A DNA stretch of 64,000 bases from Saprospira sp. CCB-QB6. Its GTDB lineage: Bacteria; Bacteroidota; Bacteroidia; Chitinophagales; Saprospiraceae. The position numbers and the translations under genes are program-made. The DNA lies in assembly GCF_028464065.1 (NCBI RefSeq), contig NZ_CP116808.1, positions 2,683,501 through 2,747,500 of the forward strand. Direction: 5' to 3'. Shown one piece after another: positions 1 to 64,000 of this stretch (the first letter of the stretch is position 1; the number at the start of each line of letters is the position of its first letter). The notes beneath the pieces are model-generated. The model was not told the origin of the DNA. It worked only from the letters and a program-made list of their open reading frames with translations, and did not search any database.

Positions 1-140
1 CTGGCCCCTATAATGGGCTGATTATTCTTGGTATCTAAAATACGCCCTTTAATCAGGCCACTTTGTCCCCAAATAGGTGTCTGCAAAAGGAAAAAGAAGA
101 CCCAAATCCCTGAGGCTAAATAAGGTTTTAGAACGTTCAT
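1..140 (-). CDS. Outer-membrane receptor, N-terminal fragment (partial)
   Basis: Only the first 46 codons lie in the window, read leftwards from ATG at 140. They encode a hydrophobic signal peptide ending near WGQSG, followed by the start of a carboxypeptidase-regulatory-like domain (GRILDTKNNQPIIGA). In Bacteroidota that domain usually opens TonB-dependent receptors or T9SS-related outer-membrane proteins, so an envelope receptor is the best guess, but the body of the protein lies outside. The gene is divergent from the MarR-type regulator at 243, which might control it (inference). Confidence 0.6.
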   Translation of the reverse strand, partial: MNVLKPYLASGIWVFFFLLQTPIWGQSGLIKGRILDTKNNQPIIGA

Positions 141-163
141 GATCTTTTTTTATGGTTTTAGCG

Positions 164-196
164 TTTAAGATGTAACAAAAACACAATATATTTTTG
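164..196 (+). promoter_or_regulatory. Promoter of the MarR-family gene
   Basis: TTTA at 164-167, a 21-base spacer and TATTTTTG at 189-196 fit the Bacteroidota consensus TTTG-N19-21-TAnnTTTG. Transcription would begin near 203, so the TTG at 198 cannot be the start codon. Confidence 0.5.
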
Positions 197-242
197 TTTG
201 TTTAATTTTGGGGTAGAATTTTGGCAGAATTCTTCAACAAAA

Positions 243-905
243 ATGTTTAATAGGATGAAGAAATACGATCAGTTGATTCGGTTGCTGCCTTATTTGGCCG
301 CTTTCGAAGAGGAGGGGAGAAATGAAAATTGGACGGCCAAGGATTTTGCGTATTGGATTTTAGAGCAGGATATCATCACCGATGATATGGTCGAATTAGA
401 ACCTGCTATGCCTTTACAGGGCAATTTGGCTGCACAGATTACGCAGTTGGTTACCCTCAATTATAAATATCTTCGCTTTTACCTCAAGAAGAAATTTAAA
501 GAGGAGCCGGTTTCTACAATTGACGAGTTTGGCTTTTTGGCCACTTTATTAGTGGAGGGAAGCATGCAAAAAAAACAGTTAATTGATCGAAATACCATGG
601 AGTTTAGCTCGGGTATGGAGATTATCCGCCGCCTAAAACGCGGACAGTTTATCAGCAGCCGACCCGATCCCAGCGATGGGCGAGCCAAATTGGTCTCCCT
701 CACGCCCCAAGGAAATGCCCTCATTATGCAGTTGCTCCCACAAATGGGCCTGCTGGGCCAGCTGGCCATCGCCCCACTAACGCCCAAGGAGCAAAAACAA
801 CTGCACTATTTATTGCAAAAACTCAATGTCTATCACAATCCCATCTTCTATCAAGCCCATGAAGAGGATATGCAAACGATTTTAGCCGAGAAGTTAGGGA
901 AGTAG
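243..905 (+). CDS. MarR-family transcriptional regulator
   Basis: Winged helix-turn-helix DNA-binding protein of about 220 residues. The C-terminal two thirds carry the MarR pattern: a helix with EFGFLATLLVEG, the recognition segment around SGMEIIRRLKRGQFI, then the wing SRPDPSDGRAKLVSLTPQG, followed by a dimerisation helix. Such proteins act as dimeric repressors of transport, stress or aromatic-response genes; the ligand cannot be told here. The frame is open from TTG at 198, but a good promoter overlaps that codon, so ATG 243 (or 255) is preferred. The N-terminal extension is longer than in the shortest MarR proteins. It is divergent from the receptor fragment at 1-140. Structured repeat copy 1 follows eight bases after its stop. 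Confidence 0.8.
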   Translation: MFNRMKKYDQLIRLLPYLAAFEEEGRNENWTAKDFAYWILEQDIITDDMVELEPAMPLQGNLAAQITQLVTLNYKYLRFYLKKKFKEEPVSTIDEFGFLATLLVEGSMQKKQLIDRNTMEFSSGMEIIRRLKRGQFISSRPDPSDGRAKLVSLTPQGNALIMQLLPQMGLLGQLAIAPLTPKEQKQLHYLLQKLNVYHNPIFYQAHEEDMQTILAEKLGK

Positions 906-912
906 TATTTTT

Positions 913-1048
913 GGGGCTGCCCCGCCCTTTGGGCGGGTCGGGCTGTCTCGCAGCTCGCTATTCGCTCGGCCCTGCGGCGGCTTTGCCGCCTTGGTCTGGC
1001 CTACGGCCACTGCTGCCCATCCCTCAGCCAAGGCGGCTGCGCGCCTTT
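913..1048 (+). repeat. Structured intergenic element, copy 1 (class A)
   Basis: First of 21 related elements. Outer stem GGCTG/CAGCC. Hairpin 1 CCCGCCC-TTT-GGGCGGG. Inner helix GCAG (just before CTCGC) with CTGC (just after hairpin 3). Hairpin 2 GGCGGC-TTT-GCCGCC. Hairpin 3 TGGCC-TAC-GGCCA. 3' end CATCCCTCAGCC. It starts eight bases after the MarR gene stop. Confidence 0.85.
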
Positions 1049-1141
1049 CTAGGTCCAAAATAAAATTTAAATTCTTTTCCCTTGTTAATGAGTTAGTTAT
1101 TGGGTTTTTTCTAAAAAACTTAGCTTTTTTTTACAGAAAAG

Positions 1142-1173
1142 TTTGGACAAACCAAATACCCGCCCTATATTTG
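1142..1173 (+). promoter_or_regulatory. Promoter of tRNA-Ser
   Basis: TTTG at 1142-1145, a 20-base spacer and TATATTTG at 1166-1173: a perfect Bacteroidota sigma-ABfr promoter, with the same boxes and spacing as the tRNA-Ala promoter at 24071. Confidence 0.8.
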
Positions 1174-1210
1174 CAATCGCAACGACGGAACAATGTCGTT
1201 CAATAACGCA

Positions 1211-1297
1211 GGAGGTTTGGCAGAGTGGTCGAATGCGTCGGTCTTGAAAACCGAAGACCCTTCACGGGGTCCGGGGGTTCGAATCCCTCAACCTCCG
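1211..1297 (+). tRNA. tRNA-Ser(TGA)
   Basis: An 87-base tRNA with a seven-pair acceptor stem GGAGGTT/AACCTCC and discriminator G at 1297. The anticodon stem TCGGT/ACCGA encloses loop CTTGAAA with anticodon TGA at 1245-1247. The variable arm is long, as expected for class II serine tRNA, and the T loop TTCGAAT is present. No CCA is encoded. A strong promoter lies at 1142 and a perfect terminator at 1305. Confidence 0.96.
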
Positions 1298-1304
1298 CTA
1301 CTAA

Positions 1305-1339
1305 AAGCCTGATGGTTAGCCATCAGGCTTTATTTTTTT
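1305..1339 (+). terminator. Rho-independent terminator after tRNA-Ser
   Basis: Perfect 11-bp stem AAGCCTGATGG/CCATCAGGCTT, loop TTAG, then a T-rich run. Confidence 0.9.
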
Positions 1340-1372
1340 GGGCCAAAATTTCTTTCTTTCTCAAAAGAGTTT

Positions 1373-1380
1373 TATTTTTG
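1373..1380 (+). promoter_or_regulatory. -7 box of the rplU-rpmA promoter
   Basis: TATTTTTG matches TAnnTTTG exactly, 63 bases before the rplU start. The -33 region is only T/C-rich, so the call rests on one box. Confidence 0.4.
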
Positions 1381-1443
1381 CCCGCTGCCGAAAGGCAAGT
1401 ATGCAATATTATTAATTATTCATTTTTCACTCATCCAGGTAAG

Positions 1444-1749
1444 ATGTACGCAATCGTAGAAATTAAAGGACAACAGTTTAAGGTGAGCGAGGGTCAGGAG
1501 ATCTTTGTTCATCGTCTGGATGCTAAAGAGGGTGATCAAGTTACTTTTGACAAAGTACTCCTCCTAGCAAAAGACGACACTTACCAAGTTGGTCAGCCTA
1601 CCGTAGAGGCTAAAGTTAACACCACTGTATTAGAGCACCTAAAAGGTGACAAGGTAATCGTTTTCAAAAAGAAGCGTCGTAAGGGCTATCGCAAGAAAAA
1701 CGGTCACCGTCAGTCTTTCACAAAAATTAAGATTGACAGCATTGCATAG
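1444..1749 (+). CDS. rplU: Ribosomal protein L21
   Basis: A 101-residue 50S subunit protein that binds 23S rRNA. The sequence opens [18 protein letters not shown] and carries the basic C-terminal segment [16 protein letters not shown], both typical of bL21; length is normal. The frame stays open upstream through the tRNA-Ser gene, so a longer ORF from 1225 is an artefact; ATG 1444 gives the standard N-terminus. It is followed after 58 bases by rpmA in the usual L21-L27 operon, with transcription probably from the box at 1373 and ending at the terminator at 2102. Confidence 0.97.
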
Positions 1750-1807
1750 GCTTATATCTATGCGAAGTTCATTATTTGTTAAATTAGTACGCTAAACATA
1801 TAAAGTC

Positions 1808-2080
1808 ATGGCACACAAGAAAGGTGTAGGTAGTACGGACAACGGACGGGATAGTAATAGTAAACGACTCGGTGTAAAGAAATACGGCGGTCAACTCGTT
1901 CGCTCTGGAAACATTATCGTTCGTCAGCGTGGTACAAAATTCCACCCCGGCGAAAATATGGGTAAAGGTAGAGACTTTACTCTTTTTGCTCTCTGCGACG
2001 GTATCGTAGAATTCAAGAAAGGCTATAAAAATCGCACTTTCGTGAATATCATCCCTGCAGAAGTAGAGGTAGTTTCTTAG
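1808..2080 (+). CDS. rpmA: Ribosomal protein L27
   Basis: A 90-residue protein of the 50S subunit whose N-terminal tail reaches the peptidyl-transferase centre. It begins directly with [20 protein letters not shown], so it belongs to the type that needs no N-terminal cleavage by a Prp-like protease. The core [21 protein letters not shown] and the glycine- and basic-rich middle are diagnostic of bL27. Second gene of the rplU-rpmA operon; a clear terminator starts 22 bases after the stop. Confidence 0.97.
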
Positions 2081-2101
2081 GAAATTTCACATCAATGATA
2101 T

Positions 2102-2144
2102 AAAAAGCTTTCTTTGGCCCTTGGGTTGGAGAAAGCTTTTTTTA
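2102..2144 (+). terminator. Terminator of rplU-rpmA
   Basis: Stem AAAAAGCTTTC/GAAAGCTTTTT around an 18-base loop, followed by TTTA. Confidence 0.85.
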
Positions 2145-2150
2145 TTTTGA

Positions 2151-2310
2151 GGGGCGTAGCCCCTTTTTTGCCTTTTAGGGGGCGCAATTGGCCTAGCGAT
2201 GTGCAGGGGTGGCCGAAGGCCAGACCTAGGCGGCAAAGCCGCCGCAGGGCCGAGCGAATAGCGAGCCCCGAAACGTAGCGCAGCAAGGCGAAGCCGCAGC
2301 TGAGGCCCCA
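2151..2310 (-). repeat. Structured intergenic element, copy 2 (class B)
   Basis: Read on the minus strand: outer stem GGCCT against AGGCC (outermost pair approximate). Hairpin 1 has an AGCTGCGGC arm against GCCTTGCT. Linker GCGCTACG. Inner helix GGGG/CCCC. Hairpin 2 GGCGGC-TTT-GCCGCC. Hairpin 3 TGGCC-TTC-GGCCA. 3' end CATCGCTAGGCC. An extra small hairpin GGGGC-GTA-GCCCC (2151-2163) lies beyond the core at 2190-2310. Confidence 0.85.
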
Positions 2311-2343
2311 AATTATCATTCATTTAAAAACTCCCCTTAGGAT

Positions 2344-3447
2344 ATGATTGCTCGACACACATTTAGCCAAGAAGATATAGCTGGCCGTTTAGCCAATATT
2401 CGGCGTTATGAGCCTGTATTAGATTATTATGGGCAGCAGCTCAAGGTAGAGGCGGCTTTGCTCAAGGCCATTGTGGCGGTGGAGTCTTCGGGCAATGCTC
2501 GAGCAGGAGCGGGGCGCTATAGTGGGGCCAAGGGGTTGATGCAGATTACGCGGCAGACTTGGATGGCGACCATTCAGCAGTTTCCAGATTTGCGTTATCG
2601 GAATACTAAATTGAGTGAGTATTTGGACCGAGATAAAAATGATGTTTGGGCCGATGCTTCTTTAAATACCTTGATTGGAACTTTGGCTTTGATCTTAAAG
2701 GCGCGGAGTTTGAGCCGGATGACGGGCCTGGCCATTTCGGCCAATGACCCCAAGGATGCACCTATGTTGCTCACGGCTTATAATGCTGGAGAGTACACGG
2801 TTATGAAAGCATTTGAACGGGCCAAAGCGGGGGGGAGTAAAGACCCACAGATGGATTTTTTGGATCAGCCGCATTTGCAGGGCGCCATTAAGGATGTGGT
2901 AGAGCGCTTTAATTTGAGCTGGGATACGGCGGCCAAGTTTAAAGAAATTAGCCAATATGCGGCCAAGGTATTTAGCTTTTTGGATGTTTTTCGGGGAAAT
3001 ACTAGTTCCACAAATAATACGGGAACAAACAACAACAGCGCGCCTCAAGAAGAAGATCCAAAGCCTACACCTACGCCAACGCCACAGCCAACTGTAAAAT
3101 ACTATACCGTCGTTTCGGGAGATACGGGCTACGGCATTGCTCGAAAGTTGGGTATTTCTTTCAGCAAATTATCGGCGGCGAATCCAGGGGTAAATTGGGC
3201 TCGTTTGTCTTTGGGTCAAAAGTTACAAGTAGGAGAGGGGCAGCCTCAGCCAGAGCAGCCAGTTCGGCCAGAGCCGCCCAAAACGCCTAAAATTTATACC
3301 GTTCAGCGAGGAGATAGTTTGGGCATTTTGTCGCGCAAATTTAATGTGAGTATAGCGCAAATTAAGGCCTTGAATAAAGATCAATTGCAGCGTTGGGGAA
3401 CTGTAGAAGGCTTCTTTGTGGGAGCCAAAATTAAGTTGCCACAGTAA
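2344..3447 (+). CDS. Lytic transglycosylase with two LysM domains
   Basis: A 367-residue peptidoglycan-active protein. Residues about 30-170 form an SLT-type transglycosylase fold: catalytic glutamate in AVESSGNARAGAG, then GAKGLMQITRQTW and LLTAYNAGEY. A Thr/Pro-rich linker near 225-250 leads to two LysM repeats (YYTVVSGDTGYGIARKLGIS and IYTVQRGDSLGILSRKFNVS) that bind glycan chains. It should cleave the MurNAc-GlcNAc bond with 1,6-anhydro product formation. Oddly, the N-terminus MIARHTFSQEDIAG has no signal peptide, and no better upstream start is seen, so export is unexplained. Convergent with the YihY-family gene; they share the terminator at 3463. Confidence 0.85.
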   Translation: MIARHTFSQEDIAGRLANIRRYEPVLDYYGQQLKVEAALLKAIVAVESSGNARAGAGRYSGAKGLMQITRQTWMATIQQFPDLRYRNTKLSEYLDRDKNDVWADASLNTLIGTLALILKARSLSRMTGLAISANDPKDAPMLLTAYNAGEYTVMKAFERAKAGGSKDPQMDFLDQPHLQGAIKDVVERFNLSWDTAAKFKEISQYAAKVFSFLDVFRGNTSSTNNTGTNNNSAPQEEDPKPTPTPTPQPTVKYYTVVSGDTGYGIARKLGISFSKLSAANPGVNWARLSLGQKLQVGEGQPQPEQPVRPEPPKTPKIYTVQRGDSLGILSRKFNVSIAQIKALNKDQLQRWGTVEGFFVGAKIKLPQ

Positions 3448-3462
3448 GCTTGTTGAATGCTT

Positions 3463-3502
3463 AAAAGGCCCCATATCTTGGAAAGATATGGGGCCTTTTT
3501 TT
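3463..3502. terminator. Bidirectional terminator
   Basis: A 17-bp perfect stem (AAAAGGCCCCATATCTT and its complement) with loop GGA and T runs on both sides, between two converging genes. Confidence 0.92.
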
Positions 3503-4550
3503 AGATCAATTCATTGGGCAGGGGACTTTCATAGAGTTCGATCACTCTTCCTTTATCATCTTTTCGGCGGCTTTTCTTCACCCATTGGCGTTCTTTCTGC
3601 ATTTTCTTTGCGTAGGCTTTGGGTTGGATAATCACGCCTCTATACTCGCAGATGGCCTTGATAAATTCGGCTCCAATAAAAATTAGTTGCGCCGAATAAT
3701 ACACCCAGAGCAAAATAATAATTAGCGAGCCTGTGGCTCCATAGGCGCTCACAATACTCGTGTGACTGAGGTAGTAGCCCATTAGCAATTGGCCCAACCA
3801 AAAGAGAATGGCCGAGAAAATAGAGCCCCACCAGATATAGCGCCAGCGAAGGCGGGCGGCGGGCAAAATCTTATACATCAGCATAAAGAAAATGGCAATG
3901 ATAAGAATAGAGACGCCTAGGTTGATAAAGACCAAAAAGTTAGACGTAAAATAGCTTACCGCAGGGGCCAGCTGATCGGGCAGATGGCTAGCCACCCAAG
4001 CTTGATGTCCCTTAATATAAGTGCTTAGGCCTAAAATAAGTCCATTGAGCAAGATAGAAAGGACCAATAAACCGCCAATGCTGAGAATCATCCCAAAAGA
4101 CAAGATGCGGTTAATAATCATTTGCAAAATTTGCATCTTTCGGGCAACTTCTCGAACCCCAAAAATGGTATTGAGGGCCTCCTGTAGCGCGTAGAAAATA
4201 TGGGTAGAAAGAAAAATTAGAAAACCCAAACCCAGGATGGTGGCTAACCAGTTTGTGCTCGGACTTCCAATATTCTTTACGGCATTTTGAATCTGTTCTG
4301 CGGCGGCCTCGCCCACAAACTCTACAATAGTATCGTAAATTCGGCCTTCTACAGCCGCTTCGCCTAAAAAGAAGCCCACCAAGCCAATGATGATAATCAA
4401 AATGGCCGGTAGCGAAAAAATAGTATAATAGGCTAAGGCGGCTCCCATCCGCTGCACGCGGTCTTGTCCATAACTATCTATGGTTGCCTTAATAACCAAA
4501 TAGACGGGACGTAAGTAAAGGCGGAAAAAATTTCTAAAAATGCGTAACAT
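3501..4550 (-). CDS. YihY/BrkB-family inner-membrane protein
   Basis: About 349 residues from ATG 4550. Six hydrophobic segments and the pattern RMGAALAYYTIFSLPAILIII place it in the YihY family (once mis-named RNase BN). Further family signatures are the GATGSLIIILLWVYYSAQLIF segment near the C-terminus and a charged cytoplasmic tail (KKSRRKDDKGRVIELYES). The function of the family is unsettled; transport or an envelope role is usually suggested. The frame extends to ATG 4616, but that start lies inside the loop of a terminator hairpin (4604-4630), so ATG 4550 (MLRIFRNFF) is preferred. Confidence 0.85.
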   Translation of the reverse strand: MLRIFRNFFRLYLRPVYLVIKATIDSYGQDRVQRMGAALAYYTIFSLPAILIIIIGLVGFFLGEAAVEGRIYDTIVEFVGEAAAEQIQNAVKNIGSPSTNWLATILGLGFLIFLSTHIFYALQEALNTIFGVREVARKMQILQMIINRILSFGMILSIGGLLVLSILLNGLILGLSTYIKGHQAWVASHLPDQLAPAVSYFTSNFLVFINLGVSILIIAIFFMLMYKILPAARLRWRYIWWGSIFSAILFWLGQLLMGYYLSHTSIVSAYGATGSLIIILLWVYYSAQLIFIGAEFIKAICEYRGVIIQPKAYAKKMQKERQWVKKSRRKDDKGRVIELYESPLPNELI

Positions 4551-4597
4551 GATCAGCTGATTTTCCTCAAAATAGGGAGATTCCCTGATGAACTCAT

Positions 4598-4630
4598 AAA
4601 AAAAGCAGATTGTCATCTCGACAATCTGCT
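4598..4630 (-). terminator. Terminator of the small RNA at 4633-4717
   Basis: On the minus strand: 11-bp perfect stem AGCAGATTGTC/GACAATCTGCT with a 5-base loop, then seven T. It ends the upstream small RNA just before the YihY-family gene. Confidence 0.85.
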
Positions 4631-4632
4631 TG

Positions 4633-4717
4633 CTGTAGGTATAAGTTTCATCTTATCAAACGAGCGTAAGCCTTGGAAAATTTCACTCATATGGGGTAGT
4701 GTTCAGCGTACCTACAG
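4633..4717 (-). ncRNA. Probable small structured RNA (possibly 6S-like)
   Basis: No convincing ORF. On the minus strand the 85-base segment begins CTGTAGGTA and ends TACCTACAG, a perfect 9-bp closing stem. Inside are a central helix GAGTG/CGCTC and a small 3'-side hairpin ATAAG/CTTAT. A near-consensus -7 box (TAAATTTT) ends two bases before the first stem base, and a strong terminator follows two bases after the stem. Closed ends, a bubble with a 3'-side hairpin and this size recall 6S RNA of Bacteroidota, but I cannot confirm the family from sequence alone. Confidence 0.55.
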
Positions 4718-4904
4718 TTAAAATTTATCAGTCAGAAGTGATAAACTCCGTTAGTAAAAATACAAGCTTAATTGATAAAAAAGGAATATTAGAGCAGGTT
4801 TTTGTTCAATAAAATTGATCAAAACGAATAGCTTTTTATTAAACCGTATGATTTTAGTCTAAATAAATGTCCATTTTTATAAAAAAAGCGCTAAAAACTG
4901 AATT

Positions 4905-6107
4905 TTATTCGGCCCAAGGATCTACTTGCAAAAAGGGATCTGCCCATTCTGCTTTATTGACATAGCTCGTATCGGTCAAGGCATGTAAGAACGCAACAAG
5001 ATCTTGTTTTTCTTGGGAGGTCAAATGAGGGAGTTCTGGCGCAGTACTTAGTTCATTGGCTACATTGGGACCACGACCCGCAGAAGTGTGATCTGTGTAA
5101 TGATCCAAAACTTCTTCTAAGGTAGCAAAACGACCATCATGCATATAAGGCGCTGTTAAGCCCACATTACGTAAACTAACTTCTCTAAAACGACCATTGT
5201 CTACTACAGAACCCGTAATTCCTCCCAAACCATTATCGTTAAACTCAGTAAAGCTATTTACCGAATCAATGGCATTGTTGGAAAAGCTATTGCGAGCAAA
5301 AATAGCCGCATCTCGTGTAAAGCTATGGCAATGCGCACATTCTGCATCTTTGGTGCTAGCACTGCCCAATGCATCTCCCAAAAAGAGCAGTTTTCCCCTT
5401 TGGGCCGCTTCACTCATATACTCAAAAGGTACCCATTCGTCTCGGTCATATTCCGAGTCTGCAGAGTTCAAGGTCCGCAAAAATTGCGCTAGGGCTTTGC
5501 CCGCCAACTCTTTAGTCATTTCATCAATATGGTCAATCCCAAAAGCCTGACGAAACATGCGCGGATAATGCTCATGCGCCTTCAACCGCTGCATCACTTC
5601 TTCCCAGTTGTTCATCATTTCTAATGGATGCTCTACAGGAGAAAGAACCTGCTCTTCTAAACTCGCAAATTTTCCATCCCAGTTGAAGTTGTGCTGGCTG
5701 TTTTGCTTCCAGTTATAACCCACATTGATTAGCGACATGCTATTTCGAGTCCCCAAGGCCCCACCTACACCAATGCCTACCGCACTCCCATCTGTAAAGG
5801 CCTTATCTTGCTGATGACAACTCGAACAAGAAATGCTGTGGTCTATAGATAAGGCCTTTTCATAAAATAAATAACGACCCAATTTAACCCCAGCTTCTGT
5901 AGCTCGATTATCCGAGGGCTCCTCCATGGCCGGCAAGCCATTGATTTCAGGATAATCATAGGCTACCGGATTATAGGGAATGCTATCTAAACTACCTACC
6001 GTTGGCGAAATAGGACCAATATCCTCAGGCTTGGGATCGCAGGCCGTTTCTAATAATAACAAACTGCCCAAACCTAAACTCAAATACAGAAGGGATTTCT
6101 TAAACAT
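4905..6107 (-). CDS. Di-haem cytochrome c peroxidase / MauG family (MbnH-like) lipoprotein
   Basis: A 400-residue exported di-haem protein. A lipoprotein signal ends at LETAC (Cys23). The two haem motifs are CSSCH (94-98) and CAHCH (257-261), and the family segment LTAPYMHDGRFATLEE lies near the C-terminus. It belongs to the bacterial cytochrome c peroxidase/MauG superfamily. The gene follows an MbnP-family gene by three bases, and MbnH-type members of this superfamily oxidise a tryptophan of partner MbnP to kynurenine. Partnership here is inferred from that gene pair; ordinary peroxide reduction is the alternative. Expected in the periplasm, anchored by lipid. It is transcribed after MbnP in one operon. 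Confidence 0.85.
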   Translation of the reverse strand: MFKKSLLYLSLGLGSLLLLETACDPKPEDIGPISPTVGSLDSIPYNPVAYDYPEINGLPAMEEPSDNRATEAGVKLGRYLFYEKALSIDHSISCSSCHQQDKAFTDGSAVGIGVGGALGTRNSMSLINVGYNWKQNSQHNFNWDGKFASLEEQVLSPVEHPLEMMNNWEEVMQRLKAHEHYPRMFRQAFGIDHIDEMTKELAGKALAQFLRTLNSADSEYDRDEWVPFEYMSEAAQRGKLLFLGDALGSASTKDAECAHCHSFTRDAAIFARNSFSNNAIDSVNSFTEFNDNGLGGITGSVVDNGRFREVSLRNVGLTAPYMHDGRFATLEEVLDHYTDHTSAGRGPNVANELSTAPELPHLTSQEKQDLVAFLHALTDTSYVNKAEWADPFLQVDPWAE

Positions 6108-6110
6108 AAT

Positions 6111-6887
6111 TTATTGCAATTCTAGGGCTTGGCCCATATTCGTAATAATGGTTTTTACAATGGCATAATCGGCTGTGCTAGAATCACCAGAGTGACTGAC
6201 ATTATTCGCTGCAATCGGAATCTCTTGCCCAGCTTTGTAAAATACCTCTTTTATATCAATACTAAAGTTCAAATCAACATCCTGATCCAAATTGAACGCT
6301 TTACTAAAACTCTTCTGCTGATACATGCCATCTACCCCAGAATGATACAAAAAGCTAATTTCTCCCCCCGCAGCATTGGGCAAGCTATCAATTTTTCCCT
6401 CGGTCCGCGTAAAAATATAGCTGTCCCAAGCTGTCCAATAATTTCCCGCATCCCCCAAAGCCGTCGCACTACTAAAATCAGCTGGATCCATAGCATTCAA
6501 ATCAGGCGCAACCCCCAAGCCAAAGCGGATTGCCGTGAAATTTCCCGCCTCCGCCAAAGAATAATTCAAATCAACCCCAGCTTCAGCCGCCGCAGCATCC
6601 ACCAGATTACTAAAGTTAAGGTAAGCCGAGCTGTCAATTGTAACCCAATCCCCATTTTCTTTCTGAATTTCAACATAAGAAAGAAAGAAATTCAAGGTCT
6701 GTAACTGAAAACTCTCCCCATTGGGCGCCAGCACATCCGTAAACATCGGCAAAGCTTGCCCATCAAACTGCGCCTTAAAGTTTAATCTCAAGTTTTTCTC
6801 CTCTGTCGATGGATTCACAGGCTCCTTTTTGCAAGATGCCGCCCAACCCATTAGGGCCAAAATTAAAAATGCTGATAAATAACGCAT
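6111..6887 (-). CDS. MbnP-family lipoprotein
   Basis: A 258-residue exported protein with lipobox AASC (Cys19). The N-terminal pattern LRLNFKAQFDGQALPM, then FQLQTLNFFLSYVEIQKENG, and GNYWTAWDSYIF (148-159) followed by a short hydrophobic region match the MbnP family. MbnP proteins bind copper and may carry a kynurenine made by the di-haem enzyme MbnH. Here the di-haem gene lies directly downstream, so this is a MbnP-MbnH pair. Trp151 and Trp154 are candidate modified residues (inference). No methanobactin-synthesis genes are in the window, so the role is probably general copper handling. Confidence 0.75.
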   Translation of the reverse strand: MRYLSAFLILALMGWAASCKKEPVNPSTEEKNLRLNFKAQFDGQALPMFTDVLAPNGESFQLQTLNFFLSYVEIQKENGDWVTIDSSAYLNFSNLVDAAAAEAGVDLNYSLAEAGNFTAIRFGLGVAPDLNAMDPADFSSATALGDAGNYWTAWDSYIFTRTEGKIDSLPNAAGGEISFLYHSGVDGMYQQKSFSKAFNLDQDVDLNFSIDIKEVFYKAGQEIPIAANNVSHSGDSSTADYAIVKTIITNMGQALELQ

Positions 6888-6930
6888 AAGTCAAATTTAA
6901 GTGAATGAACAAGTCTGATTGTATTGTTTT

Positions 6931-7049
6931 GGGGCCTCCGCCTCGCTGCGCTCGTCGGCGCTACGCTCCGCAGCTCGCTATTCGCTCGGCCCTTCAGCGC
7001 TTGCAGCGCTTCGGTCTGGCCTGCGGCCACTGCTGCACATCGCTAGGCC
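6931..7049 (+). repeat. Structured intergenic element, copy 3 (class B)
   Basis: Outer stem GGCCT/AGGCC. Hairpin 1 is imperfect (CCTCGCTGCGCTCG region). Linker GCGCTACG. Inner helix GCAG/CTGC. Hairpin 2 AGCGCT-TGC-AGCGCT. Hairpin 3 TGGCC-TGC-GGCCA. 3' end CATCGCTAGGCC. Confidence 0.85.
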
Positions 7050-7137
7050 GCTCTACCAATTCCTTCGCTTTTGGCCTTCTGCTCTGGCCCCCTAACTATA
7101 AAGATAAGATAAAGAACAAGGCCCAATTTCTATGTGC

Positions 7138-7275
7138 AAGGAGTTACTAGATCCCAATACTAATATAAAAGTACGCTTTTGTAGAACTCCTCTGCTCTCA
7201 CTCAACAACTTCCCCAAAAGCTAAGGGCAGTCGCCAAAAGTTCACTATCTTTCGCCCAAAGATTAAACGAGGACT
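7138..7275. other. Leader region before the GGGPS-family gene
   Basis: No gene seen. It contains separated inverted arms AGGAGTT (7138-7144) and AACTCCT (7186-7192), and inside them a small hairpin AAAAG-TACG-CTTTT. No convincing promoter pair could be found; TATCTTTC near 7247 is a weak -7 candidate. Confidence 0.3.
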
Positions 7276-8028
7276 ATGCTAAAAGGATTGGCGAACTTTC
7301 CGCTCTACCAAAATTTATTGGCGGCTAAGGCCCAAAAACAAAAGGGCTTTGCCCTATTGGTCGACCCCGATAAACTTAAGACGAAGGAATTGAACGAAAC
7401 GATTGAACGAGCTGTTTGGGCTGGTGTAGATTATTTCTTTGTGGGCGGTAGCCTACTACTCAACGACGTTTTAGAGGAGGTGGTGCATACACTCAAAACC
7501 CAAAGTAATATTCCCGTTTTTCTTTTTCCAGGCTCTCTCCGCCAAATTAGCCATAATGCTGACGCCTTGTTGCTGCTTTCGCTTATCTCTGGCCGCAATC
7601 CAGATTTGCTCATTGGCCAACATGTAGAAGCAGCTGCCTATTTGCGCAAAAGCCCACTCGAAATTTTACCCACGGGCTATATGCTTATCGATGGCGGAAA
7701 ACCCACTTCGGTTTCTTATATTAGTAATACGCAACCCATTCCCGCCAATAAAGAAGATATTGCTATCTGTACCGCCTTAGCTGGCCAATTATTAGGCCTC
7801 AAACTGATTTATATGGATGCGGGCTCTGGAGCACTTCATCCCGTTTCTACTCAAATGATAGAGGCGGTGTCTTCCGCTATAGAACTACCCCTAATTGTTG
7901 GCGGAGGTATCCGAACAGCCGAAAAAGTGGCCCAAAATATTCAAGCAGGAGCAGATTTGGTCGTGGTGGGCAATGCCCTAGAAAAAGACCCACAACTGAT
8001 GGCCGAAATGGTGGCCGCCTGCCACTAA
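7276..8028 (+). CDS. Geranylgeranylglyceryl phosphate synthase family protein (PcrB/GGGPS)
   Basis: A 250-residue TIM-barrel prenyltransferase. Visible signatures: FALLVDPDK near the start (Mg/G1P-site aspartate), DYFFVGGSLL, IPVFLFPGS, LPTGYMLIDGG, LIYMDAGSGA and the phosphate-binding end LIVGGGIRTAEKV plus GADLVVVGNALEKD. The family joins glycerol-1-phosphate to a long prenyl diphosphate, the step that makes ether-lipid precursors in archaea. Bacteroidota homologues are typically group II enzymes; the prenyl chain length and cellular role in this organism are unknown. It is followed by rsgA after 32 bases. Confidence 0.88.
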   Translation: MLKGLANFPLYQNLLAAKAQKQKGFALLVDPDKLKTKELNETIERAVWAGVDYFFVGGSLLLNDVLEEVVHTLKTQSNIPVFLFPGSLRQISHNADALLLLSLISGRNPDLLIGQHVEAAAYLRKSPLEILPTGYMLIDGGKPTSVSYISNTQPIPANKEDIAICTALAGQLLGLKLIYMDAGSGALHPVSTQMIEAVSSAIELPLIVGGGIRTAEKVAQNIQAGADLVVVGNALEKDPQLMAEMVAACH

Positions 8029-8060
8029 ATTAAGTTCAACTTTAGATTTTAACGCATTTT

Positions 8061-8999
8061 ATGCAAGGAACTGTAATTAAATCCACTGGCGCTTGGTATC
8101 GTGTCCAAACGCCTGATCATAAAGTTTACGATTGCCGCATCAAAGGAAAGTTTAGGCTCAAAGGCTATAAACTCACCAACCCGGTAGCTGTAGGCGATGA
8201 GGTCCTTTTTGAACAAGAAAAGGGCCTAGAAACGGGCATGATTCATAAGATTTTGCCCCGCCAAAACTATGTGCTTCGCCGATCTACTCGCCAAAAGCAC
8301 CATCAACATTTGATTGCTTGTAATTTGGACCAAGCGCTTTTGGTGGTCACGCTTCGAGAACCCAATGTCAAATTGGGCTTTATTGATCGCTTTTTACTGA
8401 CCACAGAAGCCTATTCTATTCCCACTTACATTATTCTCAACAAGGCCGACCTTTATGATGAGGATGATCTAGAAATGTATGAGGGCCTCAAAATTTTGTA
8501 TGGCCGAGCAGGCTATCAAACTCGTTTGGTTTCTGCAGAAACTGGAGAGGGCCTAGAAGAACTCAAATTGTTGCTCAAGGATAAGCGCAGTCTTTTTTCT
8601 GGTCACTCTGGAGTAGGTAAATCTTCTTTGATCAATGCTTTGGCGCCTGGTCTTGGTTTACGAACCAGTGAGGTGTCTGATTATACGCAAAAGGGAATGC
8701 ATACCACCACCTTTGCCGAGTTATTTCGCTTGCCCGAGGGCGGTGAAATTATTGATACGCCAGGTATTAAGGAGTTGGGCTTTCTCAATTTGGAACCCCA
8801 AGATGTAGCCCATAATTTTCCAGAAATATTTGAGGCCTCTAAAAACTGTAAGTATAATAACTGCTTGCATATCAATGAGCCGCATTGTGCAGTAAAAGCA
8901 GCTTTAGAAACGGGGGAAGTTCATGAGTTGCGCTACCAAAGTTATTTGTCTATTATGGAGGAAATCCAAGAACAAAACCATTGGGAGCGACATTTATAA
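8061..8999 (+). CDS. rsgA: Ribosome small-subunit-dependent GTPase A
   Basis: A 312-residue circularly permuted GTPase that assists late 30S maturation. Order of parts: N-terminal OB fold (about 1-75); then the permuted G motifs with NKAD (G4) before the P-loop GHSGVGKSS (G1); then TTTFAELF and DTPGIKELGF (G3). The C-terminal zinc knuckle CKYNNCLHINEPHC supplies Cys/His ligands. All signatures of RsgA/YjeQ are present at usual length. It probably shares a transcript with the upstream GGGPS-family gene. Confidence 0.95.
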   Translation: MQGTVIKSTGAWYRVQTPDHKVYDCRIKGKFRLKGYKLTNPVAVGDEVLFEQEKGLETGMIHKILPRQNYVLRRSTRQKHHQHLIACNLDQALLVVTLREPNVKLGFIDRFLLTTEAYSIPTYIILNKADLYDEDDLEMYEGLKILYGRAGYQTRLVSAETGEGLEELKLLLKDKRSLFSGHSGVGKSSLINALAPGLGLRTSEVSDYTQKGMHTTTFAELFRLPEGGEIIDTPGIKELGFLNLEPQDVAHNFPEIFEASKNCKYNNCLHINEPHCAVKAALETGEVHELRYQSYLSIMEEIQEQNHWERHL

Positions 9000-9011
9000 A
9001 TTGGGCCAGTT

Positions 9012-9157
9012 AGGCGGCGAAGCCGCCCTGGCTTAGCGATGGGAAGGGGTGGCCGAAGGCCAGACCGAGCAAAATGAGCGCAGCGAAATTTTGTGAAGGG
9101 CCGAGCGAATAGCGAGCCCTGACACAGCCCGACCCGACCGCAGGGAGGGGCAGCCCC
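9012..9157 (-). repeat. Structured intergenic element, copy 4 (class A/B hybrid)
   Basis: Read on the minus strand: class A 5' end GGGGCTGCCCC and linker TCGGGCTGTG, but the 3' end is CATCGCTAAGCC, half class B. The outer pairing GGCT/AGCC is still kept. Inner helix GGG/CCC. Hairpin 2 is unusual and AT-rich, with arms CAAAAT and ATTTTG. Hairpin 3 TGGCC-TTC-GGCCA. Confidence 0.82.
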
Positions 9158-9179
9158 AAAAAATATAAAAAAGAAGAAA

Positions 9180-9695
9180 ATGAAAAATCAACCGCTAGTC
9201 AATAGAGTGGCGCAAAGTAGCCTAGTCAACTTTAATTTGGAAGATTATTATCCTCAGGCTGAAATTTTGGTCTTTGACATCAAAGATTATCTTTTTAAAG
9301 GCTTAATTTTGAGGGAGAAAGATTTTCGACAGGCGCTCAAAGAGATAGATTGGAGCCAATATGAGGGCAAAAACCTGCGGGTTTATTGTTCTGCAGATGC
9401 CATTGTGCCGACTTGGGCTTATCAATTGGTGGTCAGTTTGGCTGCTCCTTATGCTTTGGCGATTCGTTTTGGGAGTGAGGAAGAATTTTTGGCTGGGCAT
9501 TATCAGGTTGTTTTGGGCCAATTGGATTTGGCGGAATTTGAGGGCAAGCCCGTGGTGGTCAAAGGATGTAGTGATAAGCCGGTGCCGCCTGCGGCCTATA
9601 TGGAGATTACGCGAATTTTGCAGCCTGTAGCGAAAAGTATTATGTTTGGCGAGGCCTGTTCGACGGTTCCAATTTATAAGCAAAAAAAGAAATAA
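9180..9695 (+). CDS. DUF2480 family protein
   Basis: A 171-residue soluble protein without signal peptide or membrane segment. It matches DUF2480, a family I know only from Bacteroidota and without assigned function; recognisable parts are LVNRVAQSSLVNFNLEDYYP, DIKDYLFKGLILREKDFR, and the C-terminal CSDKPVPPAAYMEIT and FGEACSTVPIY. One base separates its stop from the start of the MltD-like gene, so the two are translationally coupled, but this does not reveal a role. Structured repeat copy 4 lies directly upstream. Confidence 0.8.
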   Translation: MKNQPLVNRVAQSSLVNFNLEDYYPQAEILVFDIKDYLFKGLILREKDFRQALKEIDWSQYEGKNLRVYCSADAIVPTWAYQLVVSLAAPYALAIRFGSEEEFLAGHYQVVLGQLDLAEFEGKPVVVKGCSDKPVPPAAYMEITRILQPVAKSIMFGEACSTVPIYKQKKK

Positions 9696-9696
9696 G

Positions 9697-10632
9697 ATGA
9701 AAGTGCTATCCTCCTTATTAGTTTATAGTTTAGGTACAACGGCTTTTTTGGCCTTTTTGGTTTTGACCTCTTATACGGACCCAACGGATCAGCCAGAAGC
9801 TGCGCCTCAGGCGCCAAAATTGGAGCATGTACAGCAGGTGCAGATGCCAAAGATTCCTGATTCATTGAGTTTTGCTGGCGAGCTTGTTCCGATTAAGGAT
9901 ATGGATATGCGGGAGCGTTTTGATCGAGAACAATTGTCGATTTGTTTTCGTCATTCGGCCACCATTCATAGTATGAAACTGGCCAATCGCTATTTTCCGA
10001 TGATGGAGGAGGTACTCAAAAAAAATGGGGTACCCGATGATTTCAAGTATTTGGCAGTTACGGAAAGTAATTTGTTAAATGCGACTTCGCCTGCTGGGGC
10101 TAAAGGGATTTGGCAATTTATGCCAGCTACGGCTCGTATGTATGGATTGGAAGTGAATAAGGAGGTGGATGAGCGCCTGAATTTTTATTTGGTGACCGAG
10201 GCGGCTTGTAAGTTACTCAAGCGTTTAAAAGGAAAATTTGGTAGTTGGACCTTGGCTGCGGCGGCTTATAATTGTGGTGAAGGCCGTGTTCAGGAGCGGC
10301 AAAATGCTCAGGGAGGCAAGGCGTATTATGATTTGGAGTTGCCTGCGGAAACGATGCGTTATTTGCCACGTATTTTTGCGACCAAATGTATTTTGTCTAA
10401 TCCAGAGAGCTATGGTTTTTTCTATGAGGAGGATGATCTTTATCCCGCTTTTCCGGCTTATCGTTTAGTAACAGTAAATGGTCCTACGAATTGGGCGGCT
10501 TTCTGCAAGGAGCAGGGGGTTAGTTATCGGACCCTCAAATTGCATAATCCTTGGATTCTCAGTAGCAAATTGACCAATGCCAAGCGAAAAAGTTATACGA
10601 TTCGTTTGCCAAAAGCTAGGGGAGGACTTTAG
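9697..10632 (+). CDS. MltD-like lytic transglycosylase
   Basis: A 311-residue exported enzyme. ATG 9697 follows the upstream stop by one base; a longer frame from 9646 would overlap the neighbour and is rejected. N-terminal hydrophobic segment (LLVYSLGTTAFLAFLVL) acts as signal or anchor. The SLT domain contains FKYLAVTESNLLNATSP (catalytic Glu), GAKGIWQFMPATARMYGLEV, and WTLAAAAYNCGEGRV, matching family 1D (MltD) transglycosylases that cut peptidoglycan glycan strands. The C-terminal part (about 250-311) resembles a degenerate LysM segment (TNWAAFCKEQGVSYRTLKL). Ends at a strong terminator. Confidence 0.87.
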   Translation: MKVLSSLLVYSLGTTAFLAFLVLTSYTDPTDQPEAAPQAPKLEHVQQVQMPKIPDSLSFAGELVPIKDMDMRERFDREQLSICFRHSATIHSMKLANRYFPMMEEVLKKNGVPDDFKYLAVTESNLLNATSPAGAKGIWQFMPATARMYGLEVNKEVDERLNFYLVTEAACKLLKRLKGKFGSWTLAAAAYNCGEGRVQERQNAQGGKAYYDLELPAETMRYLPRIFATKCILSNPESYGFFYEEDDLYPAFPAYRLVTVNGPTNWAAFCKEQGVSYRTLKLHNPWILSSKLTNAKRKSYTIRLPKARGGL

Positions 10633-10636
10633 CGAT

Positions 10637-10678
10637 AAAAAGCGCAGTTATCTAAATTGATAACTGCGCTTTTTTATT
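10637..10678 (+). terminator. Terminator of the DUF2480-MltD operon
   Basis: A 16-bp stem (AAAAAGCGCAGTTATC and complement), loop TAAATT, T run on the plus side. Confidence 0.9.
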
Positions 10679-10699
10679 TGGTCTAAAATAACATAGCTT

Positions 10700-10728
10700 A
10701 GGCTCTAGCTGCCGAGCAACTAGAGCCT
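10700..10728. repeat. Inverted repeat between convergent genes
   Basis: Arms AGGCTCTAG and CTAGAGCCT (9 bp, perfect) with an 11-base loop. On the minus strand it follows rpmF but has no proper T run, so it may be a weak terminator of the dnaB-rpmF side or another structured site. Confidence 0.5.
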
Positions 10729-10756
10729 GAGATATAAAGCAAAAAGGGGGATAGAC

Positions 10757-10987
10757 TTAATCGTCTAGGCCTTCATTGCCAAAGTCTACTGCGGGAGCAG
10801 CTACTTCTTTAACCTTAGGAGCTACCATAAGGCGGCCACGGTAAAAACCACACTCGCCACAAACGTGGTGAGGCAATTTAGGAGCGCCACAGTTTTGGCA
10901 GTCGATTACGTTAGGAGCCTCGATTTTATAGTGGGTACGACGCTTACGCTTACGCTGTTTTGATATTCTACTCTTAGGATGTGCCAT
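10757..10987 (-). CDS. rpmF: Ribosomal protein L32
   Basis: A 76-residue 50S subunit protein. Start MAHPKSRISKQRKRKRRTH and the zinc ribbon CQNCGAPKLPHHVCGECGFY with four cysteines are diagnostic of bL32 of the zinc-containing (C+) type. The acidic tail after residue 60 is a little longer than average. It lies 48 bases behind the DUF177 gene, the common bacterial arrangement. The usual next genes plsX and fabH do not follow; transcription meets the MltD-like gene. Confidence 0.96.
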   Translation of the reverse strand: MAHPKSRISKQRKRKRRTHYKIEAPNVIDCQNCGAPKLPHHVCGECGFYRGRLMVAPKVKEVAAPAVDFGNEGLDD

Positions 10988-11035
10988 TTCTACAGAATTT
11001 TATAAAGTACTATTTTTTCAATAATATGTAAAGGG

Positions 11036-11569
11036 TTATTCTAAGTCTAAATCTTTGAGAGCATCCCAGACAGAAGAATTTGGAGTTTCATCTTCCTCCT
11101 CTTCTTCTTCAGCGACTTGGCTGTATTGGTCGAGCAAATCCAAGATTTCTGGAGGACAACCCTGATCGGGATGGACCTTTCGAATTGGAATAGCGAGCAC
11201 CAACAACTCATAGAGTGTATTGGCCAAATCTAGCTGACTAGCCCCATGTTGCAGATAAATGAGCTCGGGCTCAGGAAACTCAGGCAATTCATGCACAAAC
11301 TTAACAATCATTTGCTCATTTAGCGAAATGGGCAAGTCAAAATCTTGTCCACAGAGGTCGCATTGGGCTGGAACATGGCCAGAAAGCTGAAAGTCAAGCT
11401 GCATAAACTGCTGCTTTTTGAGCATTTGCAGTTTAACTACGACTTGGGCCTGATCTAGAGGGGTATCCTCAAAGGCACTTAAGAACTTTTCATTGAGCTC
11501 AAAATCAAACTGATGTTGGCCATCGGCCAAACTCAGAAAATTGATCGCATAGGCTCTAAGATGTTTCAT
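11036..11569 (-). CDS. DUF177 / YceD-family protein
   Basis: About 177 residues. YceD/DUF177 proteins are linked by gene neighbourhood to L32 and by some studies to 23S rRNA levels. Seen here: the CxxC pair AQCDLCGQDF near the middle, followed by FVHELPEFPEPE and a strongly acidic C-terminus (EEEEEDE). ATG 11569 (MKHLRAYAINF) is preferred to ATG 11608 because the extra 13 residues are unlike the family. It lies directly upstream of rpmF, as in most bacteria. Confidence 0.85.
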   Translation of the reverse strand: MKHLRAYAINFLSLADGQHQFDFELNEKFLSAFEDTPLDQAQVVVKLQMLKKQQFMQLDFQLSGHVPAQCDLCGQDFDLPISLNEQMIVKFVHELPEFPEPELIYLQHGASQLDLANTLYELLVLAIPIRKVHPDQGCPPEILDLLDQYSQVAEEEEEEDETPNSSVWDALKDLDLE

Positions 11570-11712
11570 GTCTCCGCTTTTTTTGGAAACGCCTGCAAAA
11601 ATAGGCAATTTTCAATAAAATAATAATTTTTACAGCCTAGATATTAAAAAACAGTCTTTTAGGCTGCAGCAGACCCTCAAAAGGAAAAAAGGGGGCAAGA
11701 AGTTCCCGTTTT

Positions 11713-13245
11713 TTAGAAGGGGATATCATTTATGCTGCCGTTGTCATTATTCATTTTAGAGGAAAGGGGGCTGGGTTCGCCGCCTAGGTTGGAGGGCAAT
11801 TGGAAATTGCCGCCAGCTTGTTGTAGGCCAGTAAAGTCTTGATCTTCCAGATTAGAGAAGAGGGCGTATTGGCCATCCCAGCGTAGGCGAACGGTTTCTA
11901 GCGAACCATTACGGTGTTTAGCGATGATAATTTCGCCAATATTTTGAAGTGAGTTGCCTTCTTCATCTTCTAGGATATCGTAATATTCTGGACGATAGAT
12001 AAAGGTCACGATATCGGCATCTTGCTCGATGGCACCAGATTCCCGAAGGTCAGAAAGCATGGGGCGTTTGGAACCGCCACGGGTTTCTACGGCACGGCTC
12101 AGCTGCGAGAGGGCGATAACGGGCACATTGAGTTCTTTGGCCAGGGCCTTGAGTCCACGAGAGATGGTTGAAATCTCTTGTTCTCGGTTTCCGTTTTTAT
12201 CGCCACCGCCTGCGGTCATTAGTTGGAGGTAGTCAATAATAACGAGTTGGATATCGTGTTGCATTTTGAGGCGGCGGCATTTGGCGCGCAGTTCAAAGAT
12301 GCTAATGCCTGGGGTATCATCAATAAAGATGGGCATTTTGCCCAATTGGTCTACCTGAGCATAGAGTTGTTGCCATTCATAATCTTCGAGTTGGCCTTTA
12401 CGGAGTTTTTCGGAAGAGATTTGGGTTTGCATCGAAATAATCCGGTTGACTAGTTGGACGCTAGACATCTCTAAAGAGAAAAAGGCGACCCCTGAGCTAA
12501 ATTGTGCGGCTGCATTTTTGGCTACAGCTAGGGTGAAACTAGTTTTACCCATACCTGGACGGGCGGCAACGATGACCAAATCACTGGGTTGCCAACCAGA
12601 GGTTACTCGGTCCAGGGCGGTAAAGCCAGAAGGGACACCCGTGAGTCCATCTTCCTTTTCTGATAGCTCCTCGAATTGTTTGATGGCCATATTGACCAGG
12701 GTACTCATGCCCATAGAGCCTCTGCTGAGGTTTTGTTCGGTAATGCCAAAGAGGCCTTGTTCGGCCTTATCGAGGAGGTCGAATACATCGGCGGTATCTT
12801 CATAGGCCTCATTGATGGTTTCTGTAGACACCCGAATGAGCTCCCTTTGGATGAACTTTTGGGAAATGATGCGGGCGTGATATTCCACGTTGGCGGAAGA
12901 GGCTACGCGGTTGGTGAGTTCTACTAATTGGTAGGGGCCGCCCACGGCATCTAGTTTGCCCATTTTGCGGAGCTCTTCGGTAACGGTCAGCAAATCGACG
13001 GGATTACTATCTTCAAAGAGTTTGCAGATGGCCTTATAAATATGTTGGTGGCGTTCGACATAGAAGCTTTCGGGAGAAAGGATATCGATGACGATGGCCA
13101 GGGCATCTTTATCGAGCATGAGTGCGCCCAAGACGGCCTCTTCGAGGGCGGGGGCTTGGGGCTGTACTTTCCCAAAGGCGTTATTGCCTTGAGGTTGCTT
13201 GAAGCTCTTGAGATTTTTCTTTTGGTCAGTCTTGTTAAAATTCAT
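11713..13245 (-). CDS. dnaB: Replicative DNA helicase
   Basis: A 510-residue hexameric helicase that opens the replication fork. The N-terminal DnaB domain starts at APALEEAVLGALMLDKDAL. The RecA-like core has Walker A ARPGMGKTSF, Walker B VIIDYLQLMTA, and the motif LSQLSRAVETRGGSKRPMLSDLRESG. The arginine-finger and H4 regions follow (QDADIVTFIYRPEYY, IIAKHRNG). No intein or insertion. The C-terminal tail is Gly/Ser/Asn-rich and ends NDIPF. It is the first gene of a probable dnaB-DUF177-rpmF minus-strand group, 144 bases before the next gene. Confidence 0.96.
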   Translation of the reverse strand: MNFNKTDQKKNLKSFKQPQGNNAFGKVQPQAPALEEAVLGALMLDKDALAIVIDILSPESFYVERHQHIYKAICKLFEDSNPVDLLTVTEELRKMGKLDAVGGPYQLVELTNRVASSANVEYHARIISQKFIQRELIRVSTETINEAYEDTADVFDLLDKAEQGLFGITEQNLSRGSMGMSTLVNMAIKQFEELSEKEDGLTGVPSGFTALDRVTSGWQPSDLVIVAARPGMGKTSFTLAVAKNAAAQFSSGVAFFSLEMSSVQLVNRIISMQTQISSEKLRKGQLEDYEWQQLYAQVDQLGKMPIFIDDTPGISIFELRAKCRRLKMQHDIQLVIIDYLQLMTAGGGDKNGNREQEISTISRGLKALAKELNVPVIALSQLSRAVETRGGSKRPMLSDLRESGAIEQDADIVTFIYRPEYYDILEDEEGNSLQNIGEIIIAKHRNGSLETVRLRWDGQYALFSNLEDQDFTGLQQAGGNFQLPSNLGGEPSPLSSKMNNDNGSINDIPF

Positions 13246-13439
13246 AGCTAGCGGAGTCTTTCAAATAATTGCATATCAATTAGATGAGGTCTTAATTGGT
13301 GGTGCTTGTCTGATTTGCAGAGGGCAAATTTGCTAAGAAAAAAAGGGAATAAAAAATTTGTTCTTTGGAACTCATTTTTTTGTCTCCTTAAAATGGGCGT
13401 TTTGGGTTTTTTTCTGGCCTATATTTTTTTGGAGGGGAC

Positions 13440-13577
13440 AGGCGGCGAAGCCGCCGCAGGCTGAGGGGCTGTAGCAGGGCCGCCGTAGGCGGCAGACCGA
13501 GGCGCATTAGCGCCGAAGGGCCGAGCGAATAGCGAGCTGCGGAATGGCCCGACCCGACCAAAGGGAGGGGCAGCCCC
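13440..13577 (-). repeat. Structured intergenic element, copy 5 (class A)
   Basis: Minus strand: outer GGGGCTG/CAGCC. Hairpin 1 imperfect (CCTCCC, GGTCGGG). Inner helix GCAG/CTGC. Hairpin 2 GGCGC-TAAT-GCGCC. Hairpin 3 expanded to GCCGCC-TAC-GGCGGC. It lies seven bases beyond the stop of the downstream-facing lipoprotein gene at 13584. Confidence 0.85.
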
Positions 13578-13583
13578 AAATTA

Positions 13584-14330
13584 TTATTCTTCAAGAATTA
13601 AAATTTCTTCTGTAATTGGGCCATAGACTTTTTCTTTTTGGGCATTGTAGAGGCTGAGATGAATTTTGTGTTGGCCTGGGGGGAGATTTTGGAGGCTGTG
13701 GGCCTGCCATTTTTGGATCCACCATTGTCGATCTTGGTTGAGTTCGAGCAGGACCTGATAGTTTTGGGGGCCAAGTTGGCAATTATAGCGATAAAAATCG
13801 ACAATCACATTTTGGGCTTCTTCGGGGGAGAATTGGCCGAGGGGGCTGGCATAGGCAATTTGGGCTTTGGGGCTGGCTAGGCTTTTTCGGACCGATTGAT
13901 TGAGGGTTTCTATATCTCGGCAAACAAAGGCTTGGGGAGCGCGGATGACTTGGCCGTTGGGGGCAGAGAGGAAGGCTTTGAATTGGTGGGGACCGTTGGG
14001 AATATTGATTTGAAAATTGCGATCATTTTGGGCGGCATGCAGGCTATCGTCTAGCACTAGATGAAGATGTAGGCCCAAGGGAATATACTTTTGGCCTTTT
14101 TTGCGCAGGCTATCAACGGCTTGGCCCAATAAAAGGTTTTGAACAATCATTGTGAGGCGGCCATTTTGGTAGTTGAAGCCGCGCATTTGGATACTACTAT
14201 CTTGATCGAGGGCCAAGGCGGGCAGGGGCAAAAGCTTAACTTTTGAGAAGTCCTTTTTTTTATTAGAAGTTTGGCAGCTTAGGAGGAAAAAAGGAAAGAG
14301 AAAGAGAAAAAATGCTAATTTTACGCGCAT
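13584..14330 (-). CDS. Lipoprotein of unknown function
   Basis: A 248-residue protein with signal peptide and lipobox LLSC (Cys19), so it is probably an outer- or inner-membrane lipoprotein. I do not recognise a family. The body has alternating short beta-like stretches (MIVQNLLLGQAVDSLRKKG, LHLHLVLDDSLH, QFKAFLSAPNGQVI) and the end HKIHLSLYNAQKEKVYGPI. This could be a repeat of immunoglobulin-like beta sandwiches, but that is a guess. It stands alone, divergent from the PorP-like gene across 207 bases. Confidence 0.7.
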   Translation of the reverse strand: MRVKLAFFLFLFPFFLLSCQTSNKKKDFSKVKLLPLPALALDQDSSIQMRGFNYQNGRLTMIVQNLLLGQAVDSLRKKGQKYIPLGLHLHLVLDDSLHAAQNDRNFQINIPNGPHQFKAFLSAPNGQVIRAPQAFVCRDIETLNQSVRKSLASPKAQIAYASPLGQFSPEEAQNVIVDFYRYNCQLGPQNYQVLLELNQDRQWWIQKWQAHSLQNLPPGQHKIHLSLYNAQKEKVYGPITEEILILEE

Positions 14331-14537
14331 AAACCTATAATTTTGGGGCCCCCTTCTTTTGGGGCAGATTATTTTAAAGCATTTAAGCCTAAGAGTTAAG
14401 CCCTTTTGAACTACTTAGTTTAGTTAAAAAATAACTATATTTAACGCTAAATCAACATTTAGGGTCTGGTAGCCTTGACCGGACTAAAAGAAAGCGAAAA
14501 CTCTGAAGCATTAACATTGTACAAAATTATCAGTCAG

Positions 14538-15611
14538 ATGAAAATTTTAAAACCTATACTCCTTTTTTGCATCCTCGCAAGCTGGGGGCAACTGCAGGCG
14601 CAGGACGTTCACTTTAGTATGTTCGACATGTCGCCAGTGAACCTCAACCCTGCCTATACGGGCTTTTACGAGGGGACCTTCCGTGTGGGAGGAATCTATC
14701 GTAGCCAATGGCAAGGTTTGGGCACCAACAGTACGCTACCTCAGGGCGCCACAGGCAATGCATACCCTACCTCTTTTTCGGGCTATCAAACGCCTTCTGC
14801 CTTTATTGATGCCCCTTTGATTGGGATCAAGGGAAAAGACAAATTTGGTCCCGCTAAACATTGGTTTGGTGCTGGAATTAACTTCTATAACGATCAAGTT
14901 TCTTATTTGTCGACCCTCAAAGCAGAATTGGCCCTAGCTTTTCATGCTGGCCTTGGCGCTCGAGGCAACACTCGCCTCTCTTTTGGCTTTAAAGGGGGAA
15001 TTATCCAACAGTCTGTTGGCGACGCTAGCGACTATACCTTTGAAAATGATATCACTGGAGGTACTGCCGAAACTTTTGCTAGCGGAACTGCTAGCGGAAT
15101 GGATTTCTCTGCAGGTTTGATGCTTTCTCATGTGGCCGCTGGTTGGAATATCGAGGCGGGCGTGGCTTATAACCACCTCAACTCTCCCGAATTGACGATC
15201 ACTAACGATGTCTATAGCTTGCCTTCTAATATCATCGGTAGCGTTCGCTCTAATATTAGCCTAACGCGCAAGTTGTCTGTTCGCCCTATGGCTTTTGTTC
15301 AGTACATGGACGCTGCTTTTGAGGCCAACCTTCAAGCACTTGCCGCTATCCACTTCAATGATACTAAGGACTTCAATCTATTGGCAGGTGCTGGTTACCG
15401 CCTCTCGGATGCTGCCTTTGCTCGCCTTGGCCTAGAATATCGCGGCCTTTCTTTTGGTGTAGCCTATGACTTTAACCTTTCTGGTTTGTCTAACAGCAAC
15501 TATAGCGGCAACAATCTTCGTGGCCAAGGCTTCGAGTTGGGCCTTACTTATATCGCCAAAATTTACAGAACACCTGTGGTCAAAGAAATTCTCTTTAACC
15601 CTCGTTTCTAA
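14538..15611 (+). CDS. PorP/SprF family outer-membrane protein (T9SS-associated)
   Basis: About 357 residues from ATG 14538; the 21 extra residues of the longer frame are not signal-like. Signal peptide ends at LQAQDVHFS. The family hallmark QDVHFSMFDMSPVNLNPAYTG, then GTFRVGGIYRSQW, and repeated beta-strand segments to the C-terminal RTPVVKEILFNPRF, define the PorP/SprF family. Members work with type IX secretion and gliding, several of them anchoring large adhesins at the surface. The neighbour 235 bases downstream is a PorE-like protein, a usual PorP partner; structured repeat copy 6 lies between them. Confidence 0.88.
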   Translation: MKILKPILLFCILASWGQLQAQDVHFSMFDMSPVNLNPAYTGFYEGTFRVGGIYRSQWQGLGTNSTLPQGATGNAYPTSFSGYQTPSAFIDAPLIGIKGKDKFGPAKHWFGAGINFYNDQVSYLSTLKAELALAFHAGLGARGNTRLSFGFKGGIIQQSVGDASDYTFENDITGGTAETFASGTASGMDFSAGLMLSHVAAGWNIEAGVAYNHLNSPELTITNDVYSLPSNIIGSVRSNISLTRKLSVRPMAFVQYMDAAFEANLQALAAIHFNDTKDFNLLAGAGYRLSDAAFARLGLEYRGLSFGVAYDFNLSGLSNSNYSGNNLRGQGFELGLTYIAKIYRTPVVKEILFNPRF

Positions 15612-15628
15612 TTATTGTTTGCTGTTTT

Positions 15629-15745
15629 GGGGCCTCCGCAGCTCCGCTGCGGCGCTACGCTACGGGGCTCGCTATTCGCTCGGCCCATCGGCGCTAAAGC
15701 GCCTCGGTCTGGCCCTCCGGGCCACCCGCTCCGCATCGCTAGGCC
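15629..15745 (+). repeat. Structured intergenic element, copy 6 (class B)
   Basis: Outer GGCCT/AGGCC. Hairpin 1 CCGCAGC-TCC-GCTGCGG. Linker GCGCTACG. Inner helix CGGG/CCCG with one-base offset. Hairpin 2 GGCGC-TAAA-GCGCC. Hairpin 3 GGCCC-TCC-GGGCC. It begins 17 bases after the PorP-like stop. Confidence 0.87.
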
Positions 15746-15846
15746 GCAAATTCCAATAGCTTTCGCTAAAGGTACCGCTCCGGCCCTCCAAACAAACAGC
15801 TCGCATCTTTTAATAAGCATCTCCCATAAAATTTAGAAAAATAGCA

Positions 15847-18132
15847 ATGAAAAACTATTTCCTATCGGCCTTGCTAGTTTTACTAGCCATGCCATTCGTC
15901 TGGGGACAACCTGTAGGCAACAGCCAACCTACAGAAAAACTAGAAGAAATTGCCTCTAGTAACCTCGAACGCTACGATACTTGGAACGCCTTGGATTACT
16001 TTAAGCAGGTGCGCGAACGCAAACCCGAAGACGTAAAGGCCAACTACGATGTAGCTTATACTTATTTCCTCCTTCGCGATTACGCTTCTGCTGAACAAGA
16101 ATTTCAGCAGCTCATAGAACTCGATAAGGAGAACTTTATGCCTATGGCTAGCTGGTATTATGCCCAAAGCTTGAAATTGGCCGGAAAATACAGCGAATGT
16201 ATTCCCGCTTTTGAAAGCTTCAAAAGCAAATACAATGGTGAAGAAGCTGAGCGCATGAAAACCCTAGCCGATACAGAAATCGCTGGAGCAAAATGGGCAC
16301 AAACAGTAACTTCTCCCAAAGAAGAACTAATCATTAAGCCTCTAGATAAAACAGTGAACTCTCCTCTAATGGAGAACTATGCTTATCCTGTTGGCCGCAA
16401 TAAATTGGTTTTCTCAGCCCTCCGTGGCGATAGCATTATCGTTTTGGAAGATGCTGAAGAAGAGGCCAAATTTGCCCGCATCTTTGTTGCTGAAAAAGCA
16501 GAAGATGGCGAAAAATGGGAGAAAGTAGAGCCTTTTAGCGCTTCTACCCTTACTGCTGAGGGTGCACATGTAGTTAACCCCACATTTAACCAAGATATGA
16601 GTCGCTTCTTTTTTGCTAAGGCTCAGTTGGTGGGAAACAAACTCGAAAATAGTAAAATCTATGGCGCTGGCTATGATGGTGCAAATGTAACTGACCCTAT
16701 TGCTCTTGATTTCAATGATGGAGAGTATAGCTGCAAAAACCCCGCAGTAGGTATGCTAGATGGCCAAGAAGTACTCTTCTTCTCTTCTAATATGCCTGGT
16801 GGTAAAGGCGGTTTTGATATCTGGTATGCAGAGATCAATGCTGATGGCACTACTCGTACACCTTTGAACTTGGAAGCTGTAAACAGCGTAGGAGACGAAA
16901 GCTACCCCTTCTTTGATGAGCGTGATAATCGTCTTTATTTTGCCTCTAACGGACATCCTGGTATGGGAGGTTTTGACCTTTTCCAAACAGAGCGCAATGA
17001 AGCTGGTGCTTGGTCTGCTGTAGAAAATATGGGACCTGGCTTTAACACTAGTGTAGATGAATTTGGTTTTATCGTAACTCGTGAAGGCCGTGACGACTGT
17101 TTTGGTTATTTGATCTCTAACCGTGAAGGAAGTAGCGGAGCAGTACAAAGCCAAACTTCTACTGATGATATCTTCTCTGTTTTGATGCCTGAGCGTTGTG
17201 ACGTAAACCTAGTTGTTAAGGTTACTGATGACAAAACTGGGGAAGAAGTAGTTGGTGCTACAGTAAAAGTAATTGATAAAGCAACTGGTGAAGTAGTTGC
17301 TGAGCAAACAAATACAGAGGATAACAAATTTGTATTTCCTTTAGAGCAAGGAAAAGAGTATGAGGTAGTAGCAAGCAAAGAGGGCTGGGAGACTGGTTCT
17401 AGCACTACAGCTGACACTCGCCGCCCTGCTCTAGAAAACCGTTTTGGTAGCGTATCTGGTCCTATGGAATGGGAAGAGACCACTACTTTGAAAGAGGCTG
17501 GCTTGATGGTTCAAACATTTGACCGCAACAGCAAAGCGCCTTTGAATGGAGTGACCGTAATGGTTTATGAAGGCGATAAGTTGGTAACCGAAAAGACAAT
17601 GACTGATGGAAATCAGTTTAGCTTTATCTTGGACAACAACAAAGAGTACAAAATCAAAGCTCGTCTAGAAGGTTATATTGGTGACTTTAAAACAGTAAAG
17701 GCGACAGAGGCGAAAGAGATGCACAAATTGTATTTGGCTCCTCCTCCCTTGTTTGTAAATGTATTGTTTGACTTTAATAAGGCGAACATCCGCACAGGAG
17801 CTGCTGACACATTAGATCGCATTGCTGAAGTAATGACTGATTATCCTGAAATGGTAGTTGAAGTGCGTGGTTTTACCGATGCTATTGGATCTAACAGCTA
17901 CAACGATCGTTTGTCTAATCGTCGTTCTAAGGCGGCCATTGACTACCTAGTAGAAAAAGGCATTGCTGCTGAGCGTTTGATTGCTAAAGGTTTTGGAGAA
18001 GCTGAGCCTGTTGCGCCTAACGAAAATGAAGATGGTAGTGATAACCCTGAGGGTCGTCAGCTAAACCGTCGTGTAGAGTTCAAGATTATTGAAGGTAAGG
18101 TTGGTGCAGTAGAAGCTGAAAAAAAAAACTAA
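15847..18132 (+). CDS. PorE-like OmpA-family protein with TPR, beta-propeller and regulatory domains
   Basis: A 761-residue exported protein. Order: signal peptide (LLAMPFVWGQ), TPR helices about 35-130 (WNALDYFKQVRER, YFLLRDYASAEQEFQQL), PD40/WD40-like propeller about 170-420 (FFSSNMPGGKGGFDIWYAEI, YFASNGHPGMGGFDLFQTE), two carboxypeptidase-regulatory-like domains about 450-620, and a C-terminal OmpA domain about 635-755 (FDFNKANIRTGAADTLDRI, VRGFTDAIGSNSYNDRLSNR) that should bind peptidoglycan. This layout matches PorE of the type IX system (which has one such regulatory domain) and partner proteins of PorP/SprF. The stop TAA follows GAA AAA AAA AAC, an A10 run, and the -1 frame continues into a DUF1573 domain (see 18120-18491). 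Confidence 0.88.
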   Translation: MKNYFLSALLVLLAMPFVWGQPVGNSQPTEKLEEIASSNLERYDTWNALDYFKQVRERKPEDVKANYDVAYTYFLLRDYASAEQEFQQLIELDKENFMPMASWYYAQSLKLAGKYSECIPAFESFKSKYNGEEAERMKTLADTEIAGAKWAQTVTSPKEELIIKPLDKTVNSPLMENYAYPVGRNKLVFSALRGDSIIVLEDAEEEAKFARIFVAEKAEDGEKWEKVEPFSASTLTAEGAHVVNPTFNQDMSRFFFAKAQLVGNKLENSKIYGAGYDGANVTDPIALDFNDGEYSCKNPAVGMLDGQEVLFFSSNMPGGKGGFDIWYAEINADGTTRTPLNLEAVNSVGDESYPFFDERDNRLYFASNGHPGMGGFDLFQTERNEAGAWSAVENMGPGFNTSVDEFGFIVTREGRDDCFGYLISNREGSSGAVQSQTSTDDIFSVLMPERCDVNLVVKVTDDKTGEEVVGATVKVIDKATGEVVAEQTNTEDNKFVFPLEQGKEYEVVASKEGWETGSSTTADTRRPALENRFGSVSGPMEWEETTTLKEAGLMVQTFDRNSKAPLNGVTVMVYEGDKLVTEKTMTDGNQFSFILDNNKEYKIKARLEGYIGDFKTVKATEAKEMHKLYLAPPPLFVNVLFDFNKANIRTGAADTLDRIAEVMTDYPEMVVEVRGFTDAIGSNSYNDRLSNRRSKAAIDYLVEKGIAAERLIAKGFGEAEPVAPNENEDGSDNPEGRQLNRRVEFKIIEGKVGAVEAEKKN

Positions 18133-18491
18133 CTGAGTCGGCAACTCCTGTTCAGGAGAACAAGCGGCCGAAAACGACAGTAAAGTTTCTTGAGCCAGAA
18201 TTGAAGCTGGGAGAACTCAAATTTGGAGAAGTAAAGGAAGCTACTATTGAGTTTATCAATACGGGGACCGAAGACTTGAAGATTGAGTTTGTGCAAGGTG
18301 GATGTAGCTGTACGGAGCCTACTTCATGGAGCCGCAAAGCCGTTGCCCCAGGCCAAAAAGGTTATGTCAAAATTAAGTTTGACTCTTCAAAGGCTGATAT
18401 TAAGAAAGGCTATGAGTCTGCAGTAGAGATTTATGGTAATGTAGAGGATGATCTTCTGCTTTATTACATTAGTGCAGATATTGTGAAATAG
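18120..18491 (+). CDS. DUF1573 domain without its own start, in -1 frame to the OmpA gene
   Basis: The frame opens inside the A10 run that ends the OmpA gene and runs 123 codons. It encodes a Ser/Thr/Pro linker (TESATPVQENKRPKTTVKF), then a DUF1573 domain with ELKLGELKFGEVKEATIEF, INTGTEDLKI, GGCSCTEPTSW and APGQKGYVKIKFD. There is no ATG or GTG; the only candidate, TTG 18201, would cut into the first strand of the domain. There is no signal peptide, although DUF1573 proteins are normally exported. The simplest reading is that it is made as a C-terminal extension of the OmpA protein by slippage, or that one A is missing from the sequence. A terminator follows at 18515. Confidence 0.7.
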   Translation, partial: KKKLTESATPVQENKRPKTTVKFLEPELKLGELKFGEVKEATIEFINTGTEDLKIEFVQGGCSCTEPTSWSRKAVAPGQKGYVKIKFDSSKADIKKGYESAVEIYGNVEDDLLLYYISADIVK

Positions 18492-18514
18492 CTTTTTTGC
18501 GTATTGAGCCGATA

Positions 18515-18556
18515 AAAAATCCCCTAAACGACTATTTTGCGTTTAGGGGTTTTTTA
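18515..18556 (+). terminator. Terminator after the OmpA-DUF1573 unit
   Basis: A 15- to 16-bp stem (AAAAATCCCCTAAACG and complement), loop of 9 bases, T run. Confidence 0.92.
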
Positions 18557-18584
18557 TGTCTGGCCCTAGCTATTTTTGCGTGTT

Positions 18585-18717
18585 GCAGGCCCGAAGGGCC
18601 GCAGGCCTAGCGATGTGGAGGGGGGCGGCGGAGCCGCAGACCCAGGCGCTTTGCGCCGCAGGGCCGAGCGAATAGCGAGCCCCGAAACGTAGCGCCGCAG
18701 CGAAGCTGCGGAGGCCC
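18585..18717 (-). repeat. Structured intergenic element, copy 7 (class B)
   Basis: Minus strand: outer GGCCT/AGGCC. Hairpin 1 CCGCAGC-TTC-GCTGCGG. Linker GCGCTACG. Inner helix GGGG/CCCC. Hairpin 2 GGCGC-AAA-GCGCC. Hairpin 3 TGCGGC-TCC-GCCGC. An extra hairpin GGCCC-GAA-GGGCC lies at the far end. Confidence 0.85.
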
Positions 18718-18735
18718 AAAAAAGAAAAATAAAGG

Positions 18736-19695
18736 ATGAATCCACTCTTATTACTTTTTGTGATTTTTTGTGTTGGGCCAGTTCGGGCGCAGTTAGATGC
18801 GTATGCATATTTGGGGTTGAAGTTGGCGCCGCAAAAAGTGACGAATATTCGCTTAAAGGAGACCTATGTGGTCAATAAATCGAAGGATTCGAAGTTTAAG
18901 GGGAAGTATTTATTTTCTAGGGAGGAGTATAATGAGCAGGGGAAGCGGTCTTTGAATTTGTTTTTCAAGCCCGATGCGAGTTTAGAGTCGAAAATTGTGG
19001 CTTTTTATCCAGACTCGACCAAGGAGGTGAATATTTTTCAGCAGAAGGGGGAGGTAATAGATAGTGCAATATTTTTGTTTTATCCGGATGGGCGGCGAAA
19101 AATGGAAGTTTGGTATTGGGGAGATAATTGCAGTACGGACAGTCTGTTGTTTTCTTATAATTCGCGTGGGCAGTTATCGAAAGTATTTAGGCAGTATGAT
19201 TGGGATGAGAAATGGGATACGCTTTTTTATCGGGCAGATGGAAGTTTGGATAAGGCTATTTTTTATAGCAAGGCGGATGGTTTACAAAAGCAGGTAGACT
19301 TTTTGTTTTCGCCAGATTCATTTTTGTTAAAGACGGCAACTCGGAATCGGGATCGCTTGATTATCGAGGAGGAATATTTTTTTTATGATGCTCAGGGGCG
19401 ATTGGATTATACGACTACTCGTTATTTTCCAGATGGGGAAGAAAAGCCAGAGACGCCACGTTTGAGGAGTCGTTATCGCTATTGGGGCAATGGGGAGTTG
19501 AAACGGGTGAAGAAAGTTTTGTCTTCTAAAAAGAAAAAGCGGATATCGGTTTCCGTCTTAAAATATAATCGTTCGGGCCGTTTAATTTATCAGCGAGACC
19601 GGAACAAATCGGAAGGGGTAGATAGTAAAATAATTATAGAATATCGGGCAAGACCTAAGGGCTGGAGGCCTAGGTCGGGTTCTAATTTTTGGTAA
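18736..19695 (+). CDS. Exported protein with YD/MORN-like strand repeats, unknown function
   Basis: A 319-residue protein; signal peptide MNPLLLLFVIFCVGPVRAQ. From about residue 60 it shows repeated two-strand units of the form YxxxGxLxxxxxY: FYPDSTKEVNIFQ, FYPDGRRKMEVWYWG, SYNSRGQLSKVFRQYDW, FYRADGSLDKAIFYSK, FYDAQGRLDYTTTRYF, KYNRSGRLIYQRDRN. Such units resemble YD/RHS or MORN-type repeats found in surface-exposed Bacteroidota proteins. No enzyme motif. It lies four bases before the next exported protein, so the two are co-transcribed. Confidence 0.7.
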   Translation: MNPLLLLFVIFCVGPVRAQLDAYAYLGLKLAPQKVTNIRLKETYVVNKSKDSKFKGKYLFSREEYNEQGKRSLNLFFKPDASLESKIVAFYPDSTKEVNIFQQKGEVIDSAIFLFYPDGRRKMEVWYWGDNCSTDSLLFSYNSRGQLSKVFRQYDWDEKWDTLFYRADGSLDKAIFYSKADGLQKQVDFLFSPDSFLLKTATRNRDRLIIEEEYFFYDAQGRLDYTTTRYFPDGEEKPETPRLRSRYRYWGNGELKRVKKVLSSKKKKRISVSVLKYNRSGRLIYQRDRNKSEGVDSKIIIEYRARPKGWRPRSGSNFW

Positions 19696-19699
19696 GTGG

Positions 19700-20506
19700 A
19701 TGAAAAAAATAGGGATAATATTGTTATTTGTTTTGGTAAGTGGGGGCCATATATCGGCTTGTAGTTATGCTTATCAGTATAGTTTGTTTTTATTGGGCAG
19801 CAGTTCGGGAGAGCTTGTTTGGTTGGAAGTAGAGCTTGAGCGCTATGTGAGTGGGGGAGCGGGAAGCTTGCCTAATTTGCAGGGGATGGGGCGGACAAAA
19901 AACTTGGGGCAGACGCGTTGGAAGGGGCAGCTGAAATTGAAAAAGGGGCGAGATATTGAAAAGTTGCAGCAGCAAAAGCATATTGCTTGGGTAGATTTAG
20001 CGGATGAGGATTATCAGGAGGCTTTGGCGCCTCATTTTGCGAAGGCCCAGCGTTTGGCGGAGGAGCTTCCCTTTTTTGAGGCTGCGGAATTATTAGAAGA
20101 AGCCATTTGCGATTATGATCGCAGTTGTGGCCAAATGAAATTGGAGGCAGATAGTTTGGCCCTATGGGCGAGTTTGCCGAGTCAAAAAGGGGTAAAGGCG
20201 CATTTTCCAAGGCCAGTTTTGAGCAAATTTGAAAACTTGACCCGCTTGAACTATAAAGAAATGGGGACCTTGGAGGTAGAAGACCGCTTAAACTTTTATC
20301 AAGCCTGGAAGCCCTTTTCTGTTCGGCATTATCGTTTGCAGGGGCAAGAAATTTATGTTTATAGTTTGGGTTGGGGCTTGGCTAAGGGCTATCGGCCGCA
20401 GCCATTGGGCGATTGGCAGCCTTGGGGGCGGCCATTAAAGGACTATATTCGGGGAAATAAGGTAATGATGCATGGGCAGCGGTTTGACTTCTTTCAAATT
20501 TTGTAA
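19700..20506 (+). CDS. Exported protein of unknown function
   Basis: A 268-residue protein with an N-terminal signal segment (IGIILLFVLVSGGHISAC); the cysteine at its end could be lipidated, although the lipobox is poor. No family recognised. The middle is helical and charged (LEEAICDYDRSCGQMKLEADSL); the C-terminal third has Trp/Tyr-rich strands (YQAWKPFSVRHYRLQGQEIYV). Second gene of a run 18736-23698 with short gaps or overlaps, all of unknown or divergent function. Confidence 0.65.
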   Translation: MKKIGIILLFVLVSGGHISACSYAYQYSLFLLGSSSGELVWLEVELERYVSGGAGSLPNLQGMGRTKNLGQTRWKGQLKLKKGRDIEKLQQQKHIAWVDLADEDYQEALAPHFAKAQRLAEELPFFEAAELLEEAICDYDRSCGQMKLEADSLALWASLPSQKGVKAHFPRPVLSKFENLTRLNYKEMGTLEVEDRLNFYQAWKPFSVRHYRLQGQEIYVYSLGWGLAKGYRPQPLGDWQPWGRPLKDYIRGNKVMMHGQRFDFFQIL

Positions 20507-20547
20507 ATTTGCGAATCAAAAAATTAAACCAGATCAATTTCTTTAAA

Positions 20548-21465
20548 ATGTTAGGAGTCAAGCGTGTTCTACTATTATTTGGCTTAGGCCTATTGCTGAG
20601 TTGTTCTTCAGAAGAGCCAAAAATGAATGTAGGCGAAATAGCCAAAGAAACAGATAGCTTATATACAGCGTTACAAAGCGAGTTGGCTTTTTATCGAGAA
20701 AAGGCAGATAGTTTATATCCCGCTCTTTTAGACAAGGAGGCAGAATTGGATAAACAGTATCTAAAAATTAAAAACTTGCTTGCTCAGGCCGATCAGCAGA
20801 AGAATAATGAGCAGAAGTTGGCTAATCAGGTAGAGGCTTTACAAGAAGAATTGAAAAAACTGAGAGCCTTTGTTGATGAGCAGACCTTAGATTTGGCTGA
20901 ATTGCGTAGACAGAATGTGCAACTGATGGAAGAGCGCAGTGAGTATCAGAAGCTTTATGAGCGAGAGCAGGAGGTAAAGGATTCTTTGGCCCAAAAAGCC
21001 GCCAATTTAAAGGAAACCACAGAAGAGCTCAATAAACAGTTGGATAAGGGAGCTATTTTGCGCATTTCAAATCTAGAATTTATTGCCGCAAAATTGAGCA
21101 AAGGAGGCGAAACGAAGGCTACTGACCGCCGCAAACGAGCCGAGTTTTTTCAGGCTTGCTTTAAAATTGTAAAGAATGAGGTAGTTACTCCAGGGCCAAA
21201 TAAATTCTATATGCAGATCATTGATCCCAATGGACATATTATTGTTGAAGAAAAAATGGGAGGGGGGTATTTTTCTGATGCAGAAGGAAATAAAACCCCT
21301 TATACGATTGTAAAAAGCTTTGAGTATTATCCCAATAAAGAAGATCTTTGCATCAGTTGGAGCCCTCCTGCAGGAAGCAAATGGAGTTTTGAAAAGGGAG
21401 AGTATAGCCTTCAACTCTATAATCGAGGCTTAAAGGTAGGCTTTCAGAAAATATCGCTTCGCTAA
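20548..21465 (+). CDS. Coiled-coil lipoprotein of unknown function
   Basis: About 305 residues from ATG 20548 (MLGVKRVLLLFGLGLLLSCSS), with a clear lipobox LLSC; the TTG start at 20509 would add a non-signal extension. Residues about 30-170 form a long heptad-rich coiled coil (LDKQYLKIKNLLAQADQQ, LANQVEALQEELKKLR). The C-terminal part (about 180-305) is a compact domain with RKRAEFFQACFKIVKNEVV and FYMQIIDPNGHII. That shape suggests a periplasmic spacer or scaffold. Its stop overlaps the next start (TAATG). Confidence 0.72.
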   Translation: MLGVKRVLLLFGLGLLLSCSSEEPKMNVGEIAKETDSLYTALQSELAFYREKADSLYPALLDKEAELDKQYLKIKNLLAQADQQKNNEQKLANQVEALQEELKKLRAFVDEQTLDLAELRRQNVQLMEERSEYQKLYEREQEVKDSLAQKAANLKETTEELNKQLDKGAILRISNLEFIAAKLSKGGETKATDRRKRAEFFQACFKIVKNEVVTPGPNKFYMQIIDPNGHIIVEEKMGGGYFSDAEGNKTPYTIVKSFEYYPNKEDLCISWSPPAGSKWSFEKGEYSLQLYNRGLKVGFQKISLR

Positions 21466-22034
21466 TGCAATTAAATGCGCTAATTACGGCCTGTCATCAA
21501 ACGCTAAGAAAGCAAAGAGCAACACTTTGCTATCACAATTTGGACCATACTCAAGGAGTAGTGGCTGCTGTATCGATTTTGCCATTTGGACAGGATATCT
21601 TGATTCCCGCAGCCTATTTGCATGATCTGGGTTATGCAGAATCAGCAGAGGGCCACGAGGCAATTGCAATAGATTGGGCGAAAGAGAAATTGCCAAAATG
21701 GAATTTTAAGGAAAAACAAATTGATGAAATTTGCCAAGCTATTGCCGCTACTCAAGTTGGGCAATGCCCTAGTACGAAATTAGGAGCTTACCTAAAAGAT
21801 GCAGATATTTCTTATAGCTTGAGTAGCCATTTTTGGAGGAGAGGAAGTCTATTGCGCCAAGAATGGGCCTTAGAAATGGGCCAGATTTATAGTGATATGG
21901 AATGGCTGCAGCTTCAATCAAAGTTTTTGAAACAATTGCAGTTTTTTAGCCCCTGGGGGCAGCATTATTTAGAACCACTGCGGCGCTATTATCTTCAGCA
22001 AGTTGCTGAACGGCTGCAAAAAATGAACATATGA
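21465..22034 (+). CDS. HD-domain phosphohydrolase
   Basis: A 189-residue soluble protein. It has the metal-binding HD pattern: YHNLDHT (His24, His28), then LIPAAYLHDLGYAESAEGHE (HD at 53-54) and the late aspartate in LKDADISY. The family hydrolyses phosphomonoesters or nucleotides, including signalling nucleotides; the substrate cannot be predicted, and the domain is shorter than RelA/SpoT-type proteins. Start overlaps the upstream stop by one base, and the downstream start overlaps its stop (ATGA), so it is translationally coupled to both neighbours. Confidence 0.83.
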   Translation: MQLNALITACHQTLRKQRATLCYHNLDHTQGVVAAVSILPFGQDILIPAAYLHDLGYAESAEGHEAIAIDWAKEKLPKWNFKEKQIDEICQAIAATQVGQCPSTKLGAYLKDADISYSLSSHFWRRGSLLRQEWALEMGQIYSDMEWLQLQSKFLKQLQFFSPWGQHYLEPLRRYYLQQVAERLQKMNI

Positions 22035-23698
22035 ATTATCCCCAACCTATTTTTTTATTGCTTTGGGCTTGCCTATTGAATACTGCCTTGATGGCCCAAA
22101 TAACCGAAGATAAAGAAGAGGCCCAAAAACGTTATTATACCATTGATATGAGCGTGGCCTCTATGAAAAAAGCGGCTGAATCTTCTAAAAGTGGTTATCG
22201 CAAAAGCCCTTGGCGAACAATAGAACACAATTGCGAAATCGAATTGCCAATTGAACTTGATAATGCCTTCTTGGGAGTACCTAAACAATCACAAGCTAGT
22301 TTATTAGATTTGGTTAAAGGTGGAGTCAAAATTTCTAATCAGGTGATTCAACCCATAGAAAGGCAGCTGATGGCTTCAGAGTATTTTCGTCCTGGAATTA
22401 GTAAGGAGCTTTTTGAATGCCTTACGGGCTGTACCCTGGCCGAAAAAGATTTTCAACAAAGCCATTTTCTTTATATCGAAGACTTGAGCCGAGATATTGC
22501 CTACGCCCGTAGCGAACTCTATGGCGAAAGCTCTTTTGATTCGCCTTTACCCTATCAAACTCCCTGGGGAAACTATAAATGTCGCATGATTCGGACGAAG
22601 GCAGACTTGGATAGTGTGATGAATAACCCCGAAGAAATTGGCCTCACTTATAGCTTGCGCGGTGGACATGTCTTTAGCGATTTGTTTGCGCTACGCCCCG
22701 ATGAAGAAAGTGGAGAAACAAATTTAGAAATTTTGGGCCGCCAAGAGTTTGGCCAACTCGTACTCAATAGCGTCAACCAACTTAAAGGTATTTTACCCAT
22801 ACGTCAAAAAACAGGGGAATATCTTAGCGTTCCCATTTTCTCGATTAGCTTCGGCAATTATTTTGAAGATGGCATTGTCGGTAAAGTAGCCCGATTTAAT
22901 GAAGCCCAACAAGAAGTTTTTGGCGAGCAAAATAGCTTGGGAAAAGGCTTTACCGAATTGGGCCAGTGGGTTTGTCGTCGCCTATTAGATAAAAAGGTGG
23001 GCCGCCGAATTTTAGTCGATGTAGCTGATATGAGTCTAGAAGGACGCCTTTGGTTTTATAGCTATCTCAAAGAAGAGTGCTTTAGAAAAGATACAATTCC
23101 AGCCCTAGCCTTAAATGTAGGAATTAGTGGCTTGTCTTATAAAGATAATGCCTACAGCGGAAGCGATGAGCCCGTGAAAAATCAGCAGTCGTTTTTCAAT
23201 AATCGTCAAGCCAATTTGTGCCGCCAAGACATTAAGGCCATTGTGAAATCTAATGGCTTGGTAGGGATCTCTCTCGATCGAGACCGCCTGATGGGCAAGG
23301 CTTTCCAAACCCGATATAATTCTACAGTTCCCGGTTCTGTAAATCGCCGAGCAGTAGCCGTAGAAGCTGTTGTGGCCAATATTTGCCGATTTATCTATGT
23401 CGCCCAATCTATTGACGCTTGGGAAATGATTAGCATTTCTTCTTCTTTTGATATGTATGCCCGCCCCCTAGAGGTCTATGATAGCTCAGATGATATGGAA
23501 CAGCTTTATCGCGATTTGATCGATTTTTTTGAAAATCCTCGCGACATCGAAGGACTTTATACTGCAGAGGAGATCCAAACTTTTATGTATAATTTATCTG
23601 CTGAAGAGCTGGTTGATCGCATTATGTATAAAAATGCATTGAATTTTATGTATAAGCATCTTCCTGAAGTAGATCTAGAGGAAGAGGCGGCCAATTAA
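22031..23698 (+). CDS. M19 membrane-dipeptidase-like protein, probable pseudoenzyme
   Basis: A 555-residue exported protein (signal LLLWACLLNTALMAQ). The C-terminal half resembles peptidase family M19: YARPLEVYDSSDDMEQLY, then IMYKNALNFMYKHLP. Where M19 enzymes carry zinc ligands, this protein has other residues: IDMSVASM in place of a D-x-H start, LRGGHVF where EGxH is usual, LVDVADMSL where a D-V-x-H-M-S motif is usual, and LNVGISGL where a SH motif is usual. These alignments are from memory. It therefore looks like a catalytically dead relative with another role. It overlaps the HD gene by four bases. Confidence 0.5.
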   Translation: MNYPQPIFLLLWACLLNTALMAQITEDKEEAQKRYYTIDMSVASMKKAAESSKSGYRKSPWRTIEHNCEIELPIELDNAFLGVPKQSQASLLDLVKGGVKISNQVIQPIERQLMASEYFRPGISKELFECLTGCTLAEKDFQQSHFLYIEDLSRDIAYARSELYGESSFDSPLPYQTPWGNYKCRMIRTKADLDSVMNNPEEIGLTYSLRGGHVFSDLFALRPDEESGETNLEILGRQEFGQLVLNSVNQLKGILPIRQKTGEYLSVPIFSISFGNYFEDGIVGKVARFNEAQQEVFGEQNSLGKGFTELGQWVCRRLLDKKVGRRILVDVADMSLEGRLWFYSYLKEECFRKDTIPALALNVGISGLSYKDNAYSGSDEPVKNQQSFFNNRQANLCRQDIKAIVKSNGLVGISLDRDRLMGKAFQTRYNSTVPGSVNRRAVAVEAVVANICRFIYVAQSIDAWEMISISSSFDMYARPLEVYDSSDDMEQLYRDLIDFFENPRDIEGLYTAEEIQTFMYNLSAEELVDRIMYKNALNFMYKHLPEVDLEEEAAN

Positions 23699-23707
23699 AA
23701 ACCATTT

Positions 23708-23826
23708 GGGGCCCGCGGCCAGCACAGCTGGCCGCCGCTATGCTGCGCCGCTCGCAGGTCTGCTCGGCCCTGCAGCCCTGCGGGCTTTGGTCTGGCCTGC
23801 GGCCACGGCTGCGCAGCGCTGGGCCA
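23708..23826 (+). repeat. Structured intergenic element, copy 8 (class C)
   Basis: Class C ends: GGGGCCCGCGG at 5' and GCGCAGCGCTGGGCC at 3'; outer GGCCC/GGGCC. Hairpin 1 GCGGCCAGC-ACA-GCTGGCCGC. Second pairing GCTGCG/CGCAGC. Inner helix GCCG/CGGC. Hairpin 2 AGCCC-TGC-GGGCT. Hairpin 3 TGGCC-TGC-GGCCA. It starts nine bases after the M19-like stop. Confidence 0.87.
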
Positions 23827-23879
23827 GCTCCACTTTTGTTTTCTACCTTATTCTTTCTGCTTCGGCCTTTTGTCTCCCC

Positions 23880-23990
23880 CTTTAAGCGGTAGGCCTCGCT
23901 TCGCTCGGCCTGCTTCAAAATGTCCCCGCCCACCCACCCCTCTACGGGATTCCTTAAGGAATCCCTCGGGCGGGCCGGGCCAATTTTTTT
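23880..23990. repeat. GC-rich palindromic segment unlike the main repeat family
   Basis: Contains GATTCC-TTA-GGAATC-type pairing (GGGATTCCTTAAGGAATCCC, a 20-base perfect palindrome at about 23947-23966) between C-rich (CCCGCCCACCC) and G-rich (GGGCGGGCCGGG) flanks. It is seen once in the window. No gene. Confidence 0.5.
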
Positions 23991-24070
23991 ATTAGCCGTT
24001 TGCCTAAGCAATTGTAAATCAGGCTAAATTAAAAAACCTTTAATTTTTTCTTTTTTTAGGCCCAAAAAAG

Positions 24071-24102
24071 TTTGGCAAAGCCAAAAAGCTGTCTTATATT
24101 TG
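24071..24102 (+). promoter_or_regulatory. Promoter of tRNA-Ala
   Basis: TTTG at 24071-24074, 20-base spacer, TATATTTG at 24095-24102: perfect consensus, the same as for tRNA-Ser. Confidence 0.82.
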
Positions 24103-24136
24103 CAACGCACTCAAAGGAATGCAATGTTAAGTTGAA

Positions 24137-24211
<75 letters not shown>

Positions 24212-24213
24212 CG

Positions 24214-24249
24214 AAAGAGACCAACAATTTTGTTGGTCTCTTTTTTTTT
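24214..24249 (+). terminator. Terminator after tRNA-Ala
   Basis: Stem AAAGAGACCAACA/TGTTGGTCTCTTT and a run of nine T. Confidence 0.92.
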
Positions 24250-24320
24250 GCTTTTGGTCCAAATCAATCTGCTTTTAGACAGAAAATCAGTAACTTAGTT
24301 AGATAACGAACACTAAAATT

Positions 24321-24494
24321 ATGGATGAAAAAGGGACCAAAAAGTCGGTTTATCTGCTTTCTAGCTGGATCCTTCGAGCCATTCGGAAGGAGAAAAAAGC
24401 TAGACCGATTAGCCAGCAGCTAGAGTTTAATTGTCGACCCAGCCTGATACAGGCTTTGGCCCACAAACAAAAAATGAAAAAAAAGAGCATTTAA
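24321..24494 (+). CDS. Small basic protein, 57 residues, unknown
   Basis: ATG 24321 opens a 57-codon frame rich in Lys and Arg (14 of 57 are K/R-type early and late clusters such as AIRKEKKARP and HKQKMKKKS). It has one hydrophobic patch (VYLLSSWILRAI), and one cysteine. The stop TAA is built into the foot of a strong terminator (24493-24518), which supports a real short transcript. I do not recognise a family; a membrane-associated or nucleic-acid-binding peptide are both possible. Confidence 0.5.
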   Translation: MDEKGTKKSVYLLSSWILRAIRKEKKARPISQQLEFNCRPSLIQALAHKQKMKKKSI

Positions 24495-24518
24495 AAGCCC
24501 GCAGAAGCGGGCTTTTTT
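24493..24518 (+). terminator. Terminator of the 57-residue ORF
   Basis: Stem AAAAGCCCGC/GCGGGCTTTT, loop AGAA, T run; it begins inside the stop codon. Confidence 0.9.
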
Positions 24519-24552
24519 CGTTAGAGCTAGGCTAAAAAGCCAAAAGCATGTT

Positions 24553-24667
24553 GGCCTAGCGATGCGGCGGGGTGGCCCGAAGGGCCAGACCCAGCGGGCG
24601 TAGCCCGCGCAGGGCCGAGCGAGCAGCGAGCCCCAAAGCGTAGCGCCCGCCTGTGGCGGGAGGCCCC
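24553..24667 (-). repeat. Structured intergenic element, copy 9 (class B)
   Basis: Minus strand: outer GGCCT/AGGCC. Hairpin 1 CCCGCC-ACA-GGCGGG. Linker GCGCTACG. Inner helix GGGG/CCCC. Hairpin 2 CGGGC-TAC-GCCCG. Hairpin 3 TGGCCC-TTC-GGGCCA. 3' end CATCGCTAGGCC. Confidence 0.87.
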
Positions 24668-24739
24668 AAAAAAATAATCGTCATTAAGAGAAAACTTGTA
24701 ACTTAGCAGTTCTAAATAAAATCAAACCCTTTGATCATT

Positions 24740-27181
24740 ATGCGAGAGCGGATTAGTCTGTTTATCCTCATTTGTTGTAGCCTGTTTGCCTTAGAAGTGC
24801 AGGCCCAGATTCCCCCTATTGTGCCGCCAGTTATTGACCCTGGACAAGTAGATCCCTCAGGCGGGGGAAATAACGGGAGCATTGAGGCTCCGAAAGTAGA
24901 TCCCAAGGCAACGGAAATCAATGCCGAAGAGAAAAAAGTAAAGGATCAGATAGAAGAGGAGAAAAAAGAGCAGCGAAAAAAAGAGGAGGAAAAAGATATT
25001 TTGGCGCGTAAGCGGCAAGAAGAATTGCCCGAACCCAAAATTTGGGGACAGCAATTTTTTAGAGACCAAAGCATCACTTTATTTGATCGCTCCAAAAACC
25101 AGCGGGCCATAGAAAGCTACCGAATTGCTTCTGGCGATGAGATAGAAGTGACCGTTTGGGGAGCTGTTGATTTTAGTAAGAGCGTGAGTGTGAATGACAA
25201 TGGGTACATTGATTTATCGATTCCAGACCTTATGGTTCCTCGGCTCTATATCAAAGGAATGAAGTTTAGTGATGTGCGGGATGCGATTTATAAGCGTTTG
25301 TCTCGACATATGAACATGAAGGGGTCAAATTATGATGTACAGCTCAATTATTCGAGAAGTATTACGGTGAATATTACGGGCGAGGTATTTAGTCCGGGCA
25401 GCTATACAATTCCAGCAACCAATACCGCCTTTAACGCCCTAGTGGCCTCTGGAGGACCTTCGCAAATTGGTAGTGTTCGTCGGATTAAAGTGATTAGTAG
25501 CGATCATCCTACTCGGCAATTGGATGTCTATAAATTTGCTAATAACCCCAATGTTTCAGAAGAGTTTTTCTTGGATAACAATGACTATATTTTTGTGCCT
25601 TTGGCCGAAAAAGTAGTGGAGGTTCGGGGTTCGGTTAAGCGTCCTTTTTATTATGAACTATTAGAAGGAGAGCAGCTTTTAGAGGCCCTAGAGTTTGCTG
25701 GAGGTGTTAAGGCCGATGCATATTTGCGCAATATTCAGATTAAGCGTTATGCCAATGATGAAGAGCGAATTATTGATGTGAATTTGGCCCAAATTATAGA
25801 CAATAAAGAGAACTTCCCCTTACTGAATGGGGATATTATTGAGCTGTCGCCAATTAGTGAGGCTTATTCCAATTATGTGACTGTAGAGGGGGCCGTGAAA
25901 TTGCCTGGAGAATATGAATTGGGGGCAGGGACCAGAATATTGGAAGTGCTGCAGAAATCGGGCATTATGCTTTCTGCGGTTAAGGAGAAAATTTATGTGC
26001 GTCGTTTGCGTCCCGATTTCTCCATTGAATACATCAATGTGAGTATTGATAGTATCTTGGCCGGCCAAGACGCTGCAAATATTCGCTTGCGTGCTTTGGA
26101 TAAAATTGAGGTCAAATTCAAATCGGAATTTGTAGATGAATACAAGGTGCAAATTTATGGCGCAGTGCGTAAGCCTGGGCCCTATGTACATAGTGATAGC
26201 TTAACCTTAGAAGATTTACTCTATTTGGCCAATGGGATTGAAAAAGAAGCAGCCAACTCTATTTTAGAAATTTCGAGATTGGTGCCACAGCAAGATGGAA
26301 GCTCCAAGGTGGAATTGATGAGTTATGATATCAATGAAGAGCTAAAGGTTGTTGGTGCTGAAGGCCTAACCCTTGAGCCTAGAGATCAGATCTTTGTCCG
26401 CCTAACAAAGAATTATAAACTTCCTCAAAATGTAAGCATTCAAGGAGAAATTGCCTACCCTGGCGCTTATACCTTGCAAGATAATGGCGAACGCATTGCC
26501 GATTTATTGGACCGAGCAGGGGGACCAACTGCCCTAGCCTTTTTAGAAGGAGCTCGGTTAATTCGGCCAGGAGAGGGCTTTGTAGTTTTGGACCTAAAAG
26601 ATGTAGCCAAAAATCCAGATTCTCGCTTTAACTATATTTTGCGTCCTGGTGATCGTCTTAGCATTCCCGTGATCAAAGATTTGGTGGCTATTGGGGGCCG
26701 AATTAACCACCCTGAGGTGAAAAATAAATCGGAAATAGCAGAAATTGAACTCAAACTCAAACTGCTAAAAACCGAAAGCGAAATAGAACGAGAAGAGATT
26801 CAAGCTGAAGAAGCCATCAGCCGAAAAATAAACCCCGATCGCATCAATGTTCCCTTCCATAAAGGCAAAAGAGCTAAATATTATATCCAAGAATATGCGG
26901 GAGGAATTGATCGAGCCAATGGCGGCCGAAAACGCTTAGTGTATGTCCGCTATCCTTCTGGAGCAGTAAAGAAAACACGCAATTATTATCTCTTTAAGTG
27001 CTACCCTAAGGTAACTAAAGGCGCAATGGTTTATGTAGATACCAAAACTAAAACCGATAAGCAAAATATTCCAAAGAAGAAACGAGAACCTATCGAATGG
27101 AACCGCATTATTCAAAATGGTGTAGCCATCACTTCTTCTACCTTGACGCTCTTGCTTGCCATCCGAGCCCTAAATAACTAA
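24740..27181 (+). CDS. Polysaccharide export outer-membrane protein with SLBB domains (Wza-like)
   Basis: About 813 residues from ATG 24740; TTG 24731 adds three residues only. Signal peptide LFILICCSLFALEVQAQ, then a Pro/Lys/Glu-rich spacer. The Poly_export domain starts at YRIASGDEIEVTVWGAVDF. Several SLBB-type segments follow, each with a GxVxxPGxY core: ITGEVFSPGSYTIPATN, VRGSVKRPFYYELLEG, VEGAVKLPGEYELGAG, IYGAVRKPGPYVHSD, IQGEIAYPGAYTLQDN. A C-terminal hydrophobic helix (ITSSTLTLLLAIRAL) could cross the outer membrane, as in Wza. Exports capsule or exopolysaccharide with the Wzz-like protein that starts seven bases later. It is longer than Wza because it has more SLBB units. Confidence 0.9.
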   Translation: MRERISLFILICCSLFALEVQAQIPPIVPPVIDPGQVDPSGGGNNGSIEAPKVDPKATEINAEEKKVKDQIEEEKKEQRKKEEEKDILARKRQEELPEPKIWGQQFFRDQSITLFDRSKNQRAIESYRIASGDEIEVTVWGAVDFSKSVSVNDNGYIDLSIPDLMVPRLYIKGMKFSDVRDAIYKRLSRHMNMKGSNYDVQLNYSRSITVNITGEVFSPGSYTIPATNTAFNALVASGGPSQIGSVRRIKVISSDHPTRQLDVYKFANNPNVSEEFFLDNNDYIFVPLAEKVVEVRGSVKRPFYYELLEGEQLLEALEFAGGVKADAYLRNIQIKRYANDEERIIDVNLAQIIDNKENFPLLNGDIIELSPISEAYSNYVTVEGAVKLPGEYELGAGTRILEVLQKSGIMLSAVKEKIYVRRLRPDFSIEYINVSIDSILAGQDAANIRLRALDKIEVKFKSEFVDEYKVQIYGAVRKPGPYVHSDSLTLEDLLYLANGIEKEAANSILEISRLVPQQDGSSKVELMSYDINEELKVVGAEGLTLEPRDQIFVRLTKNYKLPQNVSIQGEIAYPGAYTLQDNGERIADLLDRAGGPTALAFLEGARLIRPGEGFVVLDLKDVAKNPDSRFNYILRPGDRLSIPVIKDLVAIGGRINHPEVKNKSEIAEIELKLKLLKTESEIEREEIQAEEAISRKINPDRINVPFHKGKRAKYYIQEYAGGIDRANGGRKRLVYVRYPSGAVKKTRNYYLFKCYPKVTKGAMVYVDTKTKTDKQNIPKKKREPIEWNRIIQNGVAITSSTLTLLLAIRALNN

Positions 27182-27187
27182 AGTACT

Positions 27188-28306
27188 ATGGATTTTTCTC
27201 AGTTGCTTACAGCTGAAAATATACAGAAACAACTTAAGCGCTATGCTTGGCTTTGGCTTAAGTGGTCTTGGTTGGTCCTTATCTTGGCTGCAGCCCTAGG
27301 GTATTATTTGTATCAGTCTAAAGCCAAACTTCCCACCCGCTATGTGGCCCGCCTATCCTTCAGCATGAATGAAGGGGGCGGAGCCGATCAAGGCTATCTT
27401 CAACAGGTACTTGGAGGAGGACTTTTTGCCGGTTTAGGAGGGGGCTCCGAGCTCGCCTCTGGCAATATGGGCCGCCTACAAGAACTACTCACTACTCGTC
27501 GCCTGCTCCAAATGGCGCTGTTTGAAGAAGTGGAAATACTGTATCCCGATGGTCCAAAAAAGGACTTTATGATCCACCACTATCTAGAACTACAAGGCAT
27601 GCGCAAACAATGGGCAGAAAATGAATCTAGCTTAGCCGAGCTCTATTTTCAGCACAAAAATTTTGAGCAGTTTACTAGACAAGAAAATGTACTCTTACAA
27701 GCAGCCGTGGGCCGTATTCAACAACAACTAACCCAAGAGCTAAGCCCCTCCGAAATCCTGAATATCCGCTTTGTGAGCAATTCAGAGATCCTATCTCATG
27801 ATTTTATCAATTTGTTGTATGATAAACTCAATACTTACTATAGCAACCAATCCGTAGAAAAACAACGCCGAATCTTTGAAGCCGCCCGTAGCCGAAGAGA
27901 TTCTCTAGAACAAGAAATGGATCAGGCCGAGGAAGATTATATTAAATACCTTAACCAACATAATGCAACAGCCCAAGGCCGCTATGCCGAAAGTATCCGA
28001 ACACAATACCTCGCCCGAAAACTCTCTGGCGAAATGGAAGGCTATTTCCTCGCCATCAAAAATGTAGAAACCGCCAAACTAGCCCTAGAACAACAAACTC
28101 CTTTATTACAGGTAATCGACCGCCCCCTCTATCCCCTTTATGCAGAACGCCCCAACCCCCGTTTGTTCCTAATTATAGGAGTAGTCTTAGGCCTGTTCTT
28201 AGGCAGCTCTATTGTACTTGGACAACAGGCCGCTAGAGACCTAATGAAGTTATTCAAGGCCCAACAAGCCGCCAAAAAAGAAAAGGAAGCTACAGATGAA
28301 GCCTAA
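27188..28306 (+). CDS. Wzz/GNVR-type polysaccharide chain-length or co-polymerase protein
   Basis: A 372-residue inner-membrane protein. First membrane segment WSWLVLILAAALGYYLYQS (about 29-47) and second FLIIGVVLGLFLGSSIVLGQQ near the C-terminus enclose a large periplasmic domain with coiled coil (RRDSLEQEMDQAEEDYIKYL). The family links synthesis to export in the Wza/Wzc system. No Walker motif is present, so no tyrosine kinase domain is fused. It overlaps the next gene by 11 bases and belongs to the operon with the SLBB protein; no glycosyltransferases follow, so the synthesis genes must lie elsewhere. Confidence 0.85.
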   Translation: MDFSQLLTAENIQKQLKRYAWLWLKWSWLVLILAAALGYYLYQSKAKLPTRYVARLSFSMNEGGGADQGYLQQVLGGGLFAGLGGGSELASGNMGRLQELLTTRRLLQMALFEEVEILYPDGPKKDFMIHHYLELQGMRKQWAENESSLAELYFQHKNFEQFTRQENVLLQAAVGRIQQQLTQELSPSEILNIRFVSNSEILSHDFINLLYDKLNTYYSNQSVEKQRRIFEAARSRRDSLEQEMDQAEEDYIKYLNQHNATAQGRYAESIRTQYLARKLSGEMEGYFLAIKNVETAKLALEQQTPLLQVIDRPLYPLYAERPNPRLFLIIGVVLGLFLGSSIVLGQQAARDLMKLFKAQQAAKKEKEATDEA

Positions 28307-29060
28307 GTTTTTCTATCGACAAGAAGGCCTAAGCCATGGCCCCGTCCTTCTCTACCTACACGGATTTTGCGAAGACCATAGCATTTTTAACCCCTTTTGG
28401 CCCCAGTTAGGCCAAAGCTACCGCCAACTCTTACCCGACCTCCCCGGCTTTGGCCAATCAGAAGGCGCAATCGATGATCTCGGCCAAATGGCCGATTTCC
28501 TCTGGACCTGGCTCGATGAGCTAAATATTCAGGAACTAAGTATCCTCGGCCACTCTATGGGCGGTTACCTCGCCCTCGCCATGATCGAAAAACGCCCAAA
28601 GGCTGTTCGTCAACTCTGCCTCCTACATAGCCACCCTTTTGCCGATCCAACAGCCAAACAGGCTAAAAGAAAAAAATCAGCCGCCTTTATTGAGAAATAC
28701 GGCCTAGATCCATACCTTAAACAACTCATCCCCCAACTGTTCCCCCCTCAACTTCGCCAAACAACAGCCGTCCAAAATTTTTTGAAACAACAAGCCGGAC
28801 ATAGCCAAGAAGGGGTATTAGCCGGACTCAAAGCAATGTGGTCTCGCCCAGACCGATCAACCATCCTCGCCAATTTCCAAGGCCCTACTTTGGCCATTAT
28901 CGGAGAACTCGATGAGGTGGTCCCCCCAGCCTTTTCCCAAGCCCAAAGCACTCAACAACTCTCGCCAAATTGGCAATCTAAAACACTGAAAAATATTGGT
29001 CATATGGGCTTTCTGGAAGCCCCAAACCAACTGAACGAAATTTTTAAACTTTTTTTTTAG
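28296..29060 (+). CDS. Alpha/beta hydrolase
   Basis: A 254-residue soluble hydrolase. Oxyanion region LYLHGFCEDHS, nucleophile elbow GHSMGGYLAL (Ser near 91), late acid in IGELDEVVPP and catalytic His in NIGHMGFLEAP give a complete triad. The N-terminus MKPKFFYRQEGLSHGP has no signal. The substrate is unknown; esterases of this shape are common. Its start overlaps the end of the Wzz-like gene by 11 bases, so it is translated from the polysaccharide operon, but that need not mean a polysaccharide substrate. Confidence 0.85.
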   Translation: MKPKFFYRQEGLSHGPVLLYLHGFCEDHSIFNPFWPQLGQSYRQLLPDLPGFGQSEGAIDDLGQMADFLWTWLDELNIQELSILGHSMGGYLALAMIEKRPKAVRQLCLLHSHPFADPTAKQAKRKKSAAFIEKYGLDPYLKQLIPQLFPPQLRQTTAVQNFLKQQAGHSQEGVLAGLKAMWSRPDRSTILANFQGPTLAIIGELDEVVPPAFSQAQSTQQLSPNWQSKTLKNIGHMGFLEAPNQLNEIFKLFF

Positions 29061-29087
29061 CTCCACACACCTCTTTTTTGCTAAAGG

Positions 29088-29172
29088 ACATCTACTAAGA
29101 TGTTTGCAGCAATTTTAATTATGTTTTCATTTTGACAGAAGAGTCATCTGCCTATGTCAGATGTGTTGTGTG
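29088..29172 (+). other. Leader hairpins before a terminator
   Basis: No ORF. Two small hairpins: ACATCT-ACTA-AGATGT at 29088-29103 and CATCTG-CCTATGT-CAGATG at 29143-29162. TTTG near 29103 with a T-rich -7 could be a promoter. Together with the terminator at 29176 this could be a leader or small RNA. Confidence 0.35.
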
Positions 29173-29175
29173 TGA

Positions 29176-29209
29176 GCCCTAGGTTTTTGGTCCTAGGGCC
29201 TTTTTTTTT
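29176..29209 (+). terminator. Terminator immediately before the start codon at 29214
   Basis: Stem GCCCTAGG/CCTAGGGC, loop TTTTTGGT, run of nine T ending four bases before ATG. It is either the end of the upstream operon or an attenuator of the gene it precedes. Confidence 0.75.
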
Positions 29210-29213
29210 GCCT

Positions 29214-30146
29214 ATGCGTAAATACTCCCGATTAACCGATTTTATTGCTGTTCTAATCGCTAAGATTTTCCCCTTCCTAATGGCTCTAGCCATCCCCCTT
29301 TCCCTGCTTTACTGGAATTGGAGATGGACGCTCGGCTATTTCTTTAGCTCCATCTTTATCTTTGGCCAAATTGGAGAATGGCGAAGACTTACCGCCTACC
29401 GCCCTCACCCCCTCCTCTTTGCCACCGCTTTGGCCGCTCTGGTCGGCTGGGGATTCCTAATTTATTATGTTCCCCTCTCACCTTGGTGGACTGGCGGCCT
29501 GATCGCCCTTTTGGTCCTAATAAGTACCTATGGCCTCGATTGGGTTAAAGCAAAACCCCTACGCTATTTCTACTTGCTCCAACAACCCAAAGTAGACTGG
29601 GAACTCTGGCTCAATAAGGACCTGAAAGAGGAGGATTGGACCGAAGTTTTCCTCTTTTTACGCCAAAAAAATTGGATAGAACCCATCGAAGAACTTCAAG
29701 AACGTTGCTTATCTCATGATGAAGAGGAGCTAGATGATGCCTTCAAAAAAGCAGTCTGGAAAGATGCCCAACAGGCCTTTGCCCAAGATGGCCCCGCCGC
29801 CCTCAAGGTCCTCAATTATTTCCGAATAGCCACTTTTTTTCACTTTCTCCTAGAGTCGCCCTACCTAATCGATGGCCTCTGCGCAAGTATACATGCCCCA
29901 ACCGAAACCGCCCTTTTAGAGGCCATTATTAGCCATTGCAATAAGCTATTAGATGAGGAACTAGAACAGCCCCCTTGCGAAGATAGCCTGCTTCCCCTCT
30001 ATCTGCGCCTCCCCAAACTCTACAATTATTTTGATAGCTGGCCCCAACTTAGCTCCCAGACCCCCCAACTCAATCTCCTCTTAGAAGAGTTTAAAGCCAA
30101 ACTGATCCTCTTGGCTATTCAATATCAAGCTATTGATGAGGATTAG
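29214..30146 (+). CDS. Membrane protein of unknown function
   Basis: About 310 residues from ATG 29214. The longer frame from 29154 would read through a terminator hairpin. The first 130 residues hold three or four hydrophobic helices (FLMALAIPLSLLYWNWRW, LLFATALAALVGWGFLIYYV, GGLIALLVLISTYGL). The remaining 180 residues form a soluble, acidic, helical part (EDWTEVFLFLRQKNWIEPI, CLSHDEEELDDAFKKAVW). I know no family for this arrangement. Its TAG stop shares its final G with the first base of structured repeat copy 10. Confidence 0.65.
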   Translation: MRKYSRLTDFIAVLIAKIFPFLMALAIPLSLLYWNWRWTLGYFFSSIFIFGQIGEWRRLTAYRPHPLLFATALAALVGWGFLIYYVPLSPWWTGGLIALLVLISTYGLDWVKAKPLRYFYLLQQPKVDWELWLNKDLKEEDWTEVFLFLRQKNWIEPIEELQERCLSHDEEELDDAFKKAVWKDAQQAFAQDGPAALKVLNYFRIATFFHFLLESPYLIDGLCASIHAPTETALLEAIISHCNKLLDEELEQPPCEDSLLPLYLRLPKLYNYFDSWPQLSSQTPQLNLLLEEFKAKLILLAIQYQAIDED

Positions 30147-30266
30147 GGGCCTCCGCTGCGGCTTCGCCTTGCGGCGCTACGCTTTGGGGCTCGCTATTCG
30201 CTCGGCCCTTCGGCGGCTTCGCCGCCTCGGTCTGCCCTGACGGCCACCCCGCCGCATCGCTAGGCC
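30146..30266 (+). repeat. Structured intergenic element, copy 10 (class B)
   Basis: Outer GGCCT/AGGCC. Hairpin 1 arms CCGCTGCGGC and GCCTTGCGG. Linker GCGCTACG. Inner helix GGGG/CCCC. Hairpin 2 GGCGGC-TTC-GCCGCC. Hairpin 3 damaged (TGCCCTGACGGCCA). It overlaps the preceding stop codon by one base. Confidence 0.86.
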
Positions 30267-30288
30267 AGTCGCTTCGCTCCTTCTATAT

Positions 30289-30355
30289 AGTAAACCAGTT
30301 ATGTTCCAGACCTAGCTGGTTATGTTTTTTAGTAAGCCAGTTATGTTCCAGACAT
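30289..30355. repeat. Pair of near-direct repeats with inverted core
   Basis: AGTAAACCAGTTATGTTCCA (from 30289) and AGTAAGCCAGTTATGTTCCA (from 30331) are two copies 42 bases apart, both continuing CAGAC-like. Between them CTGGTTATG recurs once more. The second copy folds as AGTTATG-TTCCAGA-CATAACT. No gene; possibly a binding site or a dead element. Confidence 0.55.
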
Positions 30356-30485
30356 AACTTTTGCCCTTTTTGATTTTGTTACATTATTTTCATTTTTAAT
30401 AAAACCCTAACAAATTAACTTAACTGCTCTCAAACAAAGCGGATTTAGGGCCGAAGCAGGACGCCTAGACTGAAAAAACCAAGAG
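30356..30485. other. AT-rich spacer
   Basis: Nothing supportable seen between the repeat pair and structured element copy 11. Confidence 0.4.
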
Positions 30486-30606
30486 GAGCGGCTGAGGGAT
30501 GGTAGGGGGGGGCCGTAGGCCAGACCGAGCAGGCAAAGCCTGCGAAGGGCCGAGCGAGCAGCGAGCCCCCGCACAGCCCGACCCGAGCGAAGCGAGGGGC
30601 AGCCCC
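30486..30606 (-). repeat. Structured intergenic element, copy 11 (class A)
   Basis: Minus strand: outer GGGGCTG/CAGCC. Hairpin 1 CTCGC-TTC-GCTCG. Inner helix GGGG/CCCC. Hairpin 2 CAGGC-TTT-GCCTG. Hairpin 3 GGCC-TAC-GGCC. It lies seven bases from the TauE-like stop. Confidence 0.85.
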
Positions 30607-30613
30607 AAAAAAA

Positions 30614-31357
30614 CTACTTGATAATAAGGATTAAGCCCAAAAGGATTAAGAGGAAATAGACCAGTTTATTGAAAAGGGCGGGATTGGATAATTTTTGGTT
30701 GAAAAAACGGCCGAGGAATACGCCCAGTGCAATTGGAATTAAAGCAAAAGCAGCCATTTTTAGGACCTCAGGAGAATAGCGGCCCATATAGGCGTGGCCC
30801 GAAACGACGGCTATGCCCAAAAGCATAAAATAGCCCTGCATGGTTACGCGGAAAATGGCGGGTGGCCAAGCTCTAAAGTTGCCGTAGAGCACTCCGGCAG
30901 GACCCGCAACATTATAGGCGCCCCCAAACAATCCGCCCAAAAGGCCAAAGAGATATCCCCATTTTCGGCCTTCGGGCCCTTTGGGCTCGCCCAAATCTTC
31001 GGCAATTTGATAGCTCTGATATAATTTGAAGACGGCAAAAACCATAATGAGGAGGCCCAGCAATTTGCGCATCCAAAAGGCGGGCAAATACTCGCCCATA
31101 GAAAGGCCGATGGGGGCGGCCAACAAGGCCCCAATTAAGAAAGGCCAAAGCTCTTTCCAGTCGACCTGCTTAAAATCTTGAAGGAGAATATAGGCGCTGC
31201 CGCCCAAGGCCAAAATGGCCACCAAAGGGACCGCCTGATCGAGGCCCAGCAATAGGGTGAGTAAGGACATATTGACCATGCCCTCGCCAAATCCAAAGGT
31301 AGATTTGATCAAAGAAGCGAGGAAAATGACGGCCATAGCCCCAATAAAAATGAACAT
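30614..31357 (-). CDS. TauE/SafE-family permease
   Basis: About 247 residues from ATG 31357; a TTG at 31414 is upstream of the likely transcription start. Eight hydrophobic helices and two related halves: the first has the family signature LIKSTFGFGEGMV (G-x-G-G-G type), the second GLLGGLFGGAYNVAGPAGVLYG. The family exports or imports sulfite, sulfonates or other organic anions, mostly of undetermined substrate. A perfect promoter (31388-31419) lies upstream, in the intergenic region shared with divergent tex. Confidence 0.86.
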   Translation of the reverse strand: MFIFIGAMAVIFLASLIKSTFGFGEGMVNMSLLTLLLGLDQAVPLVAILALGGSAYILLQDFKQVDWKELWPFLIGALLAAPIGLSMGEYLPAFWMRKLLGLLIMVFAVFKLYQSYQIAEDLGEPKGPEGRKWGYLFGLLGGLFGGAYNVAGPAGVLYGNFRAWPPAIFRVTMQGYFMLLGIAVVSGHAYMGRYSPEVLKMAAFALIPIALGVFLGRFFNQKLSNPALFNKLVYFLLILLGLILIIK

Positions 31358-31387
31358 AAAGCTGCGTTTAAATCTGAAAAACTGGGG

Positions 31388-31419
31388 CAAAAGTACGCTT
31401 TTATCAAAGCCCAAACAAA
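31388..31419 (-). promoter_or_regulatory. Promoter of the TauE-like gene
   Basis: Minus strand TTTG (31416-31419), 20-base spacer, TACTTTTG (31388-31395): full consensus; fixes the start at ATG 31357. Confidence 0.72.
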
Positions 31420-31482
31420 AGGCGTTTGCAAGCTCCCCAAAAAGCCATTATCTTGAGGCCCTTAACTCAAAGCCGTACTTTT

Positions 31483-33600
31483 ATGATCGAACGTATTGCG
31501 AAACTGCTAAATATTCACGCTCAGGCTGTTTCCCGAGTAATTGAGCTCTTTGAATCTGGGGCCACCATTCCCTTTATTGCCCGCTATCGGAAAGAGGCTA
31601 GTGGGGGCTTGAATGAGGTGGACCTCATGGCTATTAAAGACGAATGGGAAAAACAACAGGAAATTGAAAAGCGTCAGGCTTTTATCCTAGAAAAGATTGA
31701 GGAACAAGGCAAGCTGAGCGATGAGCTGGCCAAAAAAATTAAAAATTGCTTTGAGCTGCATTTGCTCGAAGACCTTTATCTGCCCTACAAGAAAAAGCGA
31801 AAAACCAGAGCCGATAAGGCCCGTGAGTTTGGTCTAGAACCCTTGTCTGAATTGCTTTGGGCCCAAAAAGATTTTGATCTCGACAGTATTGTAGAACCCC
31901 TACTATCTGAGGAAGTTTTGGATGAAGAGGATGCCTTAGAAGGGGCCAGAGATATTATTGCCGAGCGCATCAATCAGGATGAAACTGCTCGGGCAACTGT
32001 ACGTCAGCATTATCAGAAGCGGGCTCGCTTTAAGGCGGAAGTTGTAGCGGGCAAAGAAGAAGAGGCCCAAAAATATAAGAACTACTTTGAGTTGGACCGT
32101 CCGCTCAAGCAATTACAAGCGCATCAGATCTTGGCTGTTTTGCGGGCCGAAAAAGAGGGCTTACTCAAGGTCCAATTGGCCCCAAATGAAGATTATGTAT
32201 TGAATGATCTTTGTGGGCAGTTTATTCGCAGAAGCTGTCCCGATCGTTGGGCAGAACAACTAGATATGGCCATAGAAGATGCCTACAAACGCCTAATGAA
32301 GCCCTCTATTAGTAATGAGTTTGTCAAGCAAGCCAAGGCGCAGGCAGATTTGGCCTCTATTCAGATTTTTGCCGATAACCTCCGCCAATTGCTTTTGGCC
32401 TCTCCCTTGGGGAACAAAAGAATGATGGCCATAGACCCAGGTTATGCCACGGGTTGTAAGTTAGTTTGTTTGTCGGCAACAGGGGAATTACTTGAAGATA
32501 CGGTGATTTATCCCACGCCTCCCCGCAATCGCAAGCTACAAGCTACCGATACGGTTTTGGATCTACTAGAAAAGCATCGTATTGAGGCGATAGCCATTGG
32601 AAATGGGACTGCGGGCCGAGAAACAGAGCAATTTGTTCGTGATCTGCCTTTTGAGGGAAATCCACCCGCCATATTTTTGGTCAATGAAAGTGGAGCCTCT
32701 ATTTATTCGGCATCAGAAATTGCTCGTCAGGAGTTTCCCAATAAAGATATTACGGTCCGTGGAGCGGTTTCTATTGGTCGTCGTTTGATGGACCCCTTGG
32801 CCGAATTGGTAAAAATAGATCCTAAGTCTATTGGAGTGGGGCAATATCAACATGATGTGGATCAAAAACAACTACAAAATAAATTGGGAGCGGTAGTCGA
32901 AAGCTGCGTGAATGCGGTGGGTGTGGACCTTAACACCGCCAGCGAATACCTTCTTACTTATGTATCTGGTTTGGGGCCTGCCTTGGCCCGCAACATTGTC
33001 GATTATCGTCGCTCGAAGGGGGCCTTTAAAAGCCGCCAAGAATTGCGATCGGTTAAGCGCTTGGGAGAAAAAGCCTTTGAGCAGGCTGCGGGCTTCTTGC
33101 GCATTCGGAAAGGGATTCATCCTTTGGACAATACGGGGGTGCATCCAGAGGCTTATCCCGTTGTAGAGCAGATGGCCAAGGACCTCAATGCCAGCATTGC
33201 CGACCTTATTGCGGATGCAAGTTTGCGCAAAAAGATTCAGCTTAAAGATTATGTGCAGGGTGAAATTGGGCTACCTTCTTTGCATGATATTATGAAGGAA
33301 TTGGAAAAACCTGGCCGCGATCCTCGTCCGCCTCGCCAAGTCTTCCAGTTTGCTGATGTGCATCAGATTGAGGACCTCAAAGAGGGGATGAAACTGCCGG
33401 GCATCGTGACCAATATTACGGCCTTTGGGGCTTTTGTTGATATTGGAATTAAGGAAAATGGCCTTTTGCATAAGTCTCAAATGAGCCATCAACGAGTAGA
33501 TGATCCCGCCCGCTTTGTCAAATTGGGCCAAGAGCTAGAAGTAACTATTGTTGGGCTAGAGCTAGGCCGCAAACGGATCCAGCTCTCCATAATAGAGTAG
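31483..33600 (+). CDS. tex: Tex family RNA-binding transcription accessory protein
   Basis: A 705-residue protein from ATG 31483; the longer frame from 31426 lacks family support. Tex N-terminal helical region MIERIAKLLN to FIARYRKEASGGL; then a YqgF/RNase H-like domain (MAIDPGYATGCKLVCLSATG, VTRG-like region GIGRRLMDPLAEL variants); a helix-hairpin-helix part (VNTASEYLLTYVSGLGPALA and GAFKSRQELRSVKRLGEKAF); and a C-terminal S1 domain (GIVTNITAFGAFVDIGIKE) that binds RNA. The protein is related to eukaryotic Spt6 and has a general role in transcription. Copy 12 of the structured element lies between its stop and the terminator at 33771. Confidence 0.94.
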   Translation: MIERIAKLLNIHAQAVSRVIELFESGATIPFIARYRKEASGGLNEVDLMAIKDEWEKQQEIEKRQAFILEKIEEQGKLSDELAKKIKNCFELHLLEDLYLPYKKKRKTRADKAREFGLEPLSELLWAQKDFDLDSIVEPLLSEEVLDEEDALEGARDIIAERINQDETARATVRQHYQKRARFKAEVVAGKEEEAQKYKNYFELDRPLKQLQAHQILAVLRAEKEGLLKVQLAPNEDYVLNDLCGQFIRRSCPDRWAEQLDMAIEDAYKRLMKPSISNEFVKQAKAQADLASIQIFADNLRQLLLASPLGNKRMMAIDPGYATGCKLVCLSATGELLEDTVIYPTPPRNRKLQATDTVLDLLEKHRIEAIAIGNGTAGRETEQFVRDLPFEGNPPAIFLVNESGASIYSASEIARQEFPNKDITVRGAVSIGRRLMDPLAELVKIDPKSIGVGQYQHDVDQKQLQNKLGAVVESCVNAVGVDLNTASEYLLTYVSGLGPALARNIVDYRRSKGAFKSRQELRSVKRLGEKAFEQAAGFLRIRKGIHPLDNTGVHPEAYPVVEQMAKDLNASIADLIADASLRKKIQLKDYVQGEIGLPSLHDIMKELEKPGRDPRPPRQVFQFADVHQIEDLKEGMKLPGIVTNITAFGAFVDIGIKENGLLHKSQMSHQRVDDPARFVKLGQELEVTIVGLELGRKRIQLSIIE

Positions 33601-33603
33601 GTT

Positions 33604-33739
33604 TGGCCCAGCGCTGCGCAGCCGTGGCCCGAAGGGCCAGACCCAAGCCGCCGCAGGTGGCTGCAGGGCCGAGCAGCCTTGCGAGCGGCGCAGCATAGCG
33701 GCGGCCAATCGAGGCGAAGCCGAGCTGGCCGCGGGCCCC
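33604..33739 (-). repeat. Structured intergenic element, copy 12 (class C)
   Basis: Minus strand, class C ends. Hairpin 1 long: arms GCGGCCA and TGGCCGC. GCTGCG/CGCAGC second pairing. Inner helix GCCG/CGGC. Hairpin 2 GCAGCC, GGCGGC region imperfect. Hairpin 3 GGCCC-TTC-GGGCC. It lies inside the 3' untranslated region of tex. Confidence 0.83.
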
Positions 33740-33770
33740 AAAACCTAATTATTCTAGTTGGTTGTAAAGC

Positions 33771-33810
33771 AAAAACGCCATTCCCCAAAAAGAGGAATGG
33801 CGTTTTTTTA
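33771..33810. terminator. Bidirectional terminator, tex versus T9SS cargo gene
   Basis: Stem AAAAACGCCATTCC/GGAATGGCGTTTTT, 9-base loop, T run both sides. Confidence 0.9.
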
Positions 33811-33825
33811 TGCGAGTCAAAAGGT

Positions 33826-35484
33826 TTAATGTGTTTTGATCAGCTCTTTAGTTTGCTGGAAGTCAGGACCAGCGATTTGGATGAGATACAAGCCAGCGGG
33901 CCAATCTTGAGCGGGAAGTTGAATCAACCGATGTCCAATTTGAGTTTGGGCATCTTGCTCATAGACCAATTTACCAATTGCATCGAAGACGCGGATTTGC
34001 AAATCTCTTTCTTTAGTTGACAAGACATCAATTTGAGTATTTCCGCTAGCGGGGTTCGGGAAGATGCGAATGCTTTCTTGCTCCGATTCGCTATAGAGGC
34101 GAGCCACCACGGTGGGGCTATAGCTAAATGTACCATCATTATTGACTAGGCGGAGGCGGTAGTAATAATTGACATTAGGCAAAACCTCATAATCATCTAA
34201 TTGATAGTCTTGGATCAATTGGCTATTGCCTTGGGCATAAACCTGTTCTAAAAAGCTAAATTGGCTGTTGTCTAAGCTGCGTTCTACTTCAAAATGAGCG
34301 AGCTCATCTTCCTCTTCAGTGCTCCAATCGAGTTGGATATAGTTGTTTTCGATAGGCGTAGCCTCTAGGTCCAACAACTTATTTTGAGCCAAAAGGATAT
34401 CAGCGGCGGCCACCCCAAACTGAGAGAAGCCATTGAAGCCCGTGCGTTCTAGAGATACGGGGCTTCCTCCACAATCGTCGGCAGTACCCGCAACGGCATT
34501 ATCTTTAGTGACTAGCCAAACGGTTTTGGTGGGAAAGTTATCATCCTGTGGCCAAACCATCACGGCATAATCGCCAGTGCCTGAGCCTGTAAAGTCATCA
34601 AAAACCCATTGGCCGTGATCTAGGCCCCCCCAATAGTCAATTTGATAGCCGCTACATTCGAGTTGGCTGGCAAAGCTATTGTCTAGGCCCGTTTGAAAGT
34701 GGCCCGTGATGACATCATAGTTGTTGGCCCCAGAAAAGTCGAGATGAATATATTGCATTCCTCTTTGTGCACCAGCAGCGGCAGGTTCTAGTCCCAAAAC
34801 ATAGCCGTAAGTTCCTCCTGCGGCATCAATGGCTCGGCGGAGTTTTCCTTGCACATAGCCATTATCAATAGCCGACATATTTCCGTTGGTATTTACGGTA
34901 TTATCGAGCATATTAGTTAGGCCAGCCGTGGGGTTCATTACCCCAAAAACAGCGGGATAAGCCGCTCCGTTAGTCGGTAGGGCAGAGGGATCTGCCGTAA
35001 TAATTCTATTGACGGTAGCCGCGCCAGGGCCATTAAAATCTACACTATTGCGAACATCAGCAATATTACCTGTTCCATTTAGCCAAACCACTCCTTGGTC
35101 ATTGGCCAATTGAAGATCGTAAAAGGAGCCATCATCAACGCCAGTAGCGGCCTGCCCCCCGCGAACGGCATAGCTGCCGCTAATGAACTGCGTTTGGCCC
35201 GCATTGACATCATCATTGATGAGTTTGGTTGTTCCTGTCCCTCTTTGTTGAAAGAGGTTATCTGAATACATATCTCCCTGAACTTCGAGATAGCCATCAT
35301 GGTCCATCAATGCAGTTGCCCCAAATTGGTGAACATCTCCCATAACATAGACCTCTGCGCCAGCCTGCACCTTAATCAAAGCCCCATCATTATAGAGCTC
35401 GTTGTTGTGCTGGGCCCAGCTACTGGCCGTGAGTAGTAGAAAGCTACTTCCGAGTAGCCATTTTTTGTAGTTGTTTAATGTCAT
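33826..35484 (-). CDS. T9SS-secreted protein with C-terminal sorting domain
   Basis: A 552-residue exported protein. Signal peptide SFLLLTASSWAQ. N-terminal part about 30-370 contains beta-rich adhesin-like strands (YNDGALIKVQAGAEVYVMG, LEVQGDMYSDNLFQQRG). A fibronectin-III-like segment about 375-465 follows (NNYIQLDWSTEEEDELAHF, VNYYYRLRLVNNDGTFSY). The last 80 residues are a type A sorting domain: IRIFPNPASGNTQIDV, VYEQDAQ, WPAGLYLIQI and a basic end (KELIKTH). Such domains send proteins through the type IX system to the cell surface. No catalytic motif seen. Convergent with tex. Confidence 0.87.
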   Translation of the reverse strand: MTLNNYKKWLLGSSFLLLTASSWAQHNNELYNDGALIKVQAGAEVYVMGDVHQFGATALMDHDGYLEVQGDMYSDNLFQQRGTGTTKLINDDVNAGQTQFISGSYAVRGGQAATGVDDGSFYDLQLANDQGVVWLNGTGNIADVRNSVDFNGPGAATVNRIITADPSALPTNGAAYPAVFGVMNPTAGLTNMLDNTVNTNGNMSAIDNGYVQGKLRRAIDAAGGTYGYVLGLEPAAAGAQRGMQYIHLDFSGANNYDVITGHFQTGLDNSFASQLECSGYQIDYWGGLDHGQWVFDDFTGSGTGDYAVMVWPQDDNFPTKTVWLVTKDNAVAGTADDCGGSPVSLERTGFNGFSQFGVAAADILLAQNKLLDLEATPIENNYIQLDWSTEEEDELAHFEVERSLDNSQFSFLEQVYAQGNSQLIQDYQLDDYEVLPNVNYYYRLRLVNNDGTFSYSPTVVARLYSESEQESIRIFPNPASGNTQIDVLSTKERDLQIRVFDAIGKLVYEQDAQTQIGHRLIQLPAQDWPAGLYLIQIAGPDFQQTKELIKTH

Positions 35485-35579
35485 AAATCTATTTTTTTAT
35501 TAAGCCGTTTTGTGCAAACGAACTAGTTTAGTTTTTTGTTTTGTGACTGGGTCTTTTTGCCTATAATAGTACGTAAAAT

Positions 35580-36635
35580 TTAGCGATAAGGCTTCTTTGA
35601 ACCTGCAGCAACTTGCAGTTTTGTCGATAGATTAACGTCTTGTTCTTGATCCAAAAAGGCATTTTCATCCGATTTGCCCCAGTAATTAGGCCCAATGATA
35701 ATTGGGTCAGGCTCCTCTGAACAAGGCGAAAAAAGGGCCAATTGATAGCGCTTACAATCCATAAAGTTATTCTCCTCTACCAAAGTCTTGCCTTTATTGG
35801 CATATTGACAAGAAAGCTTAATATTCGTTTCATTACCCTCAAACTGATTTTGGCGAATATTGAGGCTAGACCGCCGACTCATTTTCTGCAATTTGATCGC
35901 TACCCCCTCAAAATCCTCAAATTGATTGTTGCGGATATTCACCAAACCACCGCCTAGCATCCAAACCACTAAACCAGAATGCCGCCCGTAGTTGGTAAAC
36001 TTTTTTAACTGGTTGTTTTCAAAATCAGTGCTGCCTCCTAACATAATGGAGTTGCAGTTTTCTATGCTATTACCTTTTACCTTGGCCATGCTACTATTGC
36101 GCACATTCAAGGCCCTATCACAGTTCTTAATCTCTGAGTCAAGCAACTGAATCTTAGCCTGTCGCTCTGATTGGATGGCCGTATAACAATTCTCTATCTT
36201 GCAATTCTTCACACTCAAATGACAACCTTCGGTCCGCAATAGCTGAGCAGGGGCTTCCCCCATGCCCACAAATTCACAAAACTCAAATTGCGTGCTGCGC
36301 ACTTGCCCCTCCTCATAATGCAAACAATTATGATAAAAGCGCAAACCATTCCAAGGCGCATTATTATGGCCCACAAACCGAATCGGTTTGCGCTTATTGC
36401 CAATAGCCGAAATTCCACCCTTTACCAATATCTGGGTTTCATGTGCAAACTGTAATTCAACTCCCGCCTCAATACGCAAACAAGCTCCCTCCGTAATTAA
36501 AAGGTTTTGCGTAATAATATAAGGACTATTGGCCTTTAACCATTCTGTATCCTCCGAAATAGGCCCTTCAATATAAGTGGTGGCCCCCAAACTTAAGGGC
36601 AAGAGAAAGAAGAGTAAAAATATCCTGCTTAACAT
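35580..36635 (-). CDS. Right-handed parallel beta-helix protein
   Basis: A 351-residue exported protein (signal FLLFFLLPLSLGA). The body shows regular 20-25-residue coils with N and C ladders typical of pectate-lyase-like beta helices: VKNCKIENCYTAIQSERQ, IKNCDRALNVRNSSMAKVKG, IENCNSIMLGGSTDFENN, IRNNQFEDFEGVAIKLQK, IRQNQFEGNETNIKLSCQ. A GPNYWGK motif near the end matches C-terminal caps of such proteins. It could bind or cleave polysaccharide, but no lyase active site is evident. No T9SS sorting domain. It follows the T9SS cargo gene by 95 bases on the same strand, but is transcribed before it. Confidence 0.8.
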   Translation of the reverse strand: MLSRIFLLFFLLPLSLGATTYIEGPISEDTEWLKANSPYIITQNLLITEGACLRIEAGVELQFAHETQILVKGGISAIGNKRKPIRFVGHNNAPWNGLRFYHNCLHYEEGQVRSTQFEFCEFVGMGEAPAQLLRTEGCHLSVKNCKIENCYTAIQSERQAKIQLLDSEIKNCDRALNVRNSSMAKVKGNSIENCNSIMLGGSTDFENNQLKKFTNYGRHSGLVVWMLGGGLVNIRNNQFEDFEGVAIKLQKMSRRSSLNIRQNQFEGNETNIKLSCQYANKGKTLVEENNFMDCKRYQLALFSPCSEEPDPIIIGPNYWGKSDENAFLDQEQDVNLSTKLQVAAGSKKPYR

Positions 36636-36769
36636 AAACTATTATTAATTAGGGTTGGACAAAACAGCCTAAAGATAAATAACTTAGCGGAAACTATCAT
36701 ACCAAAATAATCGCTATTGGTTTTCTCCTATTTAGTCTTAAACGTTCTTGCTGTTCTTTTCTTATTTAT

Positions 36770-36888
36770 GGGGCTGCCCCGCCCTGCGGGCGGGTCGGGC
36801 TGTGCGTGGGCTCGCTGCTCGCTCGGCCCTGCGCAGGCTTCGCCTGCTGGGTCTGGCCTTCGGCCACCCACTGCCATCCCTCAGCCAA
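36770..36888 (+). repeat. Structured intergenic element, copy 13 (class A)
   Basis: Outer GGGGCTG/CAGCC. Hairpin 1 CCCGCCC-TGC-GGGCGGG. Inner helix TGGG/CCCA. Hairpin 2 GCAGGC-TTC-GCCTGC. Hairpin 3 TGGCC-TTC-GGCCA. 3' end CATCCCTCAGCC. Confidence 0.88.
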
Positions 36889-36925
36889 GGGCAATCTCTT
36901 CGCTTTGCTCGGTTCAGCAGATAGA

Positions 36926-36953
36926 AAGGTCCAAAACCAGCGCTTTGGACCTT
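36926..36953 (-). terminator. Hairpin after the TonB receptor gene, probable terminator
   Basis: Perfect 10-bp arms AAGGTCCAAA/TTTGGACCTT with an 8-base loop; the T run on the minus side is short. Confidence 0.55.
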
Positions 36954-37026
36954 CCTGTAGGTTGTTAACTACTTAAAAATAGCCAAAAGTAATTGGCCTA
37001 GAGATCTGCAGGAGGCCCAAATTTAA

Positions 37027-39306
37027 TTAACGAAAATTCCAGCGAATCCCCAGATAAAACTCTCGGCCATGTAGCGGACTATAGGCATAGGCCGTATCGA
37101 AATAATCGCTAAATCCTACTGCTGCATTTGGATCATTGAGTCCAGAGAGGGGGGAGCTTTTTTGGCGGTAATTAAAAAGATTTTGGGCACCTAGATAAAT
37201 ATCCAGTTGTCGTTTGGGAAACTGCTTTGTTAGTTGAAGGTTATGAATGCTGAATGCTTGGGATCTTGTGCTGCGAGCTTGGGGAAGGGGCTGTCCATTT
37301 TGGTCCAGATCATAGACTTCAGGCAATTGCATTTGACCAGTGAAGTTGGCAGTATAGGCCGCTCGTAAATTCCAAGGTTTATAGTGATAGTTGATGGTTA
37401 ATACCCCAGAGAATTTGGGGCTATACTCCAGTTCCCTTTTTTCTTTTAGGCCTTGCTCATTCTTACGATATTCAAAAACATATTGGTAGGTAGCGCCCAG
37501 ATTAATTTGGAGGCCAGCAGGCAGCCCATAGTTAAGGTTGAGGGCGAGGCCTCGACTTTGAGCATAGCCATCTAAGTTTTCATAAATAATGCTATTGGCC
37601 TGTTCGTAATTGGGAATGATGGCATTAATGAAGTGGGTGTAGAAGGCGTCTAGATCAATACTTCCTTGTCCCTGCCCCCAATTAAAAATACGTTGAATAT
37701 TAAGAGTGCTGCTTAGGGCTTGTTCGGGGGCTAGCTTTTCGGCCAAAATCAGTTGTCGGTTGCCAGTAACAAAGGCGTGATCCTCGGCAAAAAGATTGAC
37801 CAAGCGAAAGCCTGTGCCCGTATTCAGTCTAATTTTCCAGTAGGGGCGAGGTTCGTATTTTATAGAAATTCTGGGAGAGGGGATAAGTCCGTGGGCTTCA
37901 TAATAATCAAGTCGAAGGCCGCTGAGGAAGGTCCATTTTTCTCCTTGGGGTTTCCATTCGTGCTGGGCCCAAAGTCCAGGAATAAATTGCTCATCGGCTT
38001 TGGACGTGACAAGCGTGTTGTCGTCATAAAATTGATAGCGGGCGGTTAATCCAGCTGTTAAATTATGTTTTGGGCCAAAATTAGGCATATAAAGGGCATT
38101 GAGGTAGGCAATGCGCTGTTGGGCCAGATAGCCATCGCTACCATAATAACTATCTTGATGGTGTTGGCTGAAGCTATAATCTAGGCGGATAGGGGCTTGG
38201 GTCGGAAGCTCATAGCTGCCCATGAGTTCAAAGCGTTGGGTGTAAATGCTTTCACCATAAATGGAGTCATTTCCTCGAATCTCTTGATAAGCTCGATCTT
38301 TTGTGTATTGTTCCACGCCATTGCGTCGGTCCTCATAGTAATATTTGGCAAAGAGGCTCGCTTTTTTGTTGTTGGGCCGATCAAAGGTAAATTTTCCAAA
38401 AACAGATAGGCGATCCATCGCAATATTATCGCCAAAGCCGTCTTGGTTAGCATCATCAAAGCGGTTGAGGTAGGCATGTTGTAGGCCCAAACTGGCATTG
38501 AGTCGCCCCAACTTTTGAGACAGAGCCAAATTAGAAAAAGCCTCGGCATGGGTGGTTCCCATAAGGTCAAGAGAAACAGCTGCTTGCTTGCTAGGATCTT
38601 TGGTGATTACATTAATTACACCTGCCATAGCCTCCGAGCCATAAAGCGTAGAATTGGGCCCCTTAATCACCTCAATACGGTCAATCATATTTTTGGGAAT
38701 GCCGTTTAGTCCATAGACCGAGGCTAAATTGCCATAGGCTGGACTACCATCTATTAGTACAGCAGTATAGGGTCCAGGTAGGCCATTAATGCTAATGGAA
38801 TTGGTGAAGCAAACCCCACAAGCTACTACTTCCTGCACACCATTAATTAGTTTTAGCGCCTGCATAAGGTTAGTTGGGGCTGTAGTTTGTTCTAGATACT
38901 CTGCACGGTAAACTTGAATTTTTACTGCAGAGTTTTTGAGAAAGCTCTCTTTGAGTTGGCCTGAAACTACAACTTCTTCCAAACCCAAGATGTCCTCTTT
39001 CAAGAGGAGACTATCGAGTTTTAGGGTGTCATTGGCCTTGAGCTCAATGTTTATAGATTGGCTTTGAAAGCCAATAGCCTGTATCTGTAACTCAAAATGG
39101 CCAGGAGCCAATCCATCCAGATAAAAATAACCAGACTCAAGACTAGCAGTTCCTTTTTGTTGTTCAATCAAACCAATGCCTGCAAAGGGAATCGGCTGAG
39201 CTTGGGAATCATATAAATAACCTTGAAGACTGGCAGTTTGTGCACCAAGATGAAGACTATATAGGAGAAGGTAAATGGCCAATAAGTAGTGTTTTTTAGC
39301 TTTCAT
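37027..39306 (-). CDS. TonB-dependent outer-membrane receptor
   Basis: A 759-residue barrel. Signal peptide to GAQTASLQ, carboxypeptidase-regulatory-like domain about 27-110, plug domain from LEEVVVSGQLKE to VINVITKD, then a 22-strand-type barrel ending in aromatic FYLGIRWNFR. In the plug the segment VACGVCFTNSISINGLPGPY has a CxxC pair (163-166), as in a subgroup of CirA-like receptors. Substrate likely an iron or other metal complex (inference from the CxxC and the DtxR-like boxes at 39317 and 39392). Transcribed alone. Confidence 0.88.
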   Translation of the reverse strand: MKAKKHYLLAIYLLLYSLHLGAQTASLQGYLYDSQAQPIPFAGIGLIEQQKGTASLESGYFYLDGLAPGHFELQIQAIGFQSQSINIELKANDTLKLDSLLLKEDILGLEEVVVSGQLKESFLKNSAVKIQVYRAEYLEQTTAPTNLMQALKLINGVQEVVACGVCFTNSISINGLPGPYTAVLIDGSPAYGNLASVYGLNGIPKNMIDRIEVIKGPNSTLYGSEAMAGVINVITKDPSKQAAVSLDLMGTTHAEAFSNLALSQKLGRLNASLGLQHAYLNRFDDANQDGFGDNIAMDRLSVFGKFTFDRPNNKKASLFAKYYYEDRRNGVEQYTKDRAYQEIRGNDSIYGESIYTQRFELMGSYELPTQAPIRLDYSFSQHHQDSYYGSDGYLAQQRIAYLNALYMPNFGPKHNLTAGLTARYQFYDDNTLVTSKADEQFIPGLWAQHEWKPQGEKWTFLSGLRLDYYEAHGLIPSPRISIKYEPRPYWKIRLNTGTGFRLVNLFAEDHAFVTGNRQLILAEKLAPEQALSSTLNIQRIFNWGQGQGSIDLDAFYTHFINAIIPNYEQANSIIYENLDGYAQSRGLALNLNYGLPAGLQINLGATYQYVFEYRKNEQGLKEKRELEYSPKFSGVLTINYHYKPWNLRAAYTANFTGQMQLPEVYDLDQNGQPLPQARSTRSQAFSIHNLQLTKQFPKRQLDIYLGAQNLFNYRQKSSPLSGLNDPNAAVGFSDYFDTAYAYSPLHGREFYLGIRWNFR

Positions 39307-39316
39307 ATATTAAATT

Positions 39317-39330
39317 TTAGCTTAGACTAA
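39317..39330 (-). promoter_or_regulatory. DtxR/IdeR-like operator, proximal
   Basis: TTAGCTTAGACTAA (as read on +) shows the TTAG...CTAA pattern of iron-dependent DtxR-family operators, 10-25 bases before the receptor start. Confidence 0.5.
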
Positions 39331-39391
39331 AAAAATGATTAGTTTAAATTATTGCTAAGCTAACTTAAAATAGATTTCCCTACAAATTAAT

Positions 39392-39405
39392 TTAGGTTAA
39401 TCTAA
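39392..39405 (-). promoter_or_regulatory. DtxR/IdeR-like operator, distal
   Basis: TTAGGTTAATCTAA matches the first 14 bases of the DtxR consensus TTAGGTTAGCCTAACCTAA at 12 positions. Centre lies 75 bases from the proximal box; a third partial site CTAAGCTAAC lies between them. Confidence 0.55.
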
Positions 39406-39419
39406 AAATAAGACCTAAA

Positions 39420-39457
39420 CACAAAAAAGCCCGCTTAATCAAGCGGGCTTTTTTGTG
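39420..39457 (-). terminator. Terminator of the TerB-like gene
   Basis: Stem ACAAAAAAGCCCGCTT and complement, loop AATC; T runs on both sides, so it may also limit read-through the other way. Confidence 0.88.
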
Positions 39458-39475
39458 TTGGGCCAAATTGTGGGC

Positions 39476-40387
39476 TTAGCCTAGGCGTTTAGACATGCGG
39501 ATTTGAGCACGTTCGGCCTCAGAGCGGTCCATTCCAATTTGATCAGCAAACTGATATACTTCTTCGCGAGACATATTGCCAGAGGCGTGAATCGCATTTT
39601 CAATGGTATAATCTTGGGCCAATTTAATGAGATCATCGCGCTTTTTCTCTTCAAAGCTCATCATTTCGGCATATTCGTAGAGCTTATCTTTTTCAGATTG
39701 GTCAAAATCTTTATCAGAAAGGGCTACGGCTACAGTAATCATGAAAATATTTTCGCGACCTTCTGTAGATACTTCCTCCAATTCTACTCGAGACAGAGGG
39801 GCTTCACGCATAACTTGAGCAAAACTACCCGTATCATCATCCAAAAAGCTTTGGAAGAATTCTTTTTCTTCGGCAGCAATTTGACCATCGGCTTTTGCCA
39901 TTTCGATGAGCATGCGGGCCAAAGTTTTCTTATCGTAAGCGGTAGTTAATGGAGTTGCTTTTAGACGTTTTTCAAACTCAGAAAGACGACGAGCAATTTT
40001 CCAGCTTTTACTTTCCTCATCATAGTAAAAGTTGAAGGCTACACGCTCAAAAGCCTTCACTACAGCGGCCTTTTTTTCGGCAGCCGAAAAACTATTGTGA
40101 GAAGTATTCGCACGCACTACTTCGTTTCCTGCCATAGAGGCAATGTTACCAGCCATACCGCCACCAACAGCACCACGAACCATACGCATCAAAGAAGAGC
40201 GCATACGGCTCATTACGGTACGGCGAACCATATTTTTCACCTTGCTACCGGTATCCTTCGAGTCAATACGAATGTTGCCCTTTCCTTCAAAGACTTCTCC
40301 TTCTACTTGGAATTTGCAAACCATAGTGCTATTGTCAGCCTTTTCTTCTAGAATAATCGGCTTGATTAAGTCATAAGTAATTTCCAT
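39476..40387 (-). CDS. TerB-like (tellurite resistance) domain protein
   Basis: A 303-residue protein with no signal. The first 90 residues form a separate small domain, then a glycine/alanine-rich stretch (MVRGAVGGGMAGNIASMAG) that may be membrane-related. The C-terminal half carries a TerB pattern: LARMLIEMAKADGQIAAEEKEFF, then ITVAVALSDKDFDQSEKDKL, two EF-like acidic motifs that may bind metal. TerB domains occur in stress and tellurite-resistance systems but their general role is uncertain. No ter genes are adjacent. A 17-bp perfect palindrome (40417-40433) lies upstream. Confidence 0.7.
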   Translation of the reverse strand: MEITYDLIKPIILEEKADNSTMVCKFQVEGEVFEGKGNIRIDSKDTGSKVKNMVRRTVMSRMRSSLMRMVRGAVGGGMAGNIASMAGNEVVRANTSHNSFSAAEKKAAVVKAFERVAFNFYYDEESKSWKIARRLSEFEKRLKATPLTTAYDKKTLARMLIEMAKADGQIAAEEKEFFQSFLDDDTGSFAQVMREAPLSRVELEEVSTEGRENIFMITVAVALSDKDFDQSEKDKLYEYAEMMSFEEKKRDDLIKLAQDYTIENAIHASGNMSREEVYQFADQIGMDRSEAERAQIRMSKRLG

Positions 40388-40416
40388 CTGCTTTTAATAC
40401 TTTTTAGTTGGGTGGC

Positions 40417-40433
40417 GAACTAATTATTAGTTC
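40417..40433 (-). promoter_or_regulatory. Perfect 17-bp palindrome before the TerB-like gene
   Basis: GAACTAAT-T-ATTAGTTC, arms of eight bases, 30 bases before the start codon; a candidate operator or mRNA hairpin. Confidence 0.5.
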
Positions 40434-40547
40434 AGTAAAAAATGTGGATGTAGGTTCCGTATGCAACAAGTTTAATAAAAAAACTTGATATTTCGCTTAG
40501 ACTCTTCTCCTTTTCTTGTCTTTTCAATTTGTGTGGGATATTTTTTT

Positions 40548-40742
40548 GGGGCTGCCCCTCCCGCCGGGTTGAAACCCAGCGCAAAGCGGTATCGCTTTGC
40601 GAAGCTATACAAAATGAGGGTTGAAACCCTCATGAATTATTGGTCGGGTCGGGCTGTGTCAGGGCTCGCAGTTCTGCTCGGCCCTGCGCCGCTAAGGCGG
40701 CTGGGTCTGCGCCTTCGGCGCACCCCTTTCCATCCCTCAGCC
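40548..40742 (+). repeat. Structured intergenic element, copy 14 (class A, expanded)
   Basis: Class A ends with outer GGGGCTG/CAGCC, but hairpin 1 holds about 75 extra bases with three nested hairpins: GGGTT-GA-AACCC, CGCAAAGCG-GTAT-CGCTTTGCG, ATGAGGGTT-GA-AACCCTCAT. Inner helix GGG/CCC. Hairpin 2 GCCGC-TAA-GGCGGC imperfect. Hairpin 3 TGCGCC-TTC-GGCGCA. Confidence 0.86.
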
Positions 40743-40823
40743 TGCGGCTTAGCAGCCGCTTGAAAATGGCATCGCTTCGCTATTTTAAATAGAGAGACTA
40801 GGGGAGAGGTAGTGAAATGGGGA

Positions 40824-40862
40824 TAAAAAAAGTCCAGCTGCACTAAGCAACTGGACTTTTGG
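40824..40862 (-). terminator. Terminator of proS
   Basis: On the minus strand: stem AAAAGTCCAG/CTGGACTTTT, 13-base loop, run of seven T. It lies beyond structured copy 15, so the element is inside the proS 3' untranslated region. Confidence 0.82.
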
Positions 40863-40878
40863 TCTAAAGGGCGTCCTA

Positions 40879-41017
40879 CAGGCGGCGAAGCCGCCGCAGG
40901 CTGAGGGATGGATAGCAGTGGCGCGAAGCGCCAGACCCAGCCGCCGAAGGCGGCGCAGGGCCGAGCGAACTGCGAGCTGCGGCACAGCCCGACCCGCCTG
41001 CAGGGCGGGGCAGCCCC
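40879..41017 (-). repeat. Structured intergenic element, copy 15 (class A)
   Basis: Minus strand: outer GGGGCTG/CAGCC. Hairpin 1 CCCGCC-TGC-AGGCGGG imperfect. Inner helix GCAG/CTGC. Hairpin 2 GCCGCC-TTC-GGCGGC. Hairpin 3 TGGCGC-TTC-GCGCCA. It lies 12 bases after the proS stop. Confidence 0.87.
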
Positions 41018-41028
41018 AAACCTTTATG

Positions 41029-42510
41029 CTAATAAGCTTTGGCAAAAAGCACTCTTGCTTTGGCGGGAGCGCCTGTGAGCACGCATTTGGGCTCGGCAAC
41101 TTCCTCGGCGCCGGCTGGAGTTTCTAGAGGGATACAGCGGCTAGTGGCGCCAGTGAGTTCCTTAATTTTGAGCTCGGTTTCGGTGGTCCCATCCCAGTAG
41201 GCATAGGCAAAACCGCCTTTATTTTCGATTACATCGACAAACTCCTCCCAGTTGTTTACGATATGAGTTCCTTCGTCTAGGCGGGCTTTGGCCTTATTGA
41301 AAAGGTTAGTTTGGATATCGTCGAGTAGGTTTTTGATACTTTGGGCTAGGCCTTCGAGGGGGTAGCTCATTTTTTCTTTGGTATCGCGGCGGGCCACTTC
41401 AATTTGGCCATTGGCAAGGTCGCGTTTACCGAGAGCGAGGCGGACGGGGATACCGTGCATCTCATGTTCGGCGAACTTGAAGCCAGGGCGGCGTTTGCGG
41501 TCGTCATCATACTTCACGCTAATGTCAAGTGCTTTGAGTTCGTCCATGATTTGGGTGACAACGGCATCAATTTCATCATTGGGTTTGGGAATAGGAATGA
41601 TGACCACTTGAGTGGGGGCGATGCGAGGAGGAAGGACCAGGCCTTCATCATCGGAATGCGTCATAATGAGCGCGCCCATTAGGCGGGTAGAAACGCCCCA
41701 AGAGGTGGCCCAAACGTATTCTTCTTTATTCTTTTCGTTGAGGTATTTCACATCAAAGGCCTTGGCAAAATTTTGACCTAGGAAGTGAGATGTACCGGCT
41801 TGCAGAGCTTTGCCGTCTTGCATAAGGGCCTCGATAGTATAGGTGTCTTCGGCACCGGCAAAGCGTTCGTAGGCTGTTTTTTCGCCTTTATAGACAGGCA
41901 TAGCGAGGATCTCCTCGGCAAAGTTAGCGTAAACTTCTAGCATTTGGCGGGCTTCGGCCACGGCTTCCTCTTGAGTAGCGTGGGCGGTATGTCCTTCTTG
42001 CCAAAGGAACTCTGCGGTACGGAGGAAAAAGCGGGTACGCATTTCCCAGCGCATCACATTGGCCCATTGGTTAATGAGTAGAGGGAGGTCGCGATAAGAA
42101 GAGATCCAGTCGCGATAAGTGTCCCAGATAATCGTTTCGGAAGTGGGGCGGATGATCAGCTCTTCTTCTAGTTTGGCGTCGGGGTCTACTACTACACCCT
42201 GGCCTTCGGGATCATTCATGAGGCGGTGGTGAGTGACCACGGCGCATTCTTTGGCAAAGCCCTCTACATGTTCTGCTTCTTTAGACAAAAAGCTTTTGGG
42301 GATAAGGAGTGGGAAATAGGCATTTTGGTGACCTGTTTCTTTAAATCTGCGGTCCAAATCGTCGCGCATCTTTTCCCAAACAGCATAGCCATAAGGCTTA
42401 ATAACCATACAGCCGCGCACTTTGGAATTAGCGGCTAGATTGGCCTTTTTAACAATGTCTAAGTACCACTGAGAGTAGTCTTCTTGTTGGGCGGTAATCT
42501 CCTTTGCCAT
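41029..42510 (-). CDS. proS: Prolyl-tRNA synthetase, eukaryote/archaeal-like type
   Basis: A 493-residue class II synthetase that charges tRNA-Pro. Class II motif 2 is seen at [25 protein letters not shown] and motif 3 in the [28 protein letters not shown] stretch (long motifs given by key parts). It is shorter than the E. coli type, lacks the inserted editing domain, and ends in the conserved tyrosine (FAKAY) seen in ProS of the archaeal/eukaryotic type. The C-terminal zinc-domain region has only a few cysteines (CIPLETP, KCVLTG), so metal binding may be partial. Single gene. Confidence 0.93.
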
Positions 42511-42727
42511 CGGTTTATTGGTATATTTTTTGGTCCATTAATGAGGTGGACCTGAACGATAAATGCTTATTAAAGGTGGCCTTTTTGCTTATGGAACGTT
42601 AAAGTTTAGGCAAGCAGTTGCTTTTCAAAACTTAAGCTTTAAAAAAGCTGTATATTCATTAGGCGGCCAAAAGGCCCACAAAGTTAAAAAAAGGACTAAA
42701 AGTACAGTTGAAAATACCGAAATATCT

Positions 42728-44014
42728 ATGAAAAATCAAGCACTCCCTATTTTCTTGGCCTTCTTCGCCATCTTTTTAATGGGGCCCCAAGCTTGGGCCC
42801 AATACGATGACATTTATTTTGATGGAGAAGAGGAGCCTGTGGCTCAGCAGCAGAACTATCAGGAGCCGCCTACGACTTACGATCAGAATAGTTATGATCG
42901 TCCGGAGCAAGAATACGTTGATGCTCGCTATGATAATGCTTATGCGGCTCGTATTCGTCGATTTCATCGTCCTGCTCGGGGTTTTAATTATTACAGTAAT
43001 TATTATGTAGATAGTTATTGGTACAACCCTTATGCCCCTGGGATGAACATTTATTGTTACAATAGCTATCGTCCTCGTCGTTGGAGACGTTGGGGCTGGA
43101 GTTATAGTTATGGTTGGGGGTACAGTAATTCTTATTATGATCCTTGGTATAACCCCTACAATAACTGGGGGTATAACCCTTATAACAATTGGGGCTGGGG
43201 CTATAATCCTTATAGAAGAGCTTATAATCAAGGGTATTGGAATGGTTACCATAATGGTTATTATGGAGGAGGAAACAACTGGTATTATGAAAGCTCTGCG
43301 CCTAATGCGGCCAATTATGTAACGACTCGTTACAGTCGTGGTAGTGATCCTAATATTCAAAGAAGTCGAACTCGAGCAGTAAGTGGGTATGACACTCATC
43401 AGCGACAAGTTGCGCCAGCATCCTTGCATACTAGTGGGGTGATGACTCCTAATCGTTCAAGAGGGAGTGATTTGGGGACAGTGAATAGTGGAGGAAATAA
43501 TGGTCGGAGCAATCCTCAGACGCAAACGGCTGTGCCGAATACGGGTCGTTCAAGAGGGAGTGATTTGGGGACAGTGAATAGTGGAGGAAATAGTGGTCGG
43601 AGCAATCCTCAGACGCAAACGGCTGTGCCGAATACGGGTCGTTCAAGAGGGAGTGATTTGGGGACAGTGAATAGTGGAGGAAATAGTGGTCGGAGCAATC
43701 CTCAGACGCAAACGGCTGTGCCGAATACGGGTCGTTCAAGAGGGAGTGATTTGGGGACAGTGAATAGTGGAGGAAATAGTGGTCGGAGCAATCCTCAGAC
43801 GCAAACGGCTGTGCCGAATACGGGGCGTTCAAGAGGGAGTGATTTGGGCGGAATGAATAACAATCGTACGAATAGAAGCAATCGTCCTACTCGTTCATAT
43901 AATAACTCATCTCGTTCCTCATCTCCTTCTCGCTCCTCTAGTAGAAGTAGCAGTCGAACGAATAGTTCTTCTCGTTCTTCCTCAAAATCTTCTGGTAGAA
44001 GTAGAGGTCGTTAA
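42728..44014 (+). CDS. Exported low-complexity protein with Tyr/Asn-rich and tandem Arg/Ser-rich regions
   Basis: About 428 residues from ATG 42728. The longer frame from 42563 adds a segment before the signal peptide (IFLAFFAIFLMGPQAWAQ). Residues about 85-195 are rich in Tyr, Trp, Asn and Gly (YNPYNNWGYNPYNNWGW). Then a 31-residue unit repeats four times and partly a fifth (key residues GRSRGSDLGTVNSGGNSGRS), encoded by 93-bp direct repeats at 43454-43848. The C-terminus is Ser/Arg-rich. It has no known domain; an RNA-, matrix- or appendage-binding secreted protein is conceivable. The repeats probably vary in copy number between strains. Confidence 0.72.
   Translation: MKNQALPIFLAFFAIFLMGPQAWAQYDDIYFDGEEEPVAQQQNYQEPPTTYDQNSYDRPEQEYVDARYDNAYAARIRRFHRPARGFNYYSNYYVDSYWYNPYAPGMNIYCYNSYRPRRWRRWGWSYSYGWGYSNSYYDPWYNPYNNWGYNPYNNWGWGYNPYRRAYNQGYWNGYHNGYYGGGNNWYYESSAPNAANYVTTRYSRGSDPNIQRSRTRAVSGYDTHQRQVAPASLHTSGVMTPNRSRGSDLGTVNSGGNNGRSNPQTQTAVPNTGRSRGSDLGTVNSGGNSGRSNPQTQTAVPNTGRSRGSDLGTVNSGGNSGRSNPQTQTAVPNTGRSRGSDLGTVNSGGNSGRSNPQTQTAVPNTGRSRGSDLGGMNNNRTNRSNRPTRSYNNSSRSSSPSRSSSRSSSRTNSSSRSSSKSSGRSRGR
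43454..43848 (+). repeat. 93-bp tandem repeat inside the exported protein
   Basis: Four full copies (43454, 43547, 43640, 43733) and a partial fifth from 43826. Copies 2-4 are nearly identical; copy 1 differs by AAT versus AGT and the last copy ends GGGGC instead of GGGTC. Because 93 is divisible by three, the reading frame is kept, and the opposite strand is also open by chance. Confidence 0.95.
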
Positions 44015-44042
44015 GCAGAAGATGAAATCTTAAGTGTTAAGA

Positions 44043-44080
44043 AAAAAGCCAACTCCTTCAAAAGAGTTGGCTTTTTGTTT
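44043..44080 (+). terminator. Terminator of the low-complexity protein gene
   Basis: Stem AAAAAGCCAACTC/GAGTTGGCTTTTT, 8-base loop, T run. Confidence 0.9.
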
Positions 44081-44110
44081 TTGGTCCAGAAAGCGAGCGT
44101 AGCGAGCTTT

Positions 44111-44223
44111 GGCCTAGCGATGTGGAAGGGTGGCCGAAGGCCAGACCGAGGCGCTTTAGCGCCGAAGGGCCGAGCAGAACTGCGAGCCCTGAAACGTAGC
44201 GCCTGCCGCAGGCAGGAGGCCCC
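44111..44223 (-). repeat. Structured intergenic element, copy 16 (class B)
   Basis: Minus strand: outer GGCCT/AGGCC. Hairpin 1 CCTGCC-TGC-GGCAGG. Linker GCGCTACG. Inner helix AGGG/CCCT, a unique compensating pair. Hairpin 2 GGCGC-TAAA-GCGCC. Hairpin 3 TGGCC-TTC-GGCCA. It lies between two terminators. Confidence 0.87.
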
Positions 44224-44231
44224 GAAATACA

Positions 44232-44268
44232 ATAAAAAAGCCCTTCTACTGAGCAGCAGAAGGGCTTA
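44232..44268 (-). terminator. Terminator of the S8 protease gene
   Basis: On the minus strand: AAGCCCTTCT/AGAAGGGCTT with 10-base loop and six T. Confidence 0.85.
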
Positions 44269-44290
44269 ATTATATTAGGTTAGAAGTTGT

Positions 44291-45895
44291 TTATTTCTTC
44301 TCTTTAACCATTTTTTCGGCTAGTTCGAGTGCTTTATAAGCGTTAACTACACCGCCTTTTTTACAAAGGTCAGAGAACTTGACAAGTTCGTTTGTACCAG
44401 GTTTGTTCACTTCATAGTCAACAAGAACGATTGATTTCTCTAGGCATTCTTTGAGTTCTTGGCCAGTGAGTTCGGGATAGTAAGCTTTAACCAAAGCGGC
44501 AACACCAGCCACAACGGGAGCGGCCATACTGGTACCGCTTAGGGCTTCGTATTCTCCTTCAGGAACTGTAGAGTAAATGTCTACACCAGGGGCGAAAATA
44601 TCTACTGTGCTAGCGCCGTAGTTAGAGAAAACAGCGGGAGCGTCTGCGGCGCCTTTCCAAGAAAGGGCACCAACTTCGATCCAGTTATCGGCTTCTTTGG
44701 GGCCGCGCTTGTAAGAGTCTTTTCCTTTTTGGTAGAAGGCCGTGGGGAAGTTATATTCTACATCCGTGTTTTTGTTGTCGTTACCAGCGGCATGCACGAG
44801 TAGAACACCTTTTTTAGCGGCATATTTTACGGCTTTATCAACAATTTTTTTGTTGTAAGAGTAAGCTTTACCAAAGCTCATGTTGATAATGTCGGCGCCA
44901 TTATCTACGGCATAGCGGATAGCGTTAGCCACATCTTTATCGCGCTCATCTCCGTTAGGAACGGTGCGGATGGACATGATTTCTACATTATCGGCTACGC
45001 CCATCATCCCAAGGTCATTTGTGCGAACGGCGGCGATGATACCGGCTACGTGCGTACCGTGTTGGGCATCGGGGCCATAAACATCATTGTTTCCGTAGAA
45101 GCGTTCAGATTGTTTTTGGTAGTTATCGCCAACAGTGGGACGGGGATCAAAGTCCTCGTTGAGGAAGTAATCTACATTCATGCTGAAGTAGTTTACAGCA
45201 CCTTCTAGTTGTTCTTTCAAGTCTTTGCTAGGTACCTGAGCTAGGGTAGGAGCTAGCATTGCAACGGCTTGCTTGAGGTCGTCGCTAGCATCTTCAGGAA
45301 TCTTTTCGAGGTCTTCAGCGCTAAAATCGTCTGTACCGAGTTCTTTTTCTACCAATTTGAAGGCGTCGAGGATCATGCCGTATTGAGATTTGCGTTGCTT
45401 CATCTCTTTGCGGCGAGTTTCGTATTCTTCTTTGATTTTTTCAAAAAAGGCTTTTTCCTTTTTGTTGAGTTTTTTCTTGGCTTTGAGTTCGCGGTAGAGG
45501 CGAGTGAGTTCCAAGTTTTCATAATTGACGTTTTTGCCATCGGCGCCGCCAATAAAGTTCCAGCCATGGATATCGTCTACATAGCCGTTTTTGTCATCGT
45601 CAATGCCATTACCCGCAATTTCGTTGGGGTTTACCCACATCACGTCTTTGAGGTCTTCATGTTCGGGATCTACGCCAGAGTCAATCACGGCAACCAAGAC
45701 TTTTTTCTTAGGCTTTTTGTCTTTTAGGAGTTCCTTGTATGCTTTTTCAGTGCTTACTCCATGTACTTTATCTTCTGTGAGGTCCAAGTTGAACCAGTTT
45801 TCAGGAGCTTTTTCTGCTGGGGCCTGAGCCTGTAGGCTAAGAGAAAGGGCCAAAAAGCCAATCCCTGCTACTTTAGATTTCCAATTCCAAGTCAT
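44291..45895 (-). CDS. Subtilisin-like serine protease (family S8)
   Basis: A 534-residue exported protease. Signal peptide ends about LQAQAPAEK. Catalytic Asp72 in VLVAVIDSGVDPEHEDL, His near 280 in AQHGTHVAGIIAA, Ser near 456 in GTSMAAPVVAGVAALV; the oxyanion Asn lies in VHAAGNDNKNT. Between Asp and His is an insertion of about 160 residues with charged helical coil (LYRELKAKKKLNKKEKAFFEK), much larger than in simple subtilisins. There is no C-terminal T9SS sorting domain, so it probably stays in the periplasm or leaves another way. No N-terminal inhibitor prodomain is recognisable between signal and Asp72. Confidence 0.92.
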   Translation of the reverse strand: MTWNWKSKVAGIGFLALSLSLQAQAPAEKAPENWFNLDLTEDKVHGVSTEKAYKELLKDKKPKKKVLVAVIDSGVDPEHEDLKDVMWVNPNEIAGNGIDDDKNGYVDDIHGWNFIGGADGKNVNYENLELTRLYRELKAKKKLNKKEKAFFEKIKEEYETRRKEMKQRKSQYGMILDAFKLVEKELGTDDFSAEDLEKIPEDASDDLKQAVAMLAPTLAQVPSKDLKEQLEGAVNYFSMNVDYFLNEDFDPRPTVGDNYQKQSERFYGNNDVYGPDAQHGTHVAGIIAAVRTNDLGMMGVADNVEIMSIRTVPNGDERDKDVANAIRYAVDNGADIINMSFGKAYSYNKKIVDKAVKYAAKKGVLLVHAAGNDNKNTDVEYNFPTAFYQKGKDSYKRGPKEADNWIEVGALSWKGAADAPAVFSNYGASTVDIFAPGVDIYSTVPEGEYEALSGTSMAAPVVAGVAALVKAYYPELTGQELKECLEKSIVLVDYEVNKPGTNELVKFSDLCKKGGVVNAYKALELAEKMVKEKK

Positions 45896-45991
45896 TAGAA
45901 TATAATTATAATTTAAGGTAGATAATATCTTGCGGACAATAAGAATACGCTTTTTTAAGCTGATTTATTCCTTTGTTTTTTGCTTATCCGA

Positions 45992-46031
45992 CAAAAGACC
46001 GCCCTAAACCGACAGTTTAGGGCGGTCTTTA
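45992..46031 (-). terminator. Terminator of the FabH-like gene
   Basis: A 16-bp stem AAAGACCGCCCTAAAC and complement, loop CGACA; only short T runs. Confidence 0.8.
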
Positions 46032-46050
46032 TACTAATGCGAAAGGACTT

Positions 46051-47109
46051 TTACCACTCAATCAAGGCAGAAGCCCAGGTAAATCCGCTACCAAAGGCAG
46101 CCAAACAAACTAAATCACCTTCTTTGATCTTGCCTTCTTCCCAAGCTTCGCAAAGTGCAATTGGAATAGAAGCAGCAGTGGTATTGCCATACTTTTGAAT
46201 GTTGTTGTACACTTTCTCATCGCTTAGCCCCATGCGTTTTTGTACAAACTGAGCAATACGCAAATTCGCTTGGTGAGGAATCAACATATCAATTTCTTCT
46301 ACCCCTTTCTGGTTAGCTTGTAGGGCTTCCATAATGACTTCAGGAAAACGAACTACCGCATTTTTAAAGACAAAGGGACCATCCATATTGGGGTAAATAT
46401 GTCCAGCTTCTACCATCTCTGGCGTAATGAGCATAGAATCCCAAGCACTGTCCAAATGGAAATCATCAGTCTCCCCTGTGAAAATTCCACCATGTGCACC
46501 CGGGTTAATGTAAGCCAAACGCTCGGCATGTTCTCCCTGAGCATGCAAATGCGTAGACAAAATACCTTGGCCTTCTTTAGTGGTTGGTTGCAAGACTACC
46601 GCTCCAGCACCATCACCAAAAATAACCGTCACATTACGACCTCTGGTGCTAAAGTCTAAGCCCGCAGAATGCGTCTCAGAACCGACAACCAAAATATTTT
46701 TATACATGCCCGTTTTGATAAACTGATCGGCTACCGACAAGCTATATACAAAACCAGAACACTGATTGCGAATATCTAAAGCCCCAATATGACTCTTAAT
46801 GCCCAATTCGCGCTGCAATAATACCCCACAACCAGGGAAATAATAATCAGGACTCAAAGTCGCAAAAACAATAAAGTCAATATCATCTTTAGTGATTCCT
46901 GCCCGCTCAATCGCAATTTCTGCAGCCTTTACCGCCTGTGTAGTGGTATTCTCCTTATAACGGTCTACATAACGGCGCTCCTGAATACCTGTGCGCTCCT
47001 GAATCCACTCATCACTGGTCTCCATCACCTCTGTGAGGTCCTTATTGCTGATTACATTCTTGGGAACATAATGCCCAATTCCAGCAATTTTACTGCGTAC
47101 TTGCGTCAT
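46051..47109 (-). CDS. 3-oxoacyl-ACP synthase III (FabH-like)
   Basis: A 352-residue thiolase-fold condensing enzyme. Catalytic Cys117 in NQCSGFVYSL, His in LIPHQANLRIA and Asn in KYGNTTAASIP are intact. It is about 35 residues longer than E. coli FabH, with an insertion GAHGGIFTGETDDFHLDSAW in the middle, as in a second Bacteroidota FabH group. It could start fatty-acid synthesis from acetyl-CoA and malonyl-ACP, or act in a special pathway (branched, aryl-polyene or polyunsaturated products). It is not beside plsX, rpmF or DUF177, supporting the view that it is not the housekeeping copy. Confidence 0.85.
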   Translation of the reverse strand: MTQVRSKIAGIGHYVPKNVISNKDLTEVMETSDEWIQERTGIQERRYVDRYKENTTTQAVKAAEIAIERAGITKDDIDFIVFATLSPDYYFPGCGVLLQRELGIKSHIGALDIRNQCSGFVYSLSVADQFIKTGMYKNILVVGSETHSAGLDFSTRGRNVTVIFGDGAGAVVLQPTTKEGQGILSTHLHAQGEHAERLAYINPGAHGGIFTGETDDFHLDSAWDSMLITPEMVEAGHIYPNMDGPFVFKNAVVRFPEVIMEALQANQKGVEEIDMLIPHQANLRIAQFVQKRMGLSDEKVYNNIQKYGNTTAASIPIALCEAWEEGKIKEGDLVCLAAFGSGFTWASALIEW

Positions 47110-47150
47110 AGTTTTTCTTTTTTTGTAGAATTTTGAAAAGCTCTGGGCGG

Positions 47151-47180
47151 CAAAAATAAGTTTTTTCTCCTTTTTGCTAA
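47151..47180 (-). promoter_or_regulatory. Promoter of the FabH-like gene
   Basis: On the minus strand TTAG (47177-47180), 18-base spacer and TATTTTTG (47151-47158); the -7 box is perfect, the -33 weak. Confidence 0.55.
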
Positions 47181-47263
47181 GATAAATTAAACGCTAATTT
47201 CATATATAGTTTAAAGTCAGCCCAGTATAACCTATAGATTTCATCAATGCCCCTAACTAGGCA

Positions 47264-47303
47264 CAAAAAAAGCGATTTAGCAGCCGCTAAATCGCTTTTT
47301 TCC
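47264..47303 (-). terminator. Terminator of the NqrM-like gene
   Basis: Stem AAAAAAGCGATTTAG/CTAAATCGCTTTTTT, loop of six bases. Confidence 0.9.
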
Positions 47304-47317
47304 TCGAAAAAGAAAGC

Positions 47318-47530
47318 CTAAGCTTCTTCTACTTCCGGAAGTTGACACTCTTCCTCCGGCTTACGGCCACATACCGTACATTCCCCAATCTGATTCTTCA
47401 GTAAAGGGTTATTCTGGGCACAAGTCCCTCTAAAATCTTCTCCAACAAAAATTTTGCGGATGTTAATTAGCAAAAAGGCAAGAATCAATGCTCCAAATGC
47501 TACGGCAATGGTTAGCAAATTGCTCATCAT
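47318..47530 (-). CDS. Small membrane protein, NqrM-like
   Basis: A 70-residue protein. The N-terminal helix LLTIAVAFGALILAFLLINI anchors it; the rest is a small cysteine-rich part, GTCAQNNPLLKNQIGECTVCGRKPEEECQ (key Cys: TC, EC-TVC, EEC). NqrM, a maturation factor of Na+-NQR, has the same size, anchor and Cys-rich tail, and a common Bacteroidota family has this very motif. No nqr genes are in the window, so the role is by resemblance only; an iron-delivery or assembly role is plausible. Confidence 0.55.
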   Translation of the reverse strand: MMSNLLTIAVAFGALILAFLLINIRKIFVGEDFRGTCAQNNPLLKNQIGECTVCGRKPEEECQLPEVEEA

Positions 47531-47632
47531 AAGCGCTATGTTTTTTAGTATTTAGACCTCAAAGGCCCCCGCAAAACTAAGCATTTTTTAAATGAGTTCT
47601 TAGAAAAGCTTGACTTTTAGGTTTTATTAAAC

Positions 47633-47992
47633 CTAATCTTCATCCTCCTCATCCTCCTCATCATCCCAGTCAAAGTCGTCATCATCGTCCTCCTCTTCCT
47701 CATCGTCCTCATCGTCTTCCTCCTCCTCATCATCATCGTCCCAATCAAAATCTTCTTCCTCCTCTTCCTCCACAGCCAATTCAACTTCCTCCTCAACCTC
47801 TTCCACAACGGCCTCTACGACCACATCTTCTACAATCTCTTCCGCCACTTTTTCCTCTACAGCCTCAATTTTTTCCACTTTTTCCTTTTCCTGCCCACCC
47901 AATTGAGCCGTAGAAAACTGCACTTTGGTCAATCCTCGCTTGAAAAATTTGGCTCTCTCTTCCTTCGAACGGCTAGATACTGATCTTTTCAT
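47633..47992 (-). CDS. Acidic low-complexity protein
   Basis: A 119-residue protein. The first 30 residues are basic (MKRSVSSRSKEERAKFFKRG), the middle is Glu/Val-rich (EEKVAEEIVEDVV), and the C-terminal 45 residues are almost all Asp/Glu, with two DFDWDD motifs. The DNA is also strongly biased (GAA/GAT-type codons), so other frames stay open by composition. It has no known domain; a DNA-mimic, metal- or cation-buffering or chaperone-like tail are possible. The start MKR is followed by normal codons, which supports a real gene. Confidence 0.6.
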   Translation of the reverse strand: MKRSVSSRSKEERAKFFKRGLTKVQFSTAQLGGQEKEKVEKIEAVEEKVAEEIVEDVVVEAVVEEVEEEVELAVEEEEEEDFDWDDDDEEEEDDEDDEEEEDDDDDFDWDDEEDEEDED

Positions 47993-48059
47993 TTCCTTTA
48001 ATTTTTTTAGTTAAAAGCAACAAGCGTTGCCCAGTTTTGTTTCCAAAACAAATTAGGAA

Positions 48060-48166
48060 AAAAAAATGGCTAATTTATTTTATAACCGAATAAATCTATA
48101 TTGACTTTTAGAATATGTAGTGCCGCTCTACTTTACCCAAATTTATGTTGGTGTTGTTTCTTTTTA
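48060..48166. other. Spacer before copy 17
   Basis: AT-rich region without a supportable gene or clear promoter; the ORFs across it run through the repeat and are chance. Confidence 0.35.
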
Positions 48167-48291
48167 GGGGCTGCCCCTGCGGCCTTTCAGGCCTTGGGTC
48201 GGGCTGTGTCGTGGCTCGCAGCTCTGCTCGGCCCTGCGGCGCAAAGCGCCTTGGTCTGCGGCTGCGCCGCACCACTATCCATCCCTCAGCC
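48167..48291 (+). repeat. Structured intergenic element, copy 17 (class A)
   Basis: Outer GGGGCTG/CAGCC. Hairpin 1 GGCC-TTTCA-GGCC. Inner helix GTGG/CCAC, seen only in this copy. Hairpin 2 GGCGC-AAA-GCGCC. Hairpin 3 TGCGGC-TGC-GCCGCA. Large changes in both arms at once. Confidence 0.88.
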
Positions 48292-48560
48292 GCTCCTCCT
48301 TTTCCTTTCTTTTAACCCTTTTCTTCGGCCCCCATTTCTTCAGTATTTGGACCAATATAGCCGCTTCGCCTCCTTTTTTACCCTAAACCGCCCTTTTTTA
48401 TCATTATTTTGACTAAAAAATGGAAAACTATTTACTTTTTGCGTATAAAATAACTAACTTGTCTTATCTCTTAGATGTTGAGCACCGCAAAAGGATGGGC
48501 CCTTCCTAATTTTAGAATGCCCCTCCACTGCTTAAATTGTGCTCTTTAGACTGAAGTCTT
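48292..48560. other. Upstream region of the AddB-like gene
   Basis: About 270 bases with no gene. TTTTTGCG at 48438 and TAACTTGT near 48451 are too close together to form a consensus promoter. An inverted AGACT-GA-AGTCT lies directly before the start codon. Confidence 0.3.
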
Positions 48561-51425
48561 ATGATAGTACGTTTTGGTTTGAGCCTGCAAGAGCAGATTT
48601 TTCCGCTCTGGGAAGAAGGCATTGATTATAGTTGTGGCCCACAACAACTGATTGAATTTTTAGAAGAACAGTTGGGCATTGGTTATCCCGATAATAAGGC
48701 CTTTTTGCGTGTAGAGCAATATCGGCAGCTATTGGCTTTGTACCTAGAAAAACAAAAGGAGGCCTTTTTTGCCGCCTCTTTTAAAGCCGATCCCTTAGCT
48801 ACCGCTCAAGCATTACTCGATCGCCGAGATGAACTTTATCTCTCTAGCTGGGATTTTGCCATCCGTACGCAAATGCCTAGCCGCCTGCGTACATTGGCCG
48901 AACTAGAACGCCTCTTGCAGCGTCAAGAAGAAATTCAACTCGCACCCGCCTTCGCAGAGCGCTTCCGCCAAGTTTTTGCCTATATCGAAAAGGGCCGCAA
49001 ACAACCTATCTCTAAATTGTTGTTGCAAGAGCCCAAAGCTCTTTGGCCACCCTATTGGCAGCGCTTTTTTGAACTACTCGAAAAAGAAGGGGTGGAAATT
49101 GGACAATTAGAACAACCCCAACCCTTAGCTAATAAGCAGCTGGGCCAATTGCAAGCTCGCCTCCTCGGCCAAGAAATTCCCACTGCCGATACAAAAAAAG
49201 CAGATGGCTCTATTTTGGTCCTCAAAGCAGAGAGCGAAGCCTATGCCGCCGCTTATTTGGCCAAGCTTTTTGCCCAAATGCCCGACCTGAAACCACTTTG
49301 TTTGTTATCTAATAAAAATAGAGCACTAGACAATGCTTTGGTCCAAGAAGGATTACCCTCTTTTGGTGTGGAATCAGCCTCTTTGGCCCGCCCCAGCCTA
49401 CAAATTCTTAAGCTAATTAGCTCTTTTCTCTGGCAACCCCTCAATCCATATCGCTTACTCGAGTTTTTATCTTTGCCCAATATTCCTTTGCACAAAGGTT
49501 TGGCAGTTAAGTTGGCCGAATCTATTTCTGAAAAACCTGGCCTCTTTAGCGCACTCTGGTTCCGCAAAAAAGAGGAATTTGTACAAGATATGAAGGCCCA
49601 AATCGAAAGAGCTGGCCCTCGTATTGCCCAAAAACTAGAAGCAGAACTAGCTCAAGCAGAAAAAGATTATAGCTTTTGGTTTGAACGCCGCCGCTACGAC
49701 TCTCGACAATTATTGCCTGTTCGAGAATTAGTCGAAATTTTCGATTATCTCCGCCTTTGGGCCCTTAAATTAGTGGATGAGCAAAAGAAACAAGTTGATA
49801 AGATTGATAAAAAACTCAATAAATCAGATATAGAAGAGGCTAAGGAACAACAGCTTGAACGCCAAAGAGAAGAAATTTTGGCTGCCCAAAAACCAATTCT
49901 GCGCCTTTATGAGCAAGCTGGCCGCCTTTTGCTTTTGCTGCAAAGTTTAGCTAAAAAGGAACAAGGAGTAGGCTACCTACAGCTTGAACGCTTAGTAAAA
50001 CAAGTAAACCAGGCCGTAGCTATTCCTTTCCGACCTAGTGAATTGGGGCATGCTCCCTTTGTTTATGAACCCGCTGCAATTGTAGGCAATAGCCAACAAT
50101 TGCTTTGGTGGAACTTTGTGGATCCTCAACGCAATCTAGGTTTTGATCGCTGGTACAAAAATGAACGAGATTATCTAGAAAAAAGGGCCATCCAATTGGA
50201 GGCTTTGGCCCAACTCAATTTGCGGAATATCTGGCAGCGCATCCGGCCTATACTATATTGTAGAGAACAACTTATTTTGGTCCTTCCCGCCAAAGTGGAA
50301 GGGCGTGAACAACATCCACACCCACTTTGGGGCGATATGCAGGCCCTTTTTGGAGAGCTGCTCGATACATTTAGTATTCAACTAGAAGAGGCCAAAAGCT
50401 CTACTTATTTCCAACAGTATTTTGAGCTGGCAGAAGAAGAAAAGTTGCGTCCAAGTCCATTAAAATCTCCTTCGCCTTATATTCGTTTGGGCCAACAAGA
50501 AGGTGGCGCAGGCTTGCTCAGCGAGCGAGAAAATGAGTCGTTTAGTTCATTAGATAAGCTGTTTTATTATCCTTACCAATGGGTGTTCCGCTATTTGATT
50601 GGGCTGAATAAGTCTTCTATTTTGCAGGTTTCTAGTGAAAATCGCCTAAAGGGAAACCTATCGCATGTGCTTTTTGAACGCCTTTTTGATTTGATGGTAG
50701 AAAAGCCTAAAACTTGGACCAAAACAGAATTAGAAGCTTGGATTGATAAAACCTTACCGACAATTATTGAACGAGAGGGAGCGGTCTTGTTAATGTATGG
50801 CAAAGAAGCTGACCGAATTAGTTTTATCAATAAAATGAAGTTTTCTGCTTGGACCCTCATTTCTGCTATTCAGCGGAATGGTTGGAGCGTGAAAGCTTCT
50901 GAAATGGCTGTAGAGGGAGAACTTTGTGGCCAAAAAATTAAGGGTATTGCAGATTTGGTCCTTTACCGAGAGCGAAATGGTAAAGTAGAAACAGCCGTTT
51001 TAGACCTTAAGTGGAAAGGAAAAAGTTTTTATCGCCAAAGCTTACAGAATAATGATGATTTGCAGCTAGTGGTCTATTCTAAATTCCTTTCGGAAAAAGA
51101 GGGGCAATGGGCACATAGCGGTTACTATATTATTAGTGAGGGTATTATTTTGTCTCGAAATAATCAAGCTTTTGTAGAAGCGGAAGCTGTTTCTCCCGAA
51201 ATTGATGCGGTCCAACAACAAAGTAAAACTTGGCAGGAAATGGAGAACACCTATCTCTGGAGAATGCAGCAGTTGCAAGAGGGCCAAATTGAGTTGCGCA
51301 ATGAGCATACTCAATCTGCTTTAGAAGAAATTTTGCAATCGCAAGGGTTGCTAGACCTTTTAGAAATGCGGCAAGAATCAGCTAAATATGATATTTATCG
51401 AGTTTTGGTGCAGCCAATGGCATAA
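48561..51425 (+). CDS. AddB-like PD-(D/E)XK nuclease
   Basis: A 954-residue protein. The C-terminal 200 residues hold the nuclease core: GKIKGIADLVLYRERNGK (Asp near 795) and VLDLKWKGKSF (Asp-Leu-Lys near 814), then helical QNNDDLQLVVYSKFLSE, the order typical of RecB/AddB-family nucleases. The larger N-terminal part (about 1-700) is helical and resembles an inactivated helicase: no Walker A motif is seen in SILVLKAESEAYAAAYLAK. Such lone AddB-like proteins usually pair with a UvrD-type AddA helicase to process double-strand DNA breaks; none is in the window. Single gene. Confidence 0.75.
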   Translation: MIVRFGLSLQEQIFPLWEEGIDYSCGPQQLIEFLEEQLGIGYPDNKAFLRVEQYRQLLALYLEKQKEAFFAASFKADPLATAQALLDRRDELYLSSWDFAIRTQMPSRLRTLAELERLLQRQEEIQLAPAFAERFRQVFAYIEKGRKQPISKLLLQEPKALWPPYWQRFFELLEKEGVEIGQLEQPQPLANKQLGQLQARLLGQEIPTADTKKADGSILVLKAESEAYAAAYLAKLFAQMPDLKPLCLLSNKNRALDNALVQEGLPSFGVESASLARPSLQILKLISSFLWQPLNPYRLLEFLSLPNIPLHKGLAVKLAESISEKPGLFSALWFRKKEEFVQDMKAQIERAGPRIAQKLEAELAQAEKDYSFWFERRRYDSRQLLPVRELVEIFDYLRLWALKLVDEQKKQVDKIDKKLNKSDIEEAKEQQLERQREEILAAQKPILRLYEQAGRLLLLLQSLAKKEQGVGYLQLERLVKQVNQAVAIPFRPSELGHAPFVYEPAAIVGNSQQLLWWNFVDPQRNLGFDRWYKNERDYLEKRAIQLEALAQLNLRNIWQRIRPILYCREQLILVLPAKVEGREQHPHPLWGDMQALFGELLDTFSIQLEEAKSSTYFQQYFELAEEEKLRPSPLKSPSPYIRLGQQEGGAGLLSERENESFSSLDKLFYYPYQWVFRYLIGLNKSSILQVSSENRLKGNLSHVLFERLFDLMVEKPKTWTKTELEAWIDKTLPTIIEREGAVLLMYGKEADRISFINKMKFSAWTLISAIQRNGWSVKASEMAVEGELCGQKIKGIADLVLYRERNGKVETAVLDLKWKGKSFYRQSLQNNDDLQLVVYSKFLSEKEGQWAHSGYYIISEGIILSRNNQAFVEAEAVSPEIDAVQQQSKTWQEMENTYLWRMQQLQEGQIELRNEHTQSALEEILQSQGLLDLLEMRQESAKYDIYRVLVQPMA

Positions 51426-51507
51426 ATAAAAATGAAGTTCTATTTTGGCGCCTCTATTTGAAGAAGGCGCCTTTTTTTTGCAATTTTGTTTGCCGCCAGA
51501 AGCCTTT

Positions 51508-51649
51508 TGGCCCAGCGCTGCGGAGTGGGTGGCCGGAGGCCAGACCGAGTTTTTTGAGCGTAGCGAAAAAAACGAAGGGCCGAGCGAATAGCGAGCCCCG
51601 CAGCATAGCGGCGGCCGACCTAGCCAAAGGCTAGCCGGCCGCGGGCCCC
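51508..51649 (-). repeat. Structured intergenic element, copy 18 (class C)
   Basis: Minus strand, class C ends. Hairpin 1 GCCGGCTAGCC-TTT-GGCTAGGTCGGC. Second pairing GCTGCGG/CCGCAGC. Inner helix GGG/CCC. Hairpin 2 is AT-rich with arms GTTTTTTT..G and C..AAAAAAC around CGCTACG, identical to copy 19. Hairpin 3 TGGCC-TCC-GGCCA. Confidence 0.86.
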
Positions 51650-51666
51650 AAAAAAACAGAAGAATT

Positions 51667-52314
51667 ATGCAAAAATGGATATGGGTTTGGGCCTTAGCCC
51701 TTTGTTTTGCCTGCCAAACAGCAGCCCCAGAAAAAGAAATAACGGCAGCCCCTAAAACGGAAGCAGATAGCTTATCGGCTGAAGCCAGAGCCTTGAAAAG
51801 CAATCGGGCAAAATCCTTTGAGGCCTACTGCTTTTTTGAGGGAGATGATCCTCAAAATCAATTGGATAGCTTAGCTGCGGCAGCTTGGTGGGAGCGTATG
51901 CAGCGAGAAGAGGGCTGGCATCAGGCCAAAAATTTATTGCAAGAAAAAGGCGCTGGTCCTTTGGGGGCCGAGTGGAATGCGAATACGGATTTATATGTTT
52001 TGCTTCGTTTTCCGACGGATTACAATGGCGATTTTCGTTTGAGTTATGGGACCGAAGCGCAAGCTTTCAAGGCGGAATTGTATCGAGCGGCAGAAGGCTT
52101 ATTGCTTTTTCGTTTGCCACAGGAAATTTGGGCGATGAAAGCTAGTCAAAAAGCGGAGCCAAAAGATTATCCGTTGCTATTTTCTGAAGAAGAACTGGCT
52201 GCAAATGCCAAGAACTCGGCCTTGCTTCAGGCAGCTGAGTTTTTGCCCTTACGTATTTATTATAAGGAGGATTTATTTCGGAGTTTCTATCTCCGCTTTG
52301 CTTATGGCGATTAG
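51667..52314 (+). CDS. Lipoprotein of unknown function
   Basis: A 215-residue protein with signal WIWVWALALCFAC (lipobox Cys17). It continues with a Pro/Ala/Glu-rich spacer, then a Trp/Glu-rich helical domain (AAAWWERMQREEGWHQAKNLL) and strands (LYVLLRFPTDYNGDFRLSYG, AEFLPLRIYYKEDLFRSFYL). I recognise no family. Its 3' end overlaps the convergent esterase gene by 42 bases, and the same bases encode both C-termini, so no shared terminator can lie between them. Confidence 0.7.
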   Translation: MQKWIWVWALALCFACQTAAPEKEITAAPKTEADSLSAEARALKSNRAKSFEAYCFFEGDDPQNQLDSLAAAAWWERMQREEGWHQAKNLLQEKGAGPLGAEWNANTDLYVLLRFPTDYNGDFRLSYGTEAQAFKAELYRAAEGLLLFRLPQEIWAMKASQKAEPKDYPLLFSEEELAANAKNSALLQAAEFLPLRIYYKEDLFRSFYLRFAYGD

Positions 52315-53199
52315 CCAATTGCGTAAATGTTGGCCTTGGCCTTTTCGCTTTTTGGTCTTATAATACCATTTTGCGGTGACGACCAGATGGCTAGCGCCTC
52401 GGATGCAATGAAAAGAGTAGGGGAGTTGGGCCTGATTTAGGCTTTGGGCAAAAGAGGCCGATGCTCGAAAATCGACTAAGCCATCTTTATTGCCGTGTAG
52501 TAAAAGGGCTGGAAAATCGTCTTTGGGATCAATCAAATAAATGGGATTGGCCAATTTGAAATTAACTGAATTATTGCTGCCTGCATATTGTCGAAGAGGA
52601 AGGCTAGACTCCATCTGATTAAGGTCTAAAGCGCCTGCGATAGAAAAAAAGCCAGTAATATTTTGAGTGCTTAGGCCTAAATTCTTTAAGCGATCTTGAT
52701 CGTAGGCCAAAAGAGCGGCTAAATTTCCCCCAGCAGAGCTTCCACCAATAATCCATTGACTTTTGGGGCCTGAAATATTCCAATGCTTGAGGGCGGCTAA
52801 AATGGCTTGGTCAATATCGAGTTGTAAATCTTCTTGGCAATAAGTAGGGGCCAAACGGTAAGCGGGCATGACCAAACGGTAGCCCAAATCGGTAAATAAT
52901 TGGGCTAAATGTTGATGTTGTTCTGGTTTACCCGTTCGCCAAGCACCACCATGGACATAAAAAATAATGGGAGCTTGTTTAGCTCCGCCCAAAGGTTCAT
53001 AGAGCCAGAGATATTGTCGTTCTTCTGGGCCATATTGAATGCGTTGCCGTTCTGCTTGGGCGGGCTGTTGCCGGTTAAGGCGAAAAGCATGAACAGGATA
53101 GGCCAATACTTCCCAAATGCTGCCAGCTGTTTTGTTTTGGGCCCAACTGCTGCTAAAAAAGGCCAAAAAAAGGAGCAAAAAGTAAAACTTGATTTTCAT
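52273..53199 (-). CDS. Exported esterase/lipase-like alpha/beta hydrolase
   Basis: A 308-residue exported hydrolase. Signal peptide YFLLLFLAFFSSSWAQ. It has the hormone-sensitive-lipase-type oxyanion motif YVHGGAWRTG, nucleophile elbow IGGSSAGGNLAAL, acid in NKDGLVDFRA and His in RGASHLVV. That makes it an esterase or lipase of the BD-FAE/HSL group, acting on short acyl or aryl esters, in the periplasm or outside. Its C-terminal 14 codons overlap the convergent lipoprotein gene. Confidence 0.86.
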   Translation of the reverse strand: MKIKFYFLLLFLAFFSSSWAQNKTAGSIWEVLAYPVHAFRLNRQQPAQAERQRIQYGPEERQYLWLYEPLGGAKQAPIIFYVHGGAWRTGKPEQHQHLAQLFTDLGYRLVMPAYRLAPTYCQEDLQLDIDQAILAALKHWNISGPKSQWIIGGSSAGGNLAALLAYDQDRLKNLGLSTQNITGFFSIAGALDLNQMESSLPLRQYAGSNNSVNFKLANPIYLIDPKDDFPALLLHGNKDGLVDFRASASFAQSLNQAQLPYSFHCIRGASHLVVTAKWYYKTKKRKGQGQHLRNWLIAISKAEIETPK

Positions 53200-53258
53200 T
53201 GAATAGCTGTTTAATTTTTACTTTTCGCTCCACAAAGAAAGCACCAAAAAGGCTAAAA

Positions 53259-53540
53259 TCAATCTTCAAAACGAAGTTGATAAGGGCGTTGCATTTGGGC
53301 GGCTAGTTCGCTTAAAGAAAAAGCGCCAAAGAAGCGATAAAACTCTTTGCCTTCGAAAAAGACGAGTAGGAGAGGGACCGAAAAAGCATTATGTTGGGCC
53401 GCTCGTTCGGGCTCGGCCATACAATCAATTACTTCTAATTCCATTTTTGGGTAATGTTCGGCTACAAACTCGCGAAGTTTGGGCAGTAGGGCATGGCAAA
53501 CCCCACATTGAGGTTGTGTGAAATAGAGAAATTTGTCCAT
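53259..53540 (-). CDS. Thioredoxin-like protein
   Basis: A 93-residue cytoplasmic protein. YFTQPQCGVCHALLPKLREF holds the active-site CxxC (Cys12-Cys15), followed by the helix and VPLLLVFFEGKEFYRF, the cis-proline strand of the thioredoxin fold. It is short, lacking the last helix, so it may be a redox partner of a specific protein or a minimal thioredoxin. It starts 60 bases upstream of the esterase gene on the same strand. Confidence 0.83.
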   Translation of the reverse strand: MDKFLYFTQPQCGVCHALLPKLREFVAEHYPKMELEVIDCMAEPERAAQHNAFSVPLLLVFFEGKEFYRFFGAFSLSELAAQMQRPYQLRFED

Positions 53541-53550
53541 TAGCTAGAAA

Positions 53551-53591
53551 TTAAAAAGGGCTGACTCTCTGCAGAGTCAGCCCTTTTTTTG
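53551..53591 (-). terminator. Terminator of the alpha/beta hydrolase at 53610
   Basis: A 16-bp stem AAAAAGGGCTGACTCT and complement, loop CTGC, T run. Confidence 0.92.
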
Positions 53592-53609
53592 AGTAAAAGA
53601 CCGTCAGAT

Positions 53610-54371
53610 TTAGTTCTGATGGTTCAAAAAAGCACTCAAAATGCGATTAAACTCATCAGGACGTTCCATCATTGGGGCATGTCCACATTTATCGATGTAA
53701 TATAGTTGAGATTTCTCAATCCCTTTGTGAAAATCCTCACCAACGAAAGGAGGCGTAATGCGATCTTGCTTTCCCCAAATAAGCAAAGTGGGGAGCTTGA
53801 TATTGTGTAGACGGTTTTCTACATTATCGCGGATAGCAGAACGAGCACAAGCTACTACGCGAATTGCTTTTTCGTTATTGTTGACAATCTCGAAAAGGCT
53901 ATCGACTAATTCTTTGCTAGCTGTGGCAGGATCATAAAAGGTATATTCTGCTTTGCGCTCAATAAAGGTATAGCTCTTCCGCTTAGGAAAGGTATTCCCC
54001 AAAGTGTTTTCAAACAGTCCAGAGCTACCAGTTAGGATCAGGCTTTTCAAGCGATCTTGCTCTTCTAGGGCCATAAATAGGCTAACGTGCCCACCCAAAG
54101 AATTGCCCAAAACATGCATTTTTTCCGTTTCGCCCTTGGCCTCAAGAAACTCTACCACATAATTTTTGAGGTAGCCCACCGAAAGCTCTCTTAGAGGCGC
54201 TTCATAGATGGGAAGTACAGGAACCAAAATGCGGTAATCCTGACGGAAATGTTCGATAATTGTACCGAAGTTACTAAGGGCCCCAAAAAGACCGTGCAAA
54301 AGCAAAAGGGTTTCCCCTTGGCCTTCTTCTATATATTGGAACTTTCCTAGCTCCTTGACTTTGTAGTCCAT
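53610..54371 (-). CDS. Alpha/beta hydrolase
   Basis: A 253-residue soluble hydrolase: LLLLHGLFGALSNF (oxyanion region), nucleophile elbow LGNSLGGHVSLF (Ser near 94), acid IWGKQDRITPP, His in DKCGHAPMMERPDEFN. It resembles the MhpC/BioH-like group of C-C and ester hydrolases. It is preceded by a leader with a promoter at 54437 and an early hairpin with T run (54405-54428), so it may be controlled by attenuation. The substrate is unknown. Confidence 0.86.
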   Translation of the reverse strand: MDYKVKELGKFQYIEEGQGETLLLLHGLFGALSNFGTIIEHFRQDYRILVPVLPIYEAPLRELSVGYLKNYVVEFLEAKGETEKMHVLGNSLGGHVSLFMALEEQDRLKSLILTGSSGLFENTLGNTFPKRKSYTFIERKAEYTFYDPATASKELVDSLFEIVNNNEKAIRVVACARSAIRDNVENRLHNIKLPTLLIWGKQDRITPPFVGEDFHKGIEKSQLYYIDKCGHAPMMERPDEFNRILSAFLNHQN

Positions 54372-54404
54372 AACTGAGAAATTCTTATTTTACTGATAAT
54401 CAAT

Positions 54405-54428
54405 CAAAAAGGCCCTGTAGGGGCCTTA
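54405..54428 (-). terminator. Attenuator-like hairpin in the leader of the hydrolase at 53610
   Basis: On the minus strand: AAGGCCC/GGGCCTT with loop CTACA and T run, about 10-20 bases after the predicted start of transcription and 34 bases before ATG 54371. It has no T run on the other strand. Confidence 0.55.
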
Positions 54429-54436
54429 ATTGGCCT

Positions 54437-54444
54437 CAAAAATA
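54437..54444 (-). promoter_or_regulatory. -7 box of the hydrolase promoter
   Basis: Minus strand TATTTTTG, a perfect TAnnTTTG; the -33 box is not evident at a normal spacing. Confidence 0.45.
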
Positions 54445-54582
54445 CATCTTTTAGATTAGTTATGGACCGCAAACCCCTATTTTATCTTAAAAAACTTTTG
54501 ATTTCTTTTCCCTTAGGGGAGAAGGGCTAGCCTAAAAAAAGACTATTTTCGCCCATCCTTTTTATAGACCAAAATTGCTATC

Positions 54583-55878
54583 ATGGAGATCGCTCAATTA
54601 TATACCCATTTTTTATCGGCTAAAGGCCTTTGTATTGATAGTCGCCAAGTTAAGGCGGGAGATTTGTTTTTTGCCTTAGGCCAAAAAGATGAAAATGGAT
54701 GTCACAAAGGAAATGATTTTGCGGAAATGGCTTTAGCAAAAGGAGCTTTGGCCGCTATTATCAACGACCCTCGACTAAAAGCCGAAAATGCGCAAGATGA
54801 GCGCTATATTTTAGTGGAAGATGTAGAAATTTGTCTGCAACAATTGGCTAAATATCACCGCAAACAGCTAGATATTCCCGTTTTGGCGGTGGTGGGCTCC
54901 AATGGCAAAACAACTTGCCGAGAGTTACTTTATTTGGTCCTTTCACAAAATTATGATTGCTGGGCCACGCCTGGCAACTTGAATAACCACTTAGGTTTGC
55001 CCCTTTCCGTTCTGCAAATTAAAAATGAACATGAGTTGGCTATCCTAGAAATTGGTGCAAATCACCTAGGCGAAACCGCTGCCCTCTGCGAAATTGCCGC
55101 GCCTACACATGGCCTAATTACTAATCACGGTAAAGACCATTTGGGAGAATATGGCTCGGTGGAAAATATCCAGAAAGCCAATCACGAACTCTATGATTAT
55201 TTGGCCAAAACAGGGGGACAAGCCTTTGTTTATGGTCAAGATCCAGTGATGATGAAGGCCGCTAAACAACTAAAAGATCCCATTTTTTACGGTCGCCCCA
55301 ATGACCAAACTAAGGCAAAACTACTTGCCGCTCCCGATCTAGAACTACAAATCCAATTGGGCAAAAGAAAGTTAGCAATCAAAATGAATCTTTTTGGCGA
55401 GTTTTGGGCGCCCACCGTTTTAGCCGCTGCCACAATTGGCGATTATTTTGCCCTGCCAGCTGCCGTGATTAAACAAGCACTGGAAAGCTACGCCCCAAAA
55501 TCTCTTCGCTCCGAACGCCGAAACTGGAATGAGCAAGCGCTTTTACTCGATTGCTATAATGCCAATCCAAGCAGTATGCAAGTCTTTCTGCAAGCCGCTA
55601 AGGCCGAAAAATCAGCGCCCAAGGTTTTTGTCCTAGGCGAAATGCTGGAGCTCGGCAAGTTTAGCCAAAGGGAGCATCAAGCGCTATTGGACCAACTGGC
55701 TGACGAAAAAGAAATTCAACTTTTCTTGTTTGGCCCTAGCTTTTTGGGCTTGTCGCTGCCTCCTTTCGCCCAACATTTTGAGCAGTTGGACCAACTGCGA
55801 CAGGCTTTGCCTACTTCTGGCCACGCCATTTATGTCAAGGGCTCTAGAGGCAACCGCTTAGAACAACTTTTTGATTAA
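54583..55878 (+). CDS. murF: UDP-N-acetylmuramoyl-tripeptide--D-alanyl-D-alanine ligase
   Basis: A 431-residue cytoplasmic Mur ligase, which adds D-Ala-D-Ala to UDP-MurNAc-tripeptide with ATP. Signatures: SRQVKAGDLFFALGQ at the N-terminus, ATP loop VVGSNGKTTCRELL, NNHLGLPLSVLQI, LEIGANHLGE, ITNHGKDHLGEYGS and DCYNANPSSM. The length matches MurF rather than MurE. It is not in a dcw cluster here; its neighbours are hydrolases, copy 19 and clpB. Confidence 0.93.
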   Translation: MEIAQLYTHFLSAKGLCIDSRQVKAGDLFFALGQKDENGCHKGNDFAEMALAKGALAAIINDPRLKAENAQDERYILVEDVEICLQQLAKYHRKQLDIPVLAVVGSNGKTTCRELLYLVLSQNYDCWATPGNLNNHLGLPLSVLQIKNEHELAILEIGANHLGETAALCEIAAPTHGLITNHGKDHLGEYGSVENIQKANHELYDYLAKTGGQAFVYGQDPVMMKAAKQLKDPIFYGRPNDQTKAKLLAAPDLELQIQLGKRKLAIKMNLFGEFWAPTVLAAATIGDYFALPAAVIKQALESYAPKSLRSERRNWNEQALLLDCYNANPSSMQVFLQAAKAEKSAPKVFVLGEMLELGKFSQREHQALLDQLADEKEIQLFLFGPSFLGLSLPPFAQHFEQLDQLRQALPTSGHAIYVKGSRGNRLEQLFD

Positions 55879-55898
55879 AATTAGAGCAATGGTGTTTT

Positions 55899-56046
55899 GG
55901 GGCTGCCCCTCGCTTCGCTCGGGTCGCTCCCTTCTGGGCTCGCAGTTCTGCTCGGCCCTTCGTTTTTTTCGCTACGCTCAAAAAACTCGGTCTGGCCTTC
56001 GGCCACCCTACAGGCAGCTCAGCCTGCGGCGGCTTCGCCGCCTGTA
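55899..56046 (+). repeat. Structured intergenic element, copy 19 (class A)
   Basis: Outer GGGGCTG/CAGCC. Hairpin 1 CTCGC-TTC-GCTCG. Inner helix GGG/CCC. Hairpin 2 is the same AT-rich module as in class C copy 18. Hairpin 3 TGGCC-TTC-GGCCA. Extra hairpin GGCGGC-TTC-GCCGCC near the 3' end. It lies between the murF stop and its terminator. Confidence 0.86.
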
Positions 56047-56065
56047 GAACGCAAAAAAATGGACC

Positions 56066-56100
56066 AAAAAAAAGCGATCCCAAACGGGATCGCTTTTTCA
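56066..56100. terminator. Bidirectional terminator between murF and clpB
   Basis: Stem AAAAAGCGATCCC/GGGATCGCTTTTT, loop AAAC, A/T runs on both sides. Confidence 0.9.
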
Positions 56101-56116
56101 TGTTAGCAGTGACTCT

Positions 56117-58747
56117 TTAGTCTTCAACTTCAACCTCTTCTTCCTTTTTAGTAAACAAGAGCTTTTCTTGTCCTTTAGGAAGGTCGACATAAATGAGGTC
56201 GCCAGGGGTAAATTGGCTAGCTAGCAGCGCTTTAGACAACTCATTGACCAATTCTCTTTGAAGTACGCGCTTCATGGGGCGGGCTCCAAAGGCCGGCTCA
56301 TAGCCCAAATCAGCTAAGTAATCAATGGCGGCTTGAGATAGCTCAATATCAAAGCCTTGGCTCAATACTCTCTTGCGAATGCCTTTAAGTAGAAGATAAA
56401 GAATCTGCTTAATTTCTTCGCGGTTGAGCATAGTAAACATTACCGTTTCATCAATTCGGTTGAGGAACTCAGGACGAACATGGTCTTTGAGTCGCTCAAT
56501 AACTTCCAATTTAGTCGTTTCAATGATCGTTTGGCGTTTGCTTGGATCGACATCGTCTAAGCCATCAAAGTTATCTTGGATCACATCGGCGCCCATATTG
56601 GTCGTCATGATGATAATGGTATTTTTAAAATCGGCTACACGGCCTTTATTATCGGTAAGGCGGCCATCGTCTAGGACCTGCAACAAAATATTGAAGGTAT
56701 CAGGGTGGGCCTTTTCAATTTCATCGAGTAGAATGATAGAATAAGGCTTTTGACGAACAGCATTGGTCAATTGTCCTCCTTCTTCATAGCCCACATAACC
56801 AGGAGGTGGACCTACGAGTCGAGAAACAGCATGTTTCTCCATATACTCGGACATATCAAAGCGGGTAATTGCTCCTTCATCATTAAAGAGGAGCTCGGCC
56901 AAGGCTTTGGCCAATTCCGTTTTACCTACCCCAGTTGTTCCCATAAAGAGGAATGAACCAATGGGTTTTTTTGCATCTTGTAGGCCAGCGCGGCTACGGC
57001 GAACGGCATCTGAAACGGCTTGTACCGCCTCTCTTTGTCCAATAATTCGCTTGCCAATTTCATCTTCTAAGCGGAGGAGTTTTTCTCTTTCGCTTTCGAG
57101 CATTTTGGCTACGGGAATACCGGTCCAACGAGCAACAACTTCTGCAATGTCATTGGCATCTACTTCTCCATCCGTTAGGCGTTTTTCAGGAGAAAGGGTT
57201 TCTAGTTGGGCTTCTGCATTGGCCAAAATAGTTTCCTGTTCTTTGATTTTGCCATATTCCAATTCGGCCACTTTAGCATAATCGCTATTACGGCGAGCCT
57301 CTTCAGCTTCTAGGCGATATTTTTCAATTTCAGACTTACAAGACTGAATAATATTGATCAATTCCTTTTCTGACTCCCAAGCGGCTTTTAGGACCGTGAG
57401 TTCTTCCGAGATGTTGGCAATTTGTTCATTGATAGCATCCAATCGCTTTTGGTCGCCATCTCGTTTTACAGCCTCGCGTTCAATTTCTAGTTGACGTACC
57501 TTGCGGTCCAATTCATCTAATTTTTCGGGCATCGAGTTTAGCTCTAAGCGAAGTTTAGCCGCAGCCTCATCCATCAAGTCGATGGCTTTATCGGGTAGGG
57601 CACGATCACTAATATAGCGATGAGAAAGTTCTGCAGCGGCAATGAGGGCGTCATCGAGAATGCGAACTTGGTGGTGATTTTCGTAGCGTTCTCTTAGTCC
57701 ACGCAAAATGGCCACAGTTTCTTCCAAAGAAGGTTGGTCAATGACAATTTTCTGGAATCGTCTTTCCAGGGCCTTATCTGTTTCAAAGTACTTTTGGTAC
57801 TCATCTAGGGTTGTGGCACCAATAGCGCGTAGTTCGCCACGGGCTAGAGCGGGTTTAAGAATGTTGGCGGCATCCATTGCGCCTCCACCTCCACCAGCAC
57901 CAACTAGGGTATGAATTTCATCAATAAAGAGGATGACATTATTAGAAGTGGTAACTTCTTTGACGACTGCTTTGAGGCGTTCTTCAAATTCCCCTTTATA
58001 TTTGGCGCCAGCTACTAGAGCGGCTAGGTCTAGGCCAAAAACGGTTTTATCTTTTAGGTTTTCGGGCACATCGTTATTTACGATACGCCAAGCCAAACCT
58101 TCTACAATAGCGGTTTTACCCACACCGGGTTCTCCGATAAGGATGGGATTATTCTTTTTGCGGCGAGAGAGGATATGGAGTAGGCGGCGAATTTCATCAT
58201 CGCGGCCGATAATGCGGTCCAATTTCCCGTTGCGGCATTGTTCGTTATAGTTTACGCCATATTTGCGGAGGGCGTTAAATTCATTTTCGCCGCTTTCGCT
58301 TTTTACGGTGCGGCCTTTGCGCAATTCCTTAATGGCGTCGCCAAGTAGTTTTTCGTTAGCGCCGAGGCTACGGAGTAGGCGAGTGGTTTTATCGTCTACA
58401 GAGAAAATACCAGCCAGGATCATATCGAGGGCAACAAACTCATCGCCGAAATCGCGGGCGAGGTTTTGGGCATTTTGGATAGCTAGGCTAGCTTCTTTAG
58501 AAAGGTGGCTGCCTGAGTTGCTTCCATAGACTTTAGGGTAAGCATCCATAATTACCTCTAGCTTTTGCTTGAGGTCCTTAAGGTTTACCGATAATTTTTT
58601 GAGTAGGTAGCCCACTACATTATCATCCACTTCTAACATAGCGGCTAATAAATGGGCCAATTGAACGTCTTGCTGTTGGCGGCCGCGCACGTATTCTTGT
58701 GCTTTTAGTACGGCCTGCCGGGCTTTTTCGGTGAATTTATCAAACAT
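56117..58747 (-). CDS. clpB: ATP-dependent disaggregase ClpB
   Basis: An 876-residue Hsp100 protein that works with DnaK to dissolve aggregates. N-terminal domain [19 protein letters not shown]; first AAA+ domain with Walker [14 protein letters not shown] and Walker [16 protein letters not shown]; coiled-coil middle domain about 410-530 ([19 protein letters not shown]), the mark of ClpB versus ClpA/C; second AAA+ domain with [24 protein letters not shown] and FNGLDD-like sensor regions. The C-terminus ends [10 protein letters not shown]. It is normal in length. Single gene; no CIRCE-like repeat found upstream by eye. Confidence 0.96.
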
Positions 58748-58935
58748 AATTTATAGGGATTTTTATCTATACAAATGGAGATTGATTCTCTTTGCTGCTT
58801 TTCTTTTCAAAAGCAAATCCAATTCTTGAAGTTAAGGCAAAATGGCAGCTTTCCAAAGCTTTAGCTGACATTTTGGGTGTTTTCGGTTCCTATTCCGTGA
58901 CAATTTTTCCGATTGTCGATTTTCGGTCCAATAGG
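58748..58935. other. Upstream region of clpB
   Basis: About 190 bases with no gene. No consensus promoter for either direction found by eye. Confidence 0.35.
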
Positions 58936-59088
58936 GGGCGGCGAAGCCGCCGCCAAGGCGCGCAGCGCCTCGGCTGAGGGATGGACAGCAGTGGCCGTAG
59001 GCCAGACCAAGGCGCTGCAAGCGCCGCAGGGCCGAGCGAATAGCGAGCTGCGACACAGCCCGACCCGACCGCAGGGAGGGGCAGCCCC
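58936..59088 (-). repeat. Structured intergenic element, copy 20 (class A)
   Basis: Minus strand: outer GGGGCTG/CAGCC. Hairpin 1 CCTCCC-TGC-GGTCGG imperfect. Inner helix GCAG/CTGC. Hairpin 2 GGCGC-TTGCA-GCGCC. Hairpin 3 TGGCC-TAC-GGCCA. An additional GGCGGC-TTC-GCCGCC hairpin lies at its end. Confidence 0.87.
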
Positions 59089-59100
59089 AAAAAATAGCAG

Positions 59101-59140
59101 AAAAAAAGCGAATACTACAATTTGCTGCAGCATTCGCTTG
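59101..59140 (-). terminator. Terminator of the di-haem cytochrome gene
   Basis: On the minus strand: AAGCGAATGCTGCA against TGTAGTATTCGCTT (two G-T pairs), then seven T. Confidence 0.75.
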
Positions 59141-59143
59141 GGG

Positions 59144-60283
59144 TTAATTTTTATAATAATTGAGGGCTTCATCGCCCATTTTTGCCATGTTGTCAATAAA
59201 AAAACGGAGGTCGCCCAGTTGTTCGTCGCTCATTCGTTCTTTAGTGAAAATGGGGACGCCTTTCCAGTTTTTGCCCGATTGATAGCGGTGAGCGGAATAA
59301 ATGGAAAGTTTGGCTTTGCCTTCAAAATTGGCGGCTAATCGCTTGAAGGTTTTTTGGCGGCTATCGAGTTTGAAGCGGCTATAGCGTTTTTCTTCATGGC
59401 AGTGGAGGCAGCTTTTTTCGTAAATTTTGCGGCCATTGAGAAAGCTATTGCTAGCAGGGGAGACCATTTGGCGGGCGCGTACATCTGGTGGGCGTACCAA
59501 GTGGGCTGGATAAACCTCTGAGTAATAGCGGCGAATGAGGTTTACGGCACGGGCGTTACTGCGGTTATTTTTGATAGAGTATTCGACCTTTTCCCAATCC
59601 TCTTTTTTCATTTCTAGTTCGCCCATTTTTAGTTCTAGAGTCCAGAGATAAGCCAGAATGGCTTCTTGTTCCCAGTCTTCCATTTTTCGGCCATCGGCAA
59701 AAAGTTGATTGCAAGCATTCATGGCTTTGCGGAGGTCAAAATGGGCATCTTTTAGGAGTGGAGCATGGGGCCCGTCGTAGAGTTTGGCAAAGTCATTATT
59801 AAAGAAGAAGATGCGGTTAATCATGCCGTAGAAACTAGGGCCAGGAAGAAAAGAAAGTTGGTTAGAGTCTACATATTTGAGACGTTTTTGGGGGTCTAAA
59901 TTATCTAAACTAGGTTCTTCTCGAACGCTGAGGTGACAAGAGCTACAACTTAGCGTCTTACTCAATAATTCGCTACTAGAGCCATCTTTGTTAGTAAATC
60001 CCTTTTCAATTAAATCTTTACCTTGTTGAATCATTAATTGATCTTTGGCCTTGGCCCAGTCTTTTGGTTGGTTGGTTTTGATTTTACCCAATTTGCCCAT
60101 TACTGTCCAGAGTGGAGTGCTTTCAGTCATCTGAAAATCAGATTGCTCTTCCTCTCTTTGAAGTTGTGGGCTAGTAAAGGCTGTAGCTAAGCCCCAACAG
60201 AGGCCCAAGACCGAAATGGCAATTTGCCAAGGTTTGGGGCGGATATATAAAATTGGTTTTAGCATATTGCTTGTTTTGCTCAT
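59144..60283 (-). CDS. Di-haem c-type cytochrome
   Basis: A 379-residue protein. Signal-anchor WQIAISVLGLCWGLATAFT after a basic N-terminus (ATG 60283; ATG 60265 is an alternative start). Two haem motifs: SCSSCH near 113-117 and CLHCH near 285-289. The pattern differs from the MauG/peroxidase pair at 4905: no YMHDGRF segment. It resembles cytochromes of the thiosulfate dehydrogenase (TsdA) type, with long helical stretches (LWTVMGKLGKIKTNQPKDW, SFYGMINRIFFFNND), but this is not certain. TTAGNCTAA sites lie upstream. Precedes structured copy 20. Confidence 0.72.
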   Translation of the reverse strand: MSKTSNMLKPILYIRPKPWQIAISVLGLCWGLATAFTSPQLQREEEQSDFQMTESTPLWTVMGKLGKIKTNQPKDWAKAKDQLMIQQGKDLIEKGFTNKDGSSSELLSKTLSCSSCHLSVREEPSLDNLDPQKRLKYVDSNQLSFLPGPSFYGMINRIFFFNNDFAKLYDGPHAPLLKDAHFDLRKAMNACNQLFADGRKMEDWEQEAILAYLWTLELKMGELEMKKEDWEKVEYSIKNNRSNARAVNLIRRYYSEVYPAHLVRPPDVRARQMVSPASNSFLNGRKIYEKSCLHCHEEKRYSRFKLDSRQKTFKRLAANFEGKAKLSIYSAHRYQSGKNWKGVPIFTKERMSDEQLGDLRFFIDNMAKMGDEALNYYKN

Positions 60284-60342
60284 CTTGGAATATAGTGTGT
60301 GAAGAACTACTTAAAAAACAGGATATTAATGCCTTCTAGTTC

Positions 60343-60475
60343 CTTAGGCTAAAAATAGGCCAAAAGTCTGCTATTAAAACAGCTTGATAGACTTAGACTA
60401 GGGATGAAATTAGCCGAAGTTAATTTAAAATTGAGGGAAATAGGGAGATTTTAAAAAGTAGATAAGTTAGACTAA
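60343..60475 (-). promoter_or_regulatory. Upstream region of the di-haem cytochrome gene with TTAGNCTAA-like sites
   Basis: About 300 bases without a gene. TTAGGCTAA (60343-60351), TTAGACTA (about 60392) and TTAGACTAA (about 60467) resemble half-sites of DtxR-type boxes seen before the TonB receptor at 39306. The spacing is irregular and full-length boxes are absent. Confidence 0.35.
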
Positions 60476-60540
60476 TTAAAGAGAGCTAAAAAGGCTGATC
60501 ACAATTTAATTGTTTTAAAAGAGATTATAAAACAGTACGT

Positions 60541-60577
60541 AAAAAAAGCCAGCTCTCCTCAGAGAACTGACTCTTTT
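60541..60577 (-). terminator. Terminator of the outer-membrane receptor gene
   Basis: On the minus strand: AGTCAGTTCTC/GAGAGCTGGCT (two G-T pairs), loop TGAG, then seven T. Copy 21 lies between stop and terminator. Confidence 0.75.
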
Positions 60578-60582
60578 ATTTA

Positions 60583-60712
60583 GGGGCCCGCGGCCGCCCT
60601 TTTTAGCGGGGCGGCCGCCGCTAGGCTGCGCAGCTCGCTATTCGCTCGGCCCTGCGGCGCTTGCAGCGCCTTGGTCTGGCCCTACGGGCCACTGCTGCGC
60701 AGCGCTGGGCCA
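60583..60712 (+). repeat. Structured intergenic element, copy 21 (class C)
   Basis: Class C ends. Hairpin 1 GCGGCCGCCC against GGGGCGGCCGC. Second pairing GCTGCGCAGC with GCTGCGCAGC. Inner helix GCAG/CTGC. Hairpin 2 GGCGCT-TGC-AGCGCC. Hairpin 3 TGGCCC-TAC-GGGCCA. An extra GGCGGC-TTC-GCCGCC hairpin follows at 60731-60745. Confidence 0.88.
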
Positions 60713-60746
60713 TTGCTCGCTGCGCTCGCTGGCGGCTTCGCCGCCT

Positions 60747-63305
60747 CTAAATGCCGCCTTGTCCACCGCTTCCACCATCTCCTCCGCCTGAGCGGTTTTC
60801 TAGTTGGCTACGGCGTTTGTTTTTCACATTCATCTTACCAAAGTTATAGCTCATACTAAAGTTGATGACGCGATTTTCCCATTCGTAGATTCCACTTTGG
60901 CGGAAACTATCTGTGCTCCGCTGATAACGATAGCTATTGCTGTAGATGGGGTTTTGTACCCATAAAGAGAGGCGCAGTTTTTTATCCATCAATTGTTTAT
61001 TTACAGAGACCCAATGCCAGAAGTTAGGTCGGTTACTTCCTTGGATATCGCGAACCTGGTACCAAACAGAACCTCCCATAGAGATATTCAAACCAATTTT
61101 CTGCAAGCGGATACTGCTGAAGATATTTCCACTGGATCCCAAGGTCTGATAAGATAAATCTTGTCCTTCTACTTCTGCATCAAAGTGAGATTGATAGAGG
61201 TTTCCACCTAAATTGATCGTCCACCAAGAAAAAATACTTGTATTGAAGTTGAAGTCTAAACCGTATTGGTAGTTATAGGCCAAGTTTTGGGGGCGAGAGC
61301 GAATGACCCCTGTTAGGCTATCGATAGTTTGTACTCGAGTAGATTCATTATCGTTATAGCTAGCATATAGACCAATATTGATTCCTGATTGACCAACATA
61401 GTTGCCATAGTTCAATTCCACTTTATCAGTAAAAGAGGGTTGGAGGTAAGGGTTGCCATAATAAAGGTATCTAGGATCTTCAAAGCTAGGGAAGGGGTTG
61501 GTAGACCAAGATCCAGGGCGATCAATGCGACGGCTATAGTTAAAGGTCATTTGAGCTGATTTACTCATTTGGTAACCCAAGTTTAAAGAAGGAAAAAGCT
61601 GAAAGTAGTCCCAGGGATAACTTTCATTAGTACTAATCAAACGAGGGTCTACACTAGCCTGTTCTAACCGAAGGCCAAATTTACCACTCCACTTCTTGCC
61701 AAATTTTTGGCTATAGGTACCATAAAGGGCGTGAATTTGCTGCTCATACTCAAAGATATTTGAGCGGCTACTATCATTGACTAAGCTGGGCAGTTGAGGA
61801 ACATAGTTATAATAGCCAAAGTCACTACGATCTAATTGATAGCGATAGTGATAGCCTAGCTCTAGACGTCCCTCTAATTTGGGTAAGGGAAGTGTATAAT
61901 CAATACGAGCCCAAATTTCTCTTCGACTATCAAAATCCTCTATGCGTTGAGAATCTGGTGCAGTAGTAAATGCATCACCATTGGGCCAATAAGATTGATT
62001 CCCGTAGTAGTCTACATCTTGATCTTGGCTATTAGATATTTGGAAGTCAAAAACCAACTCATGCTGATCGCCCATGCCCCCAATTTTATCTAAGTTGGGC
62101 TTACCCGTAGAATCCTTTTCTGGGAAAATAATGGAATAAACAGCATTGTAACTCCAGTTATAATCTTGAGCATCGCCATCTCGGCCTCTAATCTCTTGGC
62201 TGTAGAAAACTGAGTCTTGGCCAAAGTTGTCATATTGCGTTTGTCCAGTATTCAAACCAGAACCAGCTCCGCCTCTAACTTGCATCGAGAGGGTTTGGGT
62301 AGGGCTAATATAGTAGTCCATGCCTAAACGCCCCCAAAAGTTGTCATTTTTGCGACGGCTATCGCGATAGGTATTGAAATAATAACTACTATCGGGCAAT
62401 TGATTGAAACGATAAGCCTCAGAAAGGGTGTAAGAACCTCTGCGGTTCCAGCTTACATTAGAAAAGAGATTGAGTTTTTCTGATTTGTAGTTGAGTCCCA
62501 GTCCTGTATTAAACTTATTGAACATAGGCCCAACAGGCTCTGAACGCCAACCTCGAGCATTTGTCCCAATTCTTGCATTGACATTACCCGTAAAACCAGA
62601 AAGTAGATTACGCTTCATCACAATGTTGATGATTCCACCTGCTCCACCATCAGGAGCATCTTTGGCTGAGGGACTGGTAATAATTTCTACACTTTTGATG
62701 CTATTTGCAGGAAGCTGGCGAAGTACAGCAGCTTGGTTTTCTCCTGTAAGGCCAGTAGGCTTGCCGTTAATGTATACCTGGACGACTTTGCCTCGAACTT
62801 TAATTTGTTCATCTTGATCAACCTCAATGCCAGGAGTAGAACGAAGTACTTCTGTGGCACTTTCACTATTCCCTAAACCGCTATTTTCTACATCAAAAAC
62901 CTTTTTATCTAGGCCCAGTTTGAGTAGCGATTTATTGGCTGTAATTTGTACCGTTTCCTGGGTAGCTGCATCTGGTTTTAGTAGAATCTGCCCAAGATTA
63001 AGCGTAGGAAGTTCTAAGCGTAGACTATCTATGCGCTTTTCTTCATAGCCCATAAAATTGAGCTTTGCATAATAGTCGCCATAAGGGAGGCCAGGGATAC
63101 GGAAATTCCCATCCATATCGGTAATGCCCCCAGTAATTAGAGAGTCGCTTAAATTGTATAGGGAAACAGTTGCAAACTCTAATGGCTTTTTGTTTTCGGT
63201 ATCAACCAGTTGCCCTAAAACAGTGGTTTGGGCTGGAGGCATAGGGCCTTGGGCCCAGCTCCATACACAATAGAGCAGAAAAATGGGGAGGAGGGTTAGT
63301 TTCAT
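60747..63305 (-). CDS. Outer-membrane beta-barrel receptor (OMP_b-brl_3 / TonB-dependent type)
   Basis: About 852 residues from ATG 63305 (MKLTLLPIFLLYCVWSWAQG); the frame to 63392 adds 29 residues without family support. Carboxypeptidase-regulatory-like domain about 28-110 (VLGQLVDTENKKPLEFATV), plug-like part to about 250 (SATEVLRSTPGIEVDQDEQI, GGAGGIINIVMKRN), then a barrel of the outer-membrane receptor type, ending in a Gly-rich tail (GGGDGGSGGQGGI). It lacks a typical terminal aromatic after the tail, so the last strand ends about YNFGKM. Substrate unknown. Divergent from the M1 peptidase. Confidence 0.83.
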   Translation of the reverse strand: MKLTLLPIFLLYCVWSWAQGPMPPAQTTVLGQLVDTENKKPLEFATVSLYNLSDSLITGGITDMDGNFRIPGLPYGDYYAKLNFMGYEEKRIDSLRLELPTLNLGQILLKPDAATQETVQITANKSLLKLGLDKKVFDVENSGLGNSESATEVLRSTPGIEVDQDEQIKVRGKVVQVYINGKPTGLTGENQAAVLRQLPANSIKSVEIITSPSAKDAPDGGAGGIINIVMKRNLLSGFTGNVNARIGTNARGWRSEPVGPMFNKFNTGLGLNYKSEKLNLFSNVSWNRRGSYTLSEAYRFNQLPDSSYYFNTYRDSRRKNDNFWGRLGMDYYISPTQTLSMQVRGGAGSGLNTGQTQYDNFGQDSVFYSQEIRGRDGDAQDYNWSYNAVYSIIFPEKDSTGKPNLDKIGGMGDQHELVFDFQISNSQDQDVDYYGNQSYWPNGDAFTTAPDSQRIEDFDSRREIWARIDYTLPLPKLEGRLELGYHYRYQLDRSDFGYYNYVPQLPSLVNDSSRSNIFEYEQQIHALYGTYSQKFGKKWSGKFGLRLEQASVDPRLISTNESYPWDYFQLFPSLNLGYQMSKSAQMTFNYSRRIDRPGSWSTNPFPSFEDPRYLYYGNPYLQPSFTDKVELNYGNYVGQSGINIGLYASYNDNESTRVQTIDSLTGVIRSRPQNLAYNYQYGLDFNFNTSIFSWWTINLGGNLYQSHFDAEVEGQDLSYQTLGSSGNIFSSIRLQKIGLNISMGGSVWYQVRDIQGSNRPNFWHWVSVNKQLMDKKLRLSLWVQNPIYSNSYRYQRSTDSFRQSGIYEWENRVINFSMSYNFGKMNVKNKRRSQLENRSGGGDGGSGGQGGI

Positions 63306-63662
63306 GTTTTTTGGTGTTAAGATCGAGGTTAAATGTTTTTTGATAACTACAATAAGTTGGGGGAGATGCTTTGAGAGGCAGACAAAGGGCAACTAAATGC
63401 CTGATTGCTGCTACAACAAGACTATTTAATAGTGGGGCTAACTTTCTACCCATAATAGGTTAACAGCCCCCTAGTTACGTACTCTTAACAGTCCTTAACC
63501 TTTATAATTCGACTAAGTAGGACTTTTGAAAGACTGAACTATCGGTTTAGTTTCTGGTCGGTCCAATTTCTGTTTTTGTAGAATTTCTAATTAAAGGGCT
63601 ATTTTTTTCCTTTATTTAAGTCTTCAGTCTACTCTATCAAAAAAATTGAAAAACTATACCTT
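63306..63662. other. Divergent intergenic region
   Basis: About 357 bases between the receptor and the M1 peptidase genes. AT-rich, with no supportable gene, tRNA or clear promoter pair. Confidence 0.4.
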
Positions 63663-64000
63663 ATGTTGAAAAAGAAAATTGCAAGCTTGGCCTTTGGTCT
63701 TTTGGCAGGAGCTAGCTTGTTGGCCCAAACAGGGCCCGATCGTTGGCAACAGGCGGCCAAATATTATATGGAAATTGATATGAATACCAAAAAGCATCAG
63801 TTTGATGGTAAACAGAAGCTGGTCTATACCAATAATTCGCCAGATACCTTGCGTAAAGTGTTTTACCATCTCTACTTTAATGCCTTTCAACCAGGTAGCA
63901 TGATGGATGAGCGCTCTAGAACGCTGCCTGACCCCGACCCTCGAGTAGGCGATCGCATCGCTCAGCTCAAACCCAAAGAAATTGGCTACCATAAAATCAA
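63663..64000 (+). CDS. M1-family metallopeptidase, N-terminal fragment (partial)
   Basis: Only the first 112 codons lie in the window. A signal peptide (IASLAFGLLAGASLLAQ) leads into YYMEIDMNTKKHQFDGKQKL, LVYTNNSPDTLRKVFYHLYF and FQPGSMMDERSRTLPDPDPR, the N-terminal beta domain of exported M1 aminopeptidases of Bacteroidota. The zinc motif HExxH would lie beyond the window. Reading direction is away from the receptor gene. Confidence 0.82.
   Translation, partial: MLKKKIASLAFGLLAGASLLAQTGPDRWQQAAKYYMEIDMNTKKHQFDGKQKLVYTNNSPDTLRKVFYHLYFNAFQPGSMMDERSRTLPDPDPRVGDRIAQLKPKEIGYHKI

Follow-up and report, generated by a model that had tools for sequence, protein, structure and literature searches.

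A branched, modular intergenic repeat of Saprospira whose close copies lie antiparallel

What kind of element stands between the genes of Saprospira about once every 3 kb and keeps its arms paired while their sequences change? The window analysed here, 64,000 nucleotides of Saprospira sp. CCB-QB6, comes from a marine, predatory bacterium placed in the same GTDB genus as Saprospira grandis. An earlier note, made from the letters alone, had listed 21 structured copies with a single order of parts, always outside genes, had recognised no described family and had ascribed the compensating changes of the arms to selection on a folded RNA or a DNA cruciform. Three questions arise: whether the family is a known one, whether its pairing is kept in RNA or in DNA, and what lays the copies out as they are.

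The element family and its copies

The copies are non-coding, branched, hairpin-rich intergenic DNA of ~115-130 bp each. The GCTCGGCC core occurs 25 times in the window, where 1.97 are expected; four cores (8509-, 23903+, 53411+ and 56893+) were excluded by eye, the remainder of the element being absent, which leaves 21. A covariance model trained on 16 copies, of which a single one lies in the window, returned exactly 21 matches at a maximum E of 10, the weakest at 8.9e-8. The number, the common order of parts and the density given in the earlier note all hold. The copies, each found by the model, are listed below with their strand.

915..1029, +, type B (P1 GGCTG/CAGCC)
2190..2307, -, type A (P1 GGCCT/AGGCC)
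6933..7049, +, type A
9030..9155, -, chimera with a type B 5′ half and a type A-like 3′ end; P1 and P3 partly mispaired
13459..13575, -, type B
15631..15745, +, type A
18604..18716, -, type A
23710..23825, +, type C (P1 GGCCC/GGGCC), tail-to-tail with 24553 across tRNA-Ala
24553..24665, -, type A
30148..30266, +, type A, starting at the stop codon of the preceding gene; close tail-to-tail with 30490
30490..30604, -, type B
33605..33737, -, type C
36772..36886, +, type B, close to the remnant of a - copy that two relatives retain
40550..40742, +, type B, hp1 filled by a REP-type palindrome array
40899..41015, -, type B, close tail-to-tail with 40550..40742
44111..44221, -, type A
48169..48291, +, type B
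51509..51647, -, type C, hp2 AT-rich
55901..56024, +, B variant with a different P3/J module
58972..59086, -, type B
60585..60711, +, type C

Genome-wide there are 1,285 exact cores (~1,300 copies), 641 and 644 on the two strands, against 7 for the reversed control; at ~120 bp each, 1,285 copies would make up ~3.6% of the genome. A family-wide survey found cores in 36 of 298 genomes, one to hundreds in each and unevenly within genera. The reversed-pattern control of that survey is invalid, as the reversed pattern itself occurs inside many elements; a separate control of this kind was clean (787 vs 0). Because at most 61 candidates per genome were scored in R1, its copy counts are to be read as at least the values given. 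Two plasmids carry the element. On that of S. grandis, copies lie within the pur and paa gene clusters and 0 of 22 cores fall within annotated genes, in agreement with the claimed extragenic position, the gene table being known to be incomplete; gene calls elsewhere come from our own script.

At the gathering cut-off, the Rfam covariance models gave two tRNAs only over the whole window and no match to the element; up to E 5 over two copies in 880-2350 they gave a single 27-base match (E 3) touching a 5′ end. A blastn search with one type A copy returned zero matches among 20,395 E. coli records, no phage match to the element was found, and exact 19-mer matches outside Bacteroidota (L049, L075, L108) were discarded, the rest of the element being missing by eye. 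Searches of this genome for enzyme genes used PF01797 and PF00078. A REP sequence of a local RAYT was rejected as an identity, since by eye the three Y1/RAYT-like genes adjoin other palindromes and not the element; so was a retroelement, the sole reverse transcriptase found having a retron-like upstream palindrome and no visible link to the element. Terminators were also rejected: ordinary hairpin-plus-T terminators adjoin copies, and the element's T-run is on the wrong side. Neither the Rfam search nor the RAYT neighbourhoods placed the family in a known REP/BIME or Rfam group, and the earlier note's failure to recognise it is upheld to that extent.

Base pairing and module exchange

In the alignment of the 21 window copies fitted to the covariance model, 96.5% of 630 cells are paired, against a shuffled mean of 76.6 and with none of 500 shuffles as high; the covariation score is 0.456, compared with 0.116 after shuffling and at most 0.101 with partners slid. 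Seven helices covary, in the window copies and likewise in 68 copies from other-genus loci; the covariation proposed by the earlier note emerges well above both controls, and the four-base match that it described (P4) is 97.6% paired across the window copies. The element holds an additional helix, GGCC/GGTC (P5), which surrounds hp2. Its 5′ end includes a T-run, TTTTGGGG, no copy of which stands in the 3′ flank, and conserved blocks (CTCGC..GCTCGGCC, GGTCT and CAKCGC) separate the modules, of which hp1 is highly variable among copies. Outside P5, changed cells in the other-genus loci are both-sided in 345 cases and one-sided in 16.

Copies with mapped flanks occupy the same site in the same orientation in 36 of 36 cases from our genome to Lewin (6 unmapped), 35 of 36 from ours to DSM 2844 (6 unmapped) and 34 of 35 from Lewin to DSM 2844 (3 unmapped); the reverse comparison by cores, counted by hand, gave 36/38 from Lewin and 36/38 from DSM to ours. 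In all, the copy is common in 105 of the 107 mapped comparisons, and the other two are one rearranged DSM site. The best reading of this sharing is that the element probably spread before the compared Saprospira species diverged and has made no clear new insertion from then on. Within shared sites, hp2 identity between our genome and Lewin is 0.68, compared with 0.60 at unrelated sites and 0.69-0.76 in the flanks. P4a is changed at 17 of 36 sites of this pair of genomes: seven keep 4/4 pairs in both genomes, six more keep three or four, three have an unparsable arm and one has just one pair in one genome. At the site of our copy at 59029, Lewin and DSM differ mainly in hp2. As judged from these alignments, the comparisons show copies swapping parts at fixed sites, namely hp1, hp2, hp3, the P4 domain and whole types. 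The exchange is not clearly local, because neighbours are barely more alike than random copies (0.43-0.45 vs 0.40; 52 to 94 of 2000 draws as high).

Because whole modules are swapped between copies at fixed sites, both arms of a hairpin change at once. The contention that such compensation needs selection thus gives way in part to wholesale hairpin swapping; it stands for the distant arms that flank the exchanged modules, whose pairing still needs selection or correction on DNA.

Is this pairing kept in a transcript? Among 302 parsed copies (our genome, Lewin, DSM 2844 and some other loci, orthologues counted), P4 has 1160 Watson-Crick, 4 G.T, 12 A.C and 32 other cells and the three hairpins have 4701, 23, 12 and 4, counts biased to intact copies because 231 of 533 cores were unparsed (90 without the 3′ motif, 63 without GGTCT, 54 without the 5′ motif, 13 duplicates, 11 edges); hairpin stems were located by a search favouring Watson-Crick pairs with equal penalty for G.T and A.C, and P4 positions were fixed. 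G.T is therefore about as rare as A.C and the stems pair almost purely by Watson-Crick rules, while nine tRNAs taken as control gave 195 Watson-Crick and 13 G.T pairs (Fisher p 1.5e-8 vs P4). By our gene calls, element orientation is independent of the genes (79, 57, 34 and 27 copies in four contexts), and the non-Watson-Crick share is 3.6-4.3% in each context, divergent gaps included.

A structured RNA, whose transcribed copies would act in mRNA, for instance by stabilising 3′ ends, marking processing sites or insulating, and whose pairs RNA selection would keep, could account for the strong covariation seen both in the window and among other genera, for the conserved unpaired blocks and for the conserved G.T of P5 (50 of 64 cells in other-genus loci, 21 of 21 in the window). 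The ratio of G.T to A.C also moves in the direction expected for it, from 18 to 16 where both neighbour genes run against the element to 23 to 9 where both run in its sense, a difference that is not significant (Fisher p 0.13). We nevertheless consider this explanation rather unlikely, given stems without G.U by the tRNA standard, pairing that is no worse between divergent genes, the indifference to gene orientation, and RNA folding in which just three of five copies clearly beat their shuffles (z -1.1, +0.2, -2.2, -2.0, -2.2). RNA-level selection on the element is disfavoured, and with it the RNA half of the alternative posed by the earlier note; the most likely reading is that base pairing is maintained on DNA, on both strands, rather than in the transcript. 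Against the DNA reading, the G.T of P5 together with a G.T excess in hp1 (22 to 6) would better fit a single-stranded role. An intergenic bacterial family, then, can covary strongly without being a functional RNA; other families can be tested in turn for absent G.U pairs, for modules exchanged at fixed sites and for both-strand symmetry.

Orientation, spacing and strain differences

Neighbouring copies are antiparallel in 291 of 343 cases, that is 185/219 and, as a replication in a further 400 kb, 106/124 (binomial tails vs 50% alternation, 1.2e-26 and 1.2e-16), and in 21 of 21 on the plasmid. Same-orientation pairs are 10 of the 145 within 2 kb, where about half would be expected; they number 4, 6, 27, 48 and 73 at successive kb and 45-73 per kb further out, and the nearest same-orientation copy lies within 2 kb for 4.7% of copies, compared with 37.7% when shuffled. 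Orientation order was not seen beyond ~4 kb, and long-range alternation as such gave place to short-range exclusion of same-orientation copies. In MAG-63, of a second genus, such pairs below 2 kb are 2 of 14 (p 0.006) and overall alternation is absent (29/52), so that the alternation of a smaller sample (~14/16 neighbour pairs) was not upheld in the larger one. These counts show a short-range exclusion of direct copies that leaves neighbours antiparallel.

A preference within the antiparallel class accompanies it. Neighbours less than 600 bp apart are tail-to-tail in 60 of 64 cases, and at 0.6-1.5 kb tail-to-tail outnumbers head-to-head 44 to 8; tail-to-tail pairs number 73 in the first kb, 47 in the second and 20-37 per kb from 2 kb. 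Close pairs are partly expected, given that the copies sit only in gaps, with 5′ ends up against genes. Copies outside close tail-to-tail pairs alternate (117/128 and 69/79) and order across a close pair is lost (11/22); members of close pairs score 65.2 bits (n=112), below the 69.9 of singles (n=237). Bracketing of transcription units, or mRNA panhandles, was rejected: adjoining genes are co-directional in 114/153 gaps within head-to-head blocks, in 85/128 cases across one copy and in 31/44 across two, neighbouring copies are barely more alike than random ones, and copies lie inside the plasmid pur and paa clusters.

Our genome and Lewin share two same-orientation copies, separated by 1.4 kb, that DSM lacks. 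There the homology breaks off shortly after the first copy and picks up again where the second has its 3′ end, and the 3.0 kb between the breakpoints is different DNA. A 2.27 kb segment, present in Lewin and DSM and absent here, stretches from the 5′ end of one copy as far as the 3′ end of the following one and holds one copy and a 334-aa ORF with element edges as bounds; our genome has a T-run and GG left there, a candidate empty site. Comparison shows both of these larger strain differences breaking at element edges. A simple deletion from repeat to repeat accounts for neither, and the 2.27 kb difference may be an insertion just as well as a loss. The - copy missing near 36772, present in both relatives, is an internal deletion here with both ends remaining. 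Loss of single copies as the origin of same-orientation neighbours was rejected, as a profile search of 34 intervals found no remnant above chance (three weak matches at E 31-50, plus one opposite at E 33), although alignment does reveal the one loss near 36772.

Could the copies still be moving? A non-autonomous transposable element of the MITE, BOX or REPIN kind, still spreading or with pairs bounding movable segments and served by a putative enzyme in trans, would suit the patchy spread, the 5′ T-run, the two plasmids and the 2.27 kb segment. We regard it as improbable, since that segment is the only clear candidate among sites that are nearly all shared, the other missing copy left both ends behind, the Y1 transposase genes adjoin other palindromes, the T-run is not repeated at the 3′ flank, and close-pair members score below singles, the opposite of REPINs. 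There is similarly little probability, in our judgement, that the element is a chromosome-organising DNA site whose tail-to-tail antiparallel pairs would be protein-bound and bridged, marking loops of a few kb: the tail-to-tail excess below 2 kb, the alternation outside close pairs and the sites common across species fit it, but orientation order ends by ~4 kb and is lost across a close pair, and confinement to gaps with gene-abutting 5′ ends already predicts part of the pairing. As for ordinary REP/BIME-type repeats laid out antiparallel by chance, REPs are likewise abundant, palindromic and intergenic in the excerpted accounts (PMC2817692, PMC3733652), but the differences in length, branched fold and layout, together with the alternation tails, make this very improbable.

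A proposed replication-fork reading and its relation to known repeats

The reading that we prefer, at a probability of about 0.45, is that a BOX/ERIC/REP-like repeat has taken a new form in which template switching at forks swaps modules and deletion purges close direct copies. Its hairpins would stall the replication fork, the blocks CTCGC..GCTCGGCC, GGTCT and CAKCGC would supply homology to another copy, and short-tract template switching or gene conversion at forks would exchange modules between copies. Between direct copies no further apart than about one Okazaki-fragment length (~2 kb), this process would also remove the intervening DNA; such layouts would disappear, and the close neighbours that remain would be antiparallel. 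We infer fork stalling and template switching, and likewise deletion as the cause of the exclusion. Deletion alone fails on the excess of tail-to-tail over head-to-head, because both arrangements are inverted. That the folded DNA serves its own upkeep, through a transposase-free overwriting of modules at forks that would also lay close copies tail-to-tail, seems to us a doubtful extension. If that extension is true, the layout of the genome would record fork slippage as it happens in nature, and tail-to-tail pairs may now be structural sites or ends of exchangeable segments. The orientation exclusion itself would offer a natural distance curve for DNA loss between direct repeats.

Among known systems, BOX of Streptococcus pneumoniae, as excerpts of PMC3049150 describe it, is similarly modular and intergenic, with constant ends, a variable middle, a complex predicted fold and slow current insertion. 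BOX copies differ in how many boxB units they carry in tandem, and about half of the insertions are common to all strains, whereas the Saprospira element replaces one hairpin by another, with nearly all compared sites in common and ~1,300 copies; modules exist here, though no tandem boxB-like series was seen by eye in the 21 window copies. ERIC is likewise ~120-130 bp long, structured and intergenic, but the part of PMC2267715 consulted gives it a single long predicted stem-loop, while the Saprospira fold is branched and backed by covariation, and the type A copy used as blastn query matched none of the E. coli genomes that might have shown enterobacterial ERIC sequences. REP, BIME and REPIN sequences share the palindromes, the intergenic position, the many copies, the inverted doublets and the alternation. 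REPs, in the excerpted accounts (PMC3116915, PMC2817692, PMC3733652), are 20-40 bp long, are tagged by GTAG or CGTC and frequently contain G.T pairs, and alternation in BIMEs is found inside a cluster; the Saprospira element has 115-130 bp, 7 helices and a 5′ TTTTGGGG, and alternates between gaps kilobases apart. In REPINs it is the inverted doublet that is better conserved, whereas close pairs here score below singles. According to excerpts of PMC4627823, RecA-independent deletion between direct repeats becomes much rarer in E. coli and B. subtilis as the repeats lie further apart, and slippage is tied to Okazaki-fragment length; in Deinococcus distance made no difference to deletion. What was measured in those systems would be read here from the natural, genome-wide layout of a repeat.

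Layout, covariation and pair types of the element

The branched intergenic element, about 115-130 bp long, occurs 21 times in the window, which spans positions 2683501-2747500 of the CCB-QB6 contig. Across this 4.24-Mb genome, which GTDB assigns to the genus of S. grandis Lewin, exact matches to the conserved core of the element total 641 on one strand and 644 on the other, against 3 and 4 for a reversed-pattern control. The 5′ edge of an element consists of a T-run and GG, followed by helix P1, which is wholly Watson-Crick in 269 of 302 parsed copies and exists in three types:

P1 type A: GGCCT/AGGCC
P1 type B: GGCTG/CAGCC
P1 type C: GGCCC/GGGCC

Past P1, the 5′ to 3′ order is hairpin hp1, helix P3 (GCG/CGC or GGG/CCC), an asymmetric internal loop (CTACGTTTC opposite TGCACAT, plus covarying variants), P4 with four pairs, CTCGC-loop-GCTC, P5 (GGCC/GGTC) enclosing hp2, then hp3 and the closing arms. 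In the parsed copies P4 is GCAG/CTGC (111), GGGG/CCCC (73), AGGG/CCCT (41), GCCG/CGGC (18) or one of several rarer types. A hairpin with tandem TC.TC mismatches (GC-TNC-GC with TC/TC flanks) recurs in hp1 and hp2 of many copies and in the core, and the same type is present beside elements (AGTCGCTTCGCTCCT). Many copies are also followed directly 3′ by an extra hairpin, TGCGGC..GCC, and intergenic DNA outside the elements in the CCB-QB6 blocks contains 545 perfect hairpins (stem ≥6, loop 3-5) versus 105-127 after shuffling.

Loci of other genera, 57 in all, yielded 68 matches, in which 91.2% of 1699 cells (one base pair in one copy) were paired versus 69.3% shuffled, with 352 versus 101 cells changed on both sides and a covariation score of 0.371 versus 0.111 shuffled and at most 0.070 with partners slid. 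The weakest helix outside Saprospira was P3 (75.9% paired). Both the window and the other-genera alignments were model-fitted, a bias in the model's favour; the slid control and the unfitted pair counts agree with the covariation.

A plain RNA reading of the element is disfavoured. In PMC3733652, frequent G.T pairs in REPs are read as a sign of possible RNA action. Pairs of hp2 and hp3 were 3112 Watson-Crick, 1 G.T and 6 A.C; the other genera, P5 left out, gave 1325, 20 and 9, plus 120 other, and nine tRNAs taken for comparison gave 195, 13 and 0. By gene context, G.T:A.C was 23:9 with both neighbours sense, 18:16 with both antisense (sense versus antisense, p 0.13), and 10:9 and 7:4 in the remaining two contexts, non-Watson-Crick pairs amounting to 4.3, 3.9, 4.3 and 3.6% in the same order. 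Predicted RNA folds were clearly better than shuffles in three of the five copies tried.

Alternating orientation

Neighbouring copies alternate in orientation at 185 of 219 chromosomal steps detected by profile searches (binomial tail 1.2e-26) and at 106 of 124 in 400 kb obtained later as a test (1.2e-16), and the 22 cores of the S. grandis WH plasmid alternate strictly, paa and pur clusters included (50.0 of 53.2 kb covered). Outside close (<600 bp) tail-to-tail pairs, alternation was 117/128 in the first set and 69/79 in the later 400 kb; beside such pairs it was 35/58 and 11/19. The cause of the alternation is short-ranged. Counting pairs of any rank in 1-kb bins from 0-1 to 4-5 kb, same-orientation pairs numbered 4, 6, 27, 48 and 73 (45-69 per kb farther away), tail-to-tail pairs 73, 47, 30, 22 and 22, and head-to-head pairs 1, 14, 34, 34 and 33.

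By our own gene calls, tail-to-tail segments are short and 46 of 93 are gene-free; head-to-head segments have a mean length of 3.7 kb, and every one bears genes. Because an element's 5′ end adjoins the start or stop of a gene (medians of 124 and 55 bp) and copies sit in gaps, the tail-to-tail excess is partly geometric. Geometry accounts for part of it, not for the portion beyond 600 bp.

Shared sites, exchanged modules and breakpoints

We compared 124 kb of CCB-QB6 with 120 kb from Lewin and 120 kb from DSM 2844 (aligned-block identity 81-90% between CCB-QB6 and either strain, 91-95% between Lewin and DSM 2844). Element sites and orientations match almost throughout, and modules differ wholesale. 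At CCB-QB6 site 9098, where flanks are closely similar, the DSM copy belongs to type A and the Lewin and CCB-QB6 copies have type B 5′ ends; the CCB-QB6 copy is chimeric (B/A), and its P1 and P3 are mispaired. At site 59029, hp2 is the main Lewin versus DSM difference.

Near 37.0 kb, a '-' copy of Lewin and DSM is internally deleted in CCB-QB6, both ends being left. Lewin 93459-95728 (coordinates in the joined 120 kb), absent from CCB-QB6, comprises a '+' copy with a 334-aa ORF behind it and reaches the 3′ end of the following '-' copy; CCB-QB6 keeps there a terminator-like hairpin with its T-run and GG, followed by 83 bp and the '-' copy. This difference may be either insertion or loss. Two '+' copies lie 1.4 kb apart in CCB-QB6 and Lewin. 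The second is gone in DSM, where homology stops 47-67 bp beyond the first and restarts at the second copy's 3′ end, and 3.0 kb of other DNA fills the gap, a replacement that removed a rare close direct pair. Thus, at least one breakpoint falls at an element edge in both larger differences examined. Another observation is a DSM-only stretch of ~3 kb (L148, 12352-15346) between two element-marked points, which contains a masked stretch and ORFs that repeat portions of one another. The proposed mechanism, module exchange between copies by fork template switching plus deletion of close direct copies, agrees with much, though not the whole, of the evidence. Deletion between direct repeats is described for E. 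coli and B. subtilis (PMC4627823).

Other features were noted alongside. A second module, GTTACTCCC-N3-GGTCGTCGAAC...TTGTTGTC, has 20 copies in 624 kb of CCB-QB6 blocks (e.g. L152, L161), 15 of them near or within elements, often at the element's TACG or CATCG points. Three Y1 transposase ORFs (L129, L130 and L131, at 2.877, 3.624 and 3.945 Mb; 141, 161 and 178 aa) are RAYT/REP-like systems in a genome of the Bacteroidota, each lying next to a separate set of palindromic repeats that has no relation to the element. In window copy 40550-40742, hp1 is occupied by a palindrome of the L129 type. Locus L189 (~700-2523) encodes a 565-aa frame with a reverse-transcriptase domain, downstream of a long inverted repeat resembling a retron msr-msd. 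Within the window, five register copies of a 93-bp tandem repeat (43360-43917) lie in a 483-aa ORF (42563-44014), and a low-complexity ORF on the - strand (47633-47992) appears by eye rich in Asp/Glu codons.

Distribution and relation to known repeats

Within the family, TNNT-type cores are present in 24 of 112 genera, with 36 of 298 genomes carrying between one and ~790 copies; none occurred in two same-genus genomes with a completeness of 90 and 63%. Elsewhere in the order, one of 106 genomes had a match, a single one. Copies fitting the model are also present in two MAGs whose labels are Flavobacteriales and Chitinophagales (L018, E 5.9e-6; L050, E 4.2e-4). With one type A copy as query, blastn matched two Saprospira plasmids and gave no match in phage or E. 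coli. One exact 19-base core is present in a 14.4-kb IMG/VR viral contig (L207).

The full text on the S. grandis WH genome (PMC10508125) leaves these repeats unmentioned, and the family is unnamed in the titles and abstract openings searched; two 2012 S. grandis genome papers fall outside that scope and may mention it. The element works like an interspersed repeat of the BOX (PMC3049150), ERIC (PMC2267715) or REP (PMC3116915, PMC2817692) type. Membership of any of these is unsupported and it is a separate family; the way its copies are laid out and their exchange of modules at shared sites make it a new variant among interspersed repeats.
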